From contig CM068593.1 in the NCBI GenBank assembly GCA_035048485.1, forward strand, positions 4,473,151 through 4,537,150: a stretch of 64,000 bases of DNA. Reading direction: 5' to 3'. The notes beneath the pieces were generated by a model. The model did not search any database. It worked only from the letters and a program-made list of their open reading frames with translations, and had not been told where the DNA came from. Shown piece after piece: positions 1 through 64,000 of the stretch (position 1 is its first letter; the number at the start of each line of letters is the position of its first letter). The translations under genes and the position numbers were made by a program. Source of the stretch: Pteria penguin. Taxonomy: Eukaryota > Mollusca > Bivalvia > Pterioida > Pteriidae.

Positions 1-260
1 ATTTTTGTTTTACGTCACACCACGAATATTTCACGTATATGGTGACGGCATCTGCCTGATGCGGGGCATACAAATTTTGACCTTTGCAACGGACCCACTC
101 GAAGCAGTGAGGGATCTTTAACGTGCCATGCATACCACGACACGGGGCCTCACTTTTTACGGTCTCTTTCGAAAGACAGAACACTGGCATGACCAGAGCG
201 GGACTCGAACCCCGGCCTCCAGATCAGGAGTCCGACGCGATACCACTAGGCCACGCCGGC
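1..260 (-). mobile_element. tRNA-derived SINE (family A), minus strand, cut by the window edge
   Basis: Read on the minus strand, the element starts with a tRNA-like head. It has an A-box-like stretch (TGGCCTAGTGG) and an exact B box (GGTTCGAGTCC near 206-216), then a body shared with the copies at 21128-22674 and 35634-35902. The shared tail contains GGCAGATGCCGTCACC and ends in a GTGACGTAAAAC-like motif at the left edge. The 3' end and any target-site duplication lie outside the window. It is a pol III-type retroposon, not a tRNA gene, because the acceptor stem does not pair and a long unrelated body follows. Confidence 0.85.
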
Positions 261-355
261 TAAATACACATATAAAAATCAAAACATGATAGTTTGTCTT
301 GATTATTTGTAAAGAAGTATGGCTGTCCACTCAGTTGAAAGAAAACAAATACAAT

Positions 356-1351
356 GATAAAACATAACCAGCATGGTTATAGCCCGTCCAGCTCAGATAA
401 AACATAACCAGCATGGCTATAACCCGTCCAGCTCAGATAATTCATAACCAACATGGCTATAGCCCGTCCAGCTCAGATAAAACATAACCAGCATGGCTAT
501 AACCCGTCCAGCTCAGATAAAACATAACCAGCATGGCTATAGCCCGTCCAGCTCAGATAAAACATAACCAGCATGGCTATAGCCCGTCCAGCTCAGATAA
601 AACATAACCAGCATGGCTATAGCCCGTCCAGCTCATATAAAACATAACCAGCATGGCTATAGCTTGTCCAGCTCAGATAGAACATAACCAGAATGGTTAT
701 AACCCGTCCAGCTCATAAAACATAACCAGAATGGCTATAGCTTGTCCAGCTCAGATAAAACATAACCAGCATGGCTATAGCCCGTCCAGCTCAGATAAAA
801 CATAACCAGCATGGCTATAGCTTGTCCAGCTCAGATAAAACATAACCAGCATGGCTATAGCCCGTCCAGCTCAGATAAAACATAACCAGCATGGCTATAG
901 CTTGTCCAGCTCAGATAAAACATAACCAGCATGGCTATAGCTTGTCCAGCTCAGATAAAACATAACCAGCATGGCTATAGCCCGTCCAGCTCAGATAAAA
1001 CATAACCAGCATGGCTATAGCCCGTCCAGCTCATATAAAACATAACCAGCATGGCTATAGCTTGTCCAGCTCATATAAAACATAACCAGCATGGCTATAG
1101 CTTGTCCAGCTCAGATAAAACATAACCAGAATGGTTATAACCCGTCCAGCTCATAAAACATAACCAGAATGGCTATAGCTTGTCCAGCTCAGATAAAACA
1201 TAACCAGCATGGCTATAGCCCGTCCAGCTCAGATAAAACATAACCAGAATGGCTATAGCCTGTCCAGCTCAGATAAAACATAACCAGAATGGCTATAGCC
1301 CGTCCAGCTCATAAAACATAACCATCAAGGCCATAGCCCGCCCAGCTCAGA
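356..1351. repeat. 40-bp minisatellite, about 25 units
   Basis: The unit contains CATAACCAGCATGGCTATAG followed by CCCGTCCAGCTCAGATAAAA. Units differ at a few diagnostic places: CCCGTCC versus CTTGTCC, CAGCATGG versus CAGAATGG, and occasional 35-bp units lacking CAGAT. The variants alternate in blocks (for example around 700-780 and 1130-1200), which suggests duplication of multi-unit segments. No coding potential was seen. Confidence 0.95.
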
Positions 1352-2187
<836 letters not shown>

Positions 2188-2194
2188 CTATTAC

Positions 2195-2378
2195 CTTTAG
2201 AGATGCAGGTAGAAGGAGTTGTCTTCCCTTCAGTGAAGTCGTGCCCTCTGTTCAGGACTCGAACTTCCACCACTGGGTGAATGATCAATGAAGGCTGCTG
2301 CATCATCACAAGAAAGAATATACACAATGTAAACACACACAAAAATAAATATCTTCTCCATTGTGAGTCTGCCATCAT
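2195..2378 (-). CDS. Candidate first coding exon of a type II (signal-anchor) membrane protein
   Basis: On the minus strand an ATG at 2378 (two Met codons in tandem) opens about 61 codons. The short cytoplasmic head is [10 protein letters not shown], with a basic RR pair. A hydrophobic segment [17 protein letters not shown] (about residues 10-26) follows, then a polar stem with acidic and basic residues. The layout of short N-terminal tail, single transmembrane helix and stem is typical of Golgi glycosyltransferases and sulfotransferases, but the catalytic domain would lie in later exons left of this one and is not seen. The exon ends in frame at a plausible phase-1 donor (AAAG/GTAATAG, donor G at 2194). 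Translation beyond it gives an Ile-Tyr repeat from the TA microsatellite, which is an artefact. A secreted protein with an uncleaved signal peptide is an alternative. The product is not identified. Confidence 0.45.
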
Positions 2379-3819
2379 AACGAAATCGCTGTTCAAACTG
2401 TTCCCATTTTGTGTACATTCATTCTAAGATATTTCCATGGTGATGAACATTGGCCTAGTGACCCATTACTTGCTCCACTGGCGTGCTCAATCACTCTCAC
2501 CACTGACCCTTCCTGTGTCCTCGATTTTGAGTATTACTTTGTCTGGTTCATTGCTTTATTAAGTTCATAGCTACTGCCCGTGAAAATACCTTCGTATCCT
2601 ATGTAATTTTTTGTCCGAAAATTTTAATTGAAATACTGACACTCAATGTTAAGAAATTCCACCAACCCGGAAGACGGAAATCATTAACACGAAGTCCAAA
2701 ACTACAATATCTTAATTATTGCGGTGCTTGTTATACATATGCACTGAAGATTCAAAGCAAAATCGTTTGTTGTAAGAAAGGGAAGAGTGATAAATCCTTG
2801 CTACTCTTTTATCTATGAAACATCTTTATGCATCTAAAACTATTTATAACATAATAAATCGCCGTCTTCTCCCGAGATTTTTTATTGATCATGTGACCCC
2901 ATAAAGACGACAATGGGCCGTGTACAGATCCCTATTCATATAAATGTATGAATACACAGACGGCCTGTCCGTGATAGGAAGTGACCGGTGACCAGGATGG
3001 ACAACCTGTCCGTGGTGAGGATGGACGGCACATGCTAAGTAAATCGATCGCGTATGTTTCTACCACACGAGGTGTGCACGTACTTGTTTTTGTACTTTTT
3101 GACCAGGGCTGTATTGTCCGCTGCATAGAAGGTGTCGTAGTAATTTACAGTTTTGTTTTCATTTAACACAATGTGATTTATATCGGACATATTTATTATT
3201 CACCAGAGAAATGCACCAACGTGTTGCATTTTATGCGTCGTTTCCGTATCTGTTAGCTATAACTGGTTCGTTATGTATACAATTTACGATAAATATATAG
3301 GAATATCATTTTCATTGTCAAAGCTTATTGAAGATAAGGCGAAGACGAGAAAAGGATATTGTATGCGACGTCTCAATTGAATACGTATGCGAAAATAATG
3401 AATAATATAATTCAGCCTATCAAATATCGTGATACATATATGTAATTTGAAAATAATGATTTTATAATAATACTTTTTTCTTGATACATATACATCTTTG
3501 AATAAATACTCCATGAAAATAGAGCAGTTTCAAACAAACTAAAACCACAGTGTTTTGTCTTTATTATCTATTTTACCAGGATGAAGAAAATGAATCGCAT
3601 TTATTTATGGGCACCATATAGTTCATACATTGGAACAATTTATTCCCGTGTGCCATTACTGATAAAGCAGAAAGCATGGTTAAGTGAATTTACAGAAAAA
3701 GACCGATTATGTCCACCGCAACCCCCCCCCCCTTTTCCCCATTTTAGAGCCTCTGTAGGGCAGAACCATATACAGCATTAATACAAGGGCGAGGTTGTGA
3801 CGTGATATCTCGTTACTCA
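2379..3819. other. Upstream sequence of the minus-strand exon; no gene recognised
   Basis: Non-repetitive AT-rich sequence. The part just above 2378 would be the 5' UTR and promoter side of the candidate minus-strand exon. A C-tract lies at 3721-3732. Short open frames here have no family signature. Confidence 0.5.
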
Positions 3820-3852
3820 ATCACTCAGTATCATTTGTTCAGTATCATTTAT
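3820..3852. repeat. Detached left end of the 28-bp satellite
   Basis: AGTATCATTTGTTCAGTATC, the core of the array at 4731-7055, is present here just before the element at 3853-4705. The array is therefore split by that element. Confidence 0.7.
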
Positions 3853-4705
3853 TATGCCCCCTTCATAGAAGGAGGGAAGACGGAGGGGCATATTATCTCT
3901 GGAACCAATAAAGGTTTTGAATTGATATTTGGTATACAGATACATCTCAAGGATAATCTAGGTCAAGTTCAAACTTGGTTGTTCAATAATTTTTGTCAGT
4001 GTTATCCCCCTTGGATTTAGAAAATTTCTTAAAATTAGCAGTTTCCGCTGATTATCTCAGGAACGGATAAAGATATTGAATTCATACTTTGCATACGGAT
4101 ACATATGAAGTATATCTAGGTCAAGTTCAAATTTGGTTATGCTTTAATCATTTTTGTCAGAGTTATTCCCCTTGGACATTTCTTAAAATCCATAGTTTCC
4201 GCACATTATCTCTAGAACCAATAAAGATATTGAATGTATAGTTCATATACTGATACCTCTAAAGGATATTTAGGTCAAGTTCAAATTTGGTTATCATGGT
4301 TCAATAATTTTTGTGAGAGTTAATCCCCTTGGACTTAGAAAATTTCTTACAATTAGCAGTTTTCATTTTCTAGGAACTGTTAGATATATTGAATTGATAT
4401 ATGGTATACAAATACATGTTAAGAAAATCTAGGTCAAGTTGATAAGTTATAATTTAGATATGGTTCAATTATTTTTGTCAGAGTTATCCCCTTTCGACTT
4501 TGAAAATTTCTTAAAATATGCAGTTTCAGCTCATTATCTCAGGAATGGATAAAGATATTGAATTGACGTTTGGTATAAAGATACACCATGAAGATATCAA
4601 GTTATATTATGCAGAGTGATATGGAAAAATGGAAATAGAAAATTTTTGTGGGTGATTATGAGGAGTAGATGACCTCTAATGTGGTCATCTGAGTAATGCC
4701 CACGT
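3853..4705. mobile_element. Element with five diverged ~160-bp internal repeats, nested in the 28-bp satellite
   Basis: The left end is TATGCCCCCTTC, with an inverted GGAGGGGCATATT nearby forming a hairpin. Internal units begin near 3892, 4049, 4203, 4365 and 4532. Each has an ATTATCTC-GGAAC-ATAAAGATATTG-type start, then GGTCAAGTTCAAA, then TTTTTGTCAGAGTTATCCCC. The units are strongly diverged from one another, so the tandem is old. No transposase was seen. It is probably a non-autonomous transposon or a satellite-bearing repeat; boundaries are approximate. Confidence 0.6.
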
Positions 4706-4730
4706 TACAAAAATAAACAAGGCTGATCCG

Positions 4731-7055
4731 TATCATTTGTCCAGTATCAATTAATCAGTACTTATCATTTGTCCAGTATCAATTGATCAGAATCATTTGT
4801 TCAGTATCAATTGATCAATATCATTTGTTCAGTATCAATTGATCAGTATCATTTGTCCAGTATCAATTGATCAGAATCATTTGTCCAGTATCAATTGATC
4901 AATATCATTTGTTCAGTATCAATTGATCAGTATCATTTGTCCAGTATCAATTGATCAGAATCATTTGTCCAGTATCAATTGATCAATATCATTTGTTCAG
5001 TATCAATTGATCAATATCATTTGTTCAGTATCAATTGATCAGTATCATTTGTCCAGTATCAATTGATCAGAATCATTTGTCCAGTATCAATTGATCAATA
5101 TCATTTGTTCAGTATCAAATGATCAATATCATTTGTCCAGTATCAATTGATCAGAATCATTTGTCCAGTATCAATTGATCAATATCATTTGTTCAGTATC
5201 AATTGATCAGTATCATTTGTCCAGTATCAATTGATCAATATCATTTGTTCAGTATCAATTGATCAGTATCATTTGTTCAGTATCAATTGATCAGTATCAT
5301 TTGTCCAGTATCAATTGATCAATATCATTTGTCCAGTATCAATTGATCAATATCATTTGTTCAGTATCAATTGATCAGTATCATTTGTTCAGTATCAATT
5401 GATCAATATCATTTGTCCAGTATCAATTGATCAATATCATTTGTCAAGTATGAATTGATCAGTATCATTTGTTCAGTATCAATTGATCAATATCATTTGT
5501 TCAGTATCAATTGATCAGTATCAATTGTTCAGTATCAATTGATCAATATCATTTGTTCAGTATCAATTGATCAGTATCATTTGTCCAGTATCAATTGATC
5601 AATATCATTTGTTCAGTATCAATTGATCAATATCATTTGTTCAGTATCAATTGATCAGTATCAATTGTTCAGTATCAATTGATCAATATCATTTGTTCAG
5701 TATCAATTGATCAGTATCATTTGTCCAGTATCACTTGATCAATATCATTTGTCCAGTATCAATTGATCAGTATCATTTGTCCAGTATCAATTGATCAATA
5801 TCATTTGTTCAGTATCAATTGATCAATATCATTTGTTCAGTATCAATTGATCAATATCATTTGTCCAGTATCAATTGATCAGTATCATTTGTTCAGTATC
5901 AATTGATCAATATCATTTGTCCAGTATCAATTGATCAATATCATTTGTTCAGTATCAATTGATCAATATCATTTGTCCAGTATCAATTGATCAATATCAT
6001 TTGTTCAGTATCAATTGATCAATATCATTTGTTCAGTATCAATTGATCAATATCATTTGTTCAGTATCAATTGATCAATATCATTTGTCCAGTATCAATT
6101 GATCAATATCATTTGTTCAGTATCAATTGATCAATATCATTTGTTCAGTATCAATTGATCAATATCATTTGTTCAGTATCAATTGATCAATATCATTTGT
6201 CCAGTATGAATTGATCAGTATCATTTGTTCAGTATCAATTGATCAATATCATTTGTTCAGTATCAATTGATCAATATCATTTGTTCAGTATCAATTGATC
6301 AATATCATTTGTCCAGTATGAATTGATCAATATCATTTGTTCAGTATCAATTGATCAATATCATTTGTTCAGTATCAATTGATCAATATCATTTGTTCAG
6401 TATCAATTGATCAATATCATTTGTTCAGTATCAATTGATCAATATCATTTGTCCAGTATGAATTGATCAGTATCATTTGTTCAGTATCAATTGATCAGTA
6501 TCATTTGTCCAGTATGAATTGATCAGTATCATTTGTCCAGTATCAATTGATCAGTATCATTTGTTCAGTATCAATTGATCAATATCATTTGTTCAGTATC
6601 AATTGATCAGTATCATTTGTCCAGTATCAATTGATCAATATCATTTGTTCAGTATCAACTGATCAGTATCATTTGTCCAGTATCAATTGATCAGTATCAT
6701 TTGTCCAGTATAAATTGGTCAGTATCATTTGTCCAGTATCAATTGATCAGTATCATTTGTCCAGTATGAATTGATCAGTATCATTTGTCCAGTATCAATT
6801 GATCAATATCATTTGTTCAGTATCAATTGATCAATATCATTTGTCCAGTATCAATTGATCAATATCATTTGTTCAGTATCAATTGATCAATATCATTTGT
6901 CCAGTATCAATTGATCAGTATTATTTGTCCAGTATGAATTGATCAGTATCATTTGTCCAGTATGAATTGATCAGTATCATTTGTCCAGTGTCAATTGATC
7001 AGTATCATTTGTCCAGTATCAATTGATCAGTATCATTTGTCCAGTATCAATTGAT
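4731..7055. repeat. 28-bp satellite, about 83 units
   Basis: The unit contains AGTATCATTTGTCCAGTATC followed by AATTGATC. The TTGATCAA core is palindromic (ATTGATCAAT in many units). Variation is concentrated at GTCC/GTTC and TCAGTATC/TCAATATC, which divides units into sub-types that are mixed along the array. Stretches near 6000-6180 are almost uniform, indicating recent homogenisation. Confidence 0.97.
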
Positions 7056-8654
7056 AAACCATTTTATTAAATCGCTAAAATAAGAACTTTTATAAATATA
7101 CCAGTGATAAGTACCCAACTAAGCCTGATATCCCGGTGTTAGGGTGGGGTCGAACAAATCAGATTGAAGCCGAAATCTTTACTTAGGTGCGTAGCGCTGA
7201 TAGGGATGGGTGTGTTTGTGTGTGTGTGTGGGGGGGGGGGGGGGAGTCCAGCAAGTGGAGATCTGGGGGTCTCCCACAGGAAACGTTTAGAAAATTGATA
7301 TAAAGTGATAAAATGATACAGTTTGAGATCATTCTCTTCTCTTCTTCTTTTTTTTGGGGGGGGGGGCAGAAATGTGTTCAGGGAACCGTCATTTTACCTA
7401 TATGAACGCTCCCTACTCCACTACACATACAATATTCCAGCTTTTTTTTTTACATGTCCTGATGTTGGATGTGCATGTTTGGTCATCTTTGGGTGAAGAA
7501 AGGCTAATAACAGTTGCATTGGATATAAAACTCTTTATTATAGAAAATGCATAAATGAAATACAAAAGATATGTCAAATGTTTCATCCATCAGTACAATA
7601 TTTTCTTCACAAATCTGAGTTTAATTGATGCAGTGACATGTGAACAATGTCAATGATAAACATTATACACATTATATGTTCCAAAGTAACATAGATCTAT
7701 ATATTTAATTAAAACTGAATGGATTGTGTATGATTTTATAGTGTATTATTGGATTTATCCATCATCTTTACATGCAAATGAAATACTCAACGAAACACAA
7801 TAACTCCCCCCCCCCCCCCCCTTTTCCTCTTTTTTTTTCGCTAAACATCCAATCAATGTTGCGCACTGCCTAATTTTGAAAGTGTTTATTGCCATAAACG
7901 GCGTTTATCAAAGACGAAAATTCAGCAGCCTGCTGCTACAACTACTATTTTTAAGAACGCCTTTTCCAATTTAATCCGGTTCAAAAGTTTCAACATTTTC
8001 TCGGCACGAATCCATTTCTGTCGACCAATGAAAACAAAGGTAACATCCCGAGAACGTCGACTTTTGTAAATATTGTTGAAAAGTTACGGAGTTCTGATAA
8101 AGTTTAGGTACATATTTGTCTTAAAAATGAGCTACTTCATAATTTTATTCATCAAACAAATTGTTAATTTATCACAGTAAATCTGCAGGCTGTTTCAGGT
8201 CACAGCTGTTGTTATTAAAATTGCAGGGGTTCAACCAAATGAGTCACCTTGGAACATGCTAATTTCAACGTTCTTATTCGGGTACATTCGGACTTCTTAA
8301 GATTTTTCATGTTCAGGTATAACCCATAATATGTGTACTTTCGTGACATATGTCACTGTTTAACAATTTGGAATGAGGATAGAATGATCCCTTTAGCATT
8401 AATGGTTAACATCAGAGAAAATTCGCACTATTTAAGGTTAATGATGTGATATTTGAGGAGGTAAGATGATGCAGAGCTCAGAGTATGTATCATATGATTT
8501 TAAATCAGCACTAGTCTTCAATTTTTTGCTTGTGTTTTATTCTAAATCATGATATTAATTAGCCATTTAATTAGTATTGTGTTTTCCCACAAGGGGGGTT
8601 TGGCTGATTAGGGGGACCAGCCCCAGGATTTTTTACAGTACAGTCGGCGTGGAA
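7056..8654. other. No gene recognised; homopolymer tracts
   Basis: Unique AT-rich sequence with a (TG)n-plus-poly-G tract (to 7244), a T/G tract at 7349-7366 and a poly-C tract at 7806-7821. No exon with splice sites and family similarity was recognised. Confidence 0.5.
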
Positions 8655-9125
8655 TTACTGTACTCGCCACTCACTTTGTAAACCAAAAAATTTGGATTTT
8701 TACTTATTTATCTTTAATATAGATTTACAAAATTCATATCAATCGACAGATCTTGTTTAGTCGTAACTTTTGGTGTATGTTATATGTTTCTACGAAGAAG
8801 CATTCGTATTTTATAGGGAAAAAATCATTTTAGATAGGGGGTTTTCTATAGATGTTAATTTTGACGTGACGTCGCCGATATTTAACATTGAGTTTATGGG
8901 AAACTTGGCAACGTCACGTCAAAATTTAACATGGAAATCACCCTATCTAAAATTGATTTTTTTCTATAAAATATGAACGCTTCTTCATACAAACTTATAG
9001 CATACACCAAAAGTTACGACTAAACAAGATCTATTGAATGGTTTTGCCTTTTTGAAATTATTCTGAAGATGAATAACTGAAAATCCAGATTTTCCAGTTT
9101 CCAGAGTGAGTGGCGTGGACAATAG
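8655..9125. mobile_element. Foldback/MITE-like palindromic element, copy 1 (471 bp)
   Basis: The two halves are inverted copies of each other over almost the whole length. Outer ends read CGCCACTCAC and GTGAGTGGCG. Both arms contain AGATCTTGTTTAGTCGTAAC (or its complement), and the centre has paired GACGTGACGTCGCC and GACGTTGCC motifs. A second copy lies at 52227-52692 in reverse orientation. There is no coding capacity, and the target duplication is not clearly resolved. Confidence 0.8.
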
Positions 9126-9191
9126 GAAAATCCAAGAGCGCCGATGGGAATAGGGATGAATTAAAGACCTCAATGTATATGTATAGGCGGG

Positions 9192-9415
9192 GTCCTCCTA
9201 AATGAAGAACTCTAAGGTTAATTTCGATATGGATGGGTAAAATGGAAAAATAAAATGATATTTAGGTGTATTATGATCATACAAACATAAATATATAAGG
9301 TTTGTTGGGGTTTAGATGAAAGGAAAGTGTTATAATTGTGAATTGAATATGGCTGGGTTTACCAATAGCGGTGTGCGTAAAACGCCATATTGGAAAGTTA
9401 TTTAAAGTTGGACGT
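9192..9415 (+). repeat. Left terminal inverted repeat of the 3.46-kb element
   Basis: This arm pairs with 12415-12649 in inverse orientation. Shared blocks include TTAATTTCGATA, TATTTAGGTGTATTATGATC and TTTGTTGGGGTTTAGAT. A tandem, diverged repeat of the same arm is at 9497-9745, in which a TTTCGATATG block and an AAGGGTTTAG block are still recognisable. Confidence 0.75.
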
Positions 9416-9785
9416 TGTGATCGGTTTTTGAATGATAATCGATTTTTTTTTGTACAGTTTTTTTATTTTTCATATATTTATTTATTTATTTTCCAAAGCA
9501 AGTCTGCTTAAATGTAGAACTAGAAACTAGATATACTGTTAACAAAAGAAATATAGGTTTTATTTCGATATGTGTGGTCAAAATTTACAATTATAATTTG
9601 ATATTTTGACAGAGGGGGATCATACAATTTTAAAAATGTATAGTTTGTAAGGGTTTAGTGTTAGAAAATAGTTTTTTATATATTTTGAAAAATTAATTAT
9701 TTATGTGCTAGCTACGTAACATGTACCATATTGGAAATACTTGTAATTGTTTTTACTTAAACATAATAATTGGCATATTCATTCA

Positions 9786-10025
9786 TTAAGCTATCAATGG
9801 GGGGAGGGGGGGGGGGGGCAGGGTAAGAGGGAGATGGGAGGTAAGGGGGGAGGGGATGATAAGGGGTTGGGGGGAGGGAGGTGATGGGCAGAAGAGGGGA
9901 GGCAAGGGGGTTGGAGAGGAGGAAAAATATAAAGTAGGGGAGAGTCTTTTCTTTCTTGAAAAAATCCTGAAAAAAATTCGCAACAGAAACAGCGGGAAGG
10001 AGGAGATGAGGGGCAGGGAGTGCAT
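9786..10025. repeat. G-rich internal direct repeat, copy 1
   Basis: Purine-rich sequence with many GGGG runs, ending in a block (GGAGAGGAGGAAAAATATAA, then GGGGAGAGTCTT). This block reappears, diverged, at about 11815-11855. It lies inside the 3.46-kb TIR element and gives spurious open frames on both strands. Confidence 0.65.
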
Positions 10026-11444
10026 TTATTCTATTATGTATTGTATTGATTTTTCGTTATAATCACACATCTTAGGAATAATATCACGACACATTTTGAA
10101 GGGACTGCTTAACATCCAATGTAATACCATGGCTTGTTTCTCCTTATCTTGTATTCTGCAGGCCCTTTCATGTTTATAAATTCTAATTGCGATTAAAGAT
10201 AAAACCTTGTTTAGCATCATAGTTTTCAAATTACTTTTGGGATGAAAACCCAACAAAATACTTTCCCATGATATGTCAAATTTTAATACGCTCCAATGTT
10301 TTTCTGTATATATACTTTATTTCTGCTCTCCTCCAAACAGCGAAACATAGAATTACATATTAGTCAACAATAGATGAACATTGTATACATGATGAGGCAA
10401 TACAGATGCGGAGAGAGAGAGAGAGGAAAATACCATAGATCTAATAAATTATTAGAAATACAGATAGAGAGATAAAAAATAAATGAATAACAATTAAATA
10501 GATATATTGCATAAAATAAATGAGAAAAAAGAGTCAAGTGCAACAAAAAATCGGAATAAAAAAAATCACGGATTCTTTTTACATACCAGCGAAGAGGATA
10601 ATAATTTGCCATCGTCCCATCTCGATAGGCAATTTATTTTTCGCGAGTCTAAATTTGCAAAACACAATGGGGTCTTTTTCTCTCAGAATTTGAATATGTT
10701 TTTCGAGTGAACGTTGTATTATATAGATACGATAGTTCAATGACTTGTAAATATCTGAATGCCATGATTGCTTTTGTAATGTGTTTCAACCGATTGTTTT
10801 AGATAACCAGATAAAATTTTGTTGCATCCAGATAATTAACAAGTCATCAACAACAATATTTATCTTTATTCAATTTGCTCATATTTTCTATTTGAAAGTA
10901 TATCATTCAGATTGAGAAGGCATCACATAAAACGTGTAACAATGAAACCCCTGACTATTGGCTTCGAACAGACCCGCCATGTGATTGTTATTAGAACTTG
11001 TTTCCCATGTCGACTTCTGATATAACTGTTATACATAACACTGTTATGTATATAACAGTTATATGGCACAATTTTTTATTAGATCATATGAGATCTACTC
11101 ATCATCTATGTCATTTTAAGGTGGCTTCAGTACAGAATAATATTGTGCTGATATTACTATCGTCTGTGTGTTATTTTACCCGTCCCCTTGTCCTATATAC
11201 ATGTAAGAAAGAGTAACAACTTGATAAAGTGAACATGAATGAATGAATGAATAGATCGGATCTAAATCATCTGATTAGGTGAGATGTCAATGGGAAAAAG
11301 GTTTCATTTCTTTAACTTGAAATTGGCTAGAATCAATCGTATATCTAATCATTGTAAATTCAATGAAATTGAGGACGAATTTCATTTCATTCTTGTACGT
11401 CCTTACTACTCTGTATTTTAAGACAGCAATACACCAAGAGCTAT
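10026..11444. other. Interior of the 3.46-kb element; no gene recognised
   Basis: AT-rich sequence with a short (GA)n run at 10413-10425 and a GAATGAATGAATGAAT run near 11235. No transposase or other protein family was recognised in any frame. Confidence 0.5.
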
Positions 11445-11455
11445 TCTATTCGCAA

Positions 11456-11600
11456 TTAAGCGCTTGGCTTGCGGCGCCGACGATCCGGGTTCGATTCCCG
11501 GGTTGTGCCACTATGTTTAAGAGGTTGGTAAACTCCTGCTTCCATGTCGCGATATAACTGAAATATTGTTGAAAGCGACGTAAAACACTAATCAACCAAA
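11456..11600 (+). mobile_element. tRNA-derived SINE (family B) nested in the TIR element, with 11-bp target duplication
   Basis: The tRNA-like head has a perfect T-arm (CCGGGTTCGATTCCCGG, containing the B box GGTTCGATTCC). The body contains CCATGTCGCGATATAACTG and AAGCGACGTAAAACAC. It is bounded by TCTATTCGCAA at 11445-11455 and again at 11601-11611. The first ~15 bases of the head are missing. Its position shows it inserted after the TIR element. Confidence 0.88.
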
Positions 11601-11699
11601 TCTATTCGCAAACCGTGTGTCCTTGAAATCGATTATGGTAATTATTCTGGTAAGGATTTGCGCAACTGTATATAATATATATAATAATAATAAGAATGA

Positions 11700-11940
11700 T
11701 TTTATTCATGAAAGGGGTGTGGGGGTGGGGTGGACAGGATAAGACGGAAGGGGTGGGGTTAAGGGGCTAGAGAGGGGAGGCGAGAGGCGGAGAAGGGGGA
11801 TGAGAGACGGGATGGGAGAGGAAGACAATTATACAGTGGGGGAAAGTCTTATACTAAAAAAAACCCAAAAAAATATTGCACCGGATACTACGGGAGGGGG
11901 AGGTAGGGGCGGGCGGAAGAGGGGTACCCCCTGTCCACCC
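11700..11940. repeat. G-rich internal direct repeat, copy 2
   Basis: Purine-rich tract matching 9786-10025, with a GGGAGAGGAAGACAATTATA block and a following GGGGGAAAGTCTTAT block. Both copies are in the same orientation within the 3.46-kb element. Confidence 0.6.
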
Positions 11941-12414
11941 CTCATTTATTGTAGTATTTTTGTTCAGATACTACAGTACATGAATAAATGTTTTATTCAA
12001 ATAATAAATTTATTCATGTATTCATCATACATTTGAGGCGACACAAACCTTACCATATATTAAATATGTTTTTAAAATCTTTGGAAATAAATTGTATCAA
12101 TTATATGTCGTAACTTGTAAGGTCATACATTATCACTTAGAAAAGAGGAAGCAAGTAATATATATGTATATGATTTTATTTCAATGTGAATAGTATTTCA
12201 GAGAAATGATAAGTAAAACATAACTTTAAAAAGTTGTAGATCTAAAACTAAAAGATAATGTCCATAAAAAAATGCATCCATTCTTTGTTGCTTTTAAAAC
12301 AGTGCCTTTTATGCTTTTTCCATTCTGCTCCGCTAATAAAGGATGAATAATTAATATATAACCAATACTAATTATCATTCAAAAACACTTCAACAAAAAG
12401 TCACCAGCGATCGC

Positions 12415-12649
12415 AATAACTTTCCAATATGGCGTTTTACATGCAACGCGCTTCATAAACCCAGCTATATTCAATTCACAATTATGACACTTTCCTTTTA
12501 TCTAAACCCCAACAAACCTTATATATATTTAAGTTTGTATGATCATAATACACCTAAATATCAATTTATTTTTCCATTTTAGCCATCCTTATCGAAATTA
12601 ACCTGAGAGTTCTTCAGTGTTCTTTAGAGTTCTTCATTTAGGTGGATCG
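12415..12649 (-). repeat. Right terminal inverted repeat of the 3.46-kb element
   Basis: Inverse complement of 9192-9415. The terminal CTTCATTTAGGTGGATC block shows a small local duplication of GAGTTCTTC/GTTCTTTAGAGTTCTTC just inside the end. Confidence 0.75.
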
Positions 12650-12660
12650 GTATAGGCGGG

Positions 12661-13999
12661 AATTTCAGAAATCTATCACAAATTTAATACCAAACCAAAT
12701 GTCTAAAATGGCACGTTGATACAAACACCGCTTCAGTGCATATTTTTAAAAAGAATTACGCTTCTTTGTTTTCACAGTTTCACTAGTAATGAAAATCTGT
12801 AAGAAATTGCGATACGTTTATGGATGTAAATAGTGCAATTGTTATCATGTTTTCTCAGAGACATGTCTCTGGTTTTCTATATCACGGATTGTCACTGTCT
12901 AATCGGCAAAAAAGGATTGAATGTGTTGATATTTCGGGGTCATTTACACAAGATGGTTTGTTTTATGAGTTATAGTTGATAGGGGGTCTAAAGAATCTCA
13001 GACTGTTGGACAAAAGCATGTTTTTAGCCATAAGAATATGTAATGATTTATTTGAACTTCAAATTGCCTTACTGGTAATTAAGTTCAACACACTTTCTCG
13101 CTCGGTGGCATGAAATGGGCCCTCGTAAGGGTAACTTATTTTGGCTTGTTTATTCTTTAGGGAAGTGTTACCTGTGCAAGATTAAAATGAAGAATTATTC
13201 AAACGTTCTTTTAAGTATTGTATGCACAGGAAGTACATGTATATGTACATTATATAAAGAAAACAAAAAATACGTGTACTTATCTATTATAAGTAAAGTT
13301 GTATAGGTGATTTCTGGTAGCTTTGTTATATACAGGTTGGGTAAATATTAGTAACACCCCTTATAAGGGCCCCTTTCACACCCAGTAATATATACGATGT
13401 TATTTTAAGCGAGTAAGCAAATAGGGAGCACACCGGCATGGACTAGGACATAATTAATTAATACTGGATAGATACACTGGCTTCCCTGAGTAAAATTAAC
13501 AATTTTGTTATGAAAAGTTCATGTTTACGTCTTTTATCCTTAAAAGTTAAAGACAAATATAAAATACATTGTAATTATCGTTCGTTTCTATATGCGATTC
13601 TTGATGCTAGTCAAATAATAATTATTTCTGTGAAAACGTAAATTACATCAAAATTAAATCTCCGACTTCAACATGTATAATTGTATAACATTCTGATGAA
13701 CGGGATATGTACATTCCACCATATTTGATGCTAGCGCTAACTCTGACTACTGTTCATCGGCTGCATTGTTATTTAAATGAGATGAGTGTATATTGACCAC
13801 GCTCAAACGACCATGCTGCCCACAGAAAAATGGCTGAATTGCTAATCACAAATAAAAATTCAGCTGAAAAAGCGTGGACATCTACAGATAACGTTATTAC
13901 CCACGCGCCCACTATGCCCATGTTTCTTCGTGGGAAAATTAAGTACTGTACCGTACTGTATTTTCATGCAGTTTAAACCACTTTAGCATACAATTCTAT
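12661..13999. other. No gene recognised
   Basis: Unique AT-rich sequence between the TIR element and the satellite block. Short open frames (for example 13115-13306) lack family signatures. Confidence 0.5.
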
Positions 14000-15055
14000 T
14001 GTGATACATGACCAGTGATTAGATATATGTACATGTGATGATACTGGACAAATGATATGATACCGGTACATGTGATGATACTGGACCAATGATATGATAC
14101 TGGTACATGTGATGATACTGGACCAATGATATGATACCGGTACATGTGATGATACTGGACCAATGATATGATACCGGTACATGTGATGATACTGGACCAA
14201 TGATATGATACCGGTACATGTGAGGATACTGGACCAATGATATGATACCGGTACATGTTGTGATACTGGACCAATGATATGATACCGGTACATGTGATGA
14301 TACTGGACCAATGATATGATACCGGTACATGTGATGATACTGGACCAATGATATGATACCGGTACATGTGATGATACTGGACCAATGATATGATACCGGT
14401 ACATGTGATGATACTGGACCAATGATATGATACCGGTACATGTGATGATACTGGACCAATGATATGATACCGGTACATGTTGTGATACTGGACCAATGAT
14501 ATGATACCGGTACATGTGATGATACTGGACCAATGATATGATACCGGTACATGTGATGATACTGGACCAATGATATGATACCGGTACATGTGATGATACT
14601 GGACCAATGATATGATACAGGTACATGTGATGATACTGGACCAATGATATGATACCGGTACATGTGATGATACTGGACCAATGATATGATACCGGTACAT
14701 GTGATGATACTGGACCAATGATATGATACCGGTACATGTTGTGATACTTGACCAATGATATGATACCGGTACATGTGATGATACTGGACCAATGATATGA
14801 TACCGGTACATGTGATGATACTGGACCAATGATATGATACCGGTACATGTGATGATACTGGACCAATGATATGATACCGGTACATGTGATGATACTGGAC
14901 CAATGATATGATACCGGTACATGTGAGGATACTGGACCAATGATATAATACCGGTACATGTGATGATACTGGACCAATGATATGATACCGGTACATGTTG
15001 TGATACTGGACCAATGATATGATACCGGTACATGTGATGATACTTGACCAATGAT
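14000..15055. repeat. 37-bp satellite array, first block
   Basis: The unit contains ACCGGTACATGTGATGATAC followed by TGGACCAATGATATGAT. Most units carry CCGG and a CCAAT pentamer. Because 37 is not a multiple of 3 and the complement has no stop, all three minus frames stay open and yield three fictitious proteins of 334-370 residues. The edges are degenerate (14000-14040). Confidence 0.97.
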
Positions 15056-16270
15056 TTTGTACGGGTATGCATGTGATTCTGGACCATTTATACAATGTAT
15101 GATACCAGTGCATATCGTGGTACTCGATCAATTATATGATACTGGTACAGTTGATTCTGGACCACTGATGTGATACCAGTATATATTGTGATACTTGACC
15201 AATAATATGAATTATCGAGTTGGTCGAGTTGGCGCTCTGACCTTCCAGCAATAGATTATATCATTATAATGTAATAGCAATTTTCATTAGGTTGATTATA
15301 ACACTGAACAAATGATACTCAGTCTGAATAAAATTTTCACACGTTACTTCTATCTAGCATCCTTTATATGTGCATTATACTTTGTACATTGTAGACAATT
15401 TGAAAACTTTCTTGATGGCCATTTTCTTTGATTTTATAGGAAATTTTCTAAGTATGGGGTAGGCTATGTGACATATCTCACATCATTTTTATTTTGGATT
15501 GTATTAAACACCTCTTTCAGTTCTTTTTAGACTGAAATTTAAATCTAAATACTTTATAGTTTTGAAGATCATTTTGATCTGTTTCCATATTGGCGCTTAT
15601 ATGTTAAAACAGGCCTTGATTGCATGTATTGCAAGTGTTTCACTACTATTTCTCCAAACAAGGCAATATGTCGCATGGTCCTCCCCATATCTGGAAAAAT
15701 TTCAATGAAGTGTGATTGTGATTCACAGTGAGCTTGTATCATTACGTTGATTGGCACAGCCTATCACACACAATTACATGTACATGTAAACGACCAAATA
15801 TTAACAAATGTGTTAAATGGCGATAGATTAAAGCTAGGGTCTGACCTGTACATGTCACATTGATGACTTTCCAAACATCATAGTTCATACCATTAGCACA
15901 ACTAGCTTTGACACGTTCAGCTAATACAATTGGATGTGAGCATGGATTTTCAGTACAGAATCAGACATTGATTCCCCTGCACAATCGCCTTAATACTGAG
16001 ACTCGAGGTCAGTTAATGAGAGTAAAAGATTAATGGTGAAAGATTTTTATTTTGTAGGAGCATTATCTGAACAAAATGAACAGGAAACTGTTCAAATTTG
16101 CTGCAAAGAATTGGATAAAGGAAATTTTTGCATTAATTTACTTTTTCCATCATTTTTGCTAAAGAAAAATAAATGGCCTAAAATATTTTGAGATTTAGGA
16201 CATACTGGCTTATACTTTTTTTTATGAAATATGACATATGTCCTGTAATACATATATTCCATTTCAATCT
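15056..16270. repeat. 1.2-kb spacer, copy 1 of a ~4.15-kb segmental duplication
   Basis: The first ~150 bp are degenerate satellite units; the rest is unique AT-rich sequence. The same segment recurs at 19201-20423 with only scattered substitutions and a 7-bp length difference (near 16150 versus 20295). No gene was recognised. Confidence 0.92.
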
Positions 16271-17715
16271 GAAACACTGTACATGTCATGATACTGACCA
16301 ATGATATAATACCAGTACATGTCATGACACTGACCAATGATACCAGTACATGTCATGATACTGACCAATGATATGATACCAGTACATGTCACGATACTGA
16401 CCAATGACATGATACTAGTACATGTCATACAACTGACCAATGACATGATACCAGTACATGTCATGATACTGACCAATGATATGATACCAGTACATGTCAT
16501 GATATTGACCAATGATACCAGTACATGCCAAGATACTGACGAATGATATGATACCAGTACATGCCATGATACTGACCAATGATATGATACCAGTACATGT
16601 CATGATATTGACCAATGATACCAGTACATGCCATGATACTGACCAATGATATGATACCAGTACATGTCATGATACTGACCAATGATATGATACCAGTACA
16701 TGTCATGATATTGACCAATGATATGATACCATTACATGTCATGATATTGACCAATGATACCAGTACATGTCATAAATCTGACCAATGATATGATACCAGT
16801 ACATGTCATGATACTGACCAATGATATGATACCAGTACATGTCATGATACTGACCAATGATATGATACCAGTACATGTCATGATACTGACCAATGACATA
16901 ATACCAGTACATGTCATAATATTGACCAATGATACTGGTACATGTCATGATACTGACCAATGACATAATACCAGTACATGTCATGATATTGACCAATGAT
17001 ACCAGTACATGTCATGATACTGACCAATGATATGATACCAGTACATGTCATGATATTGACCAATGATACCAGTACATGTCATGATACTGACCAATGATAT
17101 GATACCATTACATGTCATGATATTGACCAATGATACCAGTACATGTCATGATACTGACCAATGATATGATACCAGTACATGTCATGATACTGACCAATGA
17201 TATGATACCAGTAAATGTCATGATATTGACCAATGATATAATACCAGTACATGTCATGATATTGACCAATGATACCAGTACATGTCATGCTACTGACCAG
17301 TGATATGATACCATTACATGTCATGGTATTGACCAATGATATGATACCAGTACATGTCATGAATCTGACCAATGATATGATACCAGTACATGTCATAATA
17401 TTGACCAATGATACTGGTACATGTCACGATACTGACCAATGACATAATACCAGTACATGTCATGATATTGACCAATGATACCAGTACATGTCATGATACT
17501 GACCAATGATATGATACCAGTACATGTCATGAAACTGACCAATGATATGATACCAGTACATGTCATGATATTGACCAATGATACCGGTACATATCATGAT
17601 ACTGACCAATGATATAATACCAGTACATGTCATGAAACTGACCAATGATATGATACTAGTACATGTCATGATATTGACCAATGATATAATACCAGTACAT
17701 GTCATGATATTGACC
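16271..17715. repeat. 36-bp satellite array, first block
   Basis: The unit contains CCAGTACATGTCATGATACT followed by GACCAATGATATGATA. It differs from the 37-bp unit by CCAG for CCGG, GTCATG for GTGATG, and loss of one G in TGGACC. Shorter units missing ATGATATG are interspersed at regular intervals, giving multi-unit periodicities. Confidence 0.95.
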
Positions 17716-19200
17716 AATGATATGATACCGGTACATGTTGTGATACTTGACCAATGATATGATACCGGTACATGTGATGATACTGGACCAATGATATGAT
17801 ACCGATACATGTGATGATACTGGACCAATGATATGATACCGGTACATGTGATGATACTGGACCAATGATATGATACCGGTACATGTGATGATACTTGACC
17901 AATGATATGATACCGGTACATGTTGTGATACTGGACCAATGATATGATACCGGTACTTGTGATGATACTGGACCAATGATATGATACCGGTACATGTGAT
18001 GATACTGGACCAATGATATGATACCGGTACATGTTGTGATACTGGACCAATGATATGATACCGGTACATGTGATGATACTGGACCAATGATATGATACCG
18101 GTACATGTGATGATACTGGACCAATGATATGATACCGGTACATGTGATGATACTGGACCAATGATATGATACCGGTACATGTGATGATACTGGACCAATG
18201 ATATGATACCGGTACATGTGATGATACTGGACCAATGATATGATACCGGTACATGTTGTGATACTGGACCAACGATATGATACCGGTACATGTGAGGATA
18301 CTGGACCAATGATATGATACTGGTACATGTGATGATACTGGACCAATGATATGATACTGGTACATGTGATGATACTTGACCAATGATATGATACCGGTAC
18401 ATGTGATGATACTGGACCAATGATATGATACCGGTACATGTTGTGATACTGGACCAATGATATGATACCGGTACATGTGATGATACTTGACCAATGATAT
18501 GATACCGGTACATGTGATGATACTGGATCAGTGATATGATACCAGTACATGTTGTGATACTGGACCAATGATATGATACCGGTACATGTGATGATACTGG
18601 ACTAATGATATGATACCGGTACATGTGATGATACTGGACCAATGATATGATACCGGTACATGTGATGATACTGGACCAATGATATGATACAGGTACATGT
18701 GATGATACTGGACCAATGATATGATACCGGTACATGTTGTGATACTTGACCAATGATATGATACAGGTACATGTTGTGATACTTGACCAATGATATAATA
18801 CCGGTACATGTGATGATACTGGACCAATGATATGATACCGGTACATGTGAGGATACTGGACCAATGATATGATACCGGTACATGTGATGATACTGGACTA
18901 ATGATATGATACCGGTACATGTGATGATACTGGACCAATGATATGATACCGGTACATGTGATGATACTGGACCAATGATATAATACCGGTACATGTTGTG
19001 ATACTTGAACAATGATATGATACCGGTACATGTGATGATACTGGACCAATGATATAATACCGGTACATGTGATGATACTGGACCAATGATATGATACCGG
19101 TACATGTTGTGATACTTGACCAATGATATGATACCGGTACTTGTGATGATACTGGACCAATGATATGATACCGGTACATGTGATGATACTGGACCAATGA
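17716..19200. repeat. 37-bp satellite array, second block
   Basis: Same unit as 14000-15055, about 40 copies. Some units share variants such as CATGTTGTGATAC. The junction with the 36-bp array at about 17715 is abrupt, indicating that one unit type was joined to the other by a duplication breakpoint. Confidence 0.95.
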
Positions 19201-20423
19201 TTTTGTACAGGTATGCATGTGATTCTGGACCATTTATACAATGTATGATACCAGTGCATATCGTGGTACTCGATCAATTATATGATACTGGTACAGTTGA
19301 TTCTGGACCACTGATGTGATACCAGTATATATTGTGATACTTGACCAATAATATGAATTATCGAGTTGGTCGAGTTGGCGCTCTGACCTTCCAGCAATAG
19401 ATTATATCATTATAATGTAATAGCAATTTTCATTAGGTTGATTATAACACTGAACAAATGATACTCGGTCTGAATAAAATCTTCACACATCACTTCTATC
19501 TAGCGTCCTTTATATGTGCATTATACTTTGTACATTGTAGACAATTTGAAAACTTTCTTGATGGCCATTTTCTTTGATTTTATAGGAACTTTTCTAAGTA
19601 TGGGGTATGCTATGTGACATATCACACATCATTTTTATTTTGGATTGTATTAAACACCTCTTTCAGTTCTTTTTTGACTGAAATTTAAGTCTAAATACTT
19701 TATAGTTTTGAAGATCATTTTGATCTGTTTCCATATTGGCGCTTATATGTTAAAACAGGCCTTGATTGCATGTATTACAAGTGTTTCACTACAATTTCTC
19801 CAAACAAGGCAATATGTCGCATGGTCCTCCCCATATCTGGAAAAATTTCAATGAAGTGTGATTGTGATTCACAATGAGCTTGCATCATTACGTTGATTGG
19901 CACAGCCTATCACACACAATTACATGTACATGTAAACGACCAAATATTAACAAATGTGTTAAATGGCAATAGATTAAAGCTAGGGTCTGACCTGTACATG
20001 TCACATTGATGACTTTCCAAACATCATAGTTCATACCATTAGCACAACTAGCTTTGACACGTTCAGCTAATACAATTGGATGTGAGCATGGATTTTCAGT
20101 ACAGAATCAGACATTGATTCCCCTGCACAATCGCCTTAATACTGAGACTCAAGGTCAGTTAATGAGAGTAAAAGATTAATGGTGAAAGATTTTTATTTTG
20201 TAGGAGCATTATCTGAACAAAACGAACAGGAAACTGTTCAAATTTGCTGCAAAGAATTGGATAAAGGAAATTATTGCATTAATTTACTTTTTCCTTTTTC
20301 TTTACTTTTTGCTAAAGAAAAATAAATGGCCTAAAATATTTTGAGATTTAGGACATACTGGCTTATACTTTTTTTTATGAAATATGACATATGTCCTGTA
20401 ATACATATATTCCATTTCAATCT
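19201..20423. repeat. 1.2-kb spacer, copy 2 of the segmental duplication
   Basis: Near-identical to 15056-16270, offset by about 4146-4153 bp. Both copies begin in degenerate 37-bp units and end at an ATTTCAATCTGAAACACTG motif just before a 36-bp array. Confidence 0.92.
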
Positions 20424-21110
20424 GAAACACTGTACATGTCATGACACTGACCAATGATACCAGTACATGTCATGATACTGACCAATGATATGATACCAGT
20501 ACATGTCATGATACTGACCAATGATATGATACCAGTACATGTCATGATACTGACCAATGATACCAGTACATGTCATGATACTGACCAATGATATGATACC
20601 ATTACATGTCATGATATTGACCAATGATACCAGTACATGTCATGATACTGACCAATGATATGATACCAGTACATGTCATGATATTGACCAATGATATGAT
20701 ACCATTACATGTCATGATATTGACCAAAGGTACCAGTACATGTCACGATACTGACCAATGATATAATACCAGTACATGTCATGATACTGACCAATGATAT
20801 AATACCAGTACATGTCATGAAACTGACCAATGATATGATACCAGTACATGTCATGATATTGACCAATGATATGATACCAGTACATGTCATGATATTGACC
20901 AATGATACCAGTACATGTCATGATACTGACCAATGATATGATACCAGTACATGTCATGATATTGACCAAAGGTACCAGTACATGTCACGATACTGACCAA
21001 TGATATGATACCAGTACCTGTCATGATATTGACCAAAGGTACCAGTACATGTTATGATACTGACCAATGATATGATACAAGTACATGTCATGATACTGAC
21101 CAATGATATG
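20424..21110. repeat. 36-bp satellite array, second block
   Basis: Same unit as 16271-17715, with a recurring variant junction ATTGACCAAAGGTACCAG (near 20720, 20965 and 21035) that marks duplicated groups of units. Confidence 0.93.
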
Positions 21111-21127
21111 ATTCATTGATTGATTGA

Positions 21128-21386
21128 TTTTTGTTTAACGTCACCCCACGAATATTTCACGTATATGGTGACAGCATCTGCCTGATGCAGGGCATACAAA
21201 TTTTGACCTTTGCAACGGACCCACCCGAAGCAGTGAGGGATCTTTAACGTGCTATGCATACCAAGACACGGGGTCTCAGTTTTTACTGTCTCATCTGAAA
21301 GACAGGACATGGGCATGACCAGAGCGGGACTCGAACCCCTGCCTACCGATCACGGGTCCAGCGTGATAGCACCAGACCATGCCGGC
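21128..21386 (-). mobile_element. Family-A SINE, composite copy 1
   Basis: Tail first on the + strand (TTTAACGTCACCCCACGAAT), head last, ending GCCGGC. The B box reads GGTTCGAGTCC on the minus strand. The upstream TGATTGATTGAT run is shared by the other copies. Confidence 0.9.
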
Positions 21387-21449
21387 TTGACCAGTGATAT
21401 GATATCAGTATAGTCATGATACTGACCAATGATATGATTGATTGATTGA

Positions 21450-21708
21450 TTTTTGTTTAACGTCACACCATGAATATTTCATGTATATGGTGACAGCATC
21501 TGCCTGATGCAGGGCATACAAATTTTGACTTTTGCAATGGACCCACCCGAAGCAGTGAGGGATCTTTAACGTGCCATGCATACCAAGACACGGGGTCTCA
21601 GTTTTTACTGTCTCATCTGAAAGACAGGACACGGGCATGACCAGAGCGGGACTCGAACCCCGGCCTCCCGATCATGGGTCCAGCGTGATAGCACCAGGCC
21701 ATGCCGGC
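21450..21708 (-). mobile_element. Family-A SINE, composite copy 2
   Basis: Same element as copy 1, with ATGAATATTTCATG in place of ACGAATATTTCACG in the tail. That CpG-to-TpG type difference is shared with copies 3 and 5. Confidence 0.9.
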
Positions 21709-21771
21709 TTGACCAGTGATACGATATCAGTATAGTCATGATACTGACCAATGATATGATTGATTGATTGA

Positions 21772-22030
21772 TTTTTGTTTAACGTCACACCATGAATATT
21801 TCATGTATATGGTGACAGCATCTGCCTGATGCAGGGCATACAAAGTTTGACTTTTGCAATGGACCCACCCGAAGCAGTGAGGGTTCTTTAACGTGCCATG
21901 CATACCAAGACACGGGGTCTCAGTTTTTACTGTCTCATCTGAAAGACAGGACACGGGCATGACCAGAGCGGGACTCGAACCCCTGCCTACCGATCACGGG
22001 TCCAGCGTGATAGCACCAGGCCATGCCGGC
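21772..22030 (-). mobile_element. Family-A SINE, composite copy 3
   Basis: As copy 2, with small private substitutions (for example CAAAGTTTGAC, GGGTTCTTTAACG). It is followed by GAGCAGTGATATGATATCAG. Confidence 0.9.
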
Positions 22031-22093
22031 TTGAGCAGTGATATGATATCAGTATAGTCATGATACTGACCAATGATATGATTGATTGATTGA

Positions 22094-22352
22094 TTTTTGT
22101 TTAACGTCACACCACGAATGTTTCACGTATATGGTGACAGCATCTGCCTGATGCAGGGCATACAAATTTTGACTTTTGCAACGGACCCACCCGAAGCAGT
22201 GAGGGATCTTCAACGTGCCATGCATACCAAGACACGGGGTCTCAGTTTTTACTGTCTCATCTGAAAGACAGGACACGGGCATGACCAGAGCGGGACTCGA
22301 ACCCCGGCCTACCGATCACGGGTCCAGCGTGATAGCACCAGGCCATGCCGGC
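22094..22352 (-). mobile_element. Family-A SINE, composite copy 4
   Basis: Retains the ACGAATGTTTCACG form of the tail, so it preserves CpG positions lost in copies 2, 3 and 5. Confidence 0.9.
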
Positions 22353-22415
22353 TTGACCAGTGATATGATATCAGTATAGTCATGATACTGACCAATGATA
22401 TGATTGATTGATTGA

Positions 22416-22674
22416 TTTTTGTTTAACGTCACACCATGAATATTTCATGTATATGGTGACAGCATCTGCCTGATGCAGGGCATACAAATTTTGACTTTTG
22501 CAATGGACCCACCCGAAGCAGTGAGGGATCTTTAACGTGCCATGCATACCAAGACACGGGGTCTCAGTTTTTACTGTCTCATCTGAAAGACAGGACATGG
22601 GCATGACCAGAGCGGGACTCGAACCCCGGCCTCCCGATCAGGGGTCCAGCGTGATAGCACCAGGCCACGCCGGC
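22416..22674 (-). mobile_element. Family-A SINE, composite copy 5
   Basis: Last copy. Its head retains CCACGCCGGC, closest to the dispersed copy at 1-260. It is followed by ordinary 36-bp satellite. Confidence 0.9.
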
Positions 22675-22680
22675 TTGACC

Positions 22681-23125
22681 AATGATATGATATCAGTACA
22701 TGTCATGATACTGACCAATGATATGATATGGGTACATGTCATAATACTGACCAATGATACTGGTACATGTCATGATACTGACCAATGATACCAGTACATG
22801 TCATGGTACTGACCAATGATACCAGTACATGTCATGATACTGACCAAAGGTACCAGTACATGTCATGATACTGACCAATGATATAATACCAGTACATGTC
22901 ATAAAACTGACCAATGATATGATACCAGTACATGTCATGATACTGACCAATGATATGATACCATTACATGTCATGGTACTGACCAATGATATGATATAAG
23001 TGCATGTCTTGATACTGAGCAATGATATATCATTGCATATCATGATACTGGTACATGTCATGATACTGACTTATGATATGATACTGGTACATGTCATGAT
23101 ACTGACAATGATATGATACCATAAT
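22681..23125. repeat. 36-bp satellite array, third block
   Basis: About a dozen 36-bp-type units with more divergence than the earlier blocks, fading out by 23125. Confidence 0.9.
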
Positions 23126-23320
23126 AGATTTAATACTTCACATTTACATGACATGTTGTAGACACGAGTGTATCACTATGTGTATTAGTACTTCACATTT
23201 ACATGACATGTTGTAGACACGAGTGTATCACTATGTGTATTAGTACTTCACATTTACATGACATGTTGTAGGACACTAGTGCATCATTACGTGTATTAGT
23301 GCTTCACTCCTATGTGTATT
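23126..23320. repeat. ~55-bp tandem repeat, three units
   Basis: Three units contain ACTTCACATTTACATGACAT, GTTGTAGACACGAGTG and ATCACTATGTGTATTAGT. The third is more diverged. Confidence 0.85.
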
Positions 23321-23673
23321 TTTTACTTTCAGGTACTTCTTAGGATAAGACTCTTCAGCACAAGACAAACAGTACCTGGCTATTTGTAGAAGACCAGCCA
23401 AAATAGCACCTTTGTATCATACATGTAGGATCCAAGACATAGACCATATCACCCTGGATACTCCTATAGAAAAAATCTGCAAGATATTGAATTATTATAT
23501 ACAAATTCACAAAATTGTATGGGAATCTAATCTTAAGAGAAGAGTACACATGTTTAACCACTTCATGAAGACACATGGTTAACCACTTGATGAGGACACA
23601 TGGTTAACCACTTGATGAGGACAGCTTAGCTGACTCTGTTTATTTTAGTCAAGGAGTGACAACAATACCTCAG
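23321..23673. other. Sequence upstream of the first TRAK exon
   Basis: Contains a pyrimidine-rich acceptor-like site (TTTTTACTTTCAG ending at 23332) that could introduce an untranslated exon. It also has three short repeats of AACCACTTGATGAGGACACA at about 23555-23620. No in-frame start codon leads into the exon at 23674. Confidence 0.45.
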
Positions 23674-23864
23674 TATATCTTCGGTGGTGTCTGTCGCCCA
23701 GACAACGGGCGAACCAACATGGTCAGAATCTGACATCAAGCTGGATGCTGAGTGTGACTCGTTAACCTTACCATGTAGCCATAGCAACCAGCAGAATGAG
23801 GAGAAAGAAGGGATAGAGAGCCCTCAGGAGGATCTGTGTACACTGGAAGCTGGCTGTGTTACAG
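23674..23864 (+). CDS. TRAK1: TRAK candidate N-terminal exon (E1)
   Basis: An open stretch encodes an acidic, Ser/Gln-rich peptide ending in EDLCTLEAGCVT. It ends at a donor ACAG/GTAATG in phase 1, which fits the phase-1 acceptor of the HAP1_N exon at 32526, giving CVT-D-LCNSSNLPEVE across the junction. The vertebrate protein also has a Cys-containing segment just before its Cys-Asn-Ser block. An in-frame TGA at 23657-23659 means the exon must start after it. CTCAG/TA at 23673/23674 is the best acceptor seen, but the start is uncertain, and no in-frame Met exists, so a further upstream exon is required. The last 24 bases and the donor are copied into the tandem array that follows. Confidence 0.6.
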
Positions 23865-26800
23865 GTAATGCATGTGTGTACAGTGAAAGCTGGCTGTGTT
23901 ACAGGTAAGGCATGTGTGTACACTGGAAGCTGGCTGTGTTACAGGTGAGGCATGTATGTACAGTGAAAGCTGGCTGTGTTACAGGTGAGGCATGTGTGTA
24001 CACTGGAAGCTGGCTGTGTTACAGGTAAGGCATGTGTGTACAGTGAAAGCTGGCTGTGTTACAGGTGAGGCATGTGTGTACAGTGAAAGCTGGCTGTGTT
24101 ACAGGTGAGGCATGTGTGTACACTGGAAGCTGGCTGTGTTACAGGTAAGGCATGTGTGTACACTGGAAGCTGGCTGTGTTACAGGTGAGGCATGTATGTA
24201 CAGTGAAAGCTGGCTGTGTTACAGGTAAGGCATGTGTGTACACTGGAAGCTGGCTGTGCTACAGGTAAGGCATGTGTGTACAGTGAAAGCTGGCTGTGTT
24301 ACAGGTGAGGCATGTGTGTACACTGGAAGCTGGCTGTGCTACAGGTAAGGCATTTGTGTACAGTGAAAGCTGGCTGTGTTACAGGTGAGGCATGTGTGTA
24401 CACTGGAAGCTGGCTGTGCTACAGGTAAGGCATTTGTGTACACTGGAAGCTAGCTGTCTTACAGGTAACACTGTGTCACACTGTATGGTATAGCTAAGTT
24501 TGTGTGAGACATCTGTGTACACTGGAAGCTGGCTGTGTCACTGGTTAGTACAGGTGAGGCGTCTGTGTACACTGTAAGCCAGCTGTGTTACTGGTAGGTA
24601 CAGGTCAGGCATCTGTATACACTGTAAGCCAGCTGTGTTACTTAAGAAATAATGACGTCCTAATCGTTGTCTGATGTCCAGTAACCGCCCCGAGTTGCAT
24701 TAATCAATCAAATTGTCACAGAGCCGCGCAGCGGAAATCTACATATTGATTTTATCGACATGGTCAAAATACCGATCGACGGGGCTTTTATACGTCATGA
24801 CTGCTAGTAAGTCGTGGTGATTCTAACCATGAATATATCAGAGAATAATGCACAGTGGAACTCTATGGGACATATAGGGAAAAATTCTAAAGTCATGTTA
24901 GAATGGTAGATACTGGTAAGGCATCTATATACACTGTAAGCCAACTGTGTTACAGTTAAGTACAGGTAAGGCATCTGTATACACTGTAAGCCAGCTGTGT
25001 TACAGTTAAGTACAGGTAAGGCATCTGTATAGTTACACTGTAAGCCAGCTGTATTACAGTCGAGTACAGGTAAGGCATCTGTATACACTGTAAGCCAGCT
25101 GTGTTACAGTTAAGTACAGGTAAGGCATCTGTATACACTGTAAGCCAACTGTGTTACAGTCAAGTACAGGTAAGGCATCTGTATACACTGTAAGCCAGCT
25201 GTGTTACATTTAAGTACAGGTAAGGCATCTGTATACACTGTAAGCCAACTGTGTTACAGTTAAGTACAGGTAAGGCATCTGTATACACTGTAAGCCAGCT
25301 GTGTTACAGTCAAGTACAGGTAAGGCATCTGTATACACTGTAAGCCAACTGTGTTACAGTAAAGTACAGGTAAGGCATCTGTGTACACTGTAAGCCAACT
25401 GTGTTACAGTCAAGTACAGGTAAGGCATCTGTGTACACTGTAAGCCAGCTGTGTTACAGTTAAGTACAGGTAAGGCATCTGTATACACTGTAAGCCAACT
25501 GTGTTACAGTTAAGTACAGGTAAGGCATCTGTATACACTGTAAGCCAACTGTGTTACAGTAAAGTACAGGTAAGGCATCTGTATACAGTGTAAGCCAACT
25601 GTGTTACAGTTAAGTACAGGTAAGGCATCTGTATACAGTTTAAGCCAACTGTATTACAGTTAAGTACAGGTAAGGCATCTGTGTACACTGTAAGCCAGCT
25701 GTGTTACTGGTAGGTACAGGTAAGGCATCTGTATACACTGTAAGCCAACTGTGTTACAGTTAAGTACAGGTAAGGCATCTGTATACACTGTAAGCCAACT
25801 GTGTTACAGTTAAGTACAGGTAAGGCATCTGTATACACTGTAAGCCAACTGTGTTACAGTCAAGTACAGGTAAGGCATCTGTATACAGTGTAAGCCAGCT
25901 GTATTACAGTTAAGTACAGGTAAAGCATCTGTATACACTGTAAGCCAGCTGTGTTACTGGTAAGTACAGGTAAGACATCTGTATACACTGTAAGCCAGCT
26001 GTGTTACAGTCAAGTACAGGTGAGGCATCTAATATATGTGTTTGTTCATGTTTGTTAGGCTTTGATTAATTTTAAGGTTATTGTTGTGAGCACAGAACTG
26101 ATAAAGTTTCATTCCTGTCTCCGATGGTGAGTTTTCCATGATGGTAAAAATTAGGGATGGACATTTAATATCAACTTGAATATTTATCTTGTAAAACAAA
26201 ATAAATAAAAAGAATCAACTCTTTAGTGAGACATCTTTTCAATTACATAAATAGCTCCACAAAAGAAAGAAAAATGGTACACATGCATCATGTGACGACA
26301 TATAGAACATGTGACTTCATTTAGAGAAAATGGTTGTCATTTTGAAATGATTTTATCAAATTTAATATGACTTTTATTATTGTTGAAAGTTAGTAAAAAA
26401 TAAGTTCATGCATTGAGCAATGTATCTATTGTGTGAATGTGTCTGAGTTTAATTGGAATCTTCATGATGTTCACGCTAGTTGAGGTCACATAATGTGAAT
26501 GAATGTTCTTGCTCGTTGAGGTCACATAATGTGAATTAATGTTCTTCCTAGTTGAGGTCTCATAATGTGAATGAATGTTCTTGCTCGTTGAGGTCACATA
26601 ATGTGAATTAATGTTCTTCCTAGTTGAGGTCTCATAATGTGAATTAATGTTCACGCTAGTTGAGGTCACATCATGTGAATTAATGTTCTTCCTAGTTGAG
26701 GTCACATAATGTGAATTAATGTTCTCCTTACTTGAGGTCACATAATGTGAATTAATGCTCTCGCTTGTTGAGGTCACATAATGTGAATTAATGTTCACGC

Positions 26801-29800
26801 TAGTTGAGGTCACATCATGTGAATTAATGTTCTTCCTAGTTGAGGTCACATAATGTGAATTAATGTTCACACTAGTTGAGGTCACATCATGTGAATTAAT
26901 GTTCTCCCTAGTTGAGGTCACATAATGTGAATTAATGTTCTTCCTCGTTGAGGTCACATAATGTGAATTAATGTTCTACGTAGTTGAGGTCACATAATGT
27001 GAATTAATGTTCACGCTAGTTGAGGTCACATCATGTGAATTAATGTTCACGCTAGTTGAGGTCACATAATGTGAATTAATGTTCTTCCTAGTTGAGGTCA
27101 CATAATGTGAATTAATGTTCACGCTAGTTGAGGTCACATAATGTGAATTAATGTTCACGCTAGTTGAGGTCACATAACGTGAATTAATGTTCACGCTAGT
27201 TGAGGTCACATAATGTGAATTAATGTTCTTGCTCGTTGAGGTCACATAATGTGAATTAATGTTCTCCGTAGTTGAGGTCGCATAATGTGAATTAATGTTC
27301 ACGCTAGTTGAGGACACGTAATGTGAATTAATGTTCTTGCTCGTTGAGGTCACATCATGTGAATTAATGTTCTCTGTAGTTGAGGTCAATTAATGTAAAT
27401 TTATATTTTTCATGATGAACATGTTAAAAAGTGGATGTGGATGTTTATCTAATTCAAATAAAATTAAGATTTAATTTGCATTAAACATGTTAAACTTTCT
27501 CTGAGAATGAGGTATTACATCCATTAAATTCCACATGAGTGTCCATGCATGTAGATTTCCCATGTCCTCAGGGAATGTCCTACTGATATTGGGACAGGAG
27601 TGTCCATGCATGTAGATTTCCCATGTCCTCAGGGAATGTCCTACTGATATTAAGACAGGAGTGTCCATGCATGTAGATTTCCCCTGTCCTTAGGGAATGT
27701 CCTACTGATATCAAGGCGGAAGTGTCCGTGCATCTAGATTTCCAATGTCCCTAGGGAATATACTAGGGTATTAAAGCAGGAGTGTCCGTGCATGTAGATT
27801 GCCCATATTCCCAGGGAATTCCCTACTGATGTTAAGGCAGGATTATCCATGCATCTAGATTTCCCATGTTCCTAGGGAATGCCCTACTAATATTAAGGCA
27901 GGATTTAGTATTTTATGAGTCCACACTGGTAACACTGTGGGAGACTTTTTCACAACCATTGAAGTTATTTGACTTTAAGTTTGCTATGTAGCAGTGTATC
28001 AGTGAGATCAAGTTTGGTCTTGATTGACATATTATTGGAAGAGTTCTGAAGTGGGGGAGGGGGAGGGGGAGGGGCTGGAGGTAGGGGGAAATATTGCGTC
28101 AGCAATACTTAGTATACTTGTTAATCATAACATTATTTACATTAAACTTTTTAATGAAAATTTTTATGTTGGCATATTGAATTTTGTTTAAGTAATGTCT
28201 GTAATTCCTGTGTACCGGCTCTGTCTGAAAACTGGTTCATAATTTTTCGTTGTGGTAATAAAATTTCTGGCCATATCAATTTATCATAGCTGACTTTTGC
28301 AGGTGAATGAACTGAATTCATTTTTTCTCTTCTTATTTTTATATAAAATCATAATGTTGTTCTACTGTTTTATTGAAATATTCTAAAAAAAATAGTCACT
28401 AATCGTACTTGCTTACCTTCTCCCTCTGTGCATTTACATATTAGGGAAAATCTCCAAATATTGGAAGTCTTGTGAAATCATGTGACCCCTAAGTAGGCTT
28501 CTCTGCTCTCTCTCTCTCTTAGTTTTCTTCACTTTCCATATAACTGATGATGTATACAATCATGTATGTACAGAGTGAATTCGGTGCCGATTTGATAAAC
28601 TCTCCCAATCAATCAGATGACATGCATACATAGTGTAATCAGTAGAATAGCAGTCTACCTACATCCTGGTTCTTGAAGTGTAGTAACAAGGTTCCATACA
28701 AGATTATCTCGGACATCTCTGTTGTGTACGTAATCATGCACTTTTGACTTTGACAATCATAAATAAGCGAATAAGTAAATATTACATAATATTGAAATGT
28801 ATGTAAATACAGTTTACTTTCAACAAGTTAGACTTCAAGAAACTTAAGAAAAAAAGGGGTCAAAATTTTAGAAGTGCTACTTAAACAAATACTTAAGCTT
28901 TTATTCAGTTTTTAAAGATTTTTATTTTGATAATATGCCCATTAAGATAAATCAGTATATTTATTTTTGACCATGAAGTAAACATTTGTAATAAACACTA
29001 GATTTGAAATGCCTCATATAGAATTTTAGAAAGGTAGTTTTGAAGGCATTCGCCATTCTGTAGCAAATAGCATAAATAATTATTGTATTAAATCAAAATA
29101 TATGTGGGTGTTTATGGTGAACATGCACATGCTTATTAATATTATATGTAATGCAGTAAAAGCCTACTATCTGAAAGGTAATCATATCATTATATTGACG
29201 GAAAACTTCCCAGCATTTGATTGGTCCAAAATCAGTTTGGTTCTTAAAACAGATTAAAGGTGGTCCAAAATCAGTTTGGTTCTTAAAACAGATTAAAGGT
29301 AATATTCATCTGACATGAAGATAATTATGTTTACCTAAGACTGTTGAACAGTAGTCCACAACAAAAGATATGTAGGTTGTGTTTTCCCTCATCTGTTAAG
29401 ATGTAGAATGGGCAGAAAGGAGTTTTTATATTAATAATATTTATGACACAGATACTGTGTGAAAACATTTCCTTAGTTGTTACAGTTTATGTTCAGACAT
29501 ATCCATGGTTTCCACAATCGATTGATTTGTATAGTGTAGGGTTATTGACCCTACACTAAACCTGCTACCTGCAGAACAAGGGGTGGTTTCTGGTTTCTGT
29601 CAGGGTGTGCCTTCCCTTGGATGATTACTTTGACCGTGCTTACGAATTCCATCCGTCTTTATTTCTCCCTGGGTTTTCTCCTGTAGACTTTTCTTTCATG
29701 CAGGGTACCCACAAGGCACTGGAGCTGTTTGACGTATAGCTGGGAGTTGGTTTGCAGATGCCTGGAGGTATCCACTGTTAATGTCTTGAAACTTTAAGTA

Positions 29801-32800
29801 TCACCTCCCTAATCTCAAAGTTTTGATGACACTAGTTGAGAATGTTGCCTCTACAGATTTCTGTTATGGTTTAATGGATATTAATCATTTTTAGTCTGAA
29901 GTTTGTCTTGATGTTGGCATGACATGTCCTTGGCCCTATGTCCTCTCTGAGGTGATACAAGCCTAGCTGCAGTAGTATGTACAATACATATGATAAGTAC
30001 TTTATCTACCCAGTGATGATAACATGCAGAAAATCTAGGCCAAAAGTAAACAGATTTGTTTAACATGCTTAAAGTGTCAGGCTTTTGATGGACAAGTATT
30101 TACATAATGATTTAAATCATTTTTCTCTTCTTATATGACCTTTGACATTTGAAAGTACACTTTAAGATAGTTCCAATTTGTGATTCTTTTATGATTGCCA
30201 TTTTAATAAATTAATCTGACTCAAATAAATTGTGGTTTTAAAGTTGTGGATTGTATTGTAAAATAATTACATAAAAAGATTATCATATTCAAGCTTTTGT
30301 GTTATGGTAAATTTTGAATTCATGTAATATTATCCATTGTATTGGTATGCTTTATATGTAAATTGAAAAGAAAAAAGGGTATATATAATACAACATAAGT
30401 CAACATTTCAAGAAATATTTCAAGTTATTTTGAAAATAAATGATTGAATTTTTAAAGTTTTGTCTGGAATGCTTTCAATTTCCCTGTGTTTAAAAAGTTG
30501 ACCCCATTAATTAAGTAAATCAAGTTGACATGGAAAGCAAGAAAAGAATCAATATGAGAAGGATGAATATATGTATGTAACACATAACAGTTTATATGTA
30601 ATAAATCAATTTTAAATGTGTAAATAGTTGTATTCAAGTGAGGTGCAATGTTTAATAAGCAGCTGATTGATAATTTATCTTGTTGACAAACACTTTCTTT
30701 GTGTCGCCCTAGATCCAATCATCAACACCTATGCCATCATTGATTTGTGTAGTTTAACTAGGTTAAAGGTATTGCGTTATATAAATAGATACAGAGGAAA
30801 TATTTTATTGTATATGTTGTTGTGTGGGGATTAGCTATAATCTATAGACTTAGTGGTAAGGAAAGTGTTATACACAGTACACTACTTGTATACCACAGCA
30901 TTTCTCTCTCTTTTTCTCTTTTTATCACTTACTCACTCTCTGAATATCACTTACTCATTCTCTGTCTCTGAATATCACTTACTCATTCTCTGTCTCTGAA
31001 TATCACTTACTCATTCTCTAGTGTCTCTGAATATCACTTACTCATTCTCTAGTGTCTCTGAATATCACTTACTCATTCTCTGTCTCTGAATATCACTTAC
31101 TCATTCTCTAGTGTCTCTGAATATCACTTACTCATTCTCTGTCTCTGAATATCACTTACTCATTCTCTAGTGTCTCTGAATATCACTAACTCATTCTCTA
31201 GTGTCTCTGAATATCACTTACTCATTCTTTGTCTCTGAATATCACTTACTCATTCTCTGTCTCTGAATATCACTTACTCATTCTCTAGTGTCTCTGAATA
31301 TCACTTACTCATTCTCTGTCTCTGAATATCACTTACTCATTCTCTGTCTCTGAATATCACTTACTCATTCTCTAGTGTCTCTGAATATCACTTACTCATT
31401 CTCTGGTGTCTCAAAATATCACTTACTCATTCTCAAGTGTCTCTAAATATCACTTGATAATGTGGGGACGACCTCTCTGTATAAATAGTGTGCAGCATTT
31501 GGTTTGTAAGACATACTCCATTATGTCGGTCAATGAGAGACTGCTGTCCTGGTATCACATGTTTAATTGTAGTGGGTTAACCATATGATCAAACTCGAGA
31601 ATGCACACTAATCGCCAAATCCTCGAAGGGATTCGTATTAGAATTGAGGACAAGAAATTCCTGTAAAATGATTTGTAGAGAAGCTCTTTTTGATGCAAAA
31701 ATGCACTAAATAGCGCTTTCATTGTAACATTCCAAATATGCCTAAGTAGGTTTAGTAAGGGTTCGTGTTTGTTTGGTTCACACAGTTGCTATTCATGTCT
31801 ACTTAAAATAGAATGTTTTCATTGGTTGTTTTTTGCAGCATTGCAATTCCATGTCAAATTTCTCTGTCGACGACTTTCTGCAGAACAACCCAGCAATGTG
31901 TTTACAAAATGCAGTATTGTATTGCAATGATGTCAGTTAAATGTAAATGACCTTGACCTCTTAAGGATCAATATATTCGGGTAGAGATCTGATATTTAAC
32001 GCTCTTACATAAACACGATAAAGAAATCTGGTTAGGGTAAAATGTATGACATATATGTTTCAGGGTACCCAGCTATGAGGTAGTCACCAAAAATTAATTT
32101 GAGCTGTTACTGAATTTTAGAATATGGTAGTAATTTATCTCAAAACCATTAGATTTGGAATGTCTCATTTTAAATAAAGAAGAGTACAGAAATGTTGATG
32201 CTTTTTATCTCTAAATTATTATGTCACTTTAACCACTGAAGATATATTACGTTTGCCTTGCCCTCTTATATTTCTGCTTATAAATTCTACAGAGGTAATA
32301 TTTTTGTCACATTTTTTGCTCCATGCTTGGAGAACACCGACATTAATTTGTCATGTTTGCTGAATGTATACAATCTTTTTTCAGGTTTCTGAGGTTTCTA
32401 ATGCAGTTTTTATTTTTCATATTTCATGAAATATCTTAACCATGTTCTTCAATGTCTTATTTGTTATACACACTATTTGTATTTTTCTGACATGAGTACT
32501 GAATCTCCAGTGGTGATTTTTCCAGATCTCTGTAACAGCTCAAACTTACCAGAAGTCGAGATCTTAAGTTTGATTGAGGAACAGATTCCAAAGTATAGGC
32601 TGAGGGCAGACACAATAACAGACTTCTGTGGCTACGACAATCAGGATTGGATACAAACACCTCTCATCCCCATTGACGAGGACCTCGAGTTATCCACAGA
32701 CCAGATTAACGAAACACTCAAGTACTTTGGTAAGTAGAGATCTCCTACTATGTCATTAATGTGTCATTTCAACATTTGTCCTTTTGAGGAATAGACACCA

Positions 32801-35800
32801 GGAATAGACTGTAGAACTGTAGATCAGGTTGGCTGGATGGGGAATACAATGAGAACTGTAGATCAGGCTGGCTGGATATGGAATACAATGAGAACTGTAG
32901 ATCAGGCTGGCTTGATATGGAATACAATGAAAACTGTAGATCAGGTTGGCTCGATATGGAATACAATGAGAACTGTAGATCAGGTTGGCTTGATATGGAA
33001 TACAATGAGAACTGTAGATCAGGTTGGCTGGATGGGGAATACAATGAGAACTGTAGATCAGGTTGGCTGGATGTGGAATACAATGAGAACTGTAGATCAG
33101 GCTGGCTGGATATGGAATACAATGAGAACTGTAGATCAGGCTGGCTTGATATGGAATACAATGAGAACTGTAGATCAGGTTGGCTTGATATGGAATACAA
33201 TGAGAACTGTAGATCAGGTTGGCTTGATATGGAATACAATGAGAACTGTAGATCAGGTTGGCTGGATGGGGAATACAATGAGAACTGTAGATCAGGTTGG
33301 CTGGATGTGGAATACAATGAGAACTGTAGATCAGGTTGGCTGGATGTGGAATACAATGAGAACTGTAGATCAGGTTGGCTTGATATGGAATACAATGAGA
33401 ACTGTAGATCAGGTTGGCTTGATATGGAATACAATGAGAACTGTAGATCAGGTTGGCTTGAAATGGAATACAATGAGAACCGACACTGTAGATCAGGATG
33501 GGTTGATGTGGAATACAATGAGAACAGCAGATATTTTGAGTAGATTGGGTGTGTGAATAAGGATTGTGTGAATAAGGATTGTGTGCCTAATTAATATAGC
33601 TGTCTGCCAGATTGACTGTGATGTTTAACATACATGTGGTTACAACATATATAACAGTGTATTTTTATGTTGATTTTCCTGCTCACCCTCTTGCATCATT
33701 ATGTGTTTGATATTTTTCAACATTATTGTGTTAACTCTGTAAGATCTGCTCACCGTTTCTGGAGGACATTCAAGTTTATTGCTTCAAGGTAAGCATTATT
33801 GTAGACCAAATTTGTTGTAGGTATAGACAAAATGTTTTGGGATAGTGAGGTGTTTGTCCTTCTAAGAGAGGTATAGTAATTATTATTCAGTGGTTAAGAT
33901 TTTTATTGTTAGTTGCATATCTGTGAGAAAATTGTCTCATTTAGTGTTGTTTAAAATGATGGGGAGCAGGGAGGGGAGGGTTTACATATGGTGTTTACCG
34001 TTACCCAGTTCTGTCCATCTGGATTGTGTTTCTGTGCCATAACTTCAGAAACTGGACTAAGCTTGATAATCCAAAATTTTATACAGCTTTTAGCTTACCT
34101 TGACAAAGTTGAAATGAACTTATACTATCACCTCTGACCTGTTAAGTTATATAGGGTAACTCAGTTTTACAAAACTGACATCATTGGCTCATCTTGAGAT
34201 GCTGACGACTTGAGTTCATGCTTCGGATGTGCTACCTATGACCTATTTGTTCTGCTTGAGTATCTCCATTTATTTACAGTATTTGGAGTAACTCAGGTTT
34301 GAAATAAATACAAGTGTCTCAGTTACCAAACTTAAATCTTGATGCTATTTTTAGTACATGCTTTCAATATTGCATCTGACCTACCTGTTCGACTGGAGTG
34401 ACAATGACAATTTATTCAATATTGACTAAGTAGAAATCCTACACTGACCAAACTTATTTTAAGAGTGGTTCATGCTGGAATATTTTACAGCAATAGTCTA
34501 TGAATACATTTATTGGTTGAAGTCTGAATATATGTATGAATGCTTACTTCCTAGGAATAGGGTATTAACATTTTGTACACGTATTCCCAGTGAATAGTGT
34601 TTTCATTTGAAATCTTAATTGCTGCATTGCGACCTTAAACAACCCTTATTTTCTCTTTGAGATTTTTGTGTTGGACTGACACACACCCTATTAAGATGAA
34701 CTTCAAGTGGGTTATGTAAAACTTTGATTACAGTACATTATGTTTATTCGACTTTTTGTCCTTTGTAGACTTAGAAACATTGAAAATTTGGTTTTGCATA
34801 TGCTAACTTCAGAATATCGTCATGGAATTTAACAAGTTGAAACAGTATTTAGCTGAAATACTGTGCTTTATAGACTATTATCTGTTTGCAGTCATATTTA
34901 CTATGATTAATGTAGAAATTAGAATTTTGAATTTGGCAGTGATTTAGAAGATGCAAGCCAAATATACAATTTGTTTCGTTGGTTGGTAGGAATCTGACGT
35001 CTTTTTCAATTATTTCCTGTCAGATTATTGCATGTCAGAAGCTGTCCTTCGGAAAATACTGGCACAATTCGAGAATGGAGTCTGTGTCACCTTCTGCTAC
35101 ACTGCTAGTCTGGCATGTAAACAGTAATCAAAGTATTCTCCACTTCTCTTTTTAGTTGAGATATTTTTATCTCAGTGATGGTTCTTAGACTTGTCTTTTG
35201 GTGTTTGTCATCAGGGTAAAGCATGGTAATTAACGAGAGCTGTGATTGGCAGATCTGATGTACGGAAAGAGGGATTACTATTTCAGTGTATCAGGGGGCT
35301 CTGACTGGATGAAATTATTTGATCATTCTATAAATAAATATTGATTCTGCTGTATAATCATGAATTTTAATCTCATTTCGCTAATGTTAAGATTTTATGA
35401 CTTAAAAAGGGGTTGTTGTGAACATTTGAATTTTGATCCCCTTCCAGCAGGATTTCTCAAAAATAAGGTGGATAAACTATGGTAAACTGTTCAAATTCTG
35501 ATAGAGAGGTTCTGGCAAACATTCTGATATATGGGTTATATAGAACTAAGATGTTGAAAGTTGTGTGAGTCTTGCTGGAAGTTTGGTAATTTAACATGGG
35601 ACCTTATGGAAAATTGAATTACTATGCTTTGACTTAAGCCGGTGTGGCTCAGTGGATGCTCGGCTCATGACTGAGAGATCCCAGGTTCGACTCCCGCCCT
35701 GGGCGCAACGGTGTTCTGTCTTTCGGATGAGACAGTAAAAACCGAGGTCCCGTGTCAAGGAAAGCGTGGCACGTAAAAGATCCCTCACTACTTCGGGTGG

Positions 35801-38800
35801 GTCCGTTGCAAAGGTCAAAATTTCTATACAGTGCATCAGGCAGATGCCGTCACCACATACGTGAAATAATCGTGGAGTGACGTAAAACAATATTCAATCA
35901 ATTATGTTTTGACCTCAAAACTTGTAGTCTGCGCCAGTGTTTAAAAAGACTTAGATTATTTCTACTTCATATTACCGTACATAAAAGTGAGTAACTGTTA
36001 GTTTTTCTGCTTCGTTTTCTTTAATCGTGTGATACCCGCGGCATTTCACTCCTTCTCTCGTTCATCATGATGAACAAAAGGAGGAGTGAAAAGCGGTGGG
36101 TATCACACGATGCGTTTTCCAAATATATTTACATTTCATATGTCAAAACTATAGAGATGAAATGGCCAATCAAAATATTCAGTGAATGTATAATAGTTTA
36201 AAGGCACTTAATAACGAGTGTTTGAACAGTCCTGCCACAAATTGTGAAGATCATGGGCATTGATGATGCCGACATGAAATTCCTTAAGCGTATTTTGTAA
36301 TTAATGTCATTTCGAAATACACATCAATTGATATCTACCAAAATTTCCTAATTAACAGATACACATAGATAAAACTGCAGAACATGATAATAATTTAGAC
36401 GTCGCACTTCTTTTAAACTGTTGTCTCCCCAAGTTATATACATTGCCGCGATGAGAGTTATTCTTCTTGCATTTCTCAACAAATGTTTATAACCATAAAA
36501 GACCTTTGTAAGCCATGACGTAGTATTTAAAATTCATAGTGCATATCAAGATTTTAACGTTTCTTTTAGAAGTTAATAAACCTACCCGTTTAGCTAGTGA
36601 TAGCACGCTAGGTTTAATCGAATTTCTGGCATCTGTCCCGCAGGTCAACAGGTGTATATCTGTAGAGGGGATACATCAGTATAAGTGTACATGTACTTAT
36701 AGGTGTTACAAAATATAGGACATGTAATCGATGACGTTCCTCCTTCTATTCTGCTCCCCCTGTCATGTAATCGGTGACGTTCCTCCTTCTATTCTGCTCC
36801 CCGCTCCTTATTCTATTCTGTTCCCCCTGTCATGTAATCGGTGACGTTCCTCATTCTATTCTGCTCCCCCTGTCATCGGTGAGATTTCTGAGTCTCCTGT
36901 GCTCTATATGTCATATCTGTGACATTTCTCCATCTACTGTACTTTCTGGGACCCAGGATAGAAGAAAATGAGTCTAGGGGAGCTTTGATGGCGGGAACTT
37001 ATACTATGTCAGCAGGAGCACAGGAAGCAAATTCAGGAAAAAGTGGGGGTATGAAATATTTTAGATGACTATTGGAGGTTATTTCTTATGGCACTGTCTG
37101 TCCCATGGTAAAATAGAAGATATCGACACCTGTCCTCGTAGAATGAAAAGAGAATCCAAGTAGATTGCAATGAGAAATTCTTTTAGTAGTGTTATGCATA
37201 TTGTCTAGAAACGAGGGAAGAAGACGCGCCCATAATACCAGATCGTCTCAGTCTTTGTCGTCTGCTTCCAGTTTTCCTTTTCATATTCTATACTTAGATT
37301 TCTGTCAGATTTGAAACAATGTTAACTTTGTGTATTTTGGTATTTGATATAGAATATTCGTGATTTGTGATAAGATCCATCCTATATAACGCTAAATGAT
37401 CATCAATAAATAATTGTATTGAACACTATGCAGTAAACGCCGCTGATGTTTCGTGTAGCGGCGACACAGGAGACTGGTAGCCGTAACTATATCCTAGGGT
37501 AGAATGTCATACTTTACAAGTGTTATGATAGAGATGGCGTGAGCTTGGTACACACACGATTACTATTATTAGGCAATATTATATATGTCTTACAAGATAC
37601 AAGATACTTTATATTGCCAATTCGGACCAAATTAAAGGCATATATATGCATACATGTATTATAGATTGTCCAAATGTTATAGAAGCAGGAGGTAACTAAC
37701 CTCTTACACATAGTGGCGCAATTCCTCCATGTCGTGATATAACTGAAAAATTGTTGATAGCGACGTAAAACAACTACCATCCAACAACAAACCAAATAGT
37801 ATGAGATAAATGCTAACTAGCATAACCATGTATTATACTCCGTAGATAAATAATTGATGAATATAGTAGCATGTATATTAGTATTTTAATAACTTTCATA
37901 TTTTCGTTTATAAATTTTTATAAACCATCAGGAATACATTTTGATTCAGAACTGAGAACATATAACATTTTATTTTCATTATAAGGTTTAAAAAATAATT
38001 GAACATCTCTCTCTCTCTTCCTCTCTCTCTCTCTGTAGTGGAAAATAGTTCAGTTTTCTCTTTGAAGTATTTATTACAATTCAAGAAAAGAGGCATTCGT
38101 GACATACCGAAAATAGTGAATCCTGTCACGTTAGATGTTGTTATATGGAAAGAATACGTGTTGTGTGGGATCAGCCATTTGTGTGGGACCAGCCAGTTGT
38201 GTGGGATCAGCCATTTGTTTGGGATCAGCCATTTGTTTGGGATCAGCCATTTGTGTGGGACCAGCCAGTTGTTTGGGACCAGCCATTTGTGTGGGACCAG
38301 CCAGTTGTTTGGGACCAGCCAGTTGTGTGGGATCAGCCAGTTGTGTGGGACCAGCCATTTGTGTGGGACCAGCCAGTTGTGTAGGATCAGTCAGTTGTGT
38401 GTGTAAGAATTTGTCAAGATGTAAACCAAGCTTCCGCTACGCCACTGTATATGGGAAAAATACCGTTAATCCATTGTCATTTATATTAAAACTCATGTTT
38501 CATGACTTCCACGAGTTGTATCTTTTCATTTCTTTACTTTGCGTATTTTTCATGAATATCTTTCTAATTTAATGGATGAAAATAAGCTCGGCCGGATTAA
38601 CCCCTGCAGAGCTGAAAGTTAAGAAATGCCTTATACCAGATAACAAATCTGTACACACGGATTTTATTCTGAAGTCGGACACGACGCTTGCGTGATGATC
38701 GGCTCAATAAAGCAAGGGTATTATTGTTATATAGAAGGCAGGTCTTCTCCCTGTAGGTTGGGAACATTCTCCGTTCACCAACTTGGAAAACTATATGAAC

Positions 38801-41800
38801 AATATCAGTGAACTTGACAAAAGTCAAAGTTAATGTTAAAAAGCAACACTAACCTATTTTATAAAGTGATTACACAGCTTTATTGCGAATTTTCACGTGC
38901 AAATGGAAATACTGTCCGTTGTGAATCGGACCAATACTGTATTTGACCCGGTCATAAGATGCAAGATGAATACCTGGAAGTTTATACAATTTTAAATGTT
39001 TTAGGCAGGGGTGGAAGTGTCGGAGCATCCAGGGTGTCCCTGTTGAACGTAGCCGTTCTTGACGCAGACCCAAAATAAAAGTGGACGAGTCATACATAGA
39101 AATTAAAAAAATGCATTATTGAATCATCTGGGATATCAGACTACATCAGGTGTACCATCGTGGGCGGTGTTTGTGTCCTCGGTATTTACTTCATGCCATT
39201 CAAGCCTTACATATCAGGGTAACTATCATTACCTACTGAAAGCATCCGGAGTTCAGATCATTACCGGTACTGCACGGTATATGGTATGTTTATCTAGAAT
39301 TGTCGCTCCCTACTCTAACTACAGATCTGTTAACACCTATGGGAATAGTACCCGCCCGTATAACACTGTTAAGATAAGAAGTACATTTTAGTCATGTAGT
39401 AATAGTAAATATGGTATCTTTTGTTTTCCTTTTCTAGTAAGGGGCAGGCTTGGTGTAAGTTGTTAAGCGATTGGCTTGCAGCGCCGATGATCCAGGTTCG
39501 ATTCCAGGATTGGGCCGCTATGTTTAAGAAGTTGGTTACTTCCTGCTTCCATGTCGTGATATAACTGAAAAAATTGTTGAAAGCGATGTAAAACACCAAC
39601 CAACCAACCAACCAACCAATCGTCTAGTAATTACTTATCATACTTATAAAGAGTTGTTCAGAAAAACGCAAATGCTAAAATGTTAATCATGATAGAAAAA
39701 AGTGGGGTAGATTCAGTCAGGCTAAAGCGATTCTGTATATTATATAGACAGTTTCCGCTTGCTATCAACGTCTGTCTTTGCATCTTGAAAGGCGACCCCT
39801 CCTCCCAAATCGTATTAAATCAGTTAGTCCAGCCAGTAGTAGATTTACGTAAGTTAATTAACTGTCAAATTTAATTTTATCTTGAGGGTCTTTTAATCAT
39901 CGGATCTGTAAAATTTTACTTTGAATTCTATATTTTCTGAAGTTATTATTTTTTTTCTTCATAAAATTTGAGCTGGTATTCAGCAATATTTGCACATGAC
40001 TTGCCCTTATCGAGTGTCTCAATTCACATGTAATGACAGCAGATGACATCGCACTTATGGGGGGCGTCACGTGATGTCATATCATTGTATCATATATGAC
40101 CTCACTTCCGTGGTCTATAAGCACGTGAGCGATATTTTCTCACCTGTGGAATGTCAAGGGTGTGTTTTGTACAGACGTATAGCTATATTGGTATTTAGAG
40201 TATGTTATTTCTTTACTGCTGGTATCGAAGATGTAAGGTATAACCTACTGCCATACATGTGAATGAATATTGTTGAAAGCGGTGTAAAAGCTCCATCAAA
40301 CGAAAACCAAATCTGTCGGTATATAAACAAAATATGTAGTGGCGTCATATATTGTGCAAACATCAAATGCGTGTAAAGGCATAAGAAGGGAATTCACCCG
40401 AGACATGCACCCCAGGTCTTATAGGACATCGAACGGAATCACCCGAGGCAGAATGAATATTTTATGAACATACTGGATATAAGCATAAATTATCATCATT
40501 CAGTAAACGTGCGAGGCCTGAACTCTTTATGATCTTAATTTTACTTTCATCCTTGTATAGAATAGAACTGAAAGTGTAGAGTGACAAACACAAATATAGG
40601 AATCAAAACCCCAACTTTTCCTTGCTACTCGAACACTCTGACGATCACGTAAATTTCTTTTTATTTATATCCTGTAGTGTTTATCGTGTGAGAGTGCTTT
40701 GTAGTGATCGTACACTTTCTGGAGTTATTGCGTATTGTATGCAATTTCTTGGGTTGCATCAGATCTCCTATTGAACATTCGATGTCTCTCTAGCTTTTTC
40801 TACACGATCGTTATGTGTAAGACGTAGATTCTGGTTCTAGTGATGATTCTACTTTTGTCAATGATCTGGAAGATGTATGTATTTATCTGTATAGGCAACA
40901 TCACCTTCACGTGTATAATCCACCTAACAGTAAGTACACAGATTTAGACACTATACCTGTACACTACTTTACCCATGTTTGTTATTATACCACTGTACCT
41001 GTACACGGCTTGACCTGTGTCTGTAATTATACCACTGTACCTGTACACTTTACCTATGTTTGTAATTGTATCACCTATGAAGCATAAAGACACGTGTCTC
41101 AGGAGTCACTCTCCGTCCGTCTGTCCTCTCCTTGCACCTCTGACAGCTAAAAAGGCTGCTCAGCTAGCTTTACAGGTGACGCATGCGTACACCGGAATAC
41201 TGCAATCTACCATTGTATTAGTGATAACAGTTTGATTGGTTTTTTTTTACCATTCATAGATAAGGGTTCAGGGAAGGAATGTAATGAAACGTACGGGCAA
41301 TCATACTTCTTTAGAAGACATCATATGACATCAAATTAGTCGTAGGCATCATAATGACGTCATATTAGTCGTAGACATCATAATGACGTCATATTAGTCG
41401 TAGACGTCTGGTCACGAAGTACGAATTCAAACTTTCTGCAAGTTGTTTTATACGTGAAAGAAAGTAGTTAAGACCTCCGTTTTTCTCTTCAATAGGTAGG
41501 TAGATATTAGCCTTGAGTCAGATTTTCTAGATTCATTACATTAATGACACACCTTGAGTGGTTCCAGCATGCTCTGATCAATACTGTATTGCTGCTAAAT
41601 TTCTACAAAATGTCCATGTAAATGCCTCGAGCAGGAAATCGATAGAAAAGTAATTAACATTCATTAAATATTACCATTAAAGAAAAGCAGATATGAATGA
41701 CACAGATATGTAAAGCAAGAGTCTTCAATCTAGTTCAGGTGATTGTTTCTTACCTTTTACGAGTTGCCAAGGTGTCATTGTCTCCGGGGATTGGTGATTT

Positions 41801-44800
41801 TCTTACCTCTTGGCTACCAATTGATAATAAAATTTAAATTAAATGCCAATTTCTATTTTCCAAGATGACCATAACCAATGTCGTGCTATCCTTGATTACT
41901 CCAGTATTACCTTTGTATCAGCTATGTTTTCATCTTGCTTTCGATTTGGCTACAAATGCCTACATCTAGTTCGTGATATATTAAGAACATAGGGTCGTGG
42001 ATTTTAGCGTTACGGTAAGACTTGGGTAGATTCCTTGTAAAGTTTCAAATACTGTTACTGCAGCTACCTGTGTTTATTGTGTGATAAAACGAATTTTTGA
42101 TTACAAAAAAAAATGTCCTTCTGGTGCATATATCTGCCATTCAGTACCTGTTATTCTGATAAATGCTCATACTAAACTGCATAATAACGATTTACCTGAC
42201 ACAAGCAAGTCTATAGAATATGGCAATTGATTGCACGATCCATGGCGACTGTCATTTTATGGAGCATGATCTACGTGCTGGATGACGCACTCGTTCCGGT
42301 GAGTAATATTCCATTAAAGGATTGGATGTAATTCGACCGGAAGGCAAGCCTATAGGACTTTGGCTTGACGGACGCGTTAACCTGCTATGCTGTACTTTAC
42401 GCTTGACTGACGCGTTAACCTGCTATGCTGGACTTTGCGCTTGATTGATTGCTGGGTCGAGATATGCTCAGTGTGAGACTACAGTGGCTATGGCTATTTG
42501 AGATGCTGGGCGAGATATGCTCAGTGTGAGACTACAGTGGCTATATGAGATGTTCGGCGAGATGTGCTCAGTGCGAGACTATAGTGGTTGTTTGAGATGC
42601 TGGGCGAGATATGCTCAGTGTGAGACTATAGTGGTTATTTGAGACGAGTCTCATAGATACACAGGGTAAACCTTCAGAAAAATTTAGTGATGCCTTTACT
42701 AAAACTACAATTCTAGAAGCGATATTTCTCTGATCTGCTCTGAATCGGATAGACCATGTTGGAATCCCTTCGGTGCCCTGTCGTTTTGAAGAGATTTAAC
42801 AGATGCTTATATGTCATGCCATGTGTAAGGACTGTCACTGCTTCCTGGTACGTCGTATAGTCTGTAATTCATTACGCACAACACCAGGTATAAGAACCGT
42901 CACTGCTTCCATTGTACGTCATATAGTCTTTAATTCATTACGCACAACACCAGGTATAAGAACCGTCACTGCTTCCTGGTGCGTCGTATAGTCTGTAATT
43001 CATTACGCACAACACTAGGCAGATGCCGCCACTAGTACGTCAAATGTTCCTCATATGGCGCCTAACAATAATCGGTATCTGGTGATTTCCTGCTTTCTCT
43101 TTGTACATGGAATTGAATGAGTGGATGAAGTTGACATGTCTCTATACTGTGTTTAGTGGATTTGGTGCTATAACATGACGTACGTCTTTATAGTGGATTT
43201 AGTAGTATAACATGACTGACGTCTTTATGGTGGATTTAGTAATATAACATGACGTACGTCTTTATAGTGGATTTAGTAATATAACATGACGTACGTCTTT
43301 ATGGTGGATTTAGTAGTATAACATGACTGACGTCTTTATGGTGGATTTAGTAATATAACATGACGTACGTCTTTATAGTGGATTTAGTAGTATAACATGA
43401 CTGACGTCTTTATGGTGGATTAAGTAATATATTATGACTGACGTCTTTATAGTGGATTTATTAGTATAACATGACTTGCCTCTTTATAGTGGATTAGTGA
43501 TATAACATGACTTGCGTTTTTATAGTGGATTTAGTGGTATAACATGACTTGTCTCTTTATAGTGGATTTAGTGATATAACATGACTTGTCTCTTTATAGT
43601 GGTTTAGTGGTATAACATGAATTGCCGCTTTATAGTGGCAGGTAACATGTGATGTCAAAGAAGATAAGAATTCTCTGTATTACCTACACACTATAAACAA
43701 GAGTGGTTATAAACCGATAAAATACGTATTTCTATAGCAGAATTCATAGAACTAGCGACTAAAGCGTTTTCCTATGAATTCTTGACACAGACACATACCT
43801 TTCACAGTGTAGATACCGAATGGGCTGCATAACTTCATCGCAAAAACTATGTCGACAGACAACAACTGTAATTGTCACTTTGGCCCTGTAATTTCTGATC
43901 GGTTTGTGTAGATAAATGAAGGTGATGCAACACGTAAGGAATGATCAAGCGTAGACACCTGTTATATTTATGCAGTGACAACACAGAAAAACAATTAAGC
44001 ATATTTGGGACGTCTTCAATCCAGCGTTGATTGTATGAAGAACATGTGTGAAGGGGCAGTATGTTGGTTAAGGTAGAACTAAGATCTATCTTAATAATAA
44101 GACAATTTCAGTGTGTCGTTTACAATTATTCAGTGTCTAACATGCGTATCTCCGTCTAAACATGATACTGATCTGTTTCTTATACTTTCATTTTATTATA
44201 GTTAATGTACTTGAATATTTTGTCGTAAAATGTTTGGACTCACCGAATTGTATTCAAAGGAAATAAATAACATGCCCAGGTTCTTGTCGTAAACAAGCTT
44301 CTTTTTGTGGTTTTTCGGTTGTAGAATTGCAGACGATACTGGATGTGATCCGCTACTAAACAAATGAAATAAAGTCCAAAAACAAGCAAAAATATATTCA
44401 AATTGATCAAATTTAATTTAAAATTCTGTGCTAATCGCCTTGTACCTGTTATTCCCTCATGTCTTTAAACGTTGGTGAAAACAGAGCCACCCGCTTTGTT
44501 TCTCAATCGATCGTCACTCGACACCGTTAGTGTATTGATAATGTATTGGAGTAGTGTATTGGAGTAGTGTATTGGTGTTGTGTATTGGAGTAGGGTATTC
44601 GTGTTGTGTATTGGCCTTCACGCGGCGTCAAAGGACACACTGGTAGGAACTTGGCTGTGATCCTACTGTTTATACCCGGGCTTTTTAAACGGTCTGCACT
44701 CATTTATAATCCGGTTATCTTGGGATTAACACGATAACCTGATTAATTAAGCTAATGCTTTACATATATGGAATATACAAGTGGCGAATATCGCTTTGCT

Positions 44801-47796
44801 CAGTGATAAATAAGTTGGATTGGCGATGTAACCGGAGAATTAAATTCCCATGTTTGTTTTCTCGTAAAACTTGATCGAAATTACGTAACTTTACGAACAA
44901 AACAATGCTTTGGTACTAGAAAAATGGATTTGTAATGTTATGGTATTTGTAGGGGAGATAATGCAGTCTTATGAAAGGATCTCGACTGAAGAATTTTGAA
45001 ATTTGGAAAATGTGGAATGGATATAAACACGACCAAGAAAACATATGGGTAGACCTTACGTGTATTGTCCGAGTCTGTCACAGATATTGAAGGGATGCGA
45101 AAATCTTTGCATATTGCATCCATGATAAAGTGAAAACATCTCACCTCCGTATAACAACTCTTTATACGTGTGTGTTAGTGTCGGATTGTGTCAGTTATGC
45201 ATGCAACATTTTAGTATGTTTACAAAAACATAAATATGGTTTCGAAACTGTAACATCCTGCTGTAGACATTGGAAGAATGATATGGATTGTAGGATTTTC
45301 AAATCCGAGGTAATCGTGATGTATCTTAGAGAATTAAGTGATGGATTATGACTGAAGAGTTCCAGTCAGGGGACGATACTGATGATACGCTATGGCAACT
45401 GTCAGGTCAGTGTGAGATTAAAACCTGAAGGATGGTATCAGACCAAGATATCGTCACTGGTTTCTACCCCATCATAATCCATCAATTATCCATCAATATG
45501 ATTTATACCCTATAATAATCTTTTCCTCAGTGTTTTCTCTACATTCTACTCCATGTTGCCCATCCATTCTTCTAGCACTCGCCTGTCTTACATAGAATCT
45601 ACATATAGTGTTGACCGGAGATACTCATTCCGTTGGAAACTGAAACAAAGAAATTTGAAGTCGTAGCAGTGTTTACGTAAAATTAGGGAAACTAAACAGA
45701 GTTTGATTTTTGTTATCTGTATTTAAGAAAACACTCTCTTTATTTATTATAAATAACCATTGTTTGTATCAATTAATACGAAATATCCAATGTTGCAGTC
45801 AGCGGCATCATTGACCTTGTCTATTCTTTGTATACTTCTCAAGTGACATTATGTATACTGTGAGTCGAGTTATTTCCCTTTACTATTGTAAACTGTTTCG
45901 GTGAAAAGATTCAATATTGTGAAAATGCTCTAGTTATGAATGGTTAGAGTTGTGTATTGACCAAGTTCTTTACTGCTATCATGTGTTTCTCAGGTAGTCG
46001 AATAAACACTCAAGTCCGAGCAATTGTGTGCATTGCCGAATATACATGAACGAAGAAAATGCGTTACGCATGTGAAAAAAGATTGAGTGTAATCGAAGTG
46101 TTGTTGAACACGAAGAGACAAACCAACGGTTAAAAACGTTTTGCACTTTACCGGGTAAATCTGGTTTAACTGCTTCATTTGACTGTCGGCGGTCATTTAA
46201 ATTCAACTGAGATATAGACGTAGTCATATAAATACATGCACACTCTTTCGGAGAACGCTGATGTAAACAAAGATTTCATTACCTTAAATGAGGAAAATGG
46301 ATTACGACTAATGCAAGGTAAATCGAACTGTTCATCTAGGCAAAGTTTAGTAGTTCATTCTCTGTTTTCAATCTAAATGAATAAATGTATAAGCAGTTCA
46401 CTCTGTCGTGCGAAATCGATCCCTGGAGTAGGAATCTGTATGTTACAGTAACTTTGGTCCCGCAATGCAGATCTTCCTGTTGTAAAACCAGAACTGCATT
46501 GTTACATGCAGATAGACGTCCGCTAGGCACATTGTTACATGCAGATAGACGTCCGCTAATCCTATTAGCTGAGACTTTTGGTAAAACCAAACCCTACATT
46601 ACTATACATATGTTAACTACATGTCGATCTGTGTCCACTAATGGATAGTAGTATTATAGTAGTTCGTAGTTGAATAAACCTCGCACGAAGGCGACATTGC
46701 ATCACCATTACATGTATAGTAAGTTTTAAATGTTAGTACAGTATCGTTGTTTTGAATTTGGGCAAGTTTTCTTGCAGTTTGACAGGTACAGATCGGGTGC
46801 TTAAAGACTTTGTAATTAGCCAATAACATTCGCATTAAAAATTAAATCCATATACAGTACATGCATTAGTAAATTTGTATAGAATATTTAAAGCGCGAGA
46901 TCGCACCCATACAGAACAAACACCGGAGTCTAGTCTGTTTTACAATGTACATGGAATTGATGTTGGAATAAGTCAGGCCCAAGGTATTGACTGAAAAAAG
47001 TTCAGTCGGACTCGATGGATAAATTTCTGATTTTCTTTTATATATTTCATTGTCCTGACGGACGAAATTTTCCAAATCACGGAAAATGACTGACATGCTT
47101 GAAAGATTTTCAACATCTCTGTACATGATCATTGCATGAAGCCGAAGGAAAATGAATGATGCCAATGTCTAACGAACGCTGCCTTATGAGATGGCAGGCG
47201 GCATTAATTGTCTGCTTCCGCTATAATGAGGTCATTACGTCAGTGATATGACGTCGTTAATTCAGCTCACGCGCTACCATTGATTCCCCCATCCTCACCG
47301 ACTTCATGTATGGTCGTATGCTCTGTGTATAGCAATATAGATAATGATGCCCACATTAAGTGATTGTCTCCATGGCTTCTCATTTTGTGATCTTTGGAGA
47401 GATTGTTATTAGTCAGGAAGACGAAGTATGGAAGGGTACAGACGCTATAATTAAATGAAGGCAGGTTTAGTACCAAGTTGTCCAGCACAGGTCTACGGAT
47501 AAATTCCTCGTAATGTAAGTGTTTATAATAAGCTGTCGGTGGCATGATAGGTTCGAGATCCAGAAGTCCGGTATTCCAGCGGTTCGAGTCCCGCCTAGGT
47601 ACGAGATTCTGAGCTCTAGGGATCGAATCTTGTCGTGATAGGTTCCGTGATAGGTCTTTGATCGAGTGCTCCGGGGTTCGAGTCCAGCCTTGCAATTTTC
47701 GAGGTCGACAGGTCCGAGATTCGAGTCCCGATATGATATATTTGGATCGAGAGGTCTAGGGTTCGAGTCTCGCCGTGATAGGTAGAAGGTCGAGAT

Positions 47797-47833
<37 letters not shown>

Positions 47834-50800
47834 CGTATACTTCTGTCCAATGTATTAAATGCCGTCACTGCATACGTGAATAATTTTAATGTGGCTTAAA
47901 GCAAACAATAAGTAATTCATAATCTCAGTATTTACACTTTATACAGCTCTGTCTATGAGTCGTTCTCAGTATTTACACTTTATACAGCTCTGTCTATGAG
48001 TCGTTCTCAGTATTTACACTTTATACAGCTCTGTCTATGAGTCGATCTGCAGAATTTTCTTCCTTTGTCAACTGCTTTTTAATATTCTACCAATTTTGTA
48101 CAAATGTCGGAAGTCACGTAAACATGGACGCGTGACTGTTTAATATATTGGTTCTGAGAAAGTTCTCGTTGTTTACGGATATGGGGCAATGTTTGTGTCC
48201 TCTCTGAAGCGTAACGTCACACAGAGTCCTCGGATCATGGTGTTACTATAATGCACTCCACTACATGGAACCAGGATGCGCAGATTACATTTACATTTAG
48301 TAAAGCGGTAGACTACAATATTTAATTATGCATGTACCAGAAGCGAAATAATCCTGGTTCAACACATTTTTTTCGTCTTTTTAACTTCCCGTGTATGTAT
48401 AATGACGTATGGATTTCAACATAATCTATTGCGTAGGTATAACATTGGCTGATTTAAAAACAAAGATTTTCAAATGTGAATGTGCATAATAGCAGAGAAT
48501 TTTGTACGAACAATTTTACCACCGTTACGATCCATTTTTACCGTCTATACGACCCCTTTCACCGTCAATACGACCCATTTTACCGTCATGACGCCCTTTT
48601 TTAACCGTCGTTACGACCCATTTTACCACCGTAACGACCCACTTTACCGTGGATAGTGGCAGTGGTTACGATGAACTGTGTCGACTGTATTTATGTAAAC
48701 AAAGTATGTCTAAGAATGACTGATTATTGAAATTATTTAATATAGAACATCCCTCTTTATCGGTATTCATCGACAGTACACCATGTAAAAGTCCGAGGAG
48801 TGTAATTGCACTTGTTGTCATTTTCTCCAATGTCTCATCGCTTTTACTAAATATAACATGTATGAGCATTAAAATTTATTTCCTTAAAAATAAAAAAAAG
48901 GGGGGGGGGATCAAGAGTCGTTAACACCCAGCCATAAATTAAATAGAAAACTGACATATCCGGTTCATTTAGATAACCGTCTCAAGGGTTATTGAAAACA
49001 CAGAATACGACGTAAAGCCGATTACATAACCAAATATTGATAAACATGCAGAACCCATACTATATCATCCGGGTCCTCCAAATAACCGGAAAAACCGTGT
49101 GTATTACCTGAGAAATATTATGTCATCCGGGTCACTCAAAACATATAAGAAATGTCTAATAAACAGTACAAGTGGGTGGAATGATTACGTACCATGTAAA
49201 TAAAAACTCCTGTAAGAATGTGTATTGGCGACGATAAGTATCTCGGCTCCCATATCAGAACAGTTTAGTTTTATTTACCTTGGTAGGGTTGGGATATGGT
49301 CCTGCCGACTACACCGTTATGTTTACAGTATATAGCTGTCTTAGTCGTGATTATTTGTATTTTAGAGTGCACATTTAATGAGCTTTTGTAGGGATTAACC
49401 GAGCGCACAGAAACCACCCAGATAGACCACCATTCCTCTGATGGCGTGACACGTGATGTTGCTGCACGTTTTACTGTTGAACGTGTATTAATGTTTTAAT
49501 ACCTAAACAATTTAAATGATCTGAATTTCATTTTTGTAGGTGTCGTAATCTAAGGAGACCATAACATGTTATTTCATAAATTTATAAACCCAGTTAATAC
49601 ATATCAGCTAGATGTACATATGAAGGGTACACCAACTAAATAATTATGGCTGGGGAGGGTACATCAACTAGATAATTATGGCTGTGGAGGGTACATCAAC
49701 TAGATAATTATGGCTTTGGAGGGTACATCAACTAGATAATTATGGCTGTGGAGGGTACATCAACTAGATAATTAGGCTGTGGAGGGTACATCAGCTAGAT
49801 AATTAGGCTGTGGAGGGTACATCAGCTAGATAATTATGGCTGTGGAGGGTACATCAGCAAGATAATTATGGCTGTAGAGGGTACATCAACTAGATAATTA
49901 TGGTTGTGGAAGGCACATCAACTAGATAATTATGGCTGTGGAGGGTACATCAACTAGATAATTATGGCTGTGGAGGATACACCAACTAGATAATTATGGC
50001 TGTGGAGGGTACATCAACTAGATAATTATGGCTGTGGAGGGTACATCAGCAAGATAATTATGGCTGTAGAGGGTACATCAACTAGATAATTATGGTTGTG
50101 GAAGGTACATCAACTAGATAATTATGGCTGTGGAGGGTACATCAACTAGATAATTATGGCTGTGGAGGATACATCAACTAGATAATTATGGCTGTGGAGG
50201 GTACATCAACTAGATAATTAGGCTGTGGAGGGTACATCAGCTAGATAATTATGGCTGTGGAGGGTACATCAACTAGATAATTATGGCTGTGGAGGGTACA
50301 TCAACTAGATAATTATGGCTGTGGAGGGTACATCAACTAGATAATTATGGCTGTGGAGGGTACATCAACTAAATAATTATGGCTGTGGAGGGTACATCAA
50401 CTAGATAATTAGGCTGTGGAGGGTACATCAGCAAGATAATTATGGCTGTAGAGGGTACATCAACTAGATAATTATGGTTGTCAATGTGGAAGGTACATCA
50501 ACTAGATAATTATGGCTGTGGAGGGTACATCAACTAGATAATTATGGCTGTGGAGGGTACATCAACTAGATAATTATGGCTGTGGAGGGTACATCAACTA
50601 GATAATTAGGCTGTGGAGGGTACATCAGCAAGATAATTATGGCTGTAGAGGGTACATCAACTAGATAATTATGGTTGTCAATGTGGAAGGTACATCAACT
50701 AGATAATTATGGCTGTGGAGGGTACATCAACTAGATAATTATGGCTGTGGAGGGTACATCAGCTAGATAATTATGGCTGTGGAGGATACATCAACTAGAT

Positions 50801-52785
50801 AGTTATGGCTGTGGAGGGTACATCAACTAGATAATTATGGCTGTAGAGGGTACATAAACTAGATAATTATGGCTGTGGAGGGTACATCAGCTAGATAATT
50901 ATTGCTGTGGAGGGTACATCAACTAGATAATTATGGCTGTAGAGGGTACATCAACTAGATAATTATGACTGTGGAGGGTACATCAGCTAGATAATTATGG
51001 CTGTGGAGGGTACATCAACTAGATAATTATGGCTGAAGAGGGTACATCAACTAAATAATTATTGCTGTGGAGGGTACATAAACTAGATAATTATGGCTGT
51101 AGAGGGTACGTCAACTAGATAATTATGGCTGTGGAGGTTACATCAACTAGATAATTATGGCTGTGGAGGGTACATCGGCTAGATAATTATGGCTGTGGAG
51201 GATGCAGCAGGGCACATTATTGCGCTTCGATAATGTGTACTGCTGATATATAAATTACAATACTGTACAATTGACAAAACAAACTGATTGGGTAGGATTT
51301 GTGGTTTGGTGACCCACTTAACCTACTGGGTATGTAATCGTCATTTAAAGTGACGTTCGGAAACAATAATAAAGGAAAGAAAATATTATGAATAATTCTA
51401 AGTAAGGGTCAGGTGATCACGTGGTGATGGATATTTGTGTTCAAATGCTATCACAAATATACGTTTCTCGCGGCTGTTATCTAGGGGATATGCACTTGCA
51501 GTTTTGTTGCGATATTTATACTGGGAAAATTTTCCTCCCCGACTGTTTGTCCTTGTCCATATATTTGTCGCCACAACGAAATCCGTTGCTATATTACTTT
51601 CACACTTTAATTTTGTTGGTTCACCATTACAAAAAATCCATACTTCAAAGAGCTCAATCGACGTATATTTATATAGGTAATAATTATTTCGACCATAAAA
51701 AGCTTTCGCTCACGTGAGGTCCGGTCATTTGCAGAGTTTGTAAATAAAGACAGATATTTCTAACCGGGCGCTCTCGCTGCTCGGTTAAAGTTGTCAACAG
51801 TGACAGCGTCCGTGTAAAATACTATATAAAAGTTAACGTTAAGACAGTGGAATGCATTTTGTCTTATGTCTTAAGCTTGTGATTTAAGGTAAGCTGATTG
51901 CATGCAAGTTTTCTGGCATCTATAGCGCGGTGGCAAGAATGTTCTAAAGAATATTTACTTATTCCCGAAGACTTATATAATACTGAAATTATTATATATG
52001 GTGGTGTCGTGACTGACTTGATTGAGTAGTTGAGCGCTTGGTTGTTGTACAGGCGATCTGAGTTCGATTCCGGATTGCGCCATTAAGTCCAGAAGGTCAG
52101 TTATCTTCAGCTTCCATGTTGCTATATGAATGGAATTGTAGAAAGCGACGTAAATTCTAATAAATCAAGCAATATATAGTGGGATCAAACTTGAGGGTTA
52201 GGGAATAAATTCACCGTAAATCAACCCTACAGTCCGGGCCACTCACTCTGGAAACTGGAAAATCTGGATTTTCAGTTATTCATCTTCAGAATAATTTCAA
52301 AAAGGCAAAACCATTCGATAGATCTTGTTTAGTCGTAACTTTTGGTGTATGCTATATGTTTGTATGAAGAAGCGTTCATATTTTATAGAAAAAAATCAAT
52401 TTTAGATAGGGCGATTTTCATGTGAAATTTTGACGTGACGTCGCCAAGTTTCCCATAGACTCAATGTTAAATATCGGCGACGTCACGTCAAAATTAACAT
52501 AGAAAACGCCCTATCTAAAATGATTTTTCCCTATAAAATACGAATGCTTCTTCGTAGAAACATATAACATACACCAAAAGTTACGACTAAACAAGATCTG
52601 TCGATTGTGATTAATTGTGTAAAACTATTTTAAAGATAGACAAGTGAAAATCCAGATTTTTCGGTTTACAAAGTGAGTGGCGCGGACAGTAGGTAGGCAG
52701 TACAATAAGGAAAGCGCTTCTCTAATAACACCGTAGATATTGTCACCGGGAAATGTAATGAGGCGTGGTTGGTGCAATTTCAGTT

Positions 52786-52818
<33 letters not shown>

Positions 52819-55800
52819 GACCGTTCTCTCGATGTCAGTACCTCCCTCCGCCCCACACACACACTGACCGTTACCTCGATATCAGTGTATAACCGTTAGT
52901 TCTTTGCTTTATCCTTTGAATGGCTTGATTCCCGGGTACTTGGCACACATGTCGGTTATGCCGTGTTCAGGTTATACAGGATTTAAGGTGTGTTGTAGAG
53001 CAGATATAGTGACGCAGATATTAGGATATATATGTACATATAATAATTATATGAATCTATACATGTTCTCTATTCAGTCCTGACGGCTACTTACGAGTAA
53101 CCAACGTCATCGTTCCTTTAAAATACGATAATATATACAGGAATACTTTACGTCTATGTGCAACCGAAAAACTATATCACTTACAGAGGAGAAAATGCAG
53201 TATCTATGCAGGGAAACCTGTGTGAGATTCCGTGATTTTATTGTGTGTGTCTTATAGGTAGATTACAGCTTGACATATACGATGTACCGTTTGTATGGAT
53301 TGTCCATTTGCATTCAGATATTTGAAGTGATCTTTAAAATTGTGTTATTTAGTTTGTTTCAGTCATTTGGTTGGTGTATCGTGGTCATGGTTGTTTGAAC
53401 CAGCATTTGATTTTTGTGTTCATGGTTGTTTGTTCCAGCATTTGGTTATTGTGTTGATGGTTGTTTGGTCCAGCATTTGGTTATTGTGTTCATGGTTGTG
53501 TGGTCCAACATTTGGTTATTGTGTTCATGGTTGTTTGGTCCAGCATTTGGTTATTGTGTTCATGGTTGTTTGGTCCAACATTTGGTTATTGTGTTCATGG
53601 TTGTGTGATCACCCTCTCTGACATTGATTAATGATCTCTCTTGACTTCATGTCATCTTTATTAGTTGAAAGTAATTAGACCAGGTACTTTTCCTGTGTTT
53701 TGTTATTCAGTATTTTGTATACCTTATTGTATAAGTCGTTGTTTTATTATTCAGTATTGTTTTATTATTCAGTATTTTGTATAGCTTTTTGTTTCTTTTT
53801 CAGTATTATGCTCAGAGCGAGTAACCCAGATGACTAAGACTTACAATGACATTGAGGCAGTAAATCGTTTACTTGAAGAAGTAAGTATAAACATTGAGGC
53901 AGTAAATCGTTTACTTGAAGAAGTAAGTACAAAGATTGAGACAGTAAATCGTTTACTTGAAGAAGTAAGTACAAAGATTGAGACAGTAAATCGTTTACTT
54001 GAAGAAGTAAGTACAAAGATTGAGACAGTAAATCGTTTACTTGAAGAAGTAAGTACAAAGATTGAGGCAGTAAATCATTTACTTGAAGAAGTAAGTAAAA
54101 ACATTGAGGCAGTAAATCGTTTACTTGAAGAAGTGAGTACAAAGATTGAGACAGTAAATCGTTTACTTGAAGAAGTAAGTACAAAGATTGAGGCAGTAAA
54201 TCGTTTGCTTGCAGAAGTAAGTACAAAGATTGAGGCAGTAAATCATTAACTTTAGGAAGTAAGTACAAACATTGAGGCAGTAAATGGTTTGCTTGCAGAA
54301 GTAAGTACAAACATTGAGGCAGTAAATGGTTTGCTTGCAGAAGTAAGTACAAACATTGAGGCAGTAAATGTTTGCTTGCAGAAGTAAGTACAAACATTGA
54401 GGCAGTAAATAGTTTGCTTGCAGAAGTAAGTACAAGCACTCTCTTCGTAGCAATCAGGTAATAAATCATTCACTTGAAGACACAAGGTCATTCTATATAA
54501 AAATGGTAGTTTTAATAAAAATTGTATCATATATCCAGAACAAATCCCATCTGATTAAAACCATATCTTTATTCCGCTTCTCTATTTGTCCCATTGCATA
54601 TAAAGACATGGTGAAACCCCATAAGGGGTCACGTTCTGGTGAACTGTGATTTTCAGCCAATCATTGGATCGGTTACAAATTCCTGGAAATGAAATTTACA
54701 TGACTAGCGTTTGCATGTTTCATAACTTAGTTTTTGAATAGTGTTTGTTACATATTGCGTCACTTGCACGTACCTGGCCGAGCCATTGATTGGCTACGAG
54801 AAATAACGGTTTTGGTGACTGGAACGTCAGTTCTCAGAGGTCACCAGAACGTGACCCCTTAAGGGGTTTCTCCAGATCTTTATAGCAATGGAACAAAAAG
54901 AGAAGCGGAATAAAGATTTTTTTTTTTAATCAGATTGGAACAAATCCAGAAAATGTTATTTTATATGAAATTATTAAATAAAATATTAATGTTAATCCAC
55001 TGGTTATAGATGGTATTACATGTGATTGTTCTATTGCAGAAAGAGAGAGATTTGGAATTAGCAGCTAAGATAGGTCAGACTCTCTTAGCAAAAAATCAGG
55101 AAATCACTGAGAAAAATGATGCTTTAGAAGATCACCTGAGTCAGGTTACAGAGAAGGTAAGTATCTGATGATTATCCTGTCAGGTGATACAGAAGGTATC
55201 TAATTATTTATCCTAACCCTTGTCACTATGAAGACTTAATTATGTGATGTGACAATCGATGACACAATAGTCAAATTGAACATATTTCTAATTATATGCA
55301 AAATTCACGACCAGTGTGTATCAATTCTTCAAAATGTAACTGATAAAAATTGACATCACTAGTGTAATGTGTGCATGACTCTTCTAATAATTGACATCAC
55401 TAGTGTAATGTGTGCATGACTCTTCTAATAATTGACATCACTAGTGTAATGTGTGCATGACTCTTCTAATAATTGACATCACTAGTGTAATGTGTGCATG
55501 ACTCTTCTAATAATTGAGTCTGTCTAGCTCAGTAGCTAACATGCTTGGCTTGTGATTGAAAGGTCCATTGTCAAAAGTCTCTGGTCCAGATCTATCAAAA
55601 GGTCCCTTTTTGGTTATGTCTGAGAGGTCCCTAGTCCAATTCCATCTTATAGGTCCTTGGTCAAGTTCCATCGGAGAGGTCCCTGGTCAAGTTACATTTG
55701 AGAGGTCCCTTGGTTGAGTCCATCTGAGAGGTCCTTGGTGAATTTCTATCTGAGAGGTCCCTGGTGAAGTTCCATCTGAGAGATCCCTTGGTCGAGTCCA

Positions 55801-58800
55801 TCTGAGGGGTCCCTGGTGAAGTTTTATGAGAGGTCCCTGGTCAAGTGCCATCTGAGAGGTCCCTTGGTCGAGTCCACCTGAGAGGTCCCTAGGTCGAGTC
55901 CATCTGAGAGGTCCCTGGGTCGAGTCCATCTGAGAGGTCCCTTGGTCGAGTCCATCTGAGAGGTCCCTGGGTCGAGTCCATCTGAGAGGTCCCTTGGTCG
56001 AGTCCATCTGAGAGGTCCCTAGGTCGAGTCCATCTGAGAGGTCCCTAGGTCGAGTCCGTCTGATAGGTCCCTAGGTCGAGTCCATCTGAGAGGTCTCTGG
56101 TGAAGTTTTATCTGAGAGGTTCCTGTTCCAGCTCCATCCGATAGGTCCCTGGTCGAGTTCCAGTACGTTAGTGTGTTGACTTTCGTATAAAGCAATAAAG
56201 ACCAAGGTCCCATGTCATGGTAAATATGGCAAGTAAATGGTCCTTCACTGCTTCTAGGGGTCTGTTCCATAGTTTTGAATGTCTGTGCCCTGTATTGAAC
56301 AGATGTTGTCACCCATATGAAAAAATAAGTCTTGCCATGTCATAAAACAAGCTACAAATAAACTCTATATAATGAAGGCATCATTTTAAGGTGGCAAACT
56401 CTTTATTGGATTTAAAATTTCAACTTGAGATTCCATGCTTACCAAAGTACTATGAAATATCCTCTTTATTTCAAAACAATAGATACTCTGTGCTTGATAT
56501 ATATGTTAGACATATAGAATCAATAAGCCATTAGGAAAGCAGTTATACAGTTATGCTGTGTTTTTGTTGTTAATAGTTACTTTCAAAACAAAACAGTATA
56601 ACACTATGCTATTATATGGGATCATTCACCGTGCGCTACTCATGAGTGAAGCAAAACAATAACATGAATAATGAAACTCTGAGTAGCATGATGCCAGGAA
56701 ATTGAATAACTGTTACAGTCCATCAAGGTATTTGATCCTGGTCTGTTACACTGCTTTGTAAATCGCCATTGTATATGTTATATTTATTTGTGTATCATCT
56801 TCAATTGACAGGTGAATCAACTGAAACATGAGTTGATAATGAAAGATGGCCTCCTACAGGCCTTCACAGAGAATGTGGACTTGTCACCTAGTGATGAGTC
56901 AAGGTGAGTAAAACTTGTCACCTAGTGATGAGTCAAGGTGAATAAAACTCATCAACTAGTGATGAGTCAAGATGAGTAAAACTTGTCACCTAGTGATGAG
57001 TCAAGGTGAGTAAAACTTGTCAACTAGTGATGAGTCAAAGTGAATAAAACTCATCAACTAGTGATGAGTCAAGGTGAGTAAAACTTGTCACCAAGTGATG
57101 GGTCAAGATGAGTATAACTTGTCACCTATTGATGGGTCAAGGTGAGTAAAACTTGTCACCAAGTGATGGGTCAAGGTGAGTAAAACTTGTCACCTAGTGA
57201 TGTATCAAGATGAGTAAAACTTGTCAACTAGTGATGAGTCAAGGTTAATAAAGTGTGTCACCTAATGATGGGTCAAGGTGAGTAAAACTTGTCACCTAGT
57301 GATGAGTCAAGGTTAATAAAGTGTGTCACCTAATGATGGGTCAAGGTGAGTAAAACTTGTCACCTAGTGATGAGTCAAGATGAGTAAAACTTGTCAACTA
57401 GTGATGAGTCAAGGTGAGTATAACTTGTCACCTAATGATGGGTCAAGGTGAGTAAAATTTGTCACCTAGTGATGAGTCAAGATGAGTAAAACTTGTCACC
57501 AAGTGATGGGTCAAGGTGAGAGAAATTTGTCACCTAGTGATGGGTCAAGATGAGTAAAACTTGTCACCAAGTGATGAGTCAAGGTGATTATAACTTGTCA
57601 CCTAGTGATTTGTCAAGATGAGTAAAACTTGTCACCTAGTGATGAATCATTGTAAATCTTGTAACCTAGCATTGAGTAAAATGTCAAGGTGAATTAGACT
57701 TGTCATCTAGTGATGTGTATCAGTCACATATATTCGTTACCTAGTGATAAGTCAAGGTACCGTTAGATTTATCATTTATTTGTACATTTTACAGTGGAAG
57801 CAATGATGGGGTGCAGAGCTTTGGCACACAGTGTTTACACAAGAAAGTGCAGTCTCTGGAAGCTGAAAATCTCAAATTAAAATTAGAGGTAGGAAGATCA
57901 GGAGTTCTCATAAAGGAAGGGACACAACTCTGCTGAAAATAAAGGGGAAATTTATTTTTATTCTGTTGCCCCTGAATATGAAAGAAATAATTTAACTCAA
58001 ACTATTTCTGTACTTAAACTAACTTTATGAAAGCAAATCACAAAATAACAGACTGAACTGTTTTTGTCCCAATTATTTATTTGATAAATCTACCGTAGAT
58101 CCATTGAAAGATTTTTCTATCACCTTAAAATGGACCTTCAAATCTCTGTAAATAACTCAATAAGTACAAGTAGTTATAAAGAGAGTTTTTTCCAATTTTA
58201 CGTGATGTAAGGGGCCTTATGCCAGACACGCTACATTTTGCCGGGATTTTCATTATGATATTAATGCTGTCATGCTGACGTCAGGGTAAAATGACACAAA
58301 TTTTTATGGCAAATTATGGTATATCTGGCATGGAATGAAATATATATTAATATTAATAGGAAAAAAGGTCTGTTCTAGCCACAATGAACTAAATCTCATT
58401 GTACTATCTGATTACTATAGGAAGTTATGCATACATTGTAAAGGAGTGCTCAGTATAATTTGGTATTGCTCTTTCAGCATTATTATGAAGTGGATCAGGC
58501 AGACGCTGGCCTATATTAATGTAGTATATCAGGGAATCTTCAACAGATCATACAAAATTCTCAAACAAATATTCTGAGGTGTAAAACAACAATCAAATAG
58601 TAATAATATAATTAATGTAATACTTCATGCGTATTTTCAGACTGCACAACTGACTGCAGAAACATCAGACTATGAAGAAAAGGAGCAGAAATTAGTAGAG
58701 GACTGTCTAAACCAGCTTGGTAATTCATCGTCTTACATCTACATAGACACATTCAATAAGCTTTCCTCTCTGTACTCTATTTAACCTTTCGTTTGATTCT

Positions 58801-61800
58801 GTTAGATTTATCACTGATATATATCAAGACTTAGACCATGTTATCTATTGGAGTGTTGGAATTTGTTCTACCAGTATGTAGTATTTTGATAAATTAATGT
58901 TCATGATTTGACCACATTTATGTCCTGTCTTCTCTGGTGGGACGATTTATAACATTCTACAATATCCATTGGTTCAGTCACAATTTCAAGACAACTTTTG
59001 AGATTATTGACAAAAAATTTTGGTTATGCAAGAACACTGTTCATGGGAACTGTTACAATACAAGTTCATAAGGGATAAAAGTGTCCAAGAACTGTTACAA
59101 TACAAGTTCATATAGCTAGAAAAGTGTCTAAGAACTGTTACAATACAAGTTCATATAGCTAGAAAAGTGTCTTGGAACTGTTACAATACAAGTTCATATA
59201 GCTAGAAAAGTGTCTTGGAACTGTTACAATACAAGTTCATAAGCCAATAAAGTGTCCGGGAAATGTCACAGTACCACAACAAGGTCATAAGCCACTAATA
59301 TGTCTTGGAGCTGTTACAGCACCAGTACAAGGTCAAAAGCCAGAAAATAACTTAATACCTAATCAGTCAGACAAAAAAAACCGAAGGACAAACAATACTT
59401 AACTGCTGTACTTGGTCCTGGTGAATGGAAAGTAGGTCTCCAAATTGCGAGTAAATTACTCACATTTGCGAGTAAAAATGAAAATGGCGAGTAAATTGTC
59501 AGAACATTACCATTACTGTTTAAGTAATAATGGTAAGTGAACCCGTAGGGGCATCTTACAATGAAAATGTGTTCCACCAAAAAGTGTAAGCGTATGTGAA
59601 GTACGAATTACTTGATTCCGCAAATGCCTGATTTACAAGTTAAGTCTGGTAACATATCAAGCATTTAAACAAACAAGGTATGACCTCATCAACATGCGTC
59701 CAAATTTTAGTATCAACCAAGCTTTTGGCATCAGATCACTGAGGATGTTTGACACAGACTAGTCAGTGAATGTTTGACACAGACCAGTCAGTGAATGTTC
59801 CTGGGGTTGTGGATCAACTCATGTGCTATTTAGCCTAGGCCTAGTCTAAAGTTTAAGATTTAGTTGTCTAATATGTGATGAGTAAAATATCTAGGTTACT
59901 AGCCAAACATCTAGTTTTGAAAAAGAAACACTTGGAGCCCAGGAATGATATATTTTGATGTTGTGGGGATGTTTCCTTGCATGATCTGTACCGTCCATTC
60001 TGGTGACTGGTTTAAAGAAGCATTTTGACAGATCCCTATCCATCTGCAGAGTTCTTCTAGTATTTGCTACTAGTCACTTCTTGCAGAATATGTTGTATAG
60101 CAAGTAAATAAGCCCTCCATGGCGTGTCCCTGATGTCATATTACGATACCATTCCTTGCAGTATGTGATATTGTATTGGCATACCATTCCTTGCAGTATG
60201 TAATATCATATTACCATACCATTCCTTGCAGTATATGATATCGTATTACCATACCATTCCTTGCAATATGTGATATTATATTATGAGACTATTCCTTATA
60301 GTTTGTGATATCATATTACAATATCTTTTCTAATTCTAGCAGTATGTGGAGTCATACCTTACAGAATATGCTGTAAAGCAGCAGACTTAGGTGTCATAGA
60401 TTGGTACTCCATAACATGTTTGATATCATATTGCGATACCATTCCTTGGAGTATGTGGAGTCAAAACAGATATAATACTTAGGGAACATTTTACCTCTTG
60501 AATGATTTATTTATGAAATTTTTTACTGACTGATTGGTTTACTAATTTAGGTTCGGTCAAACAAGAACTGGAGCTGTATTCTGATGAGCTGTGTAAGAAG
60601 ACAGAAGAATGTGGGAAACAAAAAGAAGAAATAACACAACTACTGGCTCAGATTGTGGATCTCCAGAAACGTGTAAAACTGGTAAGAGAGTAACCTTAAA
60701 TATTTAAATATTTGGTTGTGGTTGACTATCCAACATACATTGTGGATTTGAACAATAAACAAAACCAAAAATAAGATATTTCACTATTTTGTAGCTTTCC
60801 ATTTTGACGTTATCAATAGACACATTACGTACTGTACATAATGTCACTATATACAGGTATGTAAAAGAGACATGCTAAAAATATAGAACATGTTTAACAG
60901 ACAAAGTAATGGATATGAGCTTTTGTTATATCAACATTCCTGTCAAGGAAGAATCTGAATATATATATAATATAATTACATAACTGAATATTAGAATTGG
61001 AATAGTAATAGCATGTATATATAAGAAAAACATTAAATATATAGACTGAGAAGTAATTCTTTATTTTACTATCTTTTCAGGTGACAGCAGAAAACATGGA
61101 GTATCAGAAGCATTTAGAGGCTTCTCGAGACTCCCAGAAGAGACTCACTAAAGAAGTACGACATTCTATAAAATCTGCATGAGAAATTGTGTAACACTGA
61201 GTAGCATATATCAATATAGAAATTCTAAACATCAGGTTTCAATGATGACACTATTTTATTTTCCATACTTAACACTGGTCTTTCTTACACTGACCACTAC
61301 CTGATCATTATTACACCGACCACTACCTGATCGTTGTTACATCGACCACTACCTGATCATTGTTACACCGACCACTACCTGATCATTGTTACACCGACCA
61401 CTACCTGATCATTGTTACACCGACCACTACCTGATCATTGTTACACCGACCACTACCTGATCATTGTTACACCGACCACTACCTGATCATTGTTACATCA
61501 ACCACTACTTGATCATTGTTACACCGACCACTACCTGATCATTGTTACATCGACCACTACTTGATCATTGTTACATCGACCACTACCTGATCATTGTTAC
61601 ACCGACCACTAACTGATCATTGTTACACCGACCACTACCTGATCGTTGTTACACAAACCACTACCTGATCATTGTTACACAAATCACTACCTGATCATTG
61701 TTACACAAATCACTACCTGATCATTGTTACACCGACCACTACCTGATCATTGTTACACCGACCACTAACTGATCATTGTTACACCGACCACTACCTGATC

Positions 61801-63420
61801 ATTGTTACACAAACCACTACCTATTAACATAGGATACATGTATCACAAATGCAGAAATGATTTAATATTTGATTCAGAACATTTCACTTTCTTAAATGGT
61901 AGATATATACACTACCCTCCGAAAGTAAGTACCCACCCCAGGAATTTTCTATAAAGACAAACCAGAATATGTCAAAATTTTAGGTTGTTAGATTTTAACT
62001 GATAGAATGTTGGGGCAATTTGTCTGCCAGGAGATGCAGAACACTTGTTTAAAGCATGCCTTAATGTATTCAAGCTCTGATAAGAGCAAGAGGAGGGTAC
62101 ACAAAATATTAGACTGAAATGTGCATTATAGATTAGTACTGCATTTTGTATATGATTTTTAAAAAATGTTTAAATTTGTTAAACTTCACTTTTGAATTGA
62201 ATAAAATATATAAAATACCTGAATTACTTCTATTTCCTCCATTTTTGTCAAATTAATTCCAAAAATATGAAAAATATAAAAGTGTGTACTTATTTATGGA
62301 GGGTAGTGTAGTACAATCATGATAATCAATATAATACATCCCTATGATATATTTTATTCATGATGTATAATATAATTATAATAATCAATAAAATACAACC
62401 ATATGATATATATTATACATATAAAAATCAGTATAATACATCATATTATATATATTATATATGATGTACAATATAATTATTTTAATCAATATAATACAGC
62501 CATATGATTATATATTATACTTGATGTACAATATAATTATGATGATCAATATAATACACCCATATGGTATAGGATGTATAATATTTTAGGTGGCAGAGCT
62601 CAAGGATAAACATGACGAGTTGTTACAGTTGTATGAAGAGGCGCTGGAGGAGATACGAGAACTACGGAAAAAACAGAGACCCAACGCTGTCAAACATAAT
62701 TATATGTCCAGCTCCCTAGCAAGTCTTCCGTCGGACTCCTTGGCATCGGAGCTAGAGAGTTCTCTGCGTGGAGAGCTGGATTATCCTAAAGGGTACTCAC
62801 CAGCAGAAAGGAAGTAAGTGTAAACATATATTGCATTCAAGCTGAAAACAGATATAAAGCAAACAGTGTTGCATCAGTGAAAATAGTCTGATATCAGTGA
62901 AAGCAGTCTGATATCAGTAAAAACTGTCTGATATCAGTAATAACAGTCTGGAATCAGTGAAAACAGTCTGATTTTCAGTGAAAATAGTGAAAATCTATCA
63001 GTGCATAATGAAAAGATATACTAGTAAATGGAAGAGTCCGGGCAAAGTGTTTTTCTACAACCATATTTGTGGAGATAGGAAACATGAGCCCAATTCAATA
63101 AATTTATTATTAGGTCTTTAATCAACCTCGTTGAATTTCAGAGTCCACAACTGGAAAGTTTTCGAGACGGCAAAAGCCGCCAAAAGGGCTGGTTCCAAGG
63201 CAAATTCCTTAGCAGGGTCACGATACTCACTCCAGAGTGCAAACAGTAGTATGTATCACCTAGCGCTACCTAGTGGCCAGAATAGTCATAATACTAGTGG
63301 AAACGATAGTGGTGGAGAATCAGAAGCCGTATCTAAAAGAAGTTCCATGTTTTTCTCTGAGGAAGACCAGTCTATACATAGTGAGAGTGGCTATAGTGCA
63401 GACCTGGACAGTTTCTATGG
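23674..63420 (+). CDS. TRAK1: TRAK/Milton trafficking kinesin-binding protein gene, spliced, 3' incomplete
   Basis: Joined exons encode the conserved HAP1_N region and the start of the Milton region of the TRAK family. Invertebrates usually have one homologue of vertebrate TRAK1/TRAK2. The protein is known to be a cytosolic adaptor that binds Miro on the outer mitochondrial membrane, kinesin-1 heavy chain, and dynein-dynactin, driving mitochondrial transport. Diagnostic blocks seen are LPEVEILSLIEEQIPKYRLR, TDQINETLKYF, VTQMTKTYNDIEAVNRLLEE, ELAAKIGQTLLAKN (an AAxxG CC1-box, the dynein light-intermediate-chain contact), EEITQLLAQIVDLQKR and KVFETAKAAK. All ten downstream exons join in matching phases with GT-AG introns. 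About 457 residues (about 520 with the upstream exon) are covered. Vertebrate proteins are over 900 residues, so the C-terminal half lies right of the window. Introns are unusually rich in minisatellites, several built from exon ends. Confidence 0.93.
23841..24470. repeat. 40-bp minisatellite made from the E1 exon end plus its splice donor
   Basis: The unit is the exon-terminal CACTGGAAGCTGGCTGTGTT followed by ACAG/GTAAGG and CATGTGTGTA. The first unit is the authentic exon end, and about 15 more follow. GT is kept in all units, as GTAAGG or GTGAGG. Because the unit is 40 bp, use of a later donor would shift the reading frame. Confidence 0.95.
24471..24640. repeat. Degenerate transition units between the 40-bp and 50-bp arrays
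   Basis: Three diverged units retain ACACTG-AAGC-AGCTGTGT and GTTAGTACAGGTGAGGC. They link the two array types as products of one ancestor. Confidence 0.8.
24641..24911. other. ~270-bp non-repetitive insertion inside the array
   Basis: Unique, higher-CpG sequence (GAGCCGCGCAGCGG, CCGATCGACGGGGC) interrupts the minisatellite between otherwise contiguous units. No coding potential, terminal repeats or clear target duplication were recognised. It may be an inserted element or the residue of the original intron. Confidence 0.5.
24912..26025. repeat. 50-bp minisatellite derived from the E1 splice-donor unit, about 22 units
   Basis: The unit contains GTACAGGTAAGGCATCTGTA, TACACTGTAAGCCAGCTGTG and TTACAGTTAA. 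It equals the 40-bp unit plus a 10-bp insertion that brings a second ACAG. Each unit keeps ACAGGTAAGG, a consensus-like 5' splice site. AGCCAGC/AGCCAAC variants are interleaved. Confidence 0.95.
26026..26459. other. TRAK intron 1, unique sequence
   Basis: AT-rich intronic sequence without recognised features. Confidence 0.6.
26460..27390. repeat. 36-bp minisatellite, about 26 units
   Basis: The unit contains GTTGAGGTCACATAATGTGA followed by ATTAATGTTCACGCTA. The CACATAATGTG core is an interrupted palindrome. Since 36 is a multiple of 3, the minus strand is open and would read a 12-residue repeat (TSTSVNINSHYV). There is no start context or flanking exon signal, so it is treated as non-coding. 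Confidence 0.95.
27535..27905. repeat. ~61-bp tandem repeat, six units
   Basis: Units contain AGTGTCCATGCATGTAGATT, TCCCATGTCC and AGGGAATGTCCTACTGATAT. Divergence increases to the right. Confidence 0.92.
27906..30900. other. TRAK intron 1, mostly unique sequence
   Basis: About 3 kb of AT-rich intron. A 40-bp direct duplication (GGTCCAAAATCAGTTTGGTT core) lies at about 29223-29300. No exon was recognised. Confidence 0.6.
28052..28088 (+). other. G-quadruplex-prone tract
   Basis: Five runs of four or five G separated by one to six bases lie on the TRAK sense strand within intron 1. The pattern fits the classical quadruplex rule; any function is inference. Confidence 0.6.
30930..31460. repeat. 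28/31-bp pyrimidine-rich minisatellite, about 18 units
   Basis: The unit contains TCTCTGAATATCACTTACTC followed by ATTCTCTG or ATTCTCTAGTG. The two length classes alternate. Confidence 0.93.
31461..32525. other. TRAK intron 1, unique 3' part
   Basis: AT-rich sequence leading to the acceptor TTTTTCCAG at 32525. An ATG at 32492 is in frame with the following exon (MSTESPVVIFP then D), so an alternative transcript starting in this region could encode a different N-terminus. Confidence 0.55.
32526..32729 (+). CDS. TRAK1: TRAK exon E2: start of HAP1_N region
   Basis: This 204-nt exon (phase 1 in, phase 1 out) has acceptor TTTTTCCAG/AT and donor TTTG/GTAAGT. It encodes the family's strongly conserved opening block: LCNSSNLPEVEILSLIEEQI, then PKYRLRADT, GYDNQDWIQTPLI and TDQINETLKYF. 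These line up residue by residue with the equivalent block of vertebrate TRAK1 (CNS-DLPEVE, LRADT, GYD-DW-TPLI, QI-ETLKYF). This is the most diagnostic exon of the window. Confidence 0.97.
32806..33540. repeat. 39-bp minisatellite, about 18 units, open in several frames
   Basis: The unit contains GAACTGTAGATCAGGTTGGC followed by TGGATATGGAATACAATGA. Since 39 is a multiple of 3 and no stop occurs in two plus frames and one minus frame, long artificial open frames result. It begins about 75 bp downstream of the E2 donor but does not clearly derive from the exon. Confidence 0.95.
33541..35622. other. TRAK intron 2, unique sequence
   Basis: AT-rich intronic sequence with no exon or named repeat recognised. 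Confidence 0.6.
35634..35902 (+). mobile_element. Family-A SINE, full length, with imperfect 11-bp target duplication
   Basis: The head AAGCCGGTGTGGCTCAGTGG includes an A-box-like sequence. The B box AGGTTCGACTCC follows, then the body and a tail ending GTGACGTAAAAC plus ATTCAATCAAT. The flanks are TATGCTTTGAC (35623-35633) and TATGTTTTGAC (35903-35913), one mismatch. It lies in TRAK sense orientation within intron 2 and is the best complete reference copy in the window. Confidence 0.9.
36024..36111. repeat. 88-bp near-perfect palindrome (44-bp arms)
   Basis: The left arm starts ATCGTGTGATACCC and the right arm ends GGGTATCACACGAT. The centre is TTCATCATGATGAA with no loop. There are about seven mismatches between the arms. 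The RNA or single-stranded DNA could form a long hairpin. Confidence 0.92.
36112..36715. other. TRAK intron 2, unique sequence
   Basis: No feature recognised. Confidence 0.55.
36716..36885. repeat. Short tandem repeat, about four units
   Basis: Units contain TGTCATGTAATCGGTGACGT, TCCTCCTTCTATTCTG and CTCCCCCTG, with unequal lengths. Confidence 0.75.
36886..37680. other. TRAK intron 2, unique sequence
   Basis: No feature recognised. Confidence 0.55.
37681..37795 (+). mobile_element. Family-B SINE, 5'-truncated with internal inversion
   Basis: Bases 37681-37721 are the reverse complement of the family-B mid-section (TTGCGCCACTATGTGTAAGA when inverted). Bases from about 37722 continue in direct orientation from the next consensus position (CCATGTCGTGATATAACTG, then GCGACGTAAAACAAC). 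The adjacency of the two consensus segments is the signature of twin-primed reverse transcription. Confidence 0.82.
37796..38149. other. TRAK intron 2, unique sequence with a (CT)n tract
   Basis: Contains CTCTCTCTCTTCCTCTCTCT around 38008-38034 and is otherwise AT-rich. Confidence 0.6.
38150..38400. repeat. 18-bp minisatellite, about 13 units
   Basis: The unit is GTGTGGGATCAGCCATTT or GTGTGGGACCAGCCAGTT. An 18-bp period gives six-residue repeats in three plus frames and one minus frame; these are artefacts. Confidence 0.95.
38401..39432. other. TRAK intron 2, unique sequence
   Basis: No exon or repeat family recognised. Confidence 0.55.
39441..39622 (+). mobile_element. Family-B SINE, near full length
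   Basis: The head GGCTTGGTGTAAGTTGTTAA leads to a T-arm CCAGGTTCGATTCCAGG. The body contains CCATGTCGTGATATAACTG and GCGATGTAAAACACC, and the tail is (CCAA)n. The flanks TCTAGTAA at 39433-39440 and 39623-39630 form an 8-bp target duplication. Confidence 0.9.
39631..40254. other. TRAK intron 2, unique sequence
   Basis: No feature recognised. Confidence 0.55.
40260..40312 (+). mobile_element. Family-B SINE tail fragment
   Basis: ATATTGTTGAAAGCGGTGTA followed by AAAGCTCCATCAAACGAAAACC matches the SINE-B 3' tail only, so it is a severely 5'-truncated copy. Confidence 0.65.
40313..41310. other. TRAK intron 2, unique sequence
   Basis: Weak triple repeat of ACCACTGTACCTGTACAC near 40940-41050; otherwise no feature. 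Confidence 0.55.
41315..41410. repeat. 34-bp tandem repeat with CRE-like cores, about three units
   Basis: Units contain CATCATAATGACGTCATATT and AGTCGTAGA. TGACGTCA, the palindromic cAMP-response-element core, occurs in two of them. Binding is not shown. Confidence 0.8.
41411..42369. other. TRAK intron 2, unique sequence
   Basis: No feature recognised. Confidence 0.55.
42370..42645. repeat. Two short tandem repeats (~42 bp x2, ~47 bp x4)
   Basis: The first has GACGCGTTAACCTGCTATGC; the second has CGAGATATGCTCAGTGTGAG and ACTATAGTGG. Confidence 0.85.
42800..43065. repeat. ~63-bp tandem repeat, about three units, ending in a SINE-tail-like sequence
   Basis: Units contain ACTGCTTCCTGGTACGTCGT and TAATTCATTACGCACAACAC. 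After the last unit comes GGCAGATGCCGCCACTAGTA, which resembles the family-A SINE tail (GGCAGATGCCGTCACC). The array may have grown from a decayed SINE. Confidence 0.7.
43150..43645. repeat. 37-bp minisatellite, about 13 units
   Basis: The unit contains GTCTTTATAGTGGATTTAGT followed by AGTATAACATGACTGAC, with GACGTAC and GACTTGC variants. Confidence 0.93.
43646..47539. other. TRAK intron 2, ~3.9 kb of mostly unique sequence
   Basis: Contains a short TGTATTGGAGTAG repeat (44530-44610) and a 34-bp duplication (ATTGTTACATGCAGATAGAC at about 46497-46556). No exon was recognised, although a short alternative TRAK exon cannot be excluded by eye. Confidence 0.5.
47540..47915 (+). mobile_element. 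SINE-related element with amplified B-box segment and (GA)n
   Basis: Four or five B-box-like sequences (GGTTCGAGTCC at about 47580 and 47674; GATTCGAGTCCC at about 47720; GGTTCGAGTCTC at about 47760) are spaced 40-90 bp apart. A (GA)n run at 47798-47830 follows, then a family-A-like tail (AATGCCGTCACTGCATACGT). A normal SINE has a single B box, so the head has been tandemly expanded. Confidence 0.7.
47920..48045. repeat. 41-bp tandem repeat, three units
   Basis: Units contain TCTCAGTATTTACACTTTAT, then ACAGCTCTGTCTATGAGTCG. They are nearly identical. Confidence 0.92.
48046..48515. other. TRAK intron 2, unique sequence
   Basis: No feature recognised. Confidence 0.55.
48516..48660. repeat. 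~22-bp tandem repeat, about six units
   Basis: Units contain ATTTTACCGTCAATACGACC with variation in the central triplets. Confidence 0.85.
48661..49615. other. TRAK intron 2, unique sequence
   Basis: Contains a poly-A/poly-G tract at 48890-48909; otherwise no feature. Confidence 0.55.
49620..51205. repeat. 32-bp minisatellite, about 49 units
   Basis: The unit contains GGAGGGTACATCAACTAGAT followed by AATTATGGCTGT. Variant units (AATTAGG, ATCAGCAAG, GTTGTCAATGTGGAAGG) recur in the same order at about 49850, 50040, 50430 and 50620, showing duplication of blocks of several units. Confidence 0.96.
51206..51993. other. TRAK intron 2, unique sequence
   Basis: Contains a short inverted pair CCGGGCGCTCTCG/CTGCTCGGTTA near 51764-51787. 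No exon was recognised. Confidence 0.5.
52005..52171 (+). mobile_element. Family-B SINE with imperfect 11-bp target duplication
   Basis: Head with GAGTAGTTGAGCGCTTGG and B box AGTTCGATTCC, body with CCATGTTGCTATATGAATGG, tail AAAGCGACGTAAATTC. The flanks are ATATATGGTGG (51994-52004) and ATATATAGTGG (52172-52182). It is older than the other copies by divergence. Confidence 0.85.
52227..52692. mobile_element. Foldback/MITE-like palindromic element, copy 2 (466 bp)
   Basis: Ends are CTACAGTCCGGGCCACTCAC and, inverted at the right, CTACTGTCCGCGCCACTCAC. It shares almost the whole sequence with 8655-9125 but in reverse orientation. The centre has GACGTGACGTCGCC and GGCGACGTCACGTC as inverted partners. 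Confidence 0.85.
52693..53394. other. TRAK intron 2 with a (CT)n tract
   Basis: A (TC)n run of about 28 bp at 52784-52811 is followed by a CACACACACAC stretch. No exon was recognised. Confidence 0.6.
53395..53610. repeat. 35-bp minisatellite, about six units
   Basis: The unit contains GTGTTCATGGTTGTTTGGTC followed by CAGCATTTGGTTATT. Confidence 0.93.
53804..53880 (+). CDS. TRAK1: TRAK exon E3 (coiled coil start)
   Basis: This 77-nt exon follows a strong acceptor (TTTGTTTCTTTTTCAG) and joins E2 in phase 1 to give KYF-V-LCSERVTQMTKTYND. It ends ...IEAVNRLLEE at donor GAAGAA/GTAAGT in phase 0. This block is among the best conserved in TRAK proteins (CxERVxQMTKTYNDI). The exon's last 40 or so bases and its donor are repeated in the array immediately downstream. 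Confidence 0.97.
53841..54440. repeat. 42-bp minisatellite of the E3 exon end plus splice donor, 14 units
   Basis: The unit is ATTGAGGCAGTAAATCGTTT, then ACTTGAAGAA/GTAAGTACAAAC. The first unit is the real exon end. Read in the TRAK frame it encodes IEAVNRLLEEVSTK, 14 residues, and stays open until a TAA at about 54247-54249. Isoleucine, valine, leucine and valine fall at heptad a/d positions. Later units change CTTGAAGAA to CTTGCAGAA, creating TTGCAG acceptor-like ends next to the donor. Confidence 0.96.
54548..54937. mobile_element. 390-bp MITE with ~100-bp TIRs and a perfect 10-bp target duplication
   Basis: Left end CATCTGATTAAAACC, right end (inverted) CAATCTGATTAAAA. Both arms share TCTTTATTCCGCTTCTCT and GGGGTCACGTTCTGGTGA. 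The flanks are GAACAAATCC at 54538-54547 and 54938-54947. There is no coding capacity. The 10-bp duplication with long TIRs suggests a Mutator-like non-autonomous element. Confidence 0.9.
55040..55156 (+). CDS. TRAK1: TRAK exon E4 (CC1-box)
   Basis: 117 nt, 39 codons, phase 0 to 0, acceptor CTATTGCAG, donor GAGAAG/GTAAGT. It begins KERDLELAAKIGQTLLAKN and continues as a charged coiled coil (EITEKNDALEDHLSQVTEK). AAKIG fits the AAxxG CC1-box found in dynein activating adaptors and TRAK/HAP1 proteins, which binds the dynein light intermediate chain. Confidence 0.97.
55141..55215. repeat. Incipient duplication of the E4 exon end and splice donor
   Basis: TCAGGTTACAGAGAAGGTAA at 55141 is followed 39 bp later (55180) by a diverged copy, TCAGGTGATACAGAAGGTAT, and both continue into TATC-TGAT/TAATTAT-ATCCT. 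This is a two-unit version of the larger exon-end arrays. Confidence 0.7.
55350..55518. repeat. 41-bp tandem repeat, four units
   Basis: Units contain TTGACATCACTAGTGTAATG and TGTGCATGACTCTTCTAATAA and are nearly identical. Confidence 0.93.
55519..56351 (+). mobile_element. SINE with its B-box region expanded into a ~26-bp minisatellite
   Basis: The head GTCTGTCTAGCTCAGTAGCT has an A-box-like TAGCTCAGTAGC. From about 55560 to 56160, some 22 copies of a GAGAGGTCCCTGGGTCGAGT-CCATCT unit follow. GGTCGAGTCC in the unit is one base short of the B box. A SINE body and tail then resume (AAGACCAAGGTCCCATGTCA, TTCACTGCTTC, GATGTTGTCACCCATATG), matching the order in the family-A copy at 35634-35902. 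It lies in TRAK intron 4, sense orientation. Confidence 0.85.
56352..56811. other. TRAK intron 4, unique sequence
   Basis: AT-rich sequence up to the acceptor CTTCAATTGACAG; no other feature. Confidence 0.6.
56812..56903 (+). CDS. TRAK1: TRAK exon E5
   Basis: 92 nt, phase 0 in, phase 2 out, donor TCAAG/GTGAGT. It encodes VNQLKHELIMKDGLLQAFTE, then NVDLSPSDES. The LKHEL-MKD-LLQ block matches the LRHEL-MKDELLQ block of vertebrate TRAK, in the dynein-adaptor part of the coiled coil. The Ser/Asp-rich end marks a break in the coil. The exon end is repeated in the following array. Confidence 0.95.
56878..57640. repeat. 34-bp minisatellite of the E5 exon end plus splice donor, about 22 units
   Basis: The unit is ACTTGTCACCTAGTGATGAG, then TCAAG/GTGAGTAAA. 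The first unit is the exon end (56878 onward). GTGAGT is retained in many copies; others read ATGAGT, GTGAAT or GTTAAT and have lost the donor. In the TRAK frame the unit meets TGA at once (AGG TGA), so later donors would add a premature stop. A few degenerate units follow to about 57765. Confidence 0.95.
57795..57888 (+). CDS. TRAK1: TRAK exon E6
   Basis: 94 nt, phase 2 in, phase 0 out, acceptor TTTTACAG, donor TTAGAG/GTAGGA. It encodes SGSNDGVQSFGTQCLHKKVQ, then SLEAENLKLKLE. LHKKVQSLEAEN corresponds to the LQKKLKDLEEEN heptads of vertebrate TRAK1. No tandem array follows this exon. Confidence 0.95.
57889..58640. other. TRAK intron 6
   Basis: Unique sequence. A short imperfect inverted pair (TGCCAGACACG near 58219, TATCTGGCA near 58324) may be a decayed small MITE. 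Confidence 0.5.
58641..58719 (+). CDS. TRAK1: TRAK exon E7
   Basis: 79 nt, phase 0 in, phase 1 out, acceptor GTATTTTCAG, donor CTTG/GTAATT. It encodes TAQLTAETSDYEEKEQKLVE, then DCLNQL. The YEEKEQxLVxDC motif is identical in pattern to vertebrate TRAK. Confidence 0.96.
58720..59025. other. TRAK intron 7, unique part
   Basis: No feature recognised. Confidence 0.55.
59030..59300. repeat. 43-bp tandem repeat, about six units
   Basis: Units contain GAACTGTTACAATACAAGTT and CATATAGCTAGAAAAGTGTCT, more diverged at both ends. Confidence 0.9.
59301..60140. other. TRAK intron 7, unique part
   Basis: A minor duplication of CAGTCAGTGAATGTTTGACA lies near 59760; otherwise nothing recognised. Confidence 0.55.
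60141..60470. repeat. ~35-bp AT-rich tandem repeat, about eight diverged units
   Basis: Units contain ATACCATTCCTTGCAGTATG and TGATATCATATTAC. Later units are strongly diverged. Confidence 0.8.
60551..60681 (+). CDS. TRAK1: TRAK exon E8
   Basis: 131 nt, phase 1 in, phase 0 out, acceptor TTTACTAATTTAG, donor AAACTG/GTAAGA. It encodes SVKQELELYSDELCKKTEEC, then GKQKEEITQLLAQIVDLQKR and VKL. The EEIT-LL-QIVDLQK block is a TRAK hallmark at the end of the HAP1_N coiled coil. Confidence 0.97.
60682..61080. other. TRAK intron 8
   Basis: AT-rich unique sequence ending in the acceptor TTTACTATCTTTTCAG. Confidence 0.65.
61081..61155 (+). CDS. TRAK1: TRAK exon E9
   Basis: 75 nt, phase 0 to 0. It encodes VTAENMEYQKHLEASRDSQK, then RLTKE. 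The donor is AAGAA/GTACGA, weaker than the others. Not splicing here would add only VRHSIKSA and a stop. Joining to E10 gives RLTKE-VAELKDK, which fits the RQLTAELRELEDK stretch of vertebrate TRAK1. Confidence 0.93.
61300..61825. repeat. 26-bp minisatellite, about 20 units
   Basis: The unit contains ACCGACCACTACCTGATCAT followed by TGTTAC. ACAAACC and ACATCGACC variants cluster in the second half. Confidence 0.95.
61910..62308. mobile_element. 399-bp Tc1/mariner-type MITE
   Basis: The left TIR CACTACCCTCCGAAAGTAAG (then TACCCA) is matched at the right by inverted CACTACCCTCCATAAATAAG (then TACACA). TA flanks both ends (61908-61909 and 62309-62310). CACTACCCTCC ends with TA duplication are a frequent pattern of Tc1/mariner elements. 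There is no transposase. Confidence 0.88.
62311..62589. repeat. AT-rich ~58-bp tandem repeat, about five units
   Basis: Units contain ATAATCAATATAATACA-CC, ATATGATATA and GATGTACAATATAATTAT. The array ends just before the E10 acceptor. Confidence 0.85.
62590..62813 (+). CDS. TRAK1: TRAK exon E10
   Basis: 224 nt, phase 0 in, phase 2 out, acceptor ATATTTTAG, donor GGAA/GTAAGT. It encodes VAELKDKHDELLQLYEEALE, EIRELRKKQRPN and then a Ser/Leu-rich segment (SSSLASLPSDSLASELESSL). The MP/RPN turn after the coil and the DSLA-E-E-S-R-EL pattern match vertebrate TRAK (LRNKTMPN ... MDSLAAEIEGTMRKEL), marking the end of the HAP1_N region. Confidence 0.96.
62870..62990. repeat. ~22-bp tandem repeat, about six units
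   Basis: The unit is TCAGTGAAAACAGTCTGATA. It lies in TRAK intron 10 and is not exon-derived. Confidence 0.88.
63142..63420 (+). CDS. TRAK1: TRAK exon E11 (start of Milton region; last exon in window)
   Basis: 279 nt, phase 2 in, phase 2 out, acceptor GTTGAATTTCAG, donor CTATGG/GTAAGT. It encodes KVHNWKVFETAKAAKRAG, then a Ser-rich low-complexity stretch (about residues 20-75 of the exon), then SESGYSADLDSFYG. KVFETxK and the terminal SFYG match the Milton region of vertebrate TRAK1 (KRVFETVR, SFYGSD). Translation past the donor stops at once (GGG TAA), so splicing is needed. The remaining exons lie right of the window. Confidence 0.95.
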
Positions 63421-63975
63421 GTAAGTAGTCTGTACTGCTGACCTGGACAGCCTCTTTTGGTAAGTGGTCTATAGTGCTGACTTAGACAGCTTCTATGTGT
63501 AAGTGGTCTATAGTGCTACTTAGACAGCCTCTATGGGTAAGTTGTCTATAGTGCTGAATTGGACAGCTTCTATGGGTTAGTGGTCTATAGTGCTGAATTG
63601 GACAGCTTCTGTAGGTAAATTGTCTATAGTGCTGACCTGGACAGCTTCTATGGGTTAGTGGTTTATAGTGCTGACCTGGACAGCCTCTTTTGGTAAGTGG
63701 TCTATAGTGCTGACTTAGACAGCTTCTATGGGTAAGTGGTCTATAGTGCTACTTAGACAGCTTCTATGGATAAGTTGTCTATAGTGCTGAATTGGACAGC
63801 TTCTATGGGTAAGTGGTGTATAGTGCTGACCTGGACAGCTTCTGTAGGTAAGTTGTCTATAGTGCTGACCTGGACAGCTTCTATGGGTTAGTGGTTTATA
63901 GTGCTGACCTGGACAGCTTCTATGGGTAAGTTGTCCATAGTGTTGACATAGACAGCTTCTATGAGTAAGTAGTCA
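63390..63975. repeat. 39-bp minisatellite of the E11 exon end plus splice donor, about 14 units
   Basis: The unit is CTATAGTGCTGACCTGGACA, then GCTTCTATGG/GTAAGTGGT. It repeats the codons for YSADLDSFYG plus the donor. Units 7-10 repeat the private variants of units 1-4 (CCTCTTTTGG, ACTTAGACAG, a 38-bp unit, GAATTGG), so a block of six units (~234 bp) was duplicated. A GT remains at the exon boundary in most units (GTAAGT, GTTAGT, GTAAAT). GT is followed by an in-frame TAA in many. Confidence 0.95.
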
Positions 63976-64000
63976 TCCATAAATATGCTGATTAGGTAAA

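Follow-up and report, generated by a model that had tools for sequence, protein, structure and literature searches.

Four of the 11 exons of a TRAK gene run directly into minisatellites whose repeat unit is the tail of the exon together with its 5′ splice site. These donor-spanning arrays lie at the exon 3′ ends at positions 23864, 53880, 56903, and 63420 of the window (the whole stretch of 64,000 nucleotides analyzed), and in each of them the unit consists of the last 25–32 exonic bases plus 9–12 intronic bases. The arrays probably reflect a neutral minisatellite expansion that is tolerated because the first donor is chosen, and the duplications may be biased toward donors.

TRAK exons and their donor-spanning arrays

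Judged by comparison of predicted proteins, the gene is a bivalve TRAK/Milton, a mitochondrial transport adaptor. All 11 exons in the window are on the forward strand, and concatenation of Eb through Ek yields a single open frame, indicating that the exon ends are correct (Table 1). The top bivalve TRAK match of the predicted protein is that of Pinctada imbricata (75% identity across 86% of the query), and the protein matches Pfam HAP1_N with an E value of 6e-97; the query used in these comparisons carried about 5 surplus residues at the Ea/Eb join, which appear as a gap in its relatives. These protein matches suggest that the source is probably a bivalve relative of the pearl oysters. For Ea, an acceptor later than 23649 is likelier, because an in-frame stop lies just past this position. 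The Ea-Eb junction is in frame (...EAGCVT/DLCNSS) and similar to EAGTITDVCNSA of Liolophura. At the Ef-Eg junction (57888 here), the Pinctada imbricata TRAK prediction contains 31 additional residues, possibly because an intron was read through when that protein was annotated.

Table 1. Exons, donor-spanning arrays, and related duplications of the TRAK gene
Feature	Position	Strand	Remarks
Exon Ea	23649..23864	+	3′ end certain, 5′ end uncertain; frame open into Eb
Array 1 (Ea)	23835..24468	+	40-bp unit (30 exonic + 10 intronic bases), 16 copies; GT intact in 16/16
Two further arrays from the Ea unit	24504–24642, 24911–26030	+	50-bp unit; local alignment
Exon Eb	32526..32729	+	donor without array
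Exon Ec	53804..53880	+	joined reading frame
Array 2 (Ec)	53849..54435	+	42-bp unit, 14 copies; GT intact in 14/14; frame kept for donors 1–9
Exon Ed	55040..55156	+	joined reading frame
Probable two-unit duplication spanning the Ed donor, decayed	55135..55213 (approximate)	+	alignment against shuffles
Exon Ee	56812..56903	+	joined reading frame
Array 3 (Ee)	56879..57766	+	34-bp unit, 22 clear copies; GT intact in 19/26
Exon Ef	57795–57888	+	donor without array
Exon Eg	58641–58719	+	donor without array
Exon Eh	60551–60681	+	donor without array
Exon Ei	61081–61155	+	donor without array
Exon Ej	62590–62813	+	donor without array
Exon Ek	63142..63420	+	joined reading frame; next exon beyond the window
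Array 4 (Ek)	63386..63974	+	39-bp unit, 15 copies; GT intact in 14/15

At all four sites, the arrays called by TRF begin within the exon and carry the donor, in line with the initial annotation, which had described exon ends amplified together with their splice donors. Its placing of the array boundary at the junction each time needs correction: the arrays start 25–32 bp inside the exon. The proposed units of 40, 42, 34, and 39 bp in 14–22 copies were recovered both by TRF (15.9, 14.0, 22.7, and 15.2 copies in arrays 1–4) and by walking the arrays (16, 14, 26, and 15 copies), and these head-to-tail units fall within the 10–100 bp that define a minisatellite. Array 3 also contains decayed copies; the clear ones end at 57649 according to TRF, and copies 23–26, with 21–25 of 34 identities, continue to about 57766. 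Array 4 has a higher-order repeat of 233 bp, which is the top-scoring TRF period there.

Compared with its copies, the seed comprises 30 exonic and 10 intronic bases at Ea and 25 exonic and 9 intronic bases at Ee. The exonic part of the Ec seed measures 32 bases by copy 2 and 30 by the consensus, with 10 or 12 intronic bases, and the Ek seed has 30 exonic bases by the consensus (24 by copy 2) and 9 intronic bases (15 by copy 2). Pairwise similarity among the four units was no better than that of shuffles in 6/6 comparisons (P = 0.29–0.89), which rules out a common origin and upholds the earlier proposal of independent events. The exonic parts of the units encode TRAK protein, which makes the exon ancestral and the intronic copies its descendants, as had been assumed; protein comparison revealed strict conservation around the Ec-Ed junction at 53880. 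Collapsed or mis-joined repeats could have inflated the copy numbers, but such an assembly artefact is highly improbable given that the copies differ among themselves, that array 4 has its 233-bp period, that the arrays are only 0.6–0.9 kb long, and that the window contains no N.

The two further arrays derived from the Ea unit gave local alignment scores of 83 and 63, compared with shuffle maxima of 24 and 20. Another array with a 39-bp unit (32801–33532), open in two forward frames and one reverse frame, begins 72 bp past the Eb donor. We found no relationship between its unit and the Ea unit and no similarity between exon Eb and the 400 bp past its donor.

A two-unit case had also been listed at 55156. 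The duplication across this Ed donor is gapped, with copy two beginning about 20 nt into the intron and the seed ending at about +19. Its alignment reached P = 0.0005 in 2000 dinucleotide shuffles, but in a stricter comparison 37% of random intron points in the window score as high, and for this reason we grade it only as a probable old duplication. Traces of duplication at the six remaining donors gave shuffle P values of 0.89, 0.70, 0.92, 0.044, 0.23, and 0.52, with nothing convincing among them.

Placement of duplications relative to splice sites

Minisatellites occupy 38% of the window, in 43 merged arrays. When the arrays were rotated, 4.14 donors were expected to be spanned and 4/11 were observed, and enrichment of donors by coverage is therefore rejected. 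Acceptors were spanned in 0/10 cases, compared with 3.76 expected by rotation (P = 0.017; the Eb acceptor was left out). Four arrays started on the exon side of a donor and no more than 45 bp away from it, compared with 0.34 expected (P = 0.0005). When each array was collapsed to one unit, assuming growth in place, four seeds contained donors compared with 0.35 expected (P = 0.00045), and none lay at the 11 acceptors. Donors and acceptors together gave 4/22 (P = 0.0056), and the 53–64 kb segment alone gave 3/9 donors compared with 0.47 expected (P = 0.008). For this seed test, 6/43 arrays were given a shorter TRF period than the top-scoring one, and the two Ea-derived arrays were entered as separate seeds. 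Direct comparison of donors with acceptors (4/11 versus 0/11) gave P = 0.09, and inclusion of Ed (5/11) gave P = 0.035. The intronic seed ends fall between +9 and +12 in 4/4 arrays, where a range of at most 3 has P = 0.008; with Ed added, the common end is found in 4/5 (P = 0.033). All of these tests of donor bias were framed post hoc on one gene, and we regard a donor bias of duplication as possible.

The initial annotation had suggested a mechanism favoring donors. This would be a transcription- or splicing-linked process at exon-intron junctions that starts tandem duplications, with minisatellite growth afterward; an R-loop, or a repair template whose end lies close to the U1-bound donor, is an example of such an agent. 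The seed excess at donors, the acceptors free of seeds and arrays, the narrow range of intronic ends, and the 5/11 donors affected when Ed is included speak for this proposal, whereas coverage shows no excess, the direct comparison of the four arrays with acceptors reaches only P = 0.09, the Ed seed ends at a different distance, and the tests were picked in a single gene after the pattern was known. Furthermore, selection acting on the branch point and polypyrimidine tract may be what keeps the acceptors free of arrays, and donor-like motifs show no clear excess in the other 37 arrays (3/37 per strand, with a background of about 6% and 4%), leaving the donor motif unsupported as a general driver of amplification. 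On balance, we consider donor-directed duplication unlikely. The more specific claim that junctions direct repeated duplication from ∼25–32 exonic bases to ∼10 bases past the donor, and so build the donor arrays, is somewhat more doubtful still; if it held, array seeds genome-wide should peak at donors and have intronic ends near +10. Purifying selection, the other explanation offered initially, can account for the absence of copies upstream of the donor but cannot alone raise donors above the intronic background.

Other repeats were observed elsewhere in the window. At 21061–22727, there are 5.2 copies of a 322-bp unit, three of which show tRNA-Ser-like matches on the minus strand; no Rfam match was found there. 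The unit appears to be a tandemly amplified SINE, probably tRNA-derived, within a 36–37 bp satellite. Identical open frames at 15291–16190 and 19437–20340 recur 4146 bp apart, indicating duplication of a stretch embedded in the 37-bp satellite. A tRNA-Arg-like match on the minus strand at 191–260 (32.4 bits in Rfam compared with a gathering score of 29) is possibly another SINE head.

Consequences for splicing

The GT dinucleotide is kept in 59/67 downstream array copies and lost in 8/67. Among 56 downstream donors checked for reading frame, 48 add a stop codon, and the 8 stop-free donors all lie within the Ec array. Stops result from 15/15 downstream donors at Ea and from 14/14 GT-bearing copies at Ee (21 examined, 7 without GT). 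They also result from 14/14 downstream positions at Ek, where the test covers stops inside the extension only, as the following exon lies beyond the window, and where copies were placed at fixed steps and shifted to the nearest GT, including copy 10, which has none. The correct protein thus depends on the first donor in Ea, Ee, and Ek. At Ec, donors 2–9 leave the frame open and donors 10–14 do not. The spacing of the Ec-Ed junction is identical in 112/112 measurable proteins (best 120 of 1280 matches), so that no insert is seen there, suggesting that Ec too probably depends on its first donor.

Predicted pairing with U1 differs among the arrays. The first donor pairs slightly better than all 13 downstream copies at Ec and better than all 14 at Ek, and it is equal to or weaker than 8/25 downstream copies at Ee. 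At Ea, the first donor (23865–23870, CAG/GTAATG) has no G at +5, which 14/15 downstream copies have, and it is weaker than 14/15 of them; strict first-donor use is therefore not assured at this exon. The donor 9-mer is no more conserved than the remaining unit in Ea, Ee, and Ek, where we saw no sign of selection maintaining the array donors. Such selection is possible in Ec, where the donor 9-mer varies least among 42 circular windows, a result that counts for little because it is the only one of its kind among the four arrays examined.

The Ec array is open for nine donors (53881–54246) and would encode 14-residue, two-heptad repeats, for example IEAVNRLLEEVSTK. If used, repeats of this type would preserve the coiled-coil register.

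The arrays could themselves be functional, with extra U1 sites aiding a weak donor or blocking premature polyadenylation, or with alternative Ec donors inserting two-heptad steps in the TRAK coiled coil. The widespread retention of GT, the weak first donor of Ea, the in-frame donors 2–9 of Ec, and the constancy of the Ec 9-mer would be expected under such a role. However, it is improbable in view of the absence of constraint on the array donors of Ea, Ee, and Ek, the constant Ec-Ed spacing, the stops produced by all downstream donors of Ee and Ek, and unit lengths of 40 and 34 bp, which are not multiples of three.

Known systems and the origin of the arrays

Exonic sequence duplicated in tandem together with a splice motif was reportedly described by Zhuo in 2007. 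In the available parts of two further reports, such duplication leads to a new intron (PMC2891723; PMC4974935). The TRAK arrays likewise duplicate exonic sequence and a splice motif in tandem, but the gained intron receives both splice sites (PMC2891723, available part), whereas in TRAK the donor is multiplied and the intron keeps its own acceptor. The arrays do not include the acceptors of the exons that follow Ea, Ec, and Ee, and therefore the copies do not supply both 5′ and 3′ sites at these three exons.

The initial annotation had known of no described system of this kind, a statement that two human precedents contradict. In F7 intron 7, according to the accessible portion of the report (PMC6627357), 37-bp repeats contain the authentic donor within the first unit, and splicing normally uses the most upstream donor and no other, a choice ascribed to oriented scanning; when position +5 of the first repeat is changed, the exon is skipped and downstream cryptic donors come into use. 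As in F7, the authentic exon end and donor lie in the first unit in 4/4 TRAK arrays, donor-like sites recur in later units (the 59 of 67 copies with GT), and the predicted reading frames require the most upstream donor in 3/4 arrays. The first Ea copy, naturally without G at +5, parallels the F7 mutation. Unlike F7 as portrayed there, TRAK has four unrelated arrays, with 14–22 copies, and one decayed one. The second precedent is a survey of human segmental duplications (PMC2812944), whose accessible text gives 162 alignments of tandem repeats at exon-intron boundaries, of which 27 were intron modifications after inspection, with on average four units of 30 bp and often with alternative splicing. 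The TRAK arrays are also minisatellite-size repeats at exon-intron boundaries, but compared with those described in this text they are longer and at donors only. Within the portions of the literature available to us, we found no report of several donor-spanning arrays in one gene, and the accounts of intronic minisatellites in earthworm metallothionein, CTNS, and C. elegans yielded no donor-spanning array. The anatomy is already known; what is unusual is that it recurs in the same gene, which makes TRAK a particularly rich case.

We infer that, in this minisatellite-rich region, small tandem duplications would have happened to span exon 3′ ends on four, probably five, occasions and would then have been enlarged by ordinary minisatellite expansion. 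Every added unit contains the tail of an exon plus a 5′ splice site, and it would be tolerated because the spliceosome presumably takes the most upstream donor, leaving the copies to act as neutral intron. Neutral expansion is supported by the array-rich window, the coverage at chance, the downstream stops, the constant Ec-Ed spacing, the unconstrained array donors of Ea, Ee, and Ek, the 8/67 GT losses, and the F7 precedent. Against it stand the seed excess at donors (4 versus 0.35), the seed ends at +9 to +12, the least variable 9-mer of Ec, and the weak U1 pairing of the first Ea donor.

The true donors of this gene compete with 13–21 clear downstream copies having the same 25–32-base exonic context, and strength and local sequence alone therefore cannot explain the correct choice. 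Correct donor choice would need distance, exon definition, or the order in which the donors are transcribed. The TRAK gene is a natural experiment on how 5′ splice sites are chosen. If donors do attract duplication, this would be a new link from transcription or splicing to genome rearrangement.
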